A stretch of DNA of 64,000 nt, from positions 2,489,899 to 2,553,898 of the forward strand of contig OZ022590.1 in the NCBI GenBank assembly GCA_963669155.1, written 5' to 3'. The stretch is from Arbacia lixula. Lineage: Eukaryota; Echinodermata; Echinoidea; Arbacioida; Arbaciidae. Shown one piece after another: positions 1 through 64,000 of the stretch. Numbering within the stretch: position 1 is the first letter of the stretch; each line of letters opens with the position of its first letter. Below the pieces are notes generated by a model. That model ran no database searches. It saw nothing but the letters and a program-made list of their open reading frames with translations, and was not told the origin of the DNA. The translations under genes were made by a program, and so were the position numbers.

Positions 1-159
1 TAAGAAAGAGTGCAAATGCAAAATGAGCCGGTTGGAAGAAAGGAAGCTCAAAGTGTTACAAAAGAAAAAGAAAAGAAGCGAGAGGAGTAGAGTGGGAGGA
101 AATATGAGATATCACAGTACACTGTATTGACATATCTGCAGAAAGAAGTAGAACATATG

Positions 160-485
160 ATAGAAGAAGAAGATGGTAGAAGAAGAAGATGGTAGAAGAA
201 GAAGAAGAAGAAGAAGAAGAAGAAGAAGAAGAAGAAGAAGAAGAAGAAGAAGAAGAAGAAGAAGAAGAAGAAGAAGAAGAAGAAGAAGAAGAAGAAGAAG
301 AAGAAGAAGAAGAAGGAGGAGGAGGAGGAGGAGGAGGAGGAGAAAAAGAAGAAGAAGAAGAAGAAGAAGAAGAAGAAGAAGAAGAAGAAGAAGAAGAAGA
401 AGAAGAAGAAGAAGAAGAAGAAGAAGAAGAAGAAGAAGAAGAAGAAGAAGAAGAAGAAGAAGAAGAAGAAGAAGAAGAAGAAAAG
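160..485. repeat. (GAA)n microsatellite with a (GGA)n core
   Basis: About 320 bp of near-perfect AGA/GAA triplets with a short GGA block near 315-341. It lies in the intron upstream of the first transporter exon. The open frames across it (poly-Glu, poly-Arg, poly-Ser, poly-Leu) come from the triplet repeat and are not genes. Confidence 0.95.
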
Positions 486-618
486 AAAGCAGAACGAGAA
501 AGCGAAGGAACAAAGTTGACGAGGAAGACAATGATGATGATGATAATGACCGTGAAAATAATAGCAATTCGTAAATATTCAATCTGAAACCCACGTTCCA
601 ACCTTGTTTATCTCTCAG

Positions 619-9589
<8,971 letters not shown>

Positions 9590-9659
9590 TCATGTGAGTG
9601 CCATACGAGTTGCCCATCCGTGTGGTTAATCCTCCGAATTTTAATCATGCTTGCCTGAA

Positions 9660-9887
9660 CTGCCTTAATCCGACAAAAGAAAGCAACTAACAAAAGAGAC
9701 TTTTCTTGTAACTGAGCAATATGTGTCTGTCATTTGCATTGGCATCAGTGCACCACCACATCATCGCAGCAAGATCATTATTTCAGGTTTTGGCCGTATG
9801 TAGGGAATGCTGGGTGCAGTCTAAGAATACCAATAATCCAGGTTTTAAGTGATTTGTCACTTGCTTCCTTTTGTCAGAGTAGGGCAG
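9660..9887. mobile_element. MITE family 2, copy 2 (inverted, probable 3' UTR)
   Basis: Starts CTGCCTTAATCCGACAAAAG and ends CTTTTGTCAGAGTAGGGCAG. Its left end matches the complement of the right end of copy 1, so it is inserted in the opposite orientation, 71 nt after the transporter stop codon. Confidence 0.88.
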
Positions 9888-12689
9888 TGAATCCATGAGT
9901 CCATGAGTCCGTCCAAGAAAATTTCGTTTGACATTAACATTTTAAATGAGCTACGACAGGGACGTTTCAATTCCAATTTGCAAGAAAATTTTCAAACGTA
10001 GAAGTTAACATTTTCAAACTCAGCACGATCTTCCAAGCATATTTAAAATTTTCCTTAACCTTTTATATATTTTCTTAGCGATTTACATTTTATAGTGCTC
10101 ATTACACGGGGTTTTTTATGATTTTTCTTTCAGTCATGTTAGGTCTAAATGACACGAGGTCAATCGACAAACGTTGGTCTGTACATGTGAGTCTTGCAGC
10201 TACGAATCTGTTTGCTGTCGTAGCAGAAGATGTACACATTTAAATTACTAGGTAGTTATCATCTTCATTTTCAGGTTTCATCATTTTTTTTCTTTCTTGT
10301 ACGTGCTCCGAATTTGTCCACAAATACAGGACCTTGTGTACCTATTTCGACTCTCTTGCCCTGTGGCATTCTAGAAAGTTGTAAATGCTTTGTAAAAATA
10401 ATGTTTTTCAAGATATAGTCCTATATAAGTTGAGATTTTGAGTATATCATTTATGTGTTCGTGTCAGGGTACGCAATCCTATCAGGAAAAGTTGTTATGC
10501 CGGCATTATATTACTCTCCAATCATGCATTTCCCCCAAAATGGAATTATTTTAGCTTTGGAAGAATGTGTACATTATATTAGTTGTAATTTTTTACTGAA
10601 AAGATTAAAATAATTATTTGAAATATAGCATGGATTATGGATTCTCGTGCAGACATTACCCAGATGAGTAAATTCCTGTCTCGAGAATATTTTTAATCGA
10701 ATATCTTGTGCTCGCAGTAAATATATAACATAATAGTGAATTGAAACATGCTCCATGTTTCTCATTTTTATGATCTTCATGTAAAAAAAAAATATGATAT
10801 GGAGAATTTATGTTCGAAATCTGGTCGCAGAGTATACTATGTCTACTAGAAAGGAACGGAGAAGAGCTTCAAACCGGATCATTATAATCGTGTTTGCTAT
10901 TTCTCACGTAGACGTAGACGTCTTTATCTAACGGTTCGTTATAACCTGTGTGCAAAGCCCATCCCAGTTAGGAGACAGGAAAAAAATGGAGTCTTTATGG
11001 ATAGGCGGCCTGTATTTACAGGTGCAGTTACCATGGTTACACGCAGTCTGTATCTTTTGGATTTGTTTAAGGTAAGCGATACGTCGGTCATGTCGTAGCG
11101 GCGGTCAACATCGCGAAATTCGTGATAATGTTACAACTTTTTTCGTTTTTTTGAACTATTTTTGAATCTTTACATTACAAACGCGTTATCCTGAACTGAA
11201 AATCGAATGGAATCCGTGGTCGTAGCTAAATGGTGCTGCTAGGAAAACTACTCTCTAGTCCATTACCTTGAAATTACGTCAAAAGCTGAATACAAAGACT
11301 GTCACCATGATTTTAGGGCAATGTCAAGTATTCTGGACTGACATATAATACCTTATGGCACACAATGTCTGTCTCGGAAAGCATTATTATGGTGCATATA
11401 CCTTTCGTCATATTTGAATTTCCATTTTGGGTTGATTAAAACGTTTCAGTAACATTTTTTCTCTTTTTCGGGAGATTTACGCCACTTGTCAGTAGATTTT
11501 ATCAGATCCATATTTGTTTCCTATTTAGGCACGGAGCAGCCACATGGGTTTAGACTATGCCTGGAACTCTTGATCCATATATTTTCTTTTTACAGAAAAC
11601 AAGTTTCAATCATTATCATTTAAGACATTTTTTTTATTTATTTCTTTGAAGGTCCTTATCGACTTTAAGTTTGACAAAAACATCATGCTCAACTTGAGCT
11701 GTGATGTAGAATGCATATCCACGTAAAATCTGCGCATTTTAACCGTTCTAGATGTAGTGATAACTGTCTTCTGGAACTAGTATACTAGTTTATTACCAAT
11801 CCTAGTGCCAAATTACCAATCATATCGTTTTGTTATCCCTAGTATTGATAGCTAGTGTAGCTCAGCCATTCGTGCAATGTATTCGATGTAGACAATATCG
11901 TTTCATCTGTCTGCACAAATATGTTATTGTTTATTGCAAATATTGTATCATTAAAGGAATGAAATCAATAATACCACTTGAAGAAATAACATTTTGACTT
12001 GATAAATATTTTACAGTAGTGAGTCTACTGTGTTTATTCGTTTCTTTTTCCATTAACCAAACGATTATCTTCTGCCATTTTATTGAACCCAGATTATATG
12101 AAAAAAGTATTATATTATAAACGTATTGTATTATAAATACGCATATAAAGTATTGATAAAAGATAATGATAAAGCTATTTACAATGAGAAATAAATCATG
12201 TAATGTATTAAATGTATTATATCCATTGAGATATTGTTTCTGCCTTTGTATTTCTTTTCTGGATGGTCTATTGACGTGATTGATGTATTGATATGGGCTT
12301 ACAATACCTTTTTATTATGTGTACATATCCTTGTTTTTCAACAATGTCCTGTTTGTACTCTTGTTTAGTCAAGCATACTAGATTCTCACATGATTCGACA
12401 AGCTTTAATACAACATGCTTCAATGAATCTTGACACAAGCAAGACGGGTCTTTCTGTTAACAATGGAAATCCTACAAAATATTTTGTACTAGGCAATTAC
12501 ACAATCAAAACACCCATATCTTTGCAAAATGACGCAACTGATGAAATCCTATACTTTAACTGTTAATCAGCAAAATACGTTTTTCCAATCTGACTATTCC
12601 CTTCTAATTTACCTTCCTCGCTCCATCTGTCTCCAATTCCCTTGATTCTTTTTAAGTGTATTTACGTGTGCGTGACTTAGGTTTGTTTA
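9888..12689. other. Non-coding, AT-rich stretch after the transporter
   Basis: No credible coding exon or known repeat seen. It could be a long 3' UTR: an AATAAA occurs near 12190. Otherwise nothing is recognised. Confidence 0.4.
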
Positions 12690-12782
<93 letters not shown>

Positions 12783-12835
12783 GCGTGTGCATGAGTGTGT
12801 GTGTGTGTGTGTGTGTGTGTTTGTGTGTGACTAGG
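12690..12835. repeat. (GT)n microsatellite
   Basis: About 140 bp of GT dinucleotides with occasional GC, AT or TT steps. The Cys/Val and Thr/His frames across it are artefacts. Confidence 0.95.
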
Positions 12836-13035
12836 ATGGAAATTTAAGAAGTAGGAAGGGAGGGATGCACCTGCAAAGGGTAACCTATGTGTGTGTATGT
12901 TACATGTGTATATGTCTTGAGGGGAAATTACAAATGGAGGAAGGGTGACATACACCGATAAAGAACAAAACCTACTCGAAATCTAGCGGTAATAATGATA
13001 AACTAGCGATCAACATAATTTTTCGCGGTGCCTTC

Positions 13036-13345
13036 TCTCTTCTTTAACATACTTTCTTTCAACACCCTTCTCCCTTTTTTCTCTCCCCATTTTCCCTCTC
13101 TCAACTCCCTCCTCGTGGTCGTTTTACAATTTGTAGTCTACTTTACCTCAATCCATTTCGTACTTCTCTCAACATACTGCCTGGCATTAGACTTCTGTAT
13201 CTTTCTCTCTTTCATCACCCTTCTCTCTCTCTGTCTATCTCTCTCCCTTTGTGCCCTGTCTGTCTCTCTCTCTTCTTCTCTAATCCTCTCCGACCCTGTC
13301 TCTTCACCACCACCACCACCACCCACCCCCCCCCCCTCTCTCTCT
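13036..13345. repeat. CT-rich low-complexity tract ending in a CCA/C run
   Basis: Pyrimidine-rich DNA with TCTC blocks, then CACCACCACC and a C run. No gene supported. Confidence 0.8.
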
Positions 13346-13499
13346 ATCTCCTTGGAATTATGTATCTCCCTCCCACAGGGGGTAATATACTTCGTCTAGG
13401 GTTGACATGGTTTAGTTTAGGGTTGTATTTTAGGCTTCAACACGCACACACGCGCACACAAAGCCGTTCGGCCGTGATCACTGACCACAGGTCCTTCTC

Positions 13500-15260
13500 A
13501 CACTTCTATACATAGGGTAGCCCTTTAGCACGTCAAATAAATAAAGTTGTGTAAATACCGAGTAAAATGGAATAAATTACTGTAAAATAGTGAAAATACT
13601 GGAAAGGAGTAAAATACTATCAGTTCATGTAGTCAAAGTACAGAACCAGCGCATAACGCGAATCTCAGACAGTGACAGAACCCCGCTGACAGACGCATTG
13701 GTCGTGCAATACGGTATACTATAATACGGGAGACTATACGGGAGACGGGAGACTATAAGTTATATGGTCACTACAATGATAGTTAGCTTTTCCTGTGAAT
13801 GTTCGTGACGCTACTGTATAACTTATGGTGCACTGCTGATCTACGTTGAGTATAATGAATATTGTGACAGATCTATATATCCTTCATGACCCTTGAATTA
13901 ATCGAGAACGAAACCCGTGTTGATACCACATGTGCACATTCCCATTCCCAAAATGATATCGGCTGAAGTTCACCTAAATTAAGTTTACTGACAGCACAAT
14001 GCGATCCAGGAGAAGCCAGCTGAGATTGTTGAACTTTTGTCAACTTTTTTTGACACAGGAACGTGTTGACAAGCGACCATAATACCCTGCGGTAATTAAA
14101 TCATCCATTCATAAAATAAAATAGATCACTGCGATTGGCACAGCGCCCGGGCTGCCTCGTCGTCAATGTGAAATACATGTACATCATAGCTGGTTCGCTA
14201 CAATATTGAAACTCCGAACGCTCTGAGCAATCCTGCTTTGACTGACAACAACTTAACCTATTTTACCTCGCTTCCATAGGCCTAACACAGGGGCAATCCG
14301 GTTCCCGTAAACTAAGTGTTAAAAAAGGAATTATAACCATGTTTACCATACCTTCTGTCTTATCCCCTTAAGACTAGCTCTCAACCTTTTCCTCATCCGG
14401 CCGATAATCTGCACAGAAGATTAACACAAACAGTGTACTAAACATGTACTTAATTAGTCTACTCCCTTTTTATTTCTATTTCATGTCACATTTTTGGTTT
14501 AGATATCGAAAACAAACAAATAAAAAAATATGGGATTTTAATTAAAAAGTCTGAATTTAAATCGCCCATGTGCATGCAAAATGTTTTGTTGGTGGAGCCG
14601 ACGTAAGTGAATCGGGGACCACGTCTTACCTCTACCTCACCCCACACCGCCACCATCCTACACACACACCCCCTCCACCCCACCCCCCCCCCCCCCACAC
14701 ACACACACACAAACACCTAGCGCATATGTCGAAACGTCAAACAGATCACAGGGCATAACATATGTGACTGGGGGTAATTCATAATTAGTTTGGCTGGCCT
14801 CCCTGATTGTTATATACTAGACGAGCCGGTCAATATAATCTTATACTTCCGGTATGCGTGTTATTAACAGGCTGTATTACCTTGACAAGTTTGATGAATG
14901 CTGAATATCAATGGGTGATACAAAGTGGATCCGACAGCCTGAGTCCACGCGGTTAAACAAATTATGAGATGGTAAATTATTCCATTAGGAAAAATGCACT
15001 GTAAGAAAATTGTATCTCTAGCCCTGCAAACTATGCCCACCACTCAAGGCAAGAGATACAAGTTTATGTCGCAAAAGGAACTATGATATCGTTCATAAAG
15101 TGTGTGTGCGAGTGTGTGTGTGGATGGGGGATCTGGACAACTTTATATTGATACATTCGTTACAAACAGTTACGTCTTTGATTTTTTTTTTAAGTAATTG
15201 AAATTTTAACAATTTATTCCGAAGCCTTCGGAAAGACAGAAATAAACAACCCTGCCCCCC
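13500..15260. other. Intergenic, nothing recognised
   Basis: AT-rich unique-looking DNA with short CA/C runs near 14660-14712. No exon, RNA gene or clear repeat identified. Confidence 0.4.
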
Positions 15261-15284
15261 CCCCTGTTCCAACGCCGTCTAACT

Positions 15285-15293
15285 ACACCCCTA

Positions 15294-15324
<31 letters not shown>

Positions 15325-15487
15325 GTCTCTTTTCTCGGTCTCTGTCTCTTTCTCTCTCTGTCTGTCTGTCTCTCTCTTTCTTTCTCTCTCTCTCTCTTCC
15401 TCTCTCTGTACCCCTCTCTCTGTCTCTCTCTCTCTCTTTCTCTCTCACCATCCCTCTTTCTCTTTCCTTTCTTTCCTCTCTCCTCCC

Positions 15488-15526
<39 letters not shown>

Positions 15527-15570
15527 GTTTCTCTTCTCGTCTCTCTCCATTTCTCTCTCCCTTTTCCCTT
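15285..15570. repeat. (CT)n-type low-complexity tract
   Basis: TCTCTC with scattered TTTC and TGTC interruptions; open frames of Arg/Glu on the minus strand are artefacts. Confidence 0.9.
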
Positions 15571-16395
15571 TTTTTTTCTTCCTCCCTTCTTCTAATCCAA
15601 AGCCTTTTCCTTCTTTTTAAAATGCACTCTTTCCTTTTCTACTTCGTCTCTTTTTGATTACCCCTGTTTATAAGTAATGCTTTCTTAGCTGTTTCGCACA
15701 CAATATACTCACGAAGAAAAGATGGATTTGATTCAGTATTGTGTTTTCTTTTTCTTTAATGGGTGAAGAGAGCAACGTTTTAAGGATGTCGCAGGAAAGA
15801 AAGATCAGTGGGGGAATAGAAATAACATGAATACATAGAAATATCAGAAACTGCGGTAATGTAATTAGAATGAATAATTGTGAGCGCGTCAATAATTTTC
15901 CATCAATTGTAAAAGCTATGGTCAACATGGTCAATGAAAAGTAATTCAACTATCTGTATCATTTACATAATATCTTAATCGTCACCATTATTGTACTCCT
16001 ACATGACATGTCTACAAGTGTGTATGTTATTATAATCTTGAATAGTATGTCTTGCCCTATCGGAATATTACTGATTGAAAGACATGGCACATTTCAAGTT
16101 TCAGCTGCGATCAATATCACTCGTTTCCATCATTGCATGTACCAAATTACATAAATTTTCCCCTTAGTTAAAATACATTTTTATTGTACTCGCGAAGACA
16201 CGAAAAGTTTTCAAGATGAATGAAAAAGGGATAAATCATAAGAGGAATATGTATCATGTCCATAAATAATGATATAAATAGGAATGTGTTTAACGGCCTT
16301 CGTTACTGTGAATGTAATAAAGTAACGAAATCGTCCACTCGGTCATGCTACCCCTGTGGTACAATGGAAGAATCCTTGGTGACGTCTGCTCCTTC

Positions 16396-19300
16396 CTATC
16401 GCTCGCTGGATTCGACAGACACGGAATCCTCGGTAGAGTTCGAGGCAGAACGTCTGAAACGAGCTGCAGAGAGAGAAAGAAGTGACAAATCAAAAACAAG
16501 AAATATGAATTATTATCATTCATGATGTGCTCTGCAAAATCAATTTAAACGAATTAATTGCCAAATAATAAAAAGTAGGGTCATAAGATGCCATCTTCTC
16601 ATGAATTAACACAAAATATGTTTTGCATACATCATTGTCATATTGTGCTTATCGATCAGTCTGTGAGCATCACACATTTCTTTACAAAGAACGAGAGAGA
16701 GACATAGAGAGGCAGAGAGAGACACAGAGACAGAGAGATAGAGACAGAGACAGAGACAGAGACAGAGACAGAAACAGAAACAGAGACATAGACAGAGACA
16801 GAGACAGAGATAGAGACAGAGACAGAGACAGAGACAGAGACAGAGACAGAAACAGAAACAGAGACATAGACAGAGACAGAGACAGAGACAGAGGCAGAGA
16901 CAGAGATAGAGATAGAGACAGAGACAGAGACAGAAACAGAGACATAGACAGAGACAGAGACAGAGACAGAGACAGAAACAGAGACAGAAACAGAGACATA
17001 GACAGAGACAGAGACAGAGACAGAGACAGAAACAGAGACAGAAACAGAGACAGAAACAGATACAGAAACAGAGACAGAGACAGAGACAGAGACAGAGACA
17101 GAGACAGAGACAGAAACAGAGACAGAAACAGAGACATAGACAGAGACAGAGACAGAGATAGAGACAGCGACAGAGACAGAGACAGAGACAGAGACGGTGA
17201 CATAGACAGAGACAGAGACAGAGATAGAGACAGAGGCAGAGACAGAGACAGAGACAGAAACAGAAACAGAGACATAGACAGAGACAGAGACAGAGACAGA
17301 GGCAGAGACAGAGACAGAGACGGTGACAGAGACAGAGGCAGAGACAGCGACAGAGACAGAGACAGAGACAGAGACAGAGACAGAGACAGAGGCAGAGACA
17401 GAGACACAGACAGAGACAGAGACAGAGACAGAGACAGAGACAGAAACAGAGGCAGAGACAGAGACAGAGACAGAGACAGAAACAGAGGCAGAGACAGAGA
17501 CAGAGACAGAGACAGAGACAGAGACAGAGACAGAGACAGAGACAGAGATAGAGACAGAGACAGAGACAGAGACAGAGACAGAAACAGAAACAGAGACATA
17601 GACAGAGACAGAGACAGAGACAGAGGCAGAGACAGAGACAGAGACGGTGACAGAGACAGAGGCAGAGACAGCGACAGAGACAGAGACAGAGACAGAGACA
17701 GAGACAGAGACAGAGGCAGAGACAGAGACACAGACAGAGACAGAGACAGAGACAGAGACAGAGACAGAAACAGAGGCAGAGACAGAGACAGAGACAGAGA
17801 CAGAAACAGAGGCAGAGACAGAGACAGAGACAGAGACAGAGACAGAGACAGAGACAGAGACAGAGACAGAGATAGAGACAGAGACAGAGACAGAGACAGA
17901 GACAGAAACAGAAACAGAGACATAGACAGAGACAGAGACAGAGACAGAGGCAGAGACAGAGACAGAGACGGTGACAGAGACAGAGGCAGAGACAGCGACA
18001 GAGACAGAGACAGAGACAGAGACAGAGACAGAGACAGAGGCAGAGACAGAGACACAGACAGAGACAGAGACAGAGACAGAGACAGAGGCAGAAACAGAGG
18101 CAGAGACAGAGACAGAGACAGAGACAGAGACAGAAACAGAGGCAGAGACAGAGACAGAGACAGAAACAGAGACAGAAACAGAGACAGAGACAGAGACAGA
18201 GACAGAAACAGAGGCAGATACAGAGACAGAGACAAAGACAGAGAGAGAGACAGAGACAGAAACAGAGACAGAAACAGAGACAGAAACAGAGACAGAGACA
18301 GAGACAGAGACAAAGACAGAGAGAGAGACAGAGACAGAAACAGAGACAGAAACAGAGACAGAAACAGAGACAGAAACAGAGACAGAGACAGAGACAGAGA
18401 CAGAAACAGAGACAGAAACAGAGACAGAAACAGAGACAGAAACAGAGACAGAGACAGAGACAGAGACAGAGACAGAGACAGAGACAGAAACAGAAACAGA
18501 GACAGAGACAGAGACAGAGACAGAGACAGAGACAGAGGCAGAAACAGAGGCAGAGACAGAGACAGAGACAGAGACAGAGACAGAAACAGAGGCAGAGACA
18601 GAGACAGAGACAGAGACAGAGACAGAGACAGAGACAGAGGCAGAAACAGAGGCAGAGACAGAGACAGAGACAGAGACAGAGACAGAAACAGAGGCAGAGA
18701 CAGAGACAGAGACAGAGACAGAGACAGAGACAGAGACAGAAACAGAGACAGAGACAGAGACAGAAACAGAGACAGAAACAGAGACAGAAACAGAGACAGA
18801 AACAGAGACAGAGACAGAAACAGAGACAGAAACAGAGACAGAGACAGAGACAGAGACAGAAACAGAGGCAGATACAGAGACAGAAACAGAGACAGAGACA
18901 GAGACAGAGACAGAAACAGAGACAGAAACAGAGACAGAGACAGAGACAGAGACAGAAACAGAGGCAGATACAGAGACAGAGACAAAGACAGAGAGAGAGA
19001 CAGAGACAGAAACAGAGACAGAAACAGAGACAGAGACAGAGACAGAGACAGAGACAGAGACAGAGGCAGAGACAGAAACAGAGACAGAAACAGAGACAGA
19101 GACAGAGACAGAGACAAAGACAGAGAGAGAGACAGAGACAGAAACAGAGACAGAAACAGAGACAGAAACAGAGACAGAAACAGAGACAGAGACAGAGACA
19201 GAGACAGAAACAGAGACAGAAACAGAGACAGAAACAGAGACAGAAACAGAGACAGAGACAGAGACAGAGACAGAGACAGAGACAGAGACAGAAACAGAAA

Positions 19301-21739
19301 CAGAGACAGAGACAGAGACAGAGACAGAGACAGAGGCAGAAACAGAGGCAGAGACAGAGACAGAGACAGAGACAGAGACAGAAACAGAGGCAGAGACAGA
19401 GACAGAGACAGAGACAGAGACAGAGACAGAGACAGAGGCAGAAACAGAGGCAGAGACAGAGACAGAGACAGAGACAGAGACAGAAACAGAGGCAGAGACA
19501 GAGACAGAGACAGAGACAGAGACAGAGACAGAGACAGAAACAGAGACAGAGACAGAGACAGAAACAGAGACAGAAACAGAGACAGAAACAGAGACAGAAA
19601 CAGAGACAGAGACAGAAACAGAGACAGAAACAGAGACAGAGACAGAGACAGAGACAGAAACAGAGGCAGATACAGAGACAGAAACAGAGACAGAAACAGA
19701 GACAGAGACAGAAACAGAGACAGAAACAGAGACAGAGACAGAGACAGAGACAGAAACAGAGGCAGATACAGAGACAGAGACAAAGACAGAGAGAGAGACA
19801 GAGACAGAAACAGAGACAGAAACAGAGACAGAAACAGAGACAGAGACAGAGACAGAGACAAAGACAGAGAGAGAGACAGAGACAGAAACAGAGACAGAAA
19901 CAGAGACAGAAACAGAGACAGAAACAGAGACAGAGACAGAGACAGAGACAGAAACAGAGACAGAAACAGAGACAGAAACAGAGACAGAGACAGAGACAGA
20001 GACAGAGACAGAGACAGAGACAGAGACAGAGACAGAAACAGAAACAGAGACATAGACAGAGACAGAGACAGAGACAGAGGCAGAGACAGAGATAGAGATA
20101 GAGACAGAGACAGAAAAAGAGACATAGAGAGAGAGAGACAGAGAGAGAGAGACAGAGAGAGACAGAGACAGAGATAGAGACAGAGGCAGAGACAGGCAGA
20201 CTGACGGAGAGAGAAGCCGACGTGTGTTAGTTATTCAGTTTTGTTGCAAGCAGCCAACTCACCGAGGTTAGTGACGCGAACGACTGGGGTGCAGACGTGC
20301 TCGAGGACGTCACACGCAGACACGAAGTTGATGCCCGCCGTACCGAGCTCGCCTTCCTCCGCCATGTTGAGGTACCTCATAGCCTCCGGGGAGGTGCTGT
20401 CCAGCAACTCGTTGATGAAGTCCTCGTTGCACTCGGGAGCAGCCATGAAGTTTGGGCACAGGCTTGCGAAGACGGCCCTGATGGTCGTAGCTGTTGGCAA
20501 TGCTGGGTAGATGGACGAAAGGGTGAGGGTGATATTTTGTTGAATTCAAAAACATAACTCCATGTAAAACTTGTACCTAAATGCGACATAGACAATTGTA
20601 CTCTCAAATTATTTCGTTTCATTTTGTCAGGCATTCCAGCATTGAAATGCGATGCACAGAAACTTATAGCTTTTGTATTTAAAGTATTATGTATTTTAAT
20701 TATTTGAAAGGAATGTGTTGCGTTGGTTTCTTAGGATAGGTCAAAATTTACGGTCAACTTCTATTCAATAATTCAGTTTCATCTTCAGCTGGTGCATCAT
20801 TCAATCATTGAAAGTGTTGTAAAGAAATACTATATAGCTTTTACAGATTTATAACATAGTTTGACCTTAAAGTAAGGGAGAACATTGTACGTACGAAAGA
20901 AATAAATTTCCTAGGATTGATAAAAACTAAACGAATACAACACTTCTGTGCAATGTACGATACTTAATCATATACTTCAGATGTAATCGCGGGGAGACAA
21001 ATTCAAATTATCGATGAATTCTACCCAAAAAAATACAAACGAAAGTCGACCAATCCTCACCTGTAGCTTGATGTACTGTGGCATATGCGGCCAGACAGAC
21101 GCAGAGGATAACGGACATCTTTGTCTGAGGAGAGAAACAAACAGGAATGTGAATCTAACTGTTCATGCGCCATTGAAGCATTTATGCACTGGTAACCATG
21201 GTAACACACGCCATTCCCATAGATCAATATGGAGTTTGACAGTGAAGAGGTTAATGAAAAGCCCATGAAACCAAAATATCCTTGTCGATTGTAAACGAAG
21301 GTTTGAAAAGACCTATCATGACTACTCCATGCCATTACAAGCATGAAGAGTGAACGGTGTTGATTTATATATTGTATTCATACACTCGTAAATGTGAAAT
21401 AAATTCAGACGAATTACAGGATTACTGCATATTGTAGCACACTGTTAAACCATTTGTCGTGTATGATTGTGAATTTTCGTCCATATCCAGGTTATATGAC
21501 ACATAATATCAAACGAATTATGATGTGACTGTATAATATAGAAAATGATGATGGTTTTTAGAAATGAAAATATCTACTTCTCGTGGAAAACATGAAAGCG
21601 TGTGGATAGTGGGATCCATTTGTGACATTAACTTTGTTATGTGCTGATAAAGGGAAGTATTATAACTGAACAGTTAAAGTATAGACTTTGGACAAACGTT
21701 GTGAATAAGTAAAAACGACTTATCACTTACCATTGCCAT
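16396..21739 (-). CDS. Gene A: secreted four-cysteine peptide (126 aa, 4 exons)
   Basis: Exons in reading order: 21739-21731 (ATGGCAATG), 21124-21061, 20502-20263, 16463-16396; all borders are AG/GT and phases 0, 1, 1 join cleanly. The product has a signal peptide (MTKMSVILCVCLAAYATVHQ) and then a mature part with four cysteines: LCPNF, ECNED, ACDVL, HVCTP (C-x8-C ... C-x6-C). The tail exon gives ARFRRSASNSTEDSVSVESS followed by ER and the stop; it holds an N-glycosylation site (NST) and a furin-like RFRR. I do not recognise the family. It is likely secreted; function unknown. It is the most diverged member (LNMAEEGELG where others have IKMAEEEELG). Head-to-head with gene B. Intron 3 contains a 3.5-kb hexamer array. 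A polyA signal (AATAAA, minus strand) lies at 16185-16180. Confidence 0.85.
16692..20216. repeat. GACAGA/GAGACA hexamer array with higher-order repeats
   Basis: About 3.5 kb of GAGACA units with GAAACA, GAGGCA, GATACA, GACATA and GACGGT variants. A marker GACGGTGACAGAGACAGAGG recurs at 324-bp spacing (17319, 17643, 17967). In the right half the marker GGCAGATACAGAGACAG recurs at 18213, 18963 and 19761 (750-798 bp). Because the unit is 6 bp without stop codons in some frames, both strands show >1,100-codon open frames (Arg-Asp and Ser-Leu); these are not genes. The array fills intron 3 of gene A. Confidence 0.95.
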
Positions 21740-21845
21740 GTTGATGTGTGTAGAGAGAGTCGTGTGCTCAGGTAGGTTCCAGGAATGAGTCAAGTTATCT
21801 CTGTCTCTGGAGCAAGTTGTGATGATACCACAACGAAGTCGGCCC

Positions 21846-21852
21846 TTTTATA
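21846..21852 (-). promoter_or_regulatory. TATA box of gene A
   Basis: TATAAAA on the minus strand within CCGATATATCCTATAAAAGG, 107 nt upstream of the gene A ATG. The same block precedes gene F. Confidence 0.75.
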
Positions 21853-21959
21853 GGATATATCGGGGACCTAAAATTATATCAAAAGGATTAACCTTTCATA
21901 GTACGTTAATGTTACCCCGATGATATGAAGGAAAGGTGTCGTGTGCGGTCTCATTGTGT

Positions 21960-22150
21960 GATTGTTTTGTGAACGCGCGTGTTAATGTTTTTAATGACCT
22001 ATCAAACGAGTAGGTCACTAAAACGTCACAGCTAGTTTGGATCAGTAGAGAGTTGGATGTGATCATCTGTCAGATTGAAGGTTAATTACAGTAAAATCCA
22101 AATTAATTCAAAATCCTGTTCTCATGAAACCTTGCAGCTTCATTGTCGAA
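21960..22150. repeat. Spacer block, copy 1 (gene A side)
   Basis: About 190 bp including AGTTTGGATCAGTAGA and GTTGGAT(A)(A/G)TGATCAT..GTCAG. It recurs as a direct repeat at 22862-23054, and in inverse orientation upstream of gene F (about 63424-63530). It lies 110-300 bp beyond the TATA box of gene A. Confidence 0.8.
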
Positions 22151-22861
22151 TAAAAAATAAGTAATGTAAATCGCGTGCAGGTATTTCAACGTTAAGAAGG
22201 GGGGGGGGGGTATACATAAGGGGGGGGGGTGTTAAGACAACTTTTTGTATTTTAGAAAAATGATTGAAAATAAGTAGTTGAAATTCGTATGAAGGTGAAA
22301 TTTACACAAAATAAAGTCAATGGATGTGATTTTTTTTAAAGCACCTTTTGTGATACTTTATGAATCATTACAATTTTTGGAATATTTGATGAGATTTTCA
22401 CTTTTGGAAAAAATCTGGACCTTAAATTTGTTGTGTATTAGATAACGTCCATCATGCATCACACCTGTGAATCCAATATCAACTTCCAGGACGGTGTCAT
22501 CAACATATCATACAGCTTCTGGCAGAAAAAAAATCTTGTGGATTGACATGAGTGAGCTGTAACTCTTCTGAAATTCTTTTGCAAAACTGTCAAAAAGTTT
22601 GTTTTTAAAAAACTTAGCATATTCATAGTACAGATAAAGCTGATCTTATTTCTTTCAATTTCTTGGGAAACATTGGGTAAAGGGAAGTTAAAGATTCGTG
22701 ATTACATAATCAATGAATACATAACTAATATGTTACATTATGGAAATAAGTCTGATGATTCGTTTAATGTTGCATATATTTGTATTGTACAGGGTGCATA
22801 TGCTGTGCGTGTTAGTATTTGGCCATGTAGGCGTTAATTCACTCATGTATGGTTTATCATG

Positions 22862-23054
22862 CCATTGTTTGTCAACGCGTCTGTTAACATTTTAATAACC
22901 TATCTACCATATAAGGTCAATAGCGTGTCACAGTGAGTTTGGATCAGTAGAAAGTTGGATAATGATCATATGTCAGACTGAAGGTCATTTGCAGTTAAAT
23001 CAAAATTAATCCAAATTCGTGTTCTCTTGAAACCGCGTAGCTTTGAGGTCGTAA
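22862..23054. repeat. Spacer block, copy 2 (gene B side)
   Basis: Direct repeat of 21960-22150, offset about 900 bp, sharing GTTTGGATCAGTAGA, GTTGGATAATGATCAT and the CTTGAAACC segment. Lies 190 bp upstream of the gene B TATA box. Confidence 0.8.
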
Positions 23055-23242
23055 AGAGCATTCAAACATCGCGCGCATGCGCGTTTGAGTGAAATGTCCA
23101 TCAGGATGCGTCATATACATTTACAATCAAAGCTATAATTATATACGACATGATGATTGCTGCCATTTTTGTGTTTTGTTTTATTTCGAAATTGGAATAG
23201 AGCAATTATGAATGTGCGATCAGTCTTTAGTCCACCAAATCA

Positions 23243-23249
23243 TATAAAA
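23243..23249 (+). promoter_or_regulatory. TATA box of gene B
   Basis: TATAAAA in TCCACCAAATCATATAAAAT, 106 nt before the gene B ATG. The flanking sequence and the downstream GGTTGATTTC..GTGTTTTCATCACAACTCG are shared with the gene C promoter. Confidence 0.75.
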
Positions 23250-23354
23250 TGGGTTGATTTCGTTGTGTTTTCATCACAACTCGGAAGTCGAGAAAGAACA
23301 AACTTGTTGGTTTCAACGATCTATCAAGGCACAGTTACGACAACACACCCAAAC

Positions 23355-26300
23355 ATGGCTATGGTGAGTATGTAATACTGATACCCAATGTATACCTTTT
23401 CATCTTAAGTTTAAGTTAAGAGTCTTTCAATTCTTTTCGAATAGTTAATCTTTGTACAGTCACTGTATGAAATTATTCAATTATAATTTGCATTAATAAA
23501 AAAACCCATTAAATTCGCTCCCATATTTTGCTGTGATGCCGTTTGCACTAGGCTTAAGTCTGTACATAGTTTGCTAACATGTTAATGTATGGAATCATAC
23601 TTGTATTAGAATTGAATCAACTCAAACATTTATACTCGCTCCAATATTCAGTTACGGTGATGACATTTAAGCCTTAGATATTTGGTATTGTATAGGTCTC
23701 TTATTATATATATATACACACATATATATGGTATTATGTAGGTCCAGCATAAATGAAAAAAAAGCTCTGTTGTTGATGCGATGTAACACAATATAAGTTC
23801 CAAACGCGTGATTTAGACTGTAAGTTACTCGTTCCCACCCCCCCCCCCTCCCAACCTCGCTTGTCCCACTCCACTTGTATACCTCTCCCAGTGGTACTAA
23901 TTCAGGTTTCCTTGTTGCTATGTCGCTAATTCCTCAGACAAAGATGTCCGTTATCCTCTGCGTCTGTCTGGCCGCATATGCCACAGTACATCAAGCTACA
24001 GGTGAGAATTTGTTGATTTTCGTTTGTATCTCTTTTTCGTGGGATGATTCCATAAATCGAAGATGTTTCCCAGAGCGTAATCAGTAGTGCCATTCTAGAA
24101 AAATTAGAAAAATCTCGAAGTTAGAAAAATCGCGAAGTTAGAAAAATCGCGAAGGGTGAAAGTTGCCTAGCAGTTGTACGAAAAGCCGAATGGTCCTATT
24201 GTTCCTGTCCCCTAAGTTTGAGATCTTTTTTAAGTTCACGAGTTTCCAAGCCCCAATGAGAATGGCACTAATGAGAAAGTTTCCGAATGCCACTTAAAAA
24301 AAAATGTGCCTCAAAAGTCTAGCTATACATATATTTTAAAGGGATCTAAAAAAAAGCTCGATTGAGGTTGAGGACAGATGCTGCGGCTTGAACCCAGGAG
24401 GGTCTATGACTGGAGATGTGACGCCACGTTCTTGTACAAGTCCAATGATTAAGTCCTGCGATTTAGCTAGTCGCAGAGTTTGAGTCGTATGACTGGTCGG
24501 GTCTGGTCGGGTCGGATCGTGTCGTATGCGGTGGCCTTCACGTGGGGTACGACAGTCGAAAGTTGGATCATGACTTGTCCGCGTTATCTGGCTTAAACCA
24601 TAAACAATTATGATGTGTAGGCAAGGAGAAGTATATGGCCTTATCAATTTGATTCCGAAAATGTCATGAAGATAACTTGTGGGTGATAAAGGCAATTATA
24701 ATTAAATTTAAAGTCTTTTCTCTCTCATTACGCAGAAAGAAAACCCCCATGGACTGTTCATACAAACAAATAAACTTTCTAATTTTTCTATAAGCTTCTA
24801 AACTATCCAGTCTTTATTCAAAGCCACAGTCGGATATTAAGGGTAACACGTTTTTCCTTTCCACGGCCTAGCTGTCCCATCGGCCACGACTGACATCACC
24901 GTTGTCTTCGCCATCCTTTGCCCTGATTTCACGGAGGCTGCCGAGTGCAACGAGGACTTCATCGACGAGCTTCTGGGTAGCTCCGCCACCTCTGAGATGG
25001 CCAAGAAGTACATCAAGATGGCGGAGGAAGAGGAGCTCGGCACGGCGACCGGTAACCAGTTCGAGTCTGCGTGTGAGGTCCTTGATCACGTCTGCAGCCC
25101 CATCGTTCGCGTCACCAACCTCGGTAAGATTGCATTTGATGAAAGGGAGGTCACTGTAGACCATAACTTGAGGACATATTTAATCAACATCAAATATTGA
25201 CTTAAGAGTATCCATAATTTAAGTGCCCCCCCCCCCCACCCCATATCACATAGTACTCATTGCATTACTTGGAAGTATCCGGACTGTATATATACTTTTA
25301 AGTTTGAAGATATATCCCAAAGTAAAGTTTCTGATTTTTTATTACAGTTCGATTATACCGAAAGTAATATAGATATTTTAGGGATTGATTCAAAACTCTT
25401 ACGAATTGGGGCTCCAGTACTATCTATTTCACTTTGCTATTTATACAATGAAAGTTTAATTAATGGTATAGTTCCTATAGATTGGAAATTAGCAAAGACA
25501 ACACCCATATATAAAGGCAAAGGTAATAAGAGTGACCCTACAAATTATAGACCTATTTCTGTTATGTGTCATATTTCTAAGTTGCTTGAAAAGGAATTAA
25601 AAAAACAATTGTTAAATTATCTTCTTAAGAATGACCTTATTAATATTGATCAATCAGCATTTTTACCAAACCATTCTACTACTACATGTCTACATCGTGC
25701 AGTCGATGATTGGTTAGAAGCTTTTAACGAACATGAACTTGTAGCTACCTGTTTTCTCGATATATCCAAATGTTTTGATTCAATTGATCACAAATTATTA
25801 CTTATGAAATTGCAAGGATATGGAATTAGAGAGTCAGAATTGCTTTGGTTTTCTAATTACTTATCACAAAGATCCCAGAAGGTTTTTTGTCATGGTGAAT
25901 TATCTAGATCAAGGAATATTATGACAGGGGTGCCCCAAGGAAGTGTTCTGGGACCAATATTGTTTTTGCTATTTATAAATGATATTTCTGATTCTCTGAA
26001 ATCATGTTCTTGTAATATATTCGCTGATGATGTTGTTATCTATTACGCACACAAGGATATAAATATTGTTAAAACCGTACTTCAAAATGATTTAGATTTA
26101 TTAGCTAATTGGTATACAAATAACAAGTTACGTATCAATATTGACAAAACAAAGGTAATGTTACTTAGTGCTACTTCAACTCATCATCTTAATATATCTA
26201 TAGGCAAGGATGAAATTGAACAAGTTGACCATGTTCGATATTTAGGAATTGACATTGATAATCATCTTAATTGGAATGTTTATGTTCAGAATCTTACCAA

Positions 26301-28431
26301 ATCTATTGCTAAAAAGATTTTCTCACTTCGCAAAATGAGTCAATACCTTGATTTCAACTCCCTAAATCTTATGTATAAAACTATTATTCAGCCTTGTTTT
26401 GATTATTCTTGTTCCGTATGGGGGAATAGTTCTTCAAAAAACAAAGAAATCTTAATGCGTCTACAAAAGAGAGCAGCACGTATCGTTACTTGTAACTATG
26501 ACTATGAAAATTCAAATGGTTTAGATATTTTTCGATCTTTAAAATGGAAAACAGTTGAAGAACGAAGGGATTATTTTCTTGCAACAAATATGTTTAAATG
26601 TATACATGGTCTGGCACCTATTCGTCTGTGCAATAGTATCGACATGCTTTTTGAAAGACATAGATTTAATACCAGAGCAGCTGATACCTTAAATGTTGTA
26701 ATACCGAAACCAAATTTAGAATCATATAAGAACAGTTTAAGATATGCAGGAGGAAAAAGGTGGAATGCGTTACCAGAAGCAATGAAAAACTCAAGCTCTC
26801 TTCAATCTTTCAAAAGCATGTATAAGAAAATGTTTTTTTAATTCAATTTCATGTAAATGTACAACCAGAAAGCAACCAATAATGTGTCTCCTAGCAACAA
26901 CTCTTTTTTTTTCCGTCGCTCCTATCATTTTTTTTTAATTTCAAAATCGCTTTGCAGGCTTAGTAATAGAATGGCTGACAGGTGTGTTACGTTTGTGCTA
27001 ATGTGTTGTGTTGAGTGCATCTTTACTGTTAGTTTTCTCTTCCCTTTGTTCTTGGGTGATTGCACTTTCTGTATGATTTGACTGAATGTTTATAGTTGTT
27101 ATACACTTTTGATTGTATTGTTTAGCTTGTGTGTTGTTTTTTGCTGAGCTTGCAAGTGGTATATCGTCCTTCATATATATCTTCTTTTTTTTTAATTTGT
27201 AAATATCAATAATACATTTTTTAATAACGATAAATAAACTTTACTGGTAAAGCGTTTTAAAATTATTGGTTGTTTTTACTGGTTATCCTGACTGTTGTAT
27301 GTTTTGTTATATTGATATGTTACACAGGACCTTGATGTAAAACAGCTTATGCTGATCTTGTCATCCTGTTTAAATATGTTTGAATAAAATAAAAAATAAA
27401 TAAAAAATACTTCTGATCGATTTAAAAAAAAAACACAGCAAGAACAAGACTCGCTACATTTCGCTAAATCTCTGTTCAAACGTGATCAAAGTAAGATCGC
27501 GCTGAGTCTCGAATGTTACATTCCATGGAGGACAAGTCATTATTATCAAAATCAAGCCTTTAAAAAAAATTGTTTCATAACAACAAGAACAAGACTCGCT
27601 ACATCTGGCTACATCTCGCTAAATCTCTGTTCAAACACGGTCAAGGTATAAGATCACGCTATTCCTGAATAGCCAAGTCAATATCGAGCGTTTTTTTTAA
27701 ACTGCAAGAACAAGACTAGTTACATCTCACTAAACCTCGCTAAATCTCTGTTCAAACACGGTCAAGGTTTAAGATCACGCTATTCCTGAATAGCCAAGTC
27801 AATATCAAGCGGTTTTATTAAACAGCAAGAACAAGACTAGTTATATCTCACTAAATCTCTGTCCAAACGCGATCAAAGTATAAGATCGCGCTATTCCTGA
27901 ATGTTACATGCACTTAAAACCAAGCGTTTTATAACACGTTTGTGTTTCATAACAGTAAGAACATGACTCGCTACATCTCGTTCAAACTCGATCAAAGTTT
28001 AAGATCGCGCTATTCCTGAATGTTACATCCAAGTAAATTCAATATCATTAAAACCAAGCGTTTTATAACACTTTGGTGTTTCAGAACAGTACGAAGAAGA
28101 CTCGCTACATCTCGGTATTATAGGTCGTCGATCTATTTTTGTATTAGATTATTGTACTTTGTGGCACTTCCAATTTCGTAAAATTGCACTAATTTATGGG
28201 AAAAAATAGCTGGTGGCAATTTGTATCAGCTTGGATTCACGTACCTGTTCGTCAATATCCTCTTCCTACACTATCTTTGCTTTGTTTGTTTGTTTGTCTG
28301 ATTTGATCGTTAGTTGAATTGATAATGCGTTTTTCATCTCTTTCTGGTAATCTGCAGCTCGTTTCGTACGTTCTTCCTCGAACTCGACCGAGACGTCAAC
28401 TTCCACTTCTGCCGAATCCAGCGAGCGATAG
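23355..28431 (+). CDS. Gene B: secreted four-cysteine peptide (132 aa, 4 exons)
   Basis: Exons: 23355-23363 (ATGGCTATG), 23938-24001, 24872-25123, 28358-28431. The signal exon is the same as in gene A, but the mature exon is of the D/E type: AVPSATTDITVVFAILCPDF, ECNEDFIDELLGSSATSEM, IKMAEEEELGTATGNQFES and ACEVLDHVCSPIVRVTNL. Four cysteines are kept (C-x8-C, C-x6-C). The tail reads ARFVRSSSNSTETSTSTSAE then SSER and stop; it has the NST site but RFVR in place of RFRR. Intron 3 (3.2 kb) holds a truncated non-LTR retrotransposon and a 125-bp tandem array. AATAAA lies at 28724-28729. Unknown family, probably secreted. Confidence 0.87.
24414..24535. repeat. Dispersed MITE-like repeat family 4, copy 2
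   Basis: Shares CCTGCGATTTAGCTAGTCGC and the GTATGCGGTGGCC end with 1731-1876. In intron 2 of gene B. Confidence 0.5.
25300..26841 (+). pseudogene. Reverse transcriptase ORF of the non-LTR element (5'-truncated)
   Basis: Open and in frame from before 25300 to the TAA at 26841; the first internal ATG is at 25564. Upstream of that ATG the frame reads the RT start region (WKLAKTTPIYKGKG, NYRPIS). Later blocks are FLDISKCFDSIDH, GVPQGSVLGPILFLLFINDI and the catalytic NIFADDVVIY, then the C-terminal region with RLQKRAARI and a WNALP end, as in the CR1/L2/Jockey group. The frame is intact in what remains, so the insertion looks fairly recent, but without its 5' part it cannot transpose by itself. 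Confidence 0.85.
25300..27408 (+). mobile_element. Truncated CR1/L2-like non-LTR retrotransposon in gene B intron 3
   Basis: The 5' end is truncated within the reverse transcriptase region; the 3' end is an AATAAA-rich tail (about 27384-27408). No endonuclease domain remains. The element is AT-richer than the surrounding exons. The start is approximate: it is where conserved reverse-transcriptase sequence begins. Confidence 0.85.
27430..28130. repeat. ~125-bp tandem array in gene B intron 3
   Basis: About six units starting near 27433, 27577, 27702, 27823, 27952 and 28085. Each has AACAGCAAGAACAAGACTCG, CTCGCTAAATCTCTGTTCAA and AAGATCACGCTATTCCTGAA. It begins 25 bp after the end of the retrotransposon. 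Confidence 0.85.
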
Positions 28432-28937
28432 GGATGGTCAGAGGTCAAAGGCCTTTGAATTCAAATGATTGCTCCAGTTCCTATCTTATCTGAAGTGGTC
28501 GCTGGAAAAACATGATAATATTTATGTAAAGATAATCATTGCAGTGCACTGCGTATTTAATAATATTTTTGTTGGTAATAGTTTATAACAATTATTCTCC
28601 ATTGTTTTATAACTCCTTTACAATGCATATGATTTGTTCCCACACACACACACACTTCCTTCAACGGGACATATTACTTCAGCATTGCATATTGTGAAGC
28701 GTAACTTGCTGCTAATTAATCCAAATAAATCAACAAAATAAGTTGGACCCAGACCTTCTTTTGGAGAAGTTGATATTTAAAATTACTGAAAACTTTGATT
28801 GGTTTCTGTGAAATATATCTATATATATATATACCCAAATGAATTATGATTAATCATCCGTTGGAATAAAAAAATGGAATTTGAATATACATAGATTGTG
28901 TGCTCATTGCATTTCTGAGATTTGGTGTATAATATAA

Positions 28938-28940
<3 letters not shown>

Positions 28941-28985
<45 letters not shown>

Positions 28986-29195
28986 GGAGAGAATTAGAGA
29001 TACACGAGTGACGAGAGGGAGGCTGAAAAAAATAGGGGAAGATGGACGGAGGAGAGAAGGGGTTATATAAGAGAGAAAAGGACAGAAACTGAGAGACAGA
29101 GACAGAGACAGAGAAAGACGGAGACAGAGACAGAGACAGACAGAGAGAGAGAGAGAGACGGAGAGAGAGAGAGAGAGGTTGGGGAGCGAAAACAC
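28941..29195. repeat. (GA)n low-complexity tract
   Basis: Two GAGA blocks separated by about 60 bp and a GACAGAGACAGA stretch. Frames across it are artefacts. Confidence 0.9.
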
Positions 29196-29337
29196 AGGGG
29201 CAGAAGAGCGTGAAGAACGAACGGAGAGAGAAAGGCTTTGTGAAAACAAAACATAGACATATACATATAGGTATGGTGAATTGCTGCTTTTTTATGGGTA
29301 TTTTTTTTTTGGTTACAATAGACCGGATTAAACGAAC

Positions 29338-29876
29338 CATGGGCGGAAATCGCTCCCCGAAGGTGGAGGGGACATGTTTTTCCTCAAGAAGTAGCTGAGC
29401 GGGGGGGGGGGGGGGGGGTTATGAGGTTTTTCGAAAAAAATTTAATCCGCCCAGTCTCGTGGATGTACGCGACCGAAAATAGGGGGGGGGGGGAGACATT
29501 TGATATTGTGTCCCCCCCCCCCCCTTCGAAATGGTGGGGAGGACGCGTCCCCTCCGGGATTTCCGGGGGGGGGGGTTATGAGGTTTTTCGAAAAAAATTT
29601 ATTCCGCCCAGTCTCGTGGAGGTACGCGACCGAAAATAGGGGGGGGGGGCATTTGATATTGTGTCTCCCCCCCCCCCCCCTTCGAAATGGTGGGGAGGAC
29701 GCGTCCCCTCCGGGATTTCCGGGGGGGGGGGTATGAGGTTTTTCGAAAAAAATTGAATCCGCCCAGTCTCGTTGAGGTACGCGACCGAAAATAGGGGGGG
29801 GGACATTTGATATTGTGTCCCCCCCCCCCCCTTCGAAATGGTGGGGACGACGCGTCCCCTCCGGGATTTCCGCCCT
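29338..29876. mobile_element. G/C-rich inverted-repeat element, copy 1
   Basis: Starts CATGGGCGGAAATC and ends GATTTCCGCCCTG, an inverted pair. The interior is three ~155-bp direct units, each with poly-G, GTTTTTCGAAAAAAATT, CCGCCCAGTCTCGT, poly-C and CTTCGAAATGGTGGGGA. No transposase. The second copy is at 46130-46583. Confidence 0.8.
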
Positions 29877-30344
29877 GCCTACCCGGTACGGTATGGTGGC
29901 CAGCTGTGTGTACCGTATAGGGAGATCGAGAGGAAGTAAGAGTAATATGTAGTGGGGGAGAAAGTAAGAGAGATACACTGAACTCCAAAAGTTAAGGAAC
30001 ACCTGCATTCAGTATATAATTAGTAGGCTTTATTGATATTCAGGCTCATAGCATAGTTCAATTAAGTTTCGTTTTAAAGTGAATAGTATATAAGAATGTA
30101 CATTTTATCCTTGATTCAAACAAAGTTATACTCTATTAAATGGCTGCCTACCAGTCAATATGGCATTTTCTCAAAATGCTAACCTTTTTATTACATTCGC
30201 GTAATCTAGATATCCAGAACTTTTCACCATTAATCAGGGTTAAATGCGTAACTTCATTCATTTTTCCTTTTCCTAGTTAGAAGTCAAACACGCAAATAAA
30301 ATTAAACGATATTTAGTGTTTAACTTGTATGGAAACCTCTTTTT

Positions 30345-30603
30345 TTTATTCAAAAACATAAATGACAAGAAAGGGGATTGAAATCTGTAGACTGGGGCGG
30401 CCAATCCATGATTGCCAGGACTTGTGTCTCTTCCGTTTTCTTCAAGTAGCATTTGCATATTCTTTGAATAGTCGTGACGTGTGCTTTGGGTCATTGTTCT
30501 ACTGGAAAACGAACCCTCCTCCGATCAGGCGTTTCCCTGAAGGGAAGGCCTTCCGCTGTAGGATTGATTGATAGCCTTGCTGGTTGAGGATACCCTCTAC
30601 TGT
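30345..30603 (-). pseudogene. Tc1/mariner-type transposase remnant
   Basis: Reading the minus strand, one frame gives SILQRKAFPSGKRLIGGGF, then a stop, then NNDPKHTSRLFKEYAN and another stop. A second frame carries on as VLAIMDWPPQSTDFNP. These are the D-containing NDPKHTS and the WPPQSPDLNP blocks of Tc1-like DDE transposases. Two nonsense codons and a frameshift make it dead. The sequence near 29985-30015 (ACTCCAAAAGTTAAGGAAC) could be a terminal repeat, but no partner was found. Confidence 0.8.
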
Positions 30604-31030
30604 GTGCAAATAAGAAAGATTGGATGATATCAGAGATCAGGGTCATGTTGCAGATAGGTTTTCTCGGTAGCTACCATTGATGGTAAGGTAGAATTTAAAA
30701 CCTATATGCAACATGCTCCAGGAAAGTGTAGAAAATCAAAGATAGAAGGAAAACAACAATTAAAGTCAATAGTTCAACAACAAAAAAATAAAAGGTTAAG
30801 CGATGGTTGCCAGGAGTTCAGGTGTCGTGACTTCGGGCTCATCACCCTTTACCGACTACCATTAGTTCCCTTCTGGTATGGCGACCGGCCCATCGCGTAT
30901 CCCTTCCTACCTCCTAAAAACTATAGCCTATAAGAACTATAGACTCTAACTCTTTAGGGGAGGAACAAGGGCGATCCCAATGCCTTTGCCGGGCCATCCG
31001 ACAATCCTTGAACCTTGGCTTTGCAACCTT

Positions 31031-31116
31031 GGAGTTAGCGGGTTTCGAACCCGTGCTCGCTAGCACGAGTGTGAGGTAGTCCCGGCGCTTACCCTACCAC
31101 TAGGCTATAAGACGTC
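31031..31116 (-). ncRNA. tRNA-like / SINE head
   Basis: On the minus strand: an A-box-like TAGCCTAGTGGTAGGGTAAG and a B-box GGTTCGAAACC within a 4-bp CGGG/CCCG stem. The anticodon region is not a convincing stem-loop, so this is more likely a tRNA-derived SINE or decayed tRNA than a functional tRNA. Confidence 0.4.
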
Positions 31117-31192
31117 GGTGGTTTTGCTTGGTGATTTTAGCGTATAGACTATTAGTTTCAAATCAACGAGAAAAAAACCAAAAGAGCATCTA

Positions 31193-31262
31193 TGTCAGGA
31201 ATCGAACTCATGACCCTCAGGTTATCAGTCTGACGCTCTACCAACTGAGCCAACAGACCGAT
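31193..31262 (-). ncRNA. tRNA-like sequence (GAT in anticodon position)
   Basis: On the minus strand: TGGCTCAGTTGGTAGAGCG (D-arm, A box), CAGACTGATAACCTG (anticodon arm, loop with GAT) and GAGTTCGATTCC (B box). T-arm pairing is poor and no good acceptor stem is seen, so it is probably a SINE head or tRNA pseudogene. Confidence 0.45.
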
Positions 31263-31557
31263 TGTTGATGTTGGTACGTTTTCATAGAGTATTAAACATA
31301 TATACTTGCAGATTGTCAACAAGTTTCTATCTATTACTTAGGTAATTTTCTTTTTGATGTAAGGAAATGTGCAATTTATGAAAAAAAAATCACATGGGGG
31401 AGGGGGGATTTGTTGCCGAAATGTATCCTGAAAGTGACCCGAGAGCCCTATAAATCTGATACATTGACGTGATACATTAACGTGAACTATGATATGACAT
31501 CTTCTATGCTGTGAGATAATTGATAAATGTTACTACTTTTCCATGGCGCTCGCTTTT

Positions 31558-31672
31558 TTCTCCGTCTCTCTCTCTCTCTCTCTCTCTCTCCCAACCTCCT
31601 CTCTTTCCACCTCTCTTTCTCCCTCCTCCTCTCTTTTTCTCTCTCTACCCCCCCCCCCCCCCTCTGTTTCTC
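31558..31672. repeat. CT-rich tract ending in poly-C
   Basis: TCTC blocks, TCC-rich middle and a C run near 31649-31662. Confidence 0.85.
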
Positions 31673-31723
31673 TAAAGCCATCTTCGTTGTTCTTTTCTCT
31701 TCCGATGCAAGCATTCGTTCATA

Positions 31724-31951
31724 TAGAGTACCGAAGTGGTGTCGTCATATGAACATGTTGTCAAGACAAATTGGCTCTAAACAAACTCACTCAACTGAGA
31801 GGTTTACCTGTCCGATACTGTATACCGGGCTAGTGTCCGTCATTCTCAATTACATTCCCCGTTGCAATCACCGCTGCTTGTTCTGCCCGTATTGTTTAGA
31901 GCCGTTTGTCTTAACAATAATGCTCAAATGGCGTCACACTTCGGTACTCCA
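31724..31951. mobile_element. MITE family 1, copy 2
   Basis: Begins GAGTACCGAAGTGGTGTCGT after TA and ends GGCGTCACACTTCGGTACTC followed by CA. Interior matches copies 1 and 3 (CTCTAAACAAACTC, TTGTTTAGAGCC). Confidence 0.88.
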
Positions 31952-34004
31952 TATTCAGATAAGCAGACGTAGACGGTTGCTTATTTTCCCCACAAATATA
32001 TTTTTTATTCTTGAATGCATCAACATTTTCAAATTCATGACATATATCAATACGGTAATGATGAAACTGGTCCATGTATAATCATGTAAATGCTCATTGT
32101 TTTGATGAAAGAAACATTCAAATATCTATACACTGTATTGTGGATGCAGAGAATTGTCCTAATCAAAACTCAACTCAAACTCAATTCAATTCAGTGATGC
32201 AACACTTTGGCAATTGTCGACAAAAACTCTCCTGAATATAAAAAATGTCATGTTGTTTTTTTACATATTATTTGTTATTTGCTGGCTGACCCCCCCCCCC
32301 CCCCCCACAAAAATACAACTAAAATCAGAGTAAGAAAGTAAAATAATTTATTACAATATAAAGTTGAAAATGAGAATGAGGGATATTAGGTGGGATGTGA
32401 CAAACATACATTTTATTTCAAGAACTAAAAATTAAAAATACATACCTGTTCTTTTATAATGCTGTCTTTATTAAACGCTTAGAAATATAACTGATTAAGT
32501 TCTTATTTATTCATCCTTTAAAAGATAAGTACATTTATACTAGGATGCCTTATGCCATGGCCACAACCGGCCGTCCGTGTTTTTCTACGTGGAGTTGGCA
32601 GCTTGCTTGCAAACTTCTACAATCCTTCCCTGCGTCGTCCTTGCGTCCGACGCAAGGAGTTTCAGTGAAACCCGACGCAGATCACAAGCAGAGAGAATCA
32701 TATATGTATATGTGAAGGAACATCTCGGGGGAAATCAAGAAAAACCAAGCTGTACACTCTACAATGCAAAGAAGCTAGGCCATTTGAATCACCAATTAGA
32801 TATTTTACACACGCCGACACTGATTCTGATAACATGAATATATAGATATACAATGTACATGATGGATAGCTTATATCGTTGGAGATTCACATGCAATAGA
32901 ATGTCATTTGAGAGAGAAATAGTTTGCTCAAACATTGCTTTCCTCAATTAAATACAACCACAATTATTCTGCTTCTTATAGAGAATGAATTCCTTGTCGT
33001 GTTCTTGCATCAATACTGTGCACTTCACATGCTATTACTTGCAACTCAGGCGTGTGTGTGACGGGGATATGTGTCGAAGAATGATCCATGCCGCCGGTCT
33101 CTTACATTAATACATCATGGGACGACTTTCCCTTATATGTGCAGTATTGAGAATTCAACGTGCTTCACATAATCCTTTAATCCTAATACTCACGGGGGTA
33201 CATTAGTCCCCCACCACCCGTCATTTATTTCTCGGTACTTCCGAACACCTCAATATTTCGAAACGAACACGATTTTTTTTTCTAATCCTTTTCGCGCATT
33301 TTGATACCAAATTTATGACGATCGGACCTACCGTGCAAATACCAGATTACGTTTACCAAACACATGTGACTGAAATTTCGCTATTTCTCTATATGACTGA
33401 GCACAACCATATAGACAAAATCATGCAGGAGATTTCCCATTTTATTTAAATACTTTTCTTATAGGAAGTGTAAATAATTACAACACACACAAACCCACAT
33501 ACACCCACATTCACGCACACTTACACCCAAATCGCAAAATGCGCTTGACGAAAAACAATGAAATACGTAATAAATAATTACCACAACCTATCCCTTTTTC
33601 GGGAATTGGTGAGGGATTTTTTAAAGATATCTGTACCAGAAATTGATATTCCTATAAGGCTTTATCTAGTGATTTCTTGCATAAATGAGCATACATTATT
33701 GAATTAAAAACATAAAGGCACTTTCGTATATTTACCTATACAACTGGTAGAGTACATAATTCTTGACCCTTATAAAAAAAAAATGAGGGAATCGGGCGGC
33801 CCATGGCCATAATGCCCCCCCCCCCCCCCCCACCCTAACATGCTTTGAAATACCCCGGTAGTATTAGGGTTAAGAGAGGTCGTATCATTCTTTGTTCAAA
33901 AGTATTCATGCATGCAATTTAACTTTTCGTGAAATAATTCAACGATCATGATTTGCCTTGTGGTCTGTCCAAGCTATCTTATGTTAATATGACTGCTTGA
34001 TATA

Positions 34005-34040
<36 letters not shown>

Positions 34041-34680
34041 GTGCTTTGTCGTGTGACGTAGGCGATCATGGAGTGCCACACAGTTCTCTGTACTGAGCTC
34101 TTTGTATCAATTGCATGTCATGGTAAACCAGTCAGTCAGGATGCTTATCAACTTAATAATCCTTCTTCCCATTCCCCCTACCCCTGGTTCTTTTTCATCA
34201 ATCCAAACTCTTTCAAGTAAACTTTACACAGTATACGACGTACAAAATCTCAACCTCCAGATTCTTGGCTCACATATCAGTTTCATAATATACATACATG
34301 ATAATGAAACATTCTTCTTTGTGTGACATAACACATACATCTATGACTTGAGTCATATGTCACAAGTTAGGTAAATACTCGTTCTAGGCATATCTGAATA
34401 TGATCCGCTATTACGGTGAGCATGTCTATACTGACAGTCCAATGGGTGGATACAAAATACCTTTTGTTCCCCTGCATCAGTTATAAACTAATGCTCAATA
34501 CCCCAAAGGAGATGCAGTCCGCTGGTTCAATAATGATGTGCGAGTTTCGGCATGTAAACCATTCAGATTGGCAGTTATTTCTGACCAGTCCATACTAAAG
34601 CTCGCAGCTTAATCAAGAGAGAGATGTGTCACTGATATTTATATAGGACATGTGTGGAGTTACCCCGGTGTTCCTCTGTG
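31952..34680. other. Intergenic, no gene recognised
   Basis: AT-rich DNA with C runs at about 32290 and 33817 and a (CT)n run at 34005-34038. No coding exon supported. Confidence 0.4.
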
Positions 34681-35100
34681 GGAAAGTCCACCCTTCAATA
34701 ACCTATCCTTAAGGAGAGATGTAGCGTTGATTAGTTGAGCTACCTCTGCGCGTTCTCTTCAAATCGTTCCAAAGCCCATCCGTTAATTCATCGTGACCTT
34801 CATTTTAGGCAAGATTGTTGCGCTAGCTCAGCGGGCTCTCTCTCTCCCTTACCATTTTGTCAAGTTTCGCAAAAGTCCATCTTATAATGGCATTTCTGGT
34901 AGGAGAGATTTCTTGTTCATTTGTCAAGCTGGCTGCGCGGATTAATTATCTCCCTCACTCATCCTTCGTTAAGTCGTGGCAAAGTCCATCCTACAGTCTA
35001 TAGTGACCACTCTTTTAGGAAGATTTAGCCTAGTGTCCATTTGTTGAGCTCCCTCACTCATTCTACTTTAATTCGGCCTGCTTTGGCGCTTCCTATAGTA
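34680..35100. repeat. Decayed ~115-bp tandem repeat
   Basis: Three to four degenerate units sharing AAAGTCCATCCTA, CTTTTAGG..AGATT, TTTGT(C/T)(A/G)AGCT and CCCTCACTCAT. Boundaries are uncertain. Confidence 0.5.
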
Positions 35101-35124
35101 GCGTCCCCGCCGACGACGGAATTC

Positions 35125-35207
35125 CTATGGAATTCTCGCTTTCATTATGATACATTAATGAATCATTATGAATTATGATTCCCAAGATGTAAATTACTGC
35201 TGAGTTT
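35125..35207. repeat. Direct repeat, left copy
   Basis: About 80 bp (ATGGAATTCTCGCT ... GATGTAAATTACTGCTGAGT) repeated almost exactly at 35516-35600. The two copies flank the last exon of the DUF829-like pseudogene. Confidence 0.85.
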
Positions 35208-35221
35208 CTCTAACTGGAACG

Positions 35222-36218
35222 TGCGGCAGCGCTGCAGTGTCAGCTTGCCCATAAAGCCGTAGATGCTCTCCTCCTACTCGTCACTGTGCTTCGCAAAGTG
35301 GGGAGTTCTGCAACACTTGACGTCAAGGTCGCTCTCCACATGCTTGCGCCACTGCTCGACCAACTCGTCGTTTTCCTTGGCCGTGGCGATCGGGTCATCG
35401 CGAAAGAAGAGGTTCAGGGCGGGCGCCTTGACCATGCGGCCAGTAAAGATCTCATTCACCTGAAGGACAATGCAGAACAGTAGGACCGTTAATAAACTCT
35501 TTGTTTCTTTGGAAATTCTTATGGAATTCTCGCTGTCCTTCATACATTAATGAATCATTATGAATTATGATTCCCCAAGATGTAAATTACTGCTGAGTTT
35601 ATGCCTTTTAAAATGTTAGAAATATGTGGCTTGTTTGAGACCGAGTCGTTGCGAGACTAGACGGGTCATCGTGAATTCGAATGTGTGTGTTTTTTTCAAG
35701 TCTCCTGTAAGTCTCTGTAACTTATCTATGCTGTCCTTGCGACATCTCCACCAATGAGACGGGACTTTAACTTTTACATTACCATTTCCTGAAAACCACA
35801 TTGGCGAACTACACATCTTCACGCCAATGCTCACGGGAGAGTTCACCCTTCAAGCTCACCTTGACGATGCTATCCATGGTGTACTTGTTGGTCAGCCAAT
35901 GGTAGGTCTCTGTAACCCTCTTGGTGACGAACTGCGTAAAGGAGTTGTTGGCGTCCTACGAGTAGATACCCTCGTAGCTATCCCTGGAGAGAATACAACT
36001 GTACGGGATCTGAGCAACGATGCGGTAACGCACCGATGCACAGGCCTAACGGCTACTCCGCTCCGCAGACGCACGTGGCTGCTGACGGAGAAGGCATGGA
36101 CCAGGAGAGGGCGTGTGTCGCCGTCCGTGACATAATCCAGGATCTCCCGCGCGATCTCCTTGGCATTGGCGGGCCAGGCGATGTCGATGGGTCGCGTCAT
36201 GACACCAGTACATCGAAT
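35222..36218 (-). pseudogene. DUF829/TMEM53-like gene fragment, broken
   Basis: Two exon-like blocks on the minus strand: 36218-35860 (acceptor TTCTAG, donor AAG|gtgagc) and 35459-about 35222 (acceptor CCTTCAG). The first reads IDIAWPANAKEIAREILDYV and PLLVHAFS. After a frameshift it reads SRDSYEGIYS, a stop, then TETYHWLTNKYTMDSIVK. The second reads MVKAPALNLFFRDDPIATAK and TPHFAKHSDE, a stop (35276-35274), then EESIYGFMGKL. The order and motifs (AFSxxS region, DYEGI, lxxFFxxDP, PHFxKHxxEY) resemble the DUF829 alpha/beta-hydrolase family that includes TMEM53. One frameshift and two nonsense codons indicate a pseudogene. Upstream exons are not identified; an open stretch near 38176-38395 could be one. 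Confidence 0.6.
35516..35600. repeat. Direct repeat, right copy
   Basis: Second copy of the 80-bp sequence at 35125-35207, here inside the intron of the DUF829-like pseudogene. Confidence 0.85.
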
Positions 36219-38985
36219 CTAGAACTAAAAAATATACAAAATTGAAACATGTATTATATCAACATATGACTTCACATAGGAAAATATTAATAGTGACTGA
36301 TCGGCAATAGCGACGATTAATAAAAAGCGGCACAACATGAGTATTGCAGAGATGTAAGTATAAACAATGATTGGTTGATTGATTGACTGATAAGAAATTA
36401 ACGACACTACTAACACTTGAGTGTCATATAAGTGTCGAACAGTTCATCTAAAAAGATTATACCATTCAAGTTTCCCTAATGTGATTTACAGAATTTGAGA
36501 AGGATTATAAATCAGAAATAAATCGATATGTTAACTACTTCCTCGGAATAACTTCCCTACTCTTTATGAAAAGAAAAGCATGTTCTTTAACGTGCCAATG
36601 GTGTGACTCTCCTTTACACGGGATCGACGGTTTAAAGTCTCCTCCGAAAGACTAGGCAATTGGAATGAAATACGTTGCCCAAGGGTATACATGTTGTGAT
36701 TGGGATACGATCAGTTTTCCACTTAAAATCAAGTGTAAAGATTGATCTTCTTTAGAAAGTTTGTAACACATAATCGCGAAATATCTCTAAATAATGTCTT
36801 GAGGTCAGGACAATCAAAAAGTTAATACGAATATTTGCAAGTTCAACACATTCAAGGAGAATGTGTTTAATTGTTAGTGCATATATACATGACATGCATT
36901 GAAGTGGAGTTTCTAGTGCAAATAAGTATGCATGAGTCAAATGAGAATGCCCAATACGAGCACGGGTCAAGTATAAACAATGCAGAAGAAGGTTTACCCG
37001 TAAATGCCTCACTGGCTTGATAAATTGGGTACACCTGTGTAAAAAGAGCATGCAGATAAATCATGTAAATAAAATAATTTCACCGGGGAGCTAAAGCTGC
37101 TAACTTATTTTATTCTATATTGCGCCAGGTAAGAGTATTTCGAGAGGATGAATGCTGTTTGTCACATAGTGGGTTTCTTCATAAATAAGATAAATAATTA
37201 ATAAAAATCGGAACTAATATTTATGTAGTTTCAAAATGAAACTTTGATTTTTAAAAGGAATGCATGAAATAATCAGATTATAATGAAACGCAATAACTCG
37301 ATGCCCGAGCTGAGGTGGTTGTAGTTGCGATCCTCGATGCTCGGCGACGTCGATGAAGGAGACCAGGAAACCGAACTGTCACCGCCCGGTCTGGGTGCAA
37401 GGGCACGTGATGGCTGAACCCTTGATTACGTCTGAAATACAGTTACACCGAATCATAAATATATATTCAACCCAAGTATAACTTGTACGCTTTAACTTTA
37501 TATTCTGTAAAGCACACGACATCTTAAAATGACAATAATCACACTATTTGGTTTAACAATTAATAGACTTCGCAAAAAAAAACAGCAATCGGATATCTTC
37601 TCGATATCTCCAATTACCATAATAGCCATTTACTAGCATAATAATGTCCAGTGCTAGAATGATTCATACCTCTGCTTTGTACAATACTTCCATTTAACCA
37701 GCAACCATTACCGCTTGTTAACAAAATGCGTAAGTTGCATAAACCATTGATTATCAAAACATATAGCCACGCTAAAGTAGTTCTCATTTTCATCCCAATA
37801 TAAATATATGCCGTAAATACACGGTGGTACCGATCAATGAGAAATACCCAACAATATAGGCTTCCTCAAAGTTCGACATGGCTGACATAAAATGGCCGAC
37901 TTTTGTTACTTGCCAAAAGAGGGCGTTTATGACATATGACTACTAATTAAACACATTTCAGTTTTTGCTGAAAAATATATACGTTCAGTTTCCGAACTAG
38001 AAGAAATCATTCAATTTGAAATGGTAATTTTCGTGTCAGAAATTGTTTGCATTTAAAATGTTCACTTTAGTTGAAAGCACTGATTTTTAGAAAGTCAAAC
38101 TTTAATCTGAAAGACTTGCCTATACAGAAATTAAACAGTTGTAGAAACCCCCCGCAAACTGGCATGTTTCAGACTTACAGTATTTTGAAGAATTGAAGAT
38201 CCTGTTGCCTGCCTCCCGGAGGAATTTGTGTCCACACGCCGGTCCACACGACGGCCGTCTGCACTTCCCGCTCATGACAGCAGAAACAGTGGCAGCTAGA
38301 GTTGGGGTGGATGCACTCACTCTCATGCAGCAAGTCCCCAGACTTCCCCGACTCTCTCCAGCGCACAGGACTCCTCCCCGTGGGTGACAAAAGACGTCAA
38401 TTACGACAAAATAGCTTCTCACACCACTCCCTCAAACTCATGTACCCTCGGACCCTCGTTCCATCATACCAAAACAAAATCTACCAATCATGTGCTCCCA
38501 TATGTGTCTCGTCACTTACTATTACATAATACCCTTAGGGCAAAATCAGGCAAACCGAAAAAAAACCGCGGGTAACAATAGATTAGGCACGGCTCCTAGC
38601 TGCGAAAAGGATAGACAAAAGAATTAAGAATGCGATGCATCCAGTGCGCCACAGAGCCTAGGTTACCTGTATTATAAAACATATGGTATAAGGGCTTTTA
38701 GAAGATGAGTCGAATTATCTTGGCCATGTGGTGTTTAAAGCTATTACAAAAGAAACACATTACTGAGCAACGTGGCTTCCATTGCCAGTCAGTTAACATT
38801 TGTAATTTGGCTTACATTTTATTTTGACACTGTTTATAAGTTGATTTTAAAAGAATTACGAAACTAAGCATTCTGAATGTGGGCTGGTAATAAAATCTAG
38901 GTTACTGGACCTAAACAACGGGCTGATTTGGAAAGAGTATTTTGTATTTAACTTTCCACATGTGGAATTTTACAGGTTAAAAAGG
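36219..38985. other. Intergenic, nothing firm
   Basis: AT-rich. Short open stretches at 37310-37440 and 38176-38395 (minus strand, Cys-rich in one frame) have no recognisable domain. Confidence 0.35.
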
Positions 38986-39014
38986 TATTCTACTTCGTAA
39001 CGCCTAATTTATTC

Positions 39015-39155
39015 GGAATCATGTCTGGGTTGTACACCTGTCACCGATCGGAAATACCACACATTCAAAGTCTATGGGACTTCATTCATATGCAAAAAAG
39101 TGTCCTCCGCGCCAAATAGTATAAGAAGCCCACTCAAAGCCACATTCATCAGTGT
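39015..39155 (+). repeat. DIRS left inverted terminal repeat
   Basis: Near-identical in inverse orientation to 43965-44105, including GGAATCATGTCTGGGTTGTA and GCCACATTCATCAGT. It probably holds the element promoter. Confidence 0.92.
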
Positions 39156-39247
39156 ACATTTTTGTGGCCGATTGGTTATCTACTACGAACGACGGGGACA
39201 ATCGTCCATCACCTTTCTACAAGCTACACACTAACTACAACGGCATT

Positions 39248-40564
39248 ATGACGGATCTGGATAATGAGCTGCAGAAGTTGCTCCAACCTTGCTCTCCTTT
39301 AGCTGACGAACAGCTTTTGCCTTCCAGCAACACTAGTCGTAAGGATCTCTTTGCTTTCCCACTGTCGGGCTTTCCCGCCGCTCAGCCTATTAAGCAGACC
39401 TCCAAAGTCCGTCGCAAGGCCCCTGCTACAGCGGGCGCACCCCCCGCTTGTAGCCCCGGAATATCGTCTAATGCAGGTGCTACCCCTGCTTTTTCGCTGA
39501 CGGGCGCTACCCCCGTTCAGTCTACAAAACACAGAGACAGACACAGTATCCCTGCTGCTTTGGGCGCACCCCCCACCCCTGAGAGGGAAAGAGGCGACTC
39601 CTCCTCCTCTGTTCCTGCGGGCGCACCCCCCGCAAATCAAGCTACCGTTATGGAGCTAGCTGATGCTGTTTCCACTCTACAGTCATCGGTGCTCTCGCTA
39701 ATGCCTCCCCAGCCTACCCCGGTCGATGGCTCCCTCGAGGGTGACGACTTGCTTGCAGAAGTGAACTTGCTCTGCAATGAGGACGGAACCCAGACCGGCG
39801 TGCTCGGGGAGTTTAACGAGCTGATAGGCTGTCAGGCCGAGCGGGTCGGCAGTCCAGTCAACGAAAATCTTGCTGCTGTTGCCAGCAAACTTCTACGGGT
39901 TAAGCTCAAAGAGAGCGCTCTCAAGGATAAGTTTGAGGCTTATCCTAGGCCAGCCAATTGCACGTCAATCGTCCAGTGCCGGGTCAACCCCGAGATATGG
40001 CAGATTTTGAAGACTGAAACGAAAGTCGTTGACGCAAAGTTGCAAAAAGCTCAACAACTTTTCTTGGCGGCCGCTACTCCGCTACTCCAAGCAGCCAACC
40101 AGCTGCTGACGCCTACCGCCTTAGATATGTCTCGCCAAGAGCTTGCGAAGCTTATCCTCGACGGCATTGCCTTCCTTGGCTCGGCTAATGTTGAGCTAAA
40201 CATCAGCGCTACTTTCAGACCTCTTTGCGCTGTTGATGTTGACAAAGAAGCTTCTAGCCTTCTCTTCGGGGACAATCTACCCCAAAAGTGCAAAGAATTG
40301 CGGGAGACGCAAAGGTTGGGCCTCGGGACTCGATCCCTTCATTTCCAGCCTTCGAAGCGCGGATCCAGATCCGGCTCTAGGGGAGGTTTCTCTTCGAAAC
40401 GCTTCGTCCCGTATACTCAGGGCCTCAAGTACCAGAATCGAAGAGATCAATCTGACTTCCGTCCCCCAAACGGACAACAGAGCAGATACAGGGGCTCCCG
40501 GAACAACAACGGTTGGTCCACGGGACAACGCGGGCGCAGAGACAACCAGAAGTTGTACAAGTAA
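39248..40564 (+). CDS. DIRS ORF1, Gag-like
   Basis: Frame open from 39152; the start at 39248 (MTDLDNELQKLL) is preferred because the earlier ATG lies in the terminal repeat. The N-terminal part has five GA(P/T)P repeats (AGAPPACS, GATPAFS, GATPVQS, GAPPTPE, AGAPPANQ). The middle has an alpha-helical Gag-like block with NPEIWQILKTET. The C-terminus is RG-rich (RSGSRGGFSS, RYRGSRNNN, GQRGRRDN), fitting RNA binding. It overlaps ORF2 by 52 bp in another frame. Likely packages element RNA. Confidence 0.8.
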   Translation: MTDLDNELQKLLQPCSPLADEQLLPSSNTSRKDLFAFPLSGFPAAQPIKQTSKVRRKAPATAGAPPACSPGISSNAGATPAFSLTGATPVQSTKHRDRHSIPAALGAPPTPERERGDSSSSVPAGAPPANQATVMELADAVSTLQSSVLSLMPPQPTPVDGSLEGDDLLAEVNLLCNEDGTQTGVLGEFNELIGCQAERVGSPVNENLAAVASKLLRVKLKESALKDKFEAYPRPANCTSIVQCRVNPEIWQILKTETKVVDAKLQKAQQLFLAAATPLLQAANQLLTPTALDMSRQELAKLILDGIAFLGSANVELNISATFRPLCAVDVDKEASSLLFGDNLPQKCKELRETQRLGLGTRSLHFQPSKRGSRSGSRGGFSSKRFVPYTQGLKYQNRRDQSDFRPPNGQQSRYRGSRNNNGWSTGQRGRRDNQKLYK

Positions 40565-42624
40565 AAGATCTAAGTAAGCTGGTATCTGGCCCTTCCCAAC
40601 TTCCTTGTGTTGGAGGCAGATTGGCAAACTTCGCCATCCACTGGAAACGCTTAACATCTGACCCATGGGTCTTAGATACTATTCAGCATTACCACATTGA
40701 ATTCGAATCTTTACCGGTTCAATCTTTCGTTCCAAACGAAATAGCTTTTTCACCTCCAGAAACTGAACTTATCAATCTCGAGGTCGCTAAACTCCAAATC
40801 AAGAAAGCTATTGAACCTTGCCTTCATGAAAAAGGAGAATTTATTTCTACATTATTTATCACTCCAAAGAAAGATGGTACTTTCAGACCTGTTATTAATC
40901 TGAAGAGTCTAAACAAGTTCGTTTCATATCATCATTTTAAGATGGAAACTTTTCAATCTGCTCTCCTGTTAATTGAACCGAATTGTTTCTTCGCTTGCAT
41001 CGACCTGAAAGATGCTTATTTCGCAATACCTATTGCGCAAGAACACCGCAAATATATTCGTTTCCAGTGGATGGGTAAATTGTTTCAATTTCGAGTTTTA
41101 CCTTTTGGCCTGGCCTGTGCTCCACGAGTTTTTACAAAAGTACTTAAGCCTCTTATCGCTACTCTCCGTAACTTTGGTCACGTATCATGCAATTATATTG
41201 ATGATGCCTTGTTAATTGGACGGAGTTATAAAGACTGCAATCACAATGTTACAGAACGAATCAAACTATTCGAATCTATGGGTTTTATCATCAACAGAGA
41301 AAAGTCTGTCTGCAAACCTTGCACAAGAGTCGAATTTCTAGGTTTTGAAATCGACTCGCAACTCATGACCGTTTCCATGCCACAAAAGAAATGTGAGGCT
41401 ATTGTTTCGGCATGTAATGTTCTGGCGGTAAAAGACAGGATTAAAATTCGCGAAGTGTCGCGTGTAATAGGAATGATGCTCGCGGCTGAAATATCTGTAC
41501 CATACGGAGCTCTCTTTAGAAGAGACCTAGAAATTGAGAAAAACAATGCTTTACGTTGTAATAATGGGAATTATGAGTCATTTATGTTTCTATCAGTTAG
41601 AGCAAAGTACGCTCTTAAATGGTGGGCGAGCAATGCCTCCAATTCTTCCTCTCCTATTCGGAGAGATTTTGATTTAGAGCTTGAAACTGATGCATCACTT
41701 CTGGGGTGGGGTGCTTACTGTCCCACTTACAACTCCATGACGCAAGGTCAATGGGACAGACATGAGAAGAATTACCATATCAATGTTCTCGAATTGCTCG
41801 CGGTTCTTTTCGCTCTTAAAGCTTTATGTCAAAGTAGCCGCGAAAAACACATCCGTTTAAGATCTGATAATACTTCTGTTGTTTCCTGTATTAACAAGTT
41901 TGGAACATGTCATTCGTCTGACTTGCATTCTTTCTCCCGGAAAATATGGCTGTGGTGCTTAAGTAGGAATATATGGATAACAGCTCAACACATTCCCGGG
42001 AAACAGAATTCAATTGCTGATAATTATTCACGCCAATTCAATACAAACACGGAATGGATGCTTGAAGCATCGGTATTCCATTCATTGACTACATTGTTCT
42101 TTTCCCCAGATGTAGACTTATTTGCATCACGCTTAAACAAACGTATGACTCCGTTCGTGTCATGGTTGCCAGATCCGGATGCCATGGCAACCGATGCCTT
42201 TTGTCTCGATTGGGGCATGTTTCGCAGTTATATTTTCCCCCCTTTTTGTTTGATCAATCGAATATTACAGAAACTATCTCAAGATGAGGCAGAGGCCATA
42301 TTAGTAGTTCCATTGTGGAAGACACAGACGTGGTACCCCAGAATGTTGAATATGCTTGTTGATTTTCCTTTAATTCTGCCTTCAACAAACGGTATACTTT
42401 CTCTTCCCTCTTCCGACAGGGAACACCCTCTGAGTCACAGCATGAAATTACTGGCATGTCACTTATCCGGCAACGATTGCAAGACAGAGGAATTTCGCAG
42501 CAAGCTGCCGACATCATCGCCCATTCATGGAGAAAGTCTACACAAAAGAGCTACAACTCAGCCATTAAAAAGTGGCTCCTTTTCTGTGCTCAAAGGGAAA
42601 TTGATCCCTTTTTCTCGGATATGA
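40513..42624 (+). CDS. DIRS ORF2: reverse transcriptase, RNase H, methyltransferase-like
   Basis: About 703 codons, intact. Reverse transcriptase: TPKKDGTFRPVINLKSLN, ACIDLKDAYFAIPI and catalytic NYIDD (about residues 227-231). RNase H: ETDAS, NVLELLAVLFALKAL, RSDNTSVV and HIPGKQNSIADNYSR supply the four acidic positions. From about residue 530 comes the DIRS methyltransferase-like domain (VDLFASRLNK, DAFCLDWG, IFPPF, VVPLWKTQTWYP), related to phage DNA adenine methylases, with FPPF where active enzymes have NPPY-type motifs. RT copies the RNA into DNA; the role of the methylase-like part is unknown. It overlaps the recombinase frame by 169 bp. Confidence 0.9.
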   Translation: MVHGTTRAQRQPEVVQVKDLSKLVSGPSQLPCVGGRLANFAIHWKRLTSDPWVLDTIQHYHIEFESLPVQSFVPNEIAFSPPETELINLEVAKLQIKKAIEPCLHEKGEFISTLFITPKKDGTFRPVINLKSLNKFVSYHHFKMETFQSALLLIEPNCFFACIDLKDAYFAIPIAQEHRKYIRFQWMGKLFQFRVLPFGLACAPRVFTKVLKPLIATLRNFGHVSCNYIDDALLIGRSYKDCNHNVTERIKLFESMGFIINREKSVCKPCTRVEFLGFEIDSQLMTVSMPQKKCEAIVSACNVLAVKDRIKIREVSRVIGMMLAAEISVPYGALFRRDLEIEKNNALRCNNGNYESFMFLSVRAKYALKWWASNASNSSSPIRRDFDLELETDASLLGWGAYCPTYNSMTQGQWDRHEKNYHINVLELLAVLFALKALCQSSREKHIRLRSDNTSVVSCINKFGTCHSSDLHSFSRKIWLWCLSRNIWITAQHIPGKQNSIADNYSRQFNTNTEWMLEASVFHSLTTLFFSPDVDLFASRLNKRMTPFVSWLPDPDAMATDAFCLDWGMFRSYIFPPFCLINRILQKLSQDEAEAILVVPLWKTQTWYPRMLNMLVDFPLILPSTNGILSLPSSDREHPLSHSMKLLACHLSGNDCKTEEFRSKLPTSSPIHGESLHKRATTQPLKSGSFSVLKGKLIPFSRI

Positions 42625-43416
42625 AACTTGTTTTGAACTTTTTAGCTGAAGAATACGAATCTGGTTCAGCTTATAGTACTTTGAATATTTTGCGCAGTTC
42701 ATTATCGTCTTTTCTCCTTCCGTGTGAAGGTCATGCGGTCGGTTCCCACCCGTTGGTGTCACGCTTCATGAAAGGTGTATTCCACCCGAGACCTCCTCAG
42801 CCTAGATATACTTGTACATGGGACGTAAAAGTCGTCCTAGATCATCTTCGAACATTTACTCCAAATGACAAAATTTCTTTTGAGACGCTAACTCTTAAAC
42901 TTGTTATGCTCATTGCCCTCATCTCTGGCAGACGATCACATACAATCGCTCACATTGTTACGAAAGACTCTATTGTGTCAAATTCTTCAGTTTCATCATC
43001 TGATTAAAACCAGCAAACCTAGTCAACCGGCTCCGGTCATACAGCTACCGGCCTATCCAGAGGACGAACGGATATGCGTTCTCCAAGTTCTACGCGAATA
43101 TCTGATAAGGACATCGCATTGTAGACATGATGTTCGATACCTTTTCGTGTCCATTAATCGTCCTCATCGTAATGTTTCACCACAAACTGTGAGCCGATGG
43201 CTGAAGAAGGTCCTTCATCTAGCCGGAATCGACACATCGCTATTCAAGGGACATAGTACTCGCGCTGCATCAACCAGTGCAGCTTTTCGGAATGGTACAT
43301 CTATTGACACTATTCTGGCAACTGCTGGATGGAATTCTGTAAGAACTTTCGAAAATTTCTACAACAAACCATTGAATTTGACGAAAGAGTCATTCGATAT
43401 TGAATCACTTCAATAA
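42456..43416 (+). pseudogene. DIRS ORF3: tyrosine recombinase, frameshifted
   Basis: Two overlapping frames (42456-43007 and 42901-43416) together make one recombinase. The first carries the DNA-binding domain (IIAHSWRKSTQKSYNSAIKK) and the first catalytic Arg (SGRRSH, 42930-42935). The second carries H-S-T-R (KGHSTRAA, 43252-43263), AGW and the nucleophile Tyr (FENFYN, 43360-43362). A single-base shift between about 42940 and 43010 separates them. All catalytic residues survive, so inactivation looks recent, unless the shift is programmed or a sequencing error. The enzyme would integrate the circular DNA intermediate. Confidence 0.85.
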
Positions 43417-43731
43417 CTGTTATTGAATTTTTCGAACTCCAATAATTTGATAAGTCTGACAAAAAGAGCAGCTTATGTTTATTGCATGATTATGGCAATT
43501 TTCTCTCCTTTTTTTTTATATACCATGCTTTTTCAGTGGAAAATGTTCACAGGAAATTGGAGTTGTTTGTAGCAAGCACACGAGTAAAACGAACGTGCAA
43601 TATTTTATTTTGTTTGTTGTTGATCTTAGGGCAGGTTAAGCCCGCTAAAGAATAAAGACGGGAACAACCTTACTTAACTGTTGCCCCTTTTCTTCTGTTG
43701 TTCAGTCTCATTCAATAGTTGCTTTGAAATC

Positions 43732-43864
43732 CCAGACATGATTCCGAATAAATTAGGCGTTACGAAGTAGAATAATTAAATTAAACGAGATTTAAATGAA
43801 ATTTAATATTGAAGTTTAATTGTTATTCTACGAAGTATAAGCCTAATATGAGGAATCATGTCCC
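43732..43864 (+). repeat. DIRS internal complementary region
   Basis: First half (ATTCCGAATAAATTAGGCGT) is the complement of the left end; second half (AAATTTAATATTGAAGTTTA) is the complement of the right end. This is the template for completing the element ends during circle formation. Confidence 0.93.
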
Positions 43865-43964
43865 TCCCTGATGTTTGTGCTGTCAGTATGATGATACAAT
43901 GATTGACTTCGTAATCTTTTCCCACCCTATTCTTGCTTGATTGAATGAGCCTGTTGTCTTTGAA

Positions 43965-44105
43965 TACTGATGAATGTGGCTTTGAGTGGGCTTCTTATAC
44001 TATTTGGCGCGGAGGACACTTTTTTGCATATGAATGAAGTCCCATAGACTTTGAATGTGTGGTATTTCCGATCGGTGACAGGTGTACAACCCAGACATGA
44101 TTCCT
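43965..44105 (-). repeat. DIRS right inverted terminal repeat
   Basis: Inverse copy of 39015-39155, with GGCGCGGAGGACACTTTTTT and TTTCCGATCGGTGACAGGTG. Confidence 0.92.
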
Positions 44106-44185
44106 CATATTAGGCTTATACTTCGTAGAATAACAATTAAACTTCAATATTAAATTTCATTTAAATCTCGTTTAATTTAATTATT

Positions 44186-45279
44186 GTACTGATGAATTTC
44201 AGCATTCAATGAAAACATGTGCATGAGATATTAGGTTTGAAAAGTATCTACGCATTAAACAGGCAATTTGCATTGTATTCATATCAAAAACATTAAGCAA
44301 CGTTCAAACAGGGGTAACGAAGATTCAAGGTAATGAGAACTGGCACATAATACGGAGGATTCTGTTCTGTATAAGCGATGAAGTCTGACTACTTAAGAAG
44401 GATGCAACGAACCCCAAAACGCATTGCAATTAGCGATTGAAATCACTATACAACTCCAAAATGTCTTTTTGTTTCCCTTCATTAAACACACGAGTAATCT
44501 AAATCATTAATGCACATTTTGGAGGGAATTGCACGTCATTATTCAAATGACTAAATTGCTTCTTTTACATTATATCTGCGAATAGCTTAATGAACAATTT
44601 CGAATAATTATTCGATTTATCAAGCAGTTTCAAGCCTTTCTATGTTATACACGAAGAAAAAGAGTAATCGCTGTCATAATAGCAGGCATTGTATAAAATA
44701 CACTGGTACACTTCACTAGCCACATTGTGTTTGTAATAATAATAATTGTTCATGAATGATGCCAAAAGCATGGCAAAGGTAAGAAAATTGCAACGGGACA
44801 CATGTGTTTCAATTACAAGACGTTCGTTTTATTCCCTCTTAAACTTGATTATGTTATTTATTTGACGGGAAGCACGGAGAGTGAATTGAATTCACAACGT
44901 CACAGATACCCCTGTTATTCATTCTGCAAATGCTTGGCGAACAGTAGACTCATGAATTACAACGTGTTGCGTAGCGTGGGAAATGACACTGCATGAATTA
45001 TGTTTTCACATTATCATTGGGCCTTTACATTACCAGTCTATTCGAAAATACAACCTGGTGGAAATTAGATTTTTCTTTTTTATTTGTCACCCAAATTTTC
45101 ATAAACTTCGCATATTGACTATAAGATCTAGTATACATCTAGTACTTTGCAAACTAACATACTTGTTTGCCATCAAAAATTCAATTCAATATTTTGATAT
45201 CAAGTACAAATCTGTACCGTGAATAAAATTATAAGGCTACAGAAACCGTGGATGATTTATCATACCAGGCATGTGTTAT
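44186..45279. other. AT-rich intergenic, nothing recognised
   Basis: No exon or repeat with clear relatives in this window. Confidence 0.35.
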
Positions 45280-45990
45280 GGAAGGATATGAAGCAACTTT
45301 CTTCCTTTGAACCCATGTGCCAAGCCGCTGAAAAGTTATGTGTTCTCAACAGGTGCTGTTCAGGTGTTTGAACAATTATGAATATGATTGTGTGGCAACG
45401 GCTTCTCGGAGAGGACAAAAGAAATTTACAGTCTCATTTCGCTTGTCCCGTTCTGTTAATACTTCCATGAGCATAACAGGTATCAGCAAACACAAATAAA
45501 CAAGTTTTTCAAGTGAAATATCTCTGTTTCACGCAAACACACACAAACGCCGTTAATGATAATACACAGCTTAATATATCATTTTGAGAGTGGTTGAATC
45601 CCCCAGATGCACAAGTTGTCGGAAAGTGAAGAAATTGGCCAATTTTGTAAGTAATAAAAATAACTTATATGTCCGATTTTTAATGATTCCTCAATACTTT
45701 TCGAAACAAAAGCAGAGTAAAGGATCTGTCATTATCTGCCGTTAACTTCCTTAAAGTTTGCAAACAAATTTGTCAAAAACAAAACGTCTACAGACAAATG
45801 GGAAATTAAAGAAATTTCTTTTCAGGTTGACATCAGCCAAATGTCGGCACGGCACATGGAACATCAAAGCATTGTCATGATTATGGAATGCTTTTGGCAT
45901 TCATGAGCACGCTTTAGAACCCATACAGATGTTTGAATATATTATGCTCGAGTTTCTACTCCTCCCTGGTTCAACCATCCAACGTTCCGT
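45280..45990. repeat. Segmental duplication, copy 1
   Basis: Two blocks (about 45288-45485 and 45827-45977) match 46800-47010 and 47030-47200 in the same order and orientation, e.g. GATTGTGTGGCAACGGCTTC and ATCAAAGCATTGTCATGATT. Confidence 0.8.
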
Positions 45991-46129
45991 CTCAAGTCAC
46001 AGAATTACAAGATTAACCATGCTAGCAGTTCGACAACATTGTCGGGCTACACGACCCCATAGTAGTCAAATTTATCACGTGACACTCGAACAGATGAATC
46101 CATGAATGCCTTTCCGAAATAGTCACGGG

Positions 46130-46583
46130 CATGGGCGGAAATCGCTCCCCGAAGGTGGAGGGGACATGTTTTTTCTCAACAAGTAGCTGAGCGGGGGGGG
46201 GGGGGGGGGGGGGGGGTAGTGATGGGATTTTGGGGAGGTGTTTTTTTTCCTTCATTTTTTTTATCCCGCCCAGTCTCTGAAAATGCTCTCAGTGGAGGGG
46301 GGGGGGGGGGGGGTTATGACGTTTTTCGAAAAAAAATTTAATCCGCCCAGTCTCGTGGGGGTACACGACCGAAAATAGTGGGGGGGGGGGACATTTGATA
46401 TTGTGTCCCCCCCCCCCTTCGAAATGGTGGTGGGAGGGGGGGGGTTATGACGTTTTTCGAAAAAATTTCAATCAGACAGAAAATAGTGGGGGGGGGGAAA
46501 TTTGATATTGTGTCCCCCCCCCCCCCTTTCCAAATGGTGGGGGGGACGCGACCCCCCCGTCCCCCCCGGGATTTCCGCCCATG
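46130..46583. mobile_element. G/C-rich inverted-repeat element, copy 2
   Basis: Begins CATGGGCGGAAATCGCTCCC and ends GGGATTTCCGCCCATG, a perfect 13-nt terminal inverted repeat. The interior has two to three units of the same G-run / TTTTTCGAAAAAA / C-run module as 29338-29876. Confidence 0.85.
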
Positions 46584-46789
46584 AAACGAACCTCTCCAAT
46601 ACGAGCAATAATGCTACATAATATGTCCGCTGGAGATAATCTGAAACCAACCATGCAAGTAAGAAGCATGAGAAGGTAGTAGTAAAACATGTTAATCCCT
46701 TGTCACGGGGCTTGGGATGACAGAACGCACCGCAATGATATTATGATGTCCCTTCAAATACATGTATTAATTGCATCAGGAATAGTGTT

Positions 46790-47200
46790 AAGGGCGGATA
46801 TGACCAATCTTCTTTCTTTGAACCCATGCTTGGCACCGCCGAAAAGTGATGTGTTCTCAGCATGTGCTTTTCAGGTGTTATAACAATTACGAACATGATT
46901 GTGTGGCAACGGCTTCTCAAGGAGAGAAAACAAATGTAGAGTCTCATTTCGCTTGTCCAGTTCTGTGGATGGCATCAATACTTTTGTGAGCAAAACAGTT
47001 ATCAGATATTAAAGATATTTTCGTCCAAGTCGACATCAGCTAAATGTCGATGCTGATCATGGGACATCAAAGCATTGTCATGATTATAGTGATTGTGGAA
47101 TGCTTTGGAAATTTATTAGTACGCTTTAGTATCCATACAGATGTTTGAATATATTATACTTGAGTTGTTTCTCCTTCCTAACACCTCCCTGATTGCATGC
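46790..47200. repeat. Segmental duplication, copy 2
   Basis: Direct repeat of 45280-45990 lacking about 340 bp of its middle. The G/C-rich element at 46130-46583 lies between the two copies. Confidence 0.8.
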
Positions 47201-48002
47201 GAGTACATTTATACATTCATTGTGCAAACGATGATTTTGTCTCTGTTTCCTTTCATGTTTTGTCGTATTCCTTTATATTTCGTGTTTTTAACATGTAAGT
47301 GTATACTTAAAAGCTAGCAATGTTTAGTTTAAAACTGGACTTGGAATCACAATGTAAATGTGTTATTTTTGAAGGGCTAATAGTAAACATTCAACATGTT
47401 CAAGGGCCTTATCCCGCAAGAGATACGGCGGAGATTTTGAATCGTAAGGTTTGCACATTGGGTCCTTCTAAATGCCGTCATGCAAGAGCAGCCAATAGCA
47501 GCCAATCAGAGCAGACTAGAGTTCTTGACCGATATAGATTTGGCTATAAGACTTTGGATTTTGGTCAAACACTGATTTTCTTCACTGAGAATCTATTTTA
47601 GCATTTTAGCTGTCTCGTAGGGATCTAGCATGCGTTTTTGGTGTCTCCTGATGTCTTCTGCTGATCTTGTCAGTTACTTTGTGGAACTTGGCACCTATTG
47701 GCTACTCGTGAGTCTTGGCTTTCTGTGCTGCGCTTGGCAGCATTCAGAAAAACCGCATTTCGATGTGAATGGACATGCCCCGATTTCTTTTTGTCTTCCT
47801 TTATCTTCCTGCATTATCTTCCTGTCCTTTCTTCACTCTGTCATCCCCCAGTGTGTCTCCCTGTTTACCCTCGTTCTCTCACCCTCCCCCGTTCCCCTCT
47901 TCCAAGTCTTCCTGTTCTCCTTTTCACCACTCATGTATCTCATATTCTTTCCCCATTTCTCTCTCCTTCCCTCTCTATCCACCCACTTCCTCCCCCTCTC
48001 TC

Positions 48003-48023
48003 CTCCCCGGCTCTCTCTCTCTC

Positions 48024-48056
<33 letters not shown>

Positions 48057-48219
48057 GCCCCCTCTCTCTGTCCACCCCTCACCCTTTCTGTCCTAATCTC
48101 CCCTGTATAACTCCCCCTTCCCCGTTCCCCTCTTCAATGTCTTCCTTTTTTCCACTTCCTCTTCACCACTCGTTCATTTTGTATTCTTTCCATACTTCTC
48201 TCTCCTTCACCCTCTATCC

Positions 48220-48262
<43 letters not shown>

Positions 48263-48290
48263 CTCTCTCTCTCTCTCTCCCCTACACTCT
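48003..48290. repeat. CT-rich low-complexity tract
   Basis: Two TCTC microsatellite blocks (48009-48060 and 48223-48280) joined by C/T-rich DNA. Ser/Leu/Pro frames here are artefacts. Confidence 0.9.
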
Positions 48291-48600
48291 CTGTTGTTAT
48301 ATTATATATACTGTATATGAATATCACCGTGTAGTACGCAAAATGTCAGAAATAAAACATAAAATGTTTAAATTCATTTTTTTAAATTGTGTTTATTAAA
48401 AATGAGTCACTATTTATGTGGGTGAATATAAATATATTAGATTAGTTTTGAGTATTTTTCAAAGGTCAACCTCCCTAAGAGGAGGTCTCAATCAGACTTG
48501 AAGCCCATTTTCCATTCTTACGTGGATTGTTTGGCCTTTGTGTACCACGTGTGACTTTATTCACAAGTAGTACACACAATTCTATCTGGCACACAAAGGG

Positions 48601-48972
48601 TTAAAGGGCATATACTGTACTGGGAAGGCTAAAAAAAATTCAAAGGGTGATCGTGAGCAATCTTCTTGCCAATGACCTTAAATTCATGTATTGCCCATTT
48701 TAGAAACTTGTTGTAAGTTATTTGCCCTCAAATGATCCACCTTTGGAGTAATTGATGATAATCAGTGAAATTCTCCAAATGTTCTGCCCGAACATTTGGG
48801 GGATTTGTGATTTAATCACTAATAACTACAAATGTGGATCATTTGAGGGCAAATAACTTTCAGCAAGTTTCTAAAATGGGCAATACATGAATTTAACACC
48901 ATTGGCAAGAAGATTGTTCACGATCACCCTTTGAAAGTTTTTTGTCTTCCCAGTACAATATATGCCTTTTAA
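48601..48972. mobile_element. TTAA foldback MITE, copy 1
   Basis: A 372-bp near-complete palindrome flanked by TTAA: AGGGCATATACTGTACTGGG on the left and CCCAGTACAATATATGCC on the right. Arms of about 170 bp (AATGATCCACCTTTGGAGTA against the inverse on the right) surround a short loop. The TTAA target suggests a piggyBac-type transposase supplied in trans. Copy 2 is at 58620-58992. Confidence 0.85.
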
Positions 48973-49248
48973 GCTTCACAAACTGCTGAAGAAGTATGTT
49001 CCAAACATGTATGTCTGCGTTTGGAATAAATCGACAAATTTTCATTTCATGCGCATTGCAAAGGATTCGTGAAACAATTGAGAAGGATTGTCAAAACCAT
49101 TTAAAATCAATGTAATTAAATCTTTAATGTACTTCGGTGATTATATGGTCACGAATAAGTAAACGTAAATAAAACTACCACTTCAGATTAGATAGGAAGT
49201 GGATTAATCATTCTATCACGTGATGACCTCGATGACCTCTGACCAGCC

Positions 49249-51340
49249 CTATCGCTCGCTTGATTCGGCAGAAGTGGAAGTGGACGTCTCGGTAGAGTTC
49301 GAGGAAGAACGTACGAAACGAGCTGCAGATTAACATGAATGGAAAATAAACATACTTTTAATTCAACTAACGATCAGATCAGACAAACAAACAAACAAAG
49401 CAAAGATACATTAGTTAGAAAGATGATATAGATTGATAGGAACATCGATACAAGGTGCCAAATATTGCAACCAGCTTTCATTTTCCAATCAATCAGTTTT
49501 GTTTAACACATAAGACAAAACAATCGAAGAGTTCGAAAATACAAATACAAAACATATATAAACAGATGTACCTAATTTAGTCGATCAAGAGTCATGCAAT
49601 AAATAATAGGTTCATCTATGGTGAAACTCATTCCAAACAATGAACCAATAGACAAATAATATGATTTTAAATACGTCAACATGTGATGAGCCACGTGACA
49701 AGAGGTTCTCTTTGATTGGTCCACTATAGGCCTACGCCATGCTGACGGTGTATTCGCATTTTGAGTATAACCACATCTAATCCATTTTTAGGAATATCCC
49801 CTCAAAGTCTTCTTATACCAACGCTTTTTGTTTTTGTCATCATTTTTTTAGGTACAATGTGATCACTAATTCATTGTATAAAAGATGGTGCCTCGGAGAA
49901 TTGTGCTACAGGGGGCATTCCGATTCCAAACGATGACTCCTGGTCACGGCAAAGGGTTATGACCAAGGAATGGGACGAGGGGGTGGGGCACTACAAACAT
50001 GGGCACTATTAATTAACTGCGATCTTACCGAGGTTAGTGACGCGAACGATGGGGCTGCAGACGTGATCAAGGACCTCACATGCAGACTCGAACTGGTCAC
50101 CGGTCGCCGTGCCGAGCTCCTCTTCCTCCGCCATCTTGATGTACTTCTTGGCGTCCAGAGACGTGGAGGTGCTGTCCAGCAGCTCGTCAATGAACTCCTC
50201 ATTGCACTCGGGAGCCGCCATGAAGTCCGGACACAGGCTGGCGAGGGCGTCCCTAATGGTGGCTGTTGGTACAGCTGTGTAGATGGACGAAAGGAGTGAA
50301 CGAGAATCATCTGTTTACATTCTTTATGCGCCATTTAGGTATTTTGGCACCGTTAGTACACACCATTCATGTCACTACCCATATTGCAGTATGAATTCTC
50401 GCGTTTTTAGCAAACTAAAACACAATAGAGTACCGAAGTGGTGTCGTCATATGAGCATGTTGTCAAGACAATTGGCTCTAAACAAACTCGCTCCAGTGAG
50501 AGGTGTAGCGGTCCGATATTGTCTATTAGACTAGCGTAGAGCGTTGTGATCACGGCTGCTTGCTCTACCCGCTTTGTTTAGAACCAGTTGTCTTGACTAT
50601 AATGTTCAAATGACGTCACACTTCGGTACTCTATTCAACCTTTAACCTGTATGTGACATTGTCAAATTATTTCGAAAAACGAAAATCGACCAAATTCTCA
50701 CCTGTAGCTTGATGTACTGTGGCATAAGCGGCCAGACAGACGCAGAGGATAACGGACATCTTTGTCTGCGGAAATAACGGCAAAGCAGCAATGAATCGCA
50801 AATTAGTACATTGGGAGGAGTGGTGTGTGTGCAGTGCGGTAAGAGATTGACAGGAGGGGGGGGGGGGGGGGGGGGTAAGACAGACAACAGTCTAAATCAT
50901 GCGTTTGAAACACCCATTCTGTTACAAAACATCAAAAACATGATTATATTTTCGTACGAAATCATGCTCTGATGAAAGAGGACTTATATATATAAAACCA
51001 GGCATAGCACATCTGTAATTACCGTAGAAAATATAGGAACGAGTATAATGTTTGAGATAATTCAAATATAAACAAGACATGTATGATTTCATACAGTGAC
51101 TGCACTATAATCATCTGTTAACAAATAATGTATAGACTCAGGCTGGTGCTTTCGTGACCATATCCTCACAATATTTGGGAGCGTCTGTTTTTCTTCAATT
51201 AATGTAAATTTCTGTTTATATGAATTTAGACAGTGACTTCACAATAATCAACTGTTCTCAAGAACTTGATAGAGTGTTATGTAGAGTTAAAGCTGAAGAG
51301 GTACACGTTGGTATCAGTATTAATTACTCACCATAGCCAT
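49249..51340 (-). CDS. Gene C: secreted four-cysteine peptide (130 aa, 4 exons)
   Basis: Exons in reading order: 51340-51332 (ATGGCTATG), 50765-50702, 50274-50029, 49322-49249. The signal exon equals that of A and B (MTKMSVILCVCLAAYATVHQ). The mature exon is a mosaic: its first half is A-like (AVPTATIRDALASLCPDFMA, APECNE, LLDSTS) and its second half is nearly identical to B (KKYIKMAEEEELGTATGDQF, ACEVLDHVCSPIVRVTNL). The four cysteines keep the C-x8-C ... C-x6-C pattern. The tail is ARFVRSSSNSTETSTSTSAE plus SSER. Intron 2 contains a MITE (50426-50633). It is head-to-head with D and tail-to-tail with B. Family unknown; secretion inferred from the signal peptide. Confidence 0.87.
50426..50633. 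mobile_element. MITE family 1, copy 3 (gene C intron 2)
   Basis: TA, GAGTACCGAAGTGGTGTCGT ... TGACGTCACACTTCGGTACT C, TA: a clean TA-flanked pair of inverted ends. Shorter than copy 1 by an internal deletion. Confidence 0.9.
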
Positions 51341-51448
51341 ATTGGTGTGTGTTGTCGTGACTGTGCGCTCTGATAGATGATTGAAACCAAAAAGTTTGCC
51401 TTTTTCTCGACTCTCGAGTTGTGATGAAAACACGATGAAATCAACCCT

Positions 51449-51455
51449 TTTTATA
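51449..51455 (-). promoter_or_regulatory. TATA box of gene C
   Basis: TATAAAA on the minus strand in CCACCAAATCATATAAAAAG, 109 nt upstream of the ATG; the surrounding 150 bp match the gene B promoter. Confidence 0.75.
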
Positions 51456-52039
51456 TGATTTGGTGGACTAAGAAATCAAGAAAGTTTTTTTTAAATATAT
51501 TTCATTTTCGACTAAAACGAAAAATTAATACTCAATGACAGCAATTATCATGTCGTATATAATCATATATCATATCAATCAGGTCAAAACACAATATCAG
51601 TTTGAATTCATGCAGACCGATTGTTTGTTTATAAAATCTGGCCCTTTAAAATGTTTCTGCCAGACAGAGACATCGACACGTCATTAATCATTTTTGCGGA
51701 GGGCTCCGGAAGTTTGGGCCAATCATCTGTCAACCTGAGGGTGATTCAAGCATGACGTCATCTTTTCGTGTGTCGTTGATGACATGGCGGAGACTTTTGT
51801 GTGTTATCATGGCTGGAGGCGTGGGGGGGTGGGGTGGGGGGAGGGCGTGGTTGTATTGATTGAAGGGGTTCCATGATTTGTGGGTGTAAGGACAGAGTTG
51901 TTAGTATGAACGTACAAGAGAAAAAGTTGTGTCATAAGGTTGTTTTTGCTATATCATAAAAACTATTTCAAAATTACGCCTGCGGTATGTCAAAACCTAA
52001 TAGGAAAGCACTAATCTTTAAAAAAAAAAAAAAAAAAGG

Positions 52040-52265
52040 CCCTTCTCCCTCCTCACTCTCACCATCTATCTCCCCCCTCCCCCCCCCCCTTTCTCTCTCT
52101 CTCTCTCTCTGTCTCTCTCTATCTCTTTTCTCAGCCTCTGTCTCTTTCTCTCTCCGTCTCTCTCTCTCTCTCTCTCTCTCTCTTCCTCTCTCTCTTCCTC
52201 TCTCTCTTCCCCTCTTTCTGTCTCTCTATCTCTTTCTCTCTCACCATCCATCTTTCTCTTTCCTT
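52040..52265. repeat. CT-rich low-complexity tract
   Basis: TCTC and TTCC blocks in the spacer between genes C and D. Arg/Glu frames on the minus strand are artefacts. Confidence 0.9.
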
Positions 52266-52631
52266 TCTTTCTCTTTGTCATCTTGATCATACTCATCTTG
52301 ATTATGACAGAGAACATATGTTGTTTTTTTTAATGGGACGATATGCTTGAGCACAACCCACCTCCTTTGTTAGCTCATTTTCCCTCTTTCTCTTACCCCC
52401 TTCCCCTCCCCCTGTCAATGCGTTTCATTGCACCATCAAAGCACATCTAAGCATTATTGGTGAGCCAACGTTTGTGTTTTGAATCATGATTAGAATCATG
52501 ATCAGTGTCGCATGAACGCAACCCATATCACGTATATCAACAGCGAACAATGGGTTTTCGCCATACGCTGCCTGTCTATCATTTTGTGAATTATGAATCA
52601 CCTTGGTTAAATTTTTCACATCCAATAGTCA

Positions 52632-52998
52632 AATGTTTAACGTTGTTGTAGGTTTCATCATATTTGTCAAGTTTGTTGATTGATGTATTTACACATCGTT
52701 TAGGACAGAAGGGATTATAAATTAGGGATTAGAATTTAGGGATTGAAATAACCACTCGGTTTAGTACAAACAAACAGACAGACAAACATACCGAATTGCG
52801 TAATCGAATATTTGTTTGTTTGACGTTGTTGAAGGTCTCATCATTTTGTCAAGTTTGTTGATTGATTGATTTACTCATTGCTTCGGACAGAAGGGATTAT
52901 AAATCAGGGATTAGAATTTAGTGATTTAAATGACCACTCAGTTTAGAACAAACAAACAGACAAGCAAACATCCCATTGCGCAATCGAATATTTGTTTT
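52632..52998. repeat. ~183-bp tandem duplication in the C/D spacer
   Basis: Two head-to-tail copies (52632-52814 and 52815-52998), both with GTCAAGTTTGTTGATTGAT, GGACAGAAGGGATTATAAAT and CAATCGAATATTTGTTT, ending 60 bp upstream of the gene D TATA box. Confidence 0.88.
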
Positions 52999-53057
52999 AA
53001 TATAAGACAACAGTATGGGGAAACAAATTAAATAGAAAATGTATTCTTTGGGAAACC

Positions 53058-53064
53058 TATAAAA
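53058..53064 (+). promoter_or_regulatory. TATA box of gene D
   Basis: TATAAAA in GGGAAACCTATAAAAGAGG, 103 nt before the gene D ATG. Confidence 0.75.
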
Positions 53065-53166
53065 GAGGATGGGAAATGTTCAGGTTCAATCACATAGCGG
53101 AGAGAGGCAACAAGCTTAGAACACTTCTCAATATCCAGAAGCAAACAATCTACATCTACCGTAACC

Positions 53167-55739
53167 ATGGCAGTGGTAAGTTTGGTTTAACTATATCTGT
53201 AAGCTGTGAATATCACAGTTTAAATTTTCATGTATTATTTTAACTACTAGTATAGTGTTGATGATAGTGCATACCTAAAGTGTGTATGATCATTGGTTAT
53301 ACAAAGCATGTTAACTGTGTAGTTGTGTATACAGGGTATATAGCCGTTTTTTGTGTTATGTATTTTTTTACGGAAAAATATTCTAAAATATTTCTAAAAC
53401 AGCCAAACGGAAACTCAATAAACAAGCCATAACTATTATTGGAAAAAGATTTATATAACATTTTTATCAGTAATAATGCAATACGATATTACAAGATGTA
53501 TTTATACGATTTTTTTTTTCTTTAAGAAATCTCTGAAAAAAATGATAATTGTCATGATCGTGATACTTGGAAAAAAACGAAACTTCAAATATAATGCATT
53601 GAAGACAGCCAGTCCCTTTTTCAGATCACCACAAAACCATCGAAACACTGGCAAAACATAAAGAGAAGTGTTAGCAAGCTCTATATTCACAATTTGAAAC
53701 TGATACGTAGTGTAAAATTCAAATAATGCATGTAAACAACGTCTGATTAATAGTCTTTACCTCAGTCTCTTAGCAGTTTGTGTTGAAATATCTGCTTTAT
53801 TGATTAATCTGTTTATTAAATTATAAAACGCATTATGAAAAAAAATGTTCTATGGAAGGAATCGTCTCCAAAGTTTGGTAGTTACTCATAAAATTAGGAT
53901 TTAACACACGCATAATAACCACATAGATACTGTAACAATGACTAATACTTTGGGTACAATCTAAGAATAGCAATAACCCAGATTTGAGCGATTTGTCACT
54001 TGCTTCCTTTTGTCAGAGTAGGCCAGTATTGTACTTAGTCATTTCGAGTCGAGGACGTGAACTATTTTTACACTGGTTTTTGTGTGTCGTTTTTCTTTCA
54101 GATGAAATTCTCAGCTGTTTTCTGCCTCGTTCTCGTGGCCTACGCTACACTCCACGCTGGAGGTAAGACTCGACTCCCTGCTCGACTGTACTAAATCAGG
54201 AAAGAGCGCTAGGTGGAGGGAAAAGGACCGGGTGGGGAGGGGTAAAAGGGGGGGTGGGTGGGGTGTGGGTGTACGCTCTACAATGTTCAACCTCTAAAAC
54301 TTGCGGGTACCTGGTTAAACAGCACGATTATATATCGAGCAAAGTAATGTTGTCCGCAAATTGAAAGTGCGTGTGTGTGTTGGGGGGGGGGGGGGGGTGT
54401 TACCATCCACAAGCACATTTGAGAAATTATCGAGAAGGTGTGTTCAAAGTAGCACAGCGAAAGGCCATCAAAATGAAGCCCTCCTAAGCACATTATTATA
54501 TCTAGCTCGCTCTCAAACAGGATAGCGGTTTCTCCGAAATCTTCAGCATAAAAATGTCAGAATATCGAGCACACCTGTGCCCCCCCCCCCCCCCCCTCAC
54601 CTCCGCCTTGAGCCTTTGGGCAACCAACTTGTTTTGAGGGGTGCGACGAAATCGGTAGATAAAGAGTGACCGAATGTGGGTAGGGTAGTGATAGACGGTG
54701 TATGAAAATAATAGGAATTCATACATGGACATAATGTTGAGACAGGGTGTGAAGAGTGTAGTAAATGTGTAAGTATAATAACAGTAATGCTTTAATTATG
54801 TATTAAAACAAAATATTGTATGCATGTATGCGTTCATGGATTACACTCTTTACACAATGTCAATATTTGGCTTCTGGCTTCATCGAAGTGTTTATGCAAT
54901 AAATCTTATCAAATCAAATCAAATCAATCGTTTATGTGTCCATCCCAACAGCGGTCCCATCGCCCACTATTGACATCACCGCTGTCTTCGCCGGCCTGTG
55001 TCCGGACTTCACGGCGGCTGCCGAGTGCAACGAGGACTTCATCAACGAGCTGCTGGGTAGCTCCGCCACCTCTGAGACAGCCAAGAAGTACATCAAGATG
55101 GCGGAGGAAGAGGAGCTAGGCACGGCGGCGGGCGGCCAATTCGAGTCTGCGTGTGAGGTCCTTGATCACGTTTGCAGCCCAATCGTCCGCGTCACAAACC
55201 TCGGTGAGTTGGCGAGCTCTTTCAGCGGAGCAAGGAGAATCAAAGTCAATAGCAAACTACCCCTTTTACAAATCTCAAATGAGCATCTAAAAGCCACCGC
55301 AAATGACACGATCCGATTAGTCGTAGGCGCTTACGACTGCAGAATCGTGACTATAAATCGTGTCGCCTGTAGTGCATGATAAACGTGGATGTAAGGGTTA
55401 TCACGTAATATCGTATTGTTAGCTCATTCTATTAACATGATTAACTCTGATTTCTAAACAGTATCGTGCATAACTGTTAAAAACTGTTAAATAGCTCAAA
55501 CCTTCTTCTTACTAACTCTCATTAAGTTTAAAGCGGAAAAATGCTGAATACATTGATGCTAGGATAGTGTTCTTGGTGGGTGGCCCGCAATAACATGTAT
55601 AATGTTCATTAGATAAAAAACATTATTTGATGACTTTTGTATTCTTCTTCCCTTCTGCTTTGCAGCTCGTTTCGTACGTTCTTCCTCAAACTCTACCGAG
55701 ACGTCAACTTCCACTTCTGCCGAATCCAGCGAGCGATAG
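53167..55739 (+). CDS. Gene D: secreted four-cysteine peptide (131 aa, 4 exons)
   Basis: Exons: 53167-53175 (ATGGCAGTG), 54102-54162, 54952-55203, 55666-55739. The signal peptide differs from A-C: MKFSAVFCLVLVAYATLHAG after the three exon-1 codons. The mature exon reads AVPSPTIDITAVFAGLCPDF, ECNEDFINELLGSSATSET, IKMAEEEELGTAAGGQFES and ACEVLDHVCSPIVRVTNL. The tail is ARFVRSSSNSTETSTSTSAE then SSER. Four mature cysteines, acidic helices and an N-glycosylation site. A partial MITE lies in intron 1. The frame reads through the exon 3 donor for 58 codons, but that extension has no match in the paralogues. Unknown family. Confidence 0.88.
53950..54026. mobile_element. MITE family 2, right-end fragment (gene D intron 1)
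   Basis: Matches the last ~78 bp of the full copies (GATTTGTCACTTGCTTCCTT, TTTTGTCAGAGTAGG). No left end found; a solo remnant 76 bp before the signal exon. Confidence 0.8.
55275..55380. repeat. Dispersed MITE-like repeat family 4, fragment
   Basis: AAAGCCACCGCAAATGACAC ... ATCGTGTCGCCTG, imperfect inverted ends related to 56735-56913. In intron 3 of gene D. Confidence 0.45.
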
Positions 55740-56394
55740 GGATGGTCAGACGTTATAGCTCATAAGCTGGTGGGCAATTCCATTTTGATACAGGGGAACC
55801 GTTGTCATCTAGGATATGAATATCATAACTTCTTCTGATAATTATGATAATTTAATCAGTAATCATGTTAACCACGTGTATTTATATTTATATTTATTGC
55901 ATTTCAAATGTTTATTATTATCATGTCTATACCTCACAATAGTTAATATAAGAGGCTATAATCATGCCCAGTACATTGCTTATTTGGAATGATTCAAACT
56001 ACATGAATATCGGGCAACGAGGACCTCATTCAATTAACACGATATCAACAAAATATATCATATTTATACACAATATACATGGTATAAAAAGATCGTGATA
56101 TATGATAATTCTAGAGAAGTATGTTTATCTAAAATCATATCAATTCCCGATTGCAATAAAAACGGGAAAACAAAATCAATATCAAATTGACTATGATCTG
56201 ACTTTTGATATCACTGTTAACATCGTTTGTAATCACATGGCTATGATGGTGACGAAAATATAAACGACAATAATAACAATATGGCATCCTTGTTTCCTTA
56301 ATATTGTGTTTAGTTATGTAAGCACCGTACGGGTAAAGAAAGTAGACTGGTGATATGATGAAGCATAGGAATAACAAAAGGCAAGAGGTTGCGC
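55740..56394. other. Gene D 3' flank
   Basis: AT-rich; AATAAA at 56155-56160 is a possible polyA signal. Nothing else recognised. Confidence 0.35.
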
Positions 56395-56610
56395 TATAAA
56401 AGAGAGGAGAGAGAGACAGAGAGAGAGAAACAGAGAGAGAGAGAGAAAAGAGAGAGAAGGATAGGGAAAATGGTTTAATGAAGTGATGTGAGTGGTCAGG
56501 AATAAACAAAAAATAAAGAAAGAGAGGGGGCTGGAGAGAGGGAGAGAGAGACAGACAGACAGAGAGACAGAGAGAGATGGAGAGAGAGAGAGAGAGAGAG
56601 AGCGGAAGGT
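56395..56610. repeat. (GA)n-type tract
   Basis: GAGA-rich DNA with GACAGACAGACAG steps, in the D-E intergenic region. Confidence 0.9.
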
Positions 56611-56734
56611 GACAGTGTGGAAACATTGGAAAGGAGGAGGAAATGAGATGAAGAAAGAAGTAGATTATACGTTATTATTTTAATACGAAATGTGTTGATG
56701 ACACCCTCAAGAAACTGTATTGTACATGCGTTTT

Positions 56735-56913
56735 AAGGCCATCGCAGAGGGAACGATATTTAGTCACGATCCTCAGTCGAAATTGCCTACGACTGGAAAG
56801 GTGATGTCACCTTCGTTGACAACTCCAACGACCGAGTGATGTGATTTAGCCAATCGCAGATCCTTTCGACTGATCGGATCGAGGCAAAATCGTGTCGTTT
56901 GCAGTTGCCTTTA
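56735..56913. mobile_element. Dispersed MITE-like element family 4, fullest copy
   Basis: About 180 bp with imperfect inverted ends TAAGGCCATCGCAGAGGGAA and GTCGTTTGCAGTTGCCTTTA. Interior shared with 1731-1876 and 24414-24535. Confidence 0.6.
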
Positions 56914-58619
56914 ATCAATCTTTCTTCTTGGTGGTTAAACTGAATCACTCCTTCTTTTGTGTGTTTCCTTCACATTGGAACTTAAAGGAAATGTCCTGTG
57001 CGATCTGATAGTTCTTTCTTACCAGAGGTAGGAAGAAGGGGAACTATCCGGAGAAGAGAAAAGTCAACCAATGCAAGATATCTCTCAAAAACGATAGTAT
57101 ACATCCTGAGAATTGTGGCCATGTCTAATGTTTATCGCATGAACGAAGTATGTATACATTCACTTGCCAAGTGTAAGGATTCTACTCTACTTTCGTAAAT
57201 TACTTTTTGTCCCATATTACTAAAATCTTGGCTACCGTTTGTCACCAGCAGATTGTATGTAACATGCACCGGCGACTTTTGGTCGACAGCCAATAAGCCT
57301 CTTTCGTAATGTATTCACAACTTTATCCCGAACTGTGTAGTAACACGCTATGAAATTCTTATGTATAGTGATAGTGATTCAGTTTCCATTGGTGGAATTC
57401 ACTCTGAATCTTTTACTTGTTGCTACACTGACAAACCTCGGACAAGTTTTGGGGTTATTAATATGAACGTATTGTCTGAAAGACACGCATAAGATGTGCA
57501 TACTCAACGAAAAAAGTATATTTCTGAATAGTCTAAGTCTTCACTTTATTACTGGACCCAATATTATACCCATCCCTAACCACAGACATGAATAGGAACC
57601 CATCACTAAACTAAGTGTATGTGAAGACTTAGTGCCCAGCAAGCGCCTATTGACCATTTCACTGGAGGGGAAAAGACGTGAAAATAGCCCAAACCGAACA
57701 CCTTTGCTACTGTATACATGAAGCGAGATTCTTGATTTGCATCGTCGCAGCGAGAAAACCCTCGCGACAAGCGCAGACCTTCAGCGGCGAATCGTATCCC
57801 GTATAAGCGCTTATGACAAACAGAGCGCTCTTAGCTTTGAATTGTTTTATCTAATGTAGTATTTTTCATTGTGCAGAGGGGTATTTTCTTAACCGCATAA
57901 TACCTAAATACATGTAATTTAATTTTGGGCAGTATAATGGGTTTGTGAAAACCGCAAGGTTACTATATAGACCTTTCCCTGGCGTGTTATGTTATGAAAC
58001 GGGATATAGCGAAATTTTCCATTGTCGAAAAAACTATTCAAAATGGGTAAATTTGCTTCTCTAAAGGATACTCTACAAAGTCCACACAAACTTTAAAAAA
58101 ATTATCTAGAAAGATCTTCCAGAAATCTGAGTAATATTGTGTATACGAGCCAATTGGGGAATGGAGTAATGCGTCGGTACATATAATTAAAAATGTTAGT
58201 TATAGCAAACATTTCTGCAACGCATCTGAATGCAAGCAGGGGTGATCCACCATTTCGTGCTTGCAATGATAGCCTCCCTTGAGAAGGAGGACAAAATGTT
58301 GAGAGGAAAAGAAGTTAATATCGGCGTACTCTTTTCTCGTTTCTCATTTTTCTCATTTGATAAAGCTGAATTAATCACGACGTGCCGTCCCGAATCTAGG
58401 GTCTACCGGCTATGCACCTTGCTCCATCTGCACGTATTGTTCTGACCCCTACGTCCTGTAGCAAAATCCTCTCCGCTGCTTGATGTTACCCAAACCATGT
58501 CATTCGTTGTCTTCCTCTTTCTCTCTCCCTTATGTCACTCCTTCAAGTAACAGCTTCTGGAGACCCCCTTTCTCACCATAATATCCGGCATATATACAAG
58601 CTTTCTTCTCTGTACCCTC
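56914..58619. other. D-E intergenic, no gene recognised
   Basis: Contains a block at about 57367-57500 resembling 61680-61790 in gene E intron 1, and an imperfect inverted pair (AGTCTAAGTCTTCACT near 57529 / GTGAAGACTTAGTG near 57621). No coding exon supported. Confidence 0.4.
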
Positions 58620-58992
58620 TTGAAAGGGAATATGCTGTACGAGGAAGACAAAAAGCCTTCAAAAGGGTGATCGTGAGCAATCTTATTGTCAATGGTCTTA
58701 AATTCATGTATTGTCCATTTGAGAAGCTTGCAGAAAGTCATTTGCCCTTAAATGATCCACATTTGGAGTAATTAGTCAAGATTTGGGAAATCCTCAAATG
58801 TTCGGGACGAACATTTTGAGGATTTGTCTTTTAATCACTAATTACTCCAAATGTGGATCATTTAAGAGGAAATGACTTTCTGCAAGTTTCTAAAATGGAC
58901 AATACATGAATTTAAGACCATTGACAGTAAGATTGCTCACGATCACCTTTTTGAAGGCCTTTTGTCTTCCCAGTACAGTATATTCTCTTTAA
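58620..58992. mobile_element. TTAA foldback MITE, copy 2
   Basis: A 373-bp palindrome homologous to 48601-48972: left end TTGAAAGGGAATATGCTGTA, right end CAGTACAGTATATTCTCTTT AA. The left TTAA has mutated to TTGA. Confidence 0.85.
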
Positions 58993-60025
58993 CATCTCCC
59001 CCTCTCTACACGATCTTCTGAGAACTGTTTAATTGCTGATGTTCGTAATCCAGCTTATTCTTTGCATTCTCATTAAGCACCACTTTATAACTATAGCTTC
59101 GATTCTCATCTTTGTCTGTCCGTCTGTCTGTCTGTCTCTATCTCAGTCGTCTTTACCCCATCTGTTTTGCTTTCCTCCTTTTCCAGTCTTCCCTCTCTCT
59201 TTCCTCATTTCTTTTTATATGTCTCTCTTCCAGTGTCTTCATTTATTTCTTTTCTCTTTCTCTTCTCCATTCGTTCTTTAATGCGAGACCTCATGACTTG
59301 ATAGGTCGACTAGGCAAAATCTTTGACATTAGCTCTTGCATCATTTCATAACTACTCACACGTCAATTACAACATGAAATTGTGAAAAAACATCTTTTAA
59401 AATTCAAATCATTTTATTATAATACAGAATGAAATTACATTTTCAACGTATTATTGTAACCATGATGGAATGAAAAACAATAGATATGGTAAAATTCGTC
59501 GCTATCAACCATTTCTTCTAAATATTAGCAAGATGTTTCTGGCAGACGATATACTTTAGAAAAGGGTCAACATGAGCAAGGTTAGTTTTATTTCTCAATA
59601 ATATACTTTCATGATAAATCATTGTTCATTATCGCAGTGAGTACTTAATAAAAAATTGAGATTATCTGACATATGAGATTCATTTAAATACCAACCGCAC
59701 ATATCGCATTCAATGTGATTTCACTAAGTAAATGGGCATCGGTAAACTTAAAACGATGTACATTCCCTTAAGCTGGCGTTTGTAAAATAATTTATGATCA
59801 TCCACCTAAATAAATCGGATTACAAATAATAAATAAATTGATACGTACTGATGAATGAATACATTATAAAAGAGAGATTTACAAAATGATCATTTCGAAC
59901 GAAAGTAGGAGGGATATTTCAAAGGTGTGTGCTATCATAGGAAGGAAGGGTAAATATTAAGGCACCGTCTTATAAAGAGTTCCGATTGATATGAATCGCT
60001 CGAAAAATCTCTGACCCTTTTTAGC
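58993..60025. other. Gene E 3' flank, no gene recognised
   Basis: C/T-rich at 59120-59280, AT-rich afterwards. A minus-strand AATAAA at 59592-59587 could serve gene E. Confidence 0.35.
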
Positions 60026-62540
60026 CTATCGCTCGCTTGATTCGGCAGAAGTAGAAGTAGACGTCTCGGTAGAGTTCGAAGAAGAACGTCTGAAGCGAGC
60101 TGCAGGAGTGTAGAAAAGGAAGGAACAAAAATAACACGTCTGCAAATTCGCAAACATCACTTAAAGACATTTTATTCATATGTCAAAAAGTCACTAGCGA
60201 CCTCCGCTTGAAATGTTCGCGGTTAGGTGAATACAAAAAACGAATTCTCTAGGCCTATGATCGTTTCATACTAACGCATGTAGCGTATCATGCCAATAAA
60301 ATAAATGAATCACGTGGGGTGCACAAAAACACAGCAACAGCTACTTAATTTATATTTAAGTGACGTCACTAGCGCATATCGATGATTTTTATTAAGACGA
60401 TACTATGTATATGTACTTTGGGCAATTCGTGTGCGTATTCACATTAAGATGTTATGTTCACGTTAAGCATGTTAAGAATATTTTGTTTAAGAATGAAGAA
60501 ATCCCAATCCCAACTTGGGTATCGAACTGTCTTTAAAATATCAGTTAACAGTACATTCCACAGTTAAAAAGAAAATTCACCGTTGAAGTTAATAATCTAC
60601 AACACAATTTGCCAAACATGTTTTTCTTACGTTGCACATTAATTTGAAATCCTCACCAAATAATTGCAAACAATTTTCGTGATAGCATTGGTTAAGACAG
60701 TGGCTTTGTTCAATTCAAACAGCTGGATCATTAATAGCCAACTCACCGAGGTTTGTAACGCGGACGACTGGGCTGCAGACGTGATCAAGGACCTCACATG
60801 CAGACTCGAATTGGCCGCCGGTCGCCGTGACTAGCTCCTCTTCCTCCGCCATCTTGATGTACTTCTTGGCCGTCTCAGAGGTGGCAGAGCTACCCAGGAG
60901 CTCGTCGATAAAGTCCGCGTTGCACTCCTCAACCGACCTGTAGTCCGGGCACAGGATGGCGAAGACAGCGGTGATGTCGGTGGTGGTCGATGGGATTGCT
61001 GTGGCGTGGATGAAATGGGAGAATAGAGTCTGGTCATCTTATGAATGATATGAGTTAAACTTCAACAACCGCCATTACAACTTGGCACTGTCATAAACCT
61101 GGGGGGGGGGGGAGGGGCAGCATGAGAAATGATGTAAATTTATACCAAGACTGTATGAAGTGAGCTCGCTTCATACTGATGCTTCCTTCCTTGTTCATAC
61201 AGAGTTCAAATATGTACACATGGCGGCCTGCTCACTCAGCTGGTATTATTCATATAAGCCCCCCCCCCCTCCCCCCACCTTCAGATTTAAAATAATTTGA
61301 AATTAGCGTTCGTGATTTTGGGGGATTCACCAACCCAGACCTTGAGCTTTTCAGCGGTGCGAAAGAAGGAAGTTCATTTAGCCCCTCCCCCCCCCCTCCT
61401 CTGTCCACCGCCCCGCCCCCCCCCCCGCCCCCACACCTACACCCACACCGCCCCCCCCCCTCCCCCATGCAACATATTTAAGTAGATTCAACCCTTACCT
61501 CCAGCGTGGTGGAGAGTAGAATAGGCTACGAAGAAGAGGCAGAAAACAGCGGTGAATTTCATCTGGAATGAAAAAACATAAGCAAAGATTATTATATTTT
61601 GCCAATAAGCCGTTTTCTAAATGTATTGAAAACTTACCATCAAACTTCATATAAACACGTAATCAAAGTCACTCGTATTTTGTGATTCATCCCTAAAGGG
61701 TGGCATTCACAGTGAATTTTTTAGTTGTTGCTACTCGGACAAGCTTTGGGGTTTCCATATTGTTTGAAAGACCTGCATAAAATCGGCATACATAACAACA
61801 AATGTTATAGCGTATTGCGCTTTCGCGTTTTTGTTTGAACGAATAGTTCTATGACATTGTTTGCAATGATTATAGAAAAGCATCTAATAACACCAATGAA
61901 GATGTCGCAATCATTGTAGTTCGAAGAATTTCCTGTAGGCTTATCATAGTAATGAAAGCTTTAATTTCTTTCTCTTAATAATACGCTCCCATTTTCTTCA
62001 CAAGATAATTCTAACATGATTGCTAGACGTTAACAGATAGGTATGGCAGCTTTTTTTTTTTTTTTTATAATGAACGGTAAGAAGATCTTTTCTCGTGCCT
62101 TGTGTTTAAGAACTGTCTTCTTTAAGATATGATATATTAAAGATTTAAAATATCGAATCTAATAATTTAACGAGGTTTTCAGCAAGTATTGCTATTTGAC
62201 ACAATGGAAATACTCTGAAATGTTATTGTTGTAAAATTATTAATCTTTTGACAAAACTTCCACGTTAAGTTTTACTAATCCTTCGTATCAGAGTGTGGTT
62301 AAAAGTGATGTGAAAACAAAAACAGTTTCTATTTGAATGGATAACTCACTCTTGTTAAAAATCAATATGGCTATGAACGCAACAGTCGGTCAGGGTATTG
62401 GAGAGAAAAAATGCCGATTCAGATTCTCTGTTTGCCTGTCAAGCGAAGTTAATTTGTATTCATAGTATAACAGTGACCAACGAAACAGCGGTCTTTAAGT
62501 CAAAGTTACAGAACGCACCTTTGTAACTTACCATTGCCAT
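60026..62540 (-). CDS. Gene E: secreted four-cysteine peptide (132 aa, 4 exons)
   Basis: Exons in reading order: 62540-62532 (ATGGCAATG), 61562-61499, 60998-60747, 60099-60026; all phases join. The signal exon is of the D type with one extra His codon (MKFTAVFCLFFVAYSTLHHA). The mature exon reads AIPSTTTDITAVFAILCPDY, RSVEECNADFIDELLGSS, IKMAEEEELVTATGGQFES and ACEVLDHVCSPVVRVTNL. The tail is ARFRRSSSNSTETSTSTSTS-like: it has RFRR, a furin-type site, as in gene A, and the NST site. It is tail-to-tail with D and head-to-head with F. Unknown family, likely secreted. Confidence 0.87.
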
Positions 62541-62647
62541 GGTTGGTGATGATTTTTTCTTTAGATTTTGTCGGGAAATTGCTCAGAAGATCTAAAGATC
62601 GTTGCTTCTTGACGATGTTGAGATTGGAGCGATCAGTTTCTGATCCC

Positions 62648-62654
62648 TTTTATA
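62648..62654 (-). promoter_or_regulatory. TATA box of gene E
   Basis: TATAAAA on the minus strand in AGAATTATATAAAAGGGATC, 108 nt upstream of the ATG. Confidence 0.75.
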
Positions 62655-62879
62655 TAATTCTTGGAGGTTAAATGAAATAATGCATGCATGCACTGCATTC
62701 AACCATTGCTTTGTTTTCAAAATGCAATTATTCATTGATTGTGCAATGTGAAGATACTGACGGGCCTATTTGCGCATTGTTCATTGTATTTTATGACGGA
62801 CGGGCGGCGTGGTTTTGTGCGTGAGTGGTATCCGAACTTGGCACGTAGGGTATTCGTTACCACGCAAACAGATCGCACT

Positions 62880-63140
62880 TCAATTTACTCACACCCTCCC
62901 CCCTTTTCCGCTCTCCCTTCTTCTTCTTCTTCTTTGACTTTTTTACACACCCCCCCCCCCCCGCACACACACACACCCACACACACATACCCTTTGTCTC
63001 TACTTATATCAGACTCGTTCTATCTTCATTTGTATACAATTAAGTATCTTTTTGTTTTAAATCTCTCTCTCTCTCTTTCGTATTCGCCCCCCCCCCCACT
63101 ATAAAAGAACAATACCCCTTATTTTTGCCCCCAACCCCAC

Positions 63141-63184
<44 letters not shown>

Positions 63185-63300
63185 ACTGATGGACATATCC
63201 CCAAACTCCACCCCACCCATAAATCAACCCCTCCCAAACCCAACCCACCCACCCCACCACACCCCACCCCACCCCCACCCCAGCCCACCCCAGCTCTCTT
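62880..63300. repeat. C/T- and CA-rich low-complexity spacer
   Basis: Poly-C near 62949 and 63087, a (TC)n run at 63145-63180 and CCCCACCC repeats. It fills the middle of the E/F divergent spacer. Confidence 0.85.
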
Positions 63301-63423
63301 ATCTGGTTGAAATGCATGAACGTGATTGATCTATGTCCCATTTTCGACAATAGAGCTGCGTGGTTTCACGGGTACACGAATTCGGATTAATATTGATTTC
63401 ACCGTAATAACCTTCAGCTTGAC

Positions 63424-63660
63424 AGATGATCACATCCAACTTTTTACTGATCCAAACTCGCTGCGACGTGCTAATGACCAATCCGGTAGATATGCCATTA
63501 AAACAAACAAACGCTTTGACAAACAATCGCATGATGAAACCATAAATGACACCTCACCTTCACGGAGTTTGACAAATCATAGGGGTAACATTAACGTACT
63601 TTGAATAGTTAATTATTTTTGTATAGTTTTAGGTCACCGATATATCCTATAAAAGAGCCG
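63424..63660 (+). promoter_or_regulatory. Gene F upstream region, conserved with gene A
   Basis: About 235 bp matching the inverse of 21840-22085 upstream of gene A: ACAGATGATCACATCCAACT, GGGGTAACATTAACGTACT and CCGATATATCCTATAAAAG. The TATA box is at 63648-63654, 108 nt before the ATG. Confidence 0.8.
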
Positions 63661-63761
63661 ACTTTGTTGCGGTACTCATCACAACTTGCTCCAGAGACAG
63701 AGATAACTTGACTCATTCTTGCAACCTACCTGAGCACACGACTCTCTCTACACACATCAAC

Positions 63762-63770
63762 ATGGCAATG
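63762..63770 (+). CDS. Gene F: first coding exon of a sixth peptide gene (cut by window end)
   Basis: ATGGCAATG followed by gtaagtgata, exactly as gene A exon 1. The 5' UTR (CTTGCTCCAGAGACAGAGAT ... CTCTACACACATCAAC) is nearly identical to that of gene A. The remaining exons lie beyond the window. It is divergent from gene E with 1.2 kb between the start codons. Confidence 0.75.
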
Positions 63771-64000
63771 GTAAGTGATACAGCGCTGTTACTTAGTTTC
63801 AAAATCTTTCCAAAGTCTATGTTACAACTATTAATGTCTAACATATCCTTTCATCAGCCTATAAACTAGATTTATCATGATAAGCCACAAATTGATCCCG
63901 CTATTCACGCGTGTACACCTTTTCCACGAGAAGGAGATGATATAGCTTTATATCGAATTACAATCATTATTTTGTCTATGTAATCGCTTAAAAACTCTTT

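Follow-up and report, generated by a model that had tools for sequence, protein, structure and literature searches.

A family of genes for small, putatively secreted proteins in the sea urchin Arbacia lixula is, as judged from its DNA and the predicted proteins, both real and unclassified relative to the libraries searched here. It comprises seven intact genes (g1 to g7) for small acidic proteins with a secretion signal, six of which form three head-to-head pairs. The genes were rebuilt from the DNA, and the window, the whole stretch of 64,000 nucleotides under analysis, occupies contig positions 2489899-2553898 in a genome of 607 Mb (590 contigs). In all seven genes, exons of 9, 61-64, 240-252, and 68-74 nt are separated by GT...AG introns with phases 0/1/1, and the frames encode 126-132 amino acids without an internal stop (Table 1). 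The initial annotation had described this four-exon structure and these phases in the five complete copies of the window, as well as three head-to-head pairs with 1.2-1.8 kb between start codons. Both descriptions were borne out by the rebuilt models, the gaps between the start exons of g1/g2, g3/g4, and g5/g6 being 1615, 1826, and 1221 nt, respectively. Its count of six members fits the window, where five genes are complete and a sixth is represented by its first exon, but the genome count is seven.

Table 1. Genes of the family and their TATA boxes. Positions are those of the window unless a locus is named; offsets are relative to the start codon.
Feature	Position	Strand	Details
g1, type I	16396..21739	-	exons 21739-21731, 21124-21061, 20502-20263, 16463-16396
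g2, type II	23355..28431	+	exons 23355-23363, 23938-24001, 24872-25123, 28358-28431
g3, type I cysteine exon in g2-like gene	49249..51340	-	exons 51340-51332, 50765-50702, 50274-50029, 49322-49249
g4, type II	53167..55739	+	exons 53167-53175, 54102-54162, 54952-55203, 55666-55739
g5, type II	60026..62540	-	exons 62540-62532, 61562-61499, 60998-60747, 60099-60026
g6, type I, first exon	63762..63770	+	9-nt exon inside the window
g6, exons 2-4	locus L008: 1267-1330, 1791-2036, 3223-3290	+	outside the window, within 3 kb
g7, type I	locus L009, same contig, ~0.7 Mb off	-	complete copy
TATAAAA of g1	21846..21852	-	-113
TATAAAA of g2	23243..23249	+	-112
TATAAAA of g3	51449..51455	-	-115
TATAAAA of g4	53058..53064	+	-109
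TATAAAA of g5	62648..62654	-	-114
TATAAAA of g6	63648..63654	+	-114

Searched against the genome at E ≤ 0.001, the g2 cysteine exon returned g1 to g7 as seven loci. When the g1 exon was used at E ≤ 10, the same seven genes were recovered together with one extra stretch (E 4.9), which contains three stops and was taken as chance. The long-form tail, used as the query, found four of the seven tails, all of the long form. Blastn (E 1e-4) and tblastn (E 1) searches of the window plus 56 kb fetched (L008, L009, and L022-L025) revealed no extra exons, fragments, or pseudogenes; apart from the genes themselves and the 200 bases of promoter assigned to each, the sole match was a stretch of 33 bases at 52785-52817, near g4. 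The surrounding region contains many repeats and retroelements.

The C-x8-C and C-x6-C elements of the cysteine pattern first proposed are kept in all seven genes, with a middle spacing of 41 except in g1, where it is 38. The core of 80-84 residues is acidic and carries the four cysteines, and the Ser/Thr/Glu-rich tail has 22-24 residues. The computed pI of the mature proteins was 4.2-4.5 (4.05-4.45 over mature proteins and cores), with a mature mass of ~11 kDa. Each tail contains an R-x-x-R site (R-F-R-R in four, R-F-V-R in three), one N-X-S/T sequon, and three S-x-E motifs. A hydrophobic signal-like exon is present in every one of the seven copies, in agreement with the signal peptides predicted earlier, which were called here by hydropathy and by eye. 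The block IKMAEEEELGTA, proposed as a shared feature, is exact in g2, g3, g4, g6, and g7, whereas g1 reads LNMAEEGELGTA and g5 reads IKMAEEEELVTA; likewise, where the proposed tail has RSSSNSTE, g1 has RSASNSTE.

The cysteine exons fall into two types, I (g1, g3, g6, and g7) and II (g2, g4, and g5), which are separated by 12 alignment columns without a common state, three of them involving gaps. The exon-3 DNA tree supports this split at 100/100, although it leaves the branching within type I unresolved, and the tree of whole proteins supports it at 99/99. Both types are represented in each of the three pairs. With three genes per type, 6 of the 15 possible matchings (40%) would be all-mixed, and the observed pattern is not significant alone; thus, it was rejected as proof of heterodimers or co-action. 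No partner gene for g7 was found in the 12.9 kb searched upstream.

In all seven genes, TATAAAA begins 109-115 bases upstream of the start codon. Counting both strands, the window contains 31 copies of the heptamer, including those of the six family promoters. According to 200-base identity, the promoters form four classes, namely g1/g6/g7 (88-94%), g2/g3 (75%), g4, and g5, with 46-56% between classes, and the chance of finding TATAAAA within 8 positions is ~0.002 per promoter, both the classes and the 8-base span having been chosen after looking. TATAAAA was the only 7-mer present in all four classes (510 bases examined), and no word of 8 or 9 bases was common to them. Because 43 bases surrounding the TATA box are 84% alike between the first two classes, independence of the four is incomplete, and a fair count is three or four independent cases. 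The TATA boxes indicate no single tissue.

The dN/dS of the cysteine exon was 0.14-0.46 across the 21 gene pairs (Nei-Gojobori), and this pattern of codon changes shows that purifying selection acts on it. For the tail exon, which is short and a weaker witness than the cysteine exon, the values over the 21 pairs ranged from 0 to 0.80. The tails of g2, g3, and g4 have zero amino-acid changes among them, and between short- and long-tail copies the constraint on the tail does not exceed that on the core. Because open frames and splice sites are found in seven of seven genes, the cysteine exon is constrained to this degree, and a positioned TATAAAA accompanies every copy, the family goes beyond chance, and on these sequence features g1 to g7 are real, maintained genes. 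A repeat- and retroelement-rich region might favor the reading that the copies are non-functional, decaying duplicates or a chance pattern, but against the seven intact frames with splice sites, the purifying selection, and the positioned TATA boxes, such a reading is highly improbable.

Judged from alignment identities, the genes are mosaics, and g3 joins the ends of one lineage to the cysteine exon of another. Between g3 and g2, identity is 71% across 935 columns spanning the promoter to the signal exon and 75% across 455 columns that comprise the tail exon with flanking sequence; for the cysteine exon and its flanks, g3 is 92-94% identical to g6 and g7 versus 88% to g2. The signal exons of g1, g2, g3, g6, and g7 differ by 0 or 1 base, and around this exon the alignment between classes extends merely 92-129 bases. 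The signal exons of g4 and g5 are 85% alike and distinct from those of the other five, with a synonymous divergence from them of >1.8 over only ~15 sites. Fisher tests of synonymous differences in exon 2 versus exon 3, performed on four hand-picked pairs with rounded counts and uncorrected, gave 0.003 for g1-g2, 0.008 for g2-g6, 0.056 for g2-g3, and 0.079 for g1-g4, the last pair having different signal exons; these values are only suggestive of signal-exon homogenization. Short-tract exchange among the copies is the simplest account of the mosaics, and selection on the signal-exon DNA itself is an alternative for the near-identical signal exons.

The family had been put forward as unrecognized, and this stands within the libraries searched: a Pfam scan of g1, g2, and g5 (three of the seven proteins; E up to 10) gave no match above family cut-offs (best E 0.1), and the best hit among PDB sequences (E 0.39) was not significant. 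In the open-access literature, no paper describing the family was found among the titles and abstracts retrieved. The g2 query retrieved none of 5.8 billion predicted proteins (E ≤ 10), which says little about other echinoderms. When a profile of the seven sequences was run against the same 5.8 billion proteins, one match was obtained, P0001 (E 4.9e-5, 36% identity over 87%), a protein of 113 amino acids on a single 7.5-kb ENA contig. LCPDF and FESACEVLD-VC are common to P0001 and this family. However, P0001 has eight cysteines, three of which align with the four of this family; the second cysteine of the shared region lies 11, not 9, residues on and is unaligned, and the predicted stretch has no tail like that of g1 to g7. 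The label "four-cysteine" therefore suits g1 to g7 but not this distant relative. Searched against the present genome (E ≤ 10), P0001 matched g2 to g7 only (5.6e-6 to 1.2e-3), not g1; in the predicted-protein collection it found itself only, and its Pfam scan gave no match. The predicted structure of the family contains four helices in a poor model (pLDDT 53.9, pTM 0.40), and a PDB search with this low-confidence model gave no match. Profile searches, suggested at the outset together with structure prediction, yielded P0001 as the only database relative.

The closest likeness in arrangement is to the secretoglobin pairs of mouse androgen-binding protein and cat Fel d 1, which share with this family small proteins that are secreted (here putatively), head-to-head two-type pairs, and, if the structure model holds, possibly an all-helical fold. 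The Abpa-Abpbg genes are described as a duplicated cluster in which two related types of gene are paired, mostly head-to-head (5'-5'); their products are disulfide-bridged heterodimers, and the genes evolve fast, with gene conversion discounted (PMC2291036). Three I + II pairs display the head-to-head two-type arrangement here, the mixed pairing alone being expected in 6/15 matchings. Unlike the fast-evolving Abp genes, this family has a conserved core and apparently exchanged exons, and it differs from secretoglobins in its four cysteines spaced 8/41/6 and its separate tail exon. A secretoglobin subunit consists of four helices; for the present proteins, four helices are only tentatively predicted (pLDDT 53.9, pTM 0.40). 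The secretoglobin/uteroglobin profile was absent from the Pfam matches of g1, g2, and g5 (E up to 10). The resemblance to Abp/Fel d 1 is one of arrangement and not of descent; without a sequence link, membership is not claimed.

Other families were also compared. The insulin/relaxin motif is given as CCxxxCxxxxxxxxC (PMC4772807); membership in it was rejected, as none of the seven mature proteins contains CC and their spacing is 8/41/6 or 8/38/6. The genome does contain a relaxin-type A chain with a terminal cysteine, located at the end of a reading frame. A hormone A chain of the sea star Patiria pectinifera matched the genome weakly at two places (E 0.39 at 47% and 0.58 at 55%), the first of them within that frame, and such weak matches would argue against Patiria as the source of this DNA. 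Saposin-like proteins have a six-cysteine pattern; four cysteines were found here, and no saposin was among the Pfam matches of the three proteins scanned. Insect odorant-binding proteins, attractin pheromones, C8 domains, and helical cytokines were set aside because the cysteine spacing differs and no profile match supports them. PpCrAMP of the sea star Patiria pectinifera is described as a cysteine-rich antimicrobial peptide with a predicted beta-hairpin (PMC11767717). Compared by description only, it is cysteine-rich like this family but differs in that hairpin, the present proteins being acidic and tentatively modeled as helical.

The explanation we consider best, and hold with about even confidence, is that these maintained, TATA-driven genes in divergent pairs encode secreted, disulfide-braced proteins that work at a barrier or in a body fluid, with the two types perhaps made together. 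The genes would be strongly expressed by secretory cells, and the products would fold into a small disulfide-braced helical bundle, become N-glycosylated, and perhaps be phosphorylated in the tail and clipped at the R-x-x-R site. They would act outside the cell, in mucus or in gut, coelomic, or gonadal fluid, and type I and type II proteins may be produced together, perhaps as paired subunits. A more specific proposal, that each divergent pair is a cassette for a secreted heterodimer whose type I and type II chains are co-activated from a common intergenic region and linked by disulfides, and that this arrangement arose separately from that of the mammalian androgen-binding-protein/Fel d 1 genes, seems quite improbable; if it held, the g3 mosaic would be a conversion that created a mixed pair.

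Host-defense peptides, with microbes targeted by the core or by a cleaved fragment, would likewise account for clustered duplicates with a signal-like exon, cysteines, and TATA promoters, and the one sea-star antimicrobial peptide presented in a review is also cysteine-rich (PMC11767717). This role is nevertheless somewhat unlikely, considering that the mature proteins and cores are strongly acidic, whereas antimicrobial peptides are typically cationic, and that the cysteine exon, taken as a whole, is conserved (dN/dS <0.5) and bears no arms-race mark at that level. The proteins might instead be acidic calcium-binding phosphoproteins of mucus or mineral with a phosphorylated S-x-E tail. We regard this as unlikely: the acidic core, the three S-x-E motifs in all seven tails, and the lack of amino-acid change among the g2, g3, and g4 tails point toward it, but a Ser/Glu-rich tail easily contains such short motifs, and between short- and long-tail copies the tail (dN/dS up to 0.80) is no more constrained than the core. 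The protein names given without sequences in a sea-star skeletal proteome report (PMC5460417) speak neither for nor against this reading. A signaling prohormone or pheromone, in which cleavage at R-x-x-R would yield a messenger from either the tail or the core, would agree with the R-F-R-R or R-F-V-R site of every tail and with starfish precursors described as having 103-111 residues, acidic parts, and cysteine-rich peptides (PMC4772807). It is distinctly doubtful, since neither a dibasic-flanked nor an amidated peptide can be discerned and the arrangement of cysteines departs from the insulin/relaxin motif; moreover, the tails are closely similar and so would not be several distinct messengers.

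We retain secreted barrier or body-fluid proteins as the working explanation. Small clustered families of secreted proteins in one animal lineage are not rare. What is new here is the shared TATAAAA, the two cysteine-exon types in each pair, the mosaic genes, and the common tail motifs. If expressed, the genes would represent a protein family for which no Pfam model or solved relative was found here. The seven copies constitute a natural experiment in which promoters, signal exons, cysteine exons, and tails have been recombined, offering a small testable case of exchange between duplicates and, possibly, an independent origin of divergently paired subunit genes.

Intron 3, which separates the cysteine exon from the Ser/Thr/Glu tail exon, is mostly occupied in g1 by a short-period repeat array, in which several frames are open on both strands. 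The same intron of g2 contains an open reverse-transcriptase frame. Between g2 and g3 lies a DIRS-like retroelement; its tyrosine-recombinase frame matched Phage_integrase (E 5e-8), and its inverted repeats form two pairs (39010-39158 vs 43961-44109, 97%; 43766-43862 vs 44094-44190, 99%).

Features in and around the genes (window positions)
Feature	Position	Location	Evidence
ABC transporter fragment	4650-8645		ABC_tran, E 1e-5 (4650-4889); frame 8364-8642
Short-period repeat array, 3.6 kb	16605-20177	g1 intron 3	
Reverse-transcriptase frame	25291-26838	g2 intron 3	RVT_1, E 6e-37
Retroelement, DIRS-like	39010-44190	between g2 and g3	reverse transcriptase/RNase H and tyrosine-recombinase frames; inverted repeats

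The second frame of the ABC transporter fragment had no Pfam match, and looks like part of the same gene as the first. Elsewhere in the genome, an open frame on contig C22 (locus L032) ends in a relaxin-type A chain with the pattern CCxxxCx8C, its last cysteine being C-terminal.

The tail-exon regions of g2 (28261-28447) and g3 (49233-49419) were 88% alike over 187 nt, a likeness that extends past the exon itself. This is in keeping with a mosaic origin of g3, in which a type-I cysteine exon lies inside a g2-like gene.
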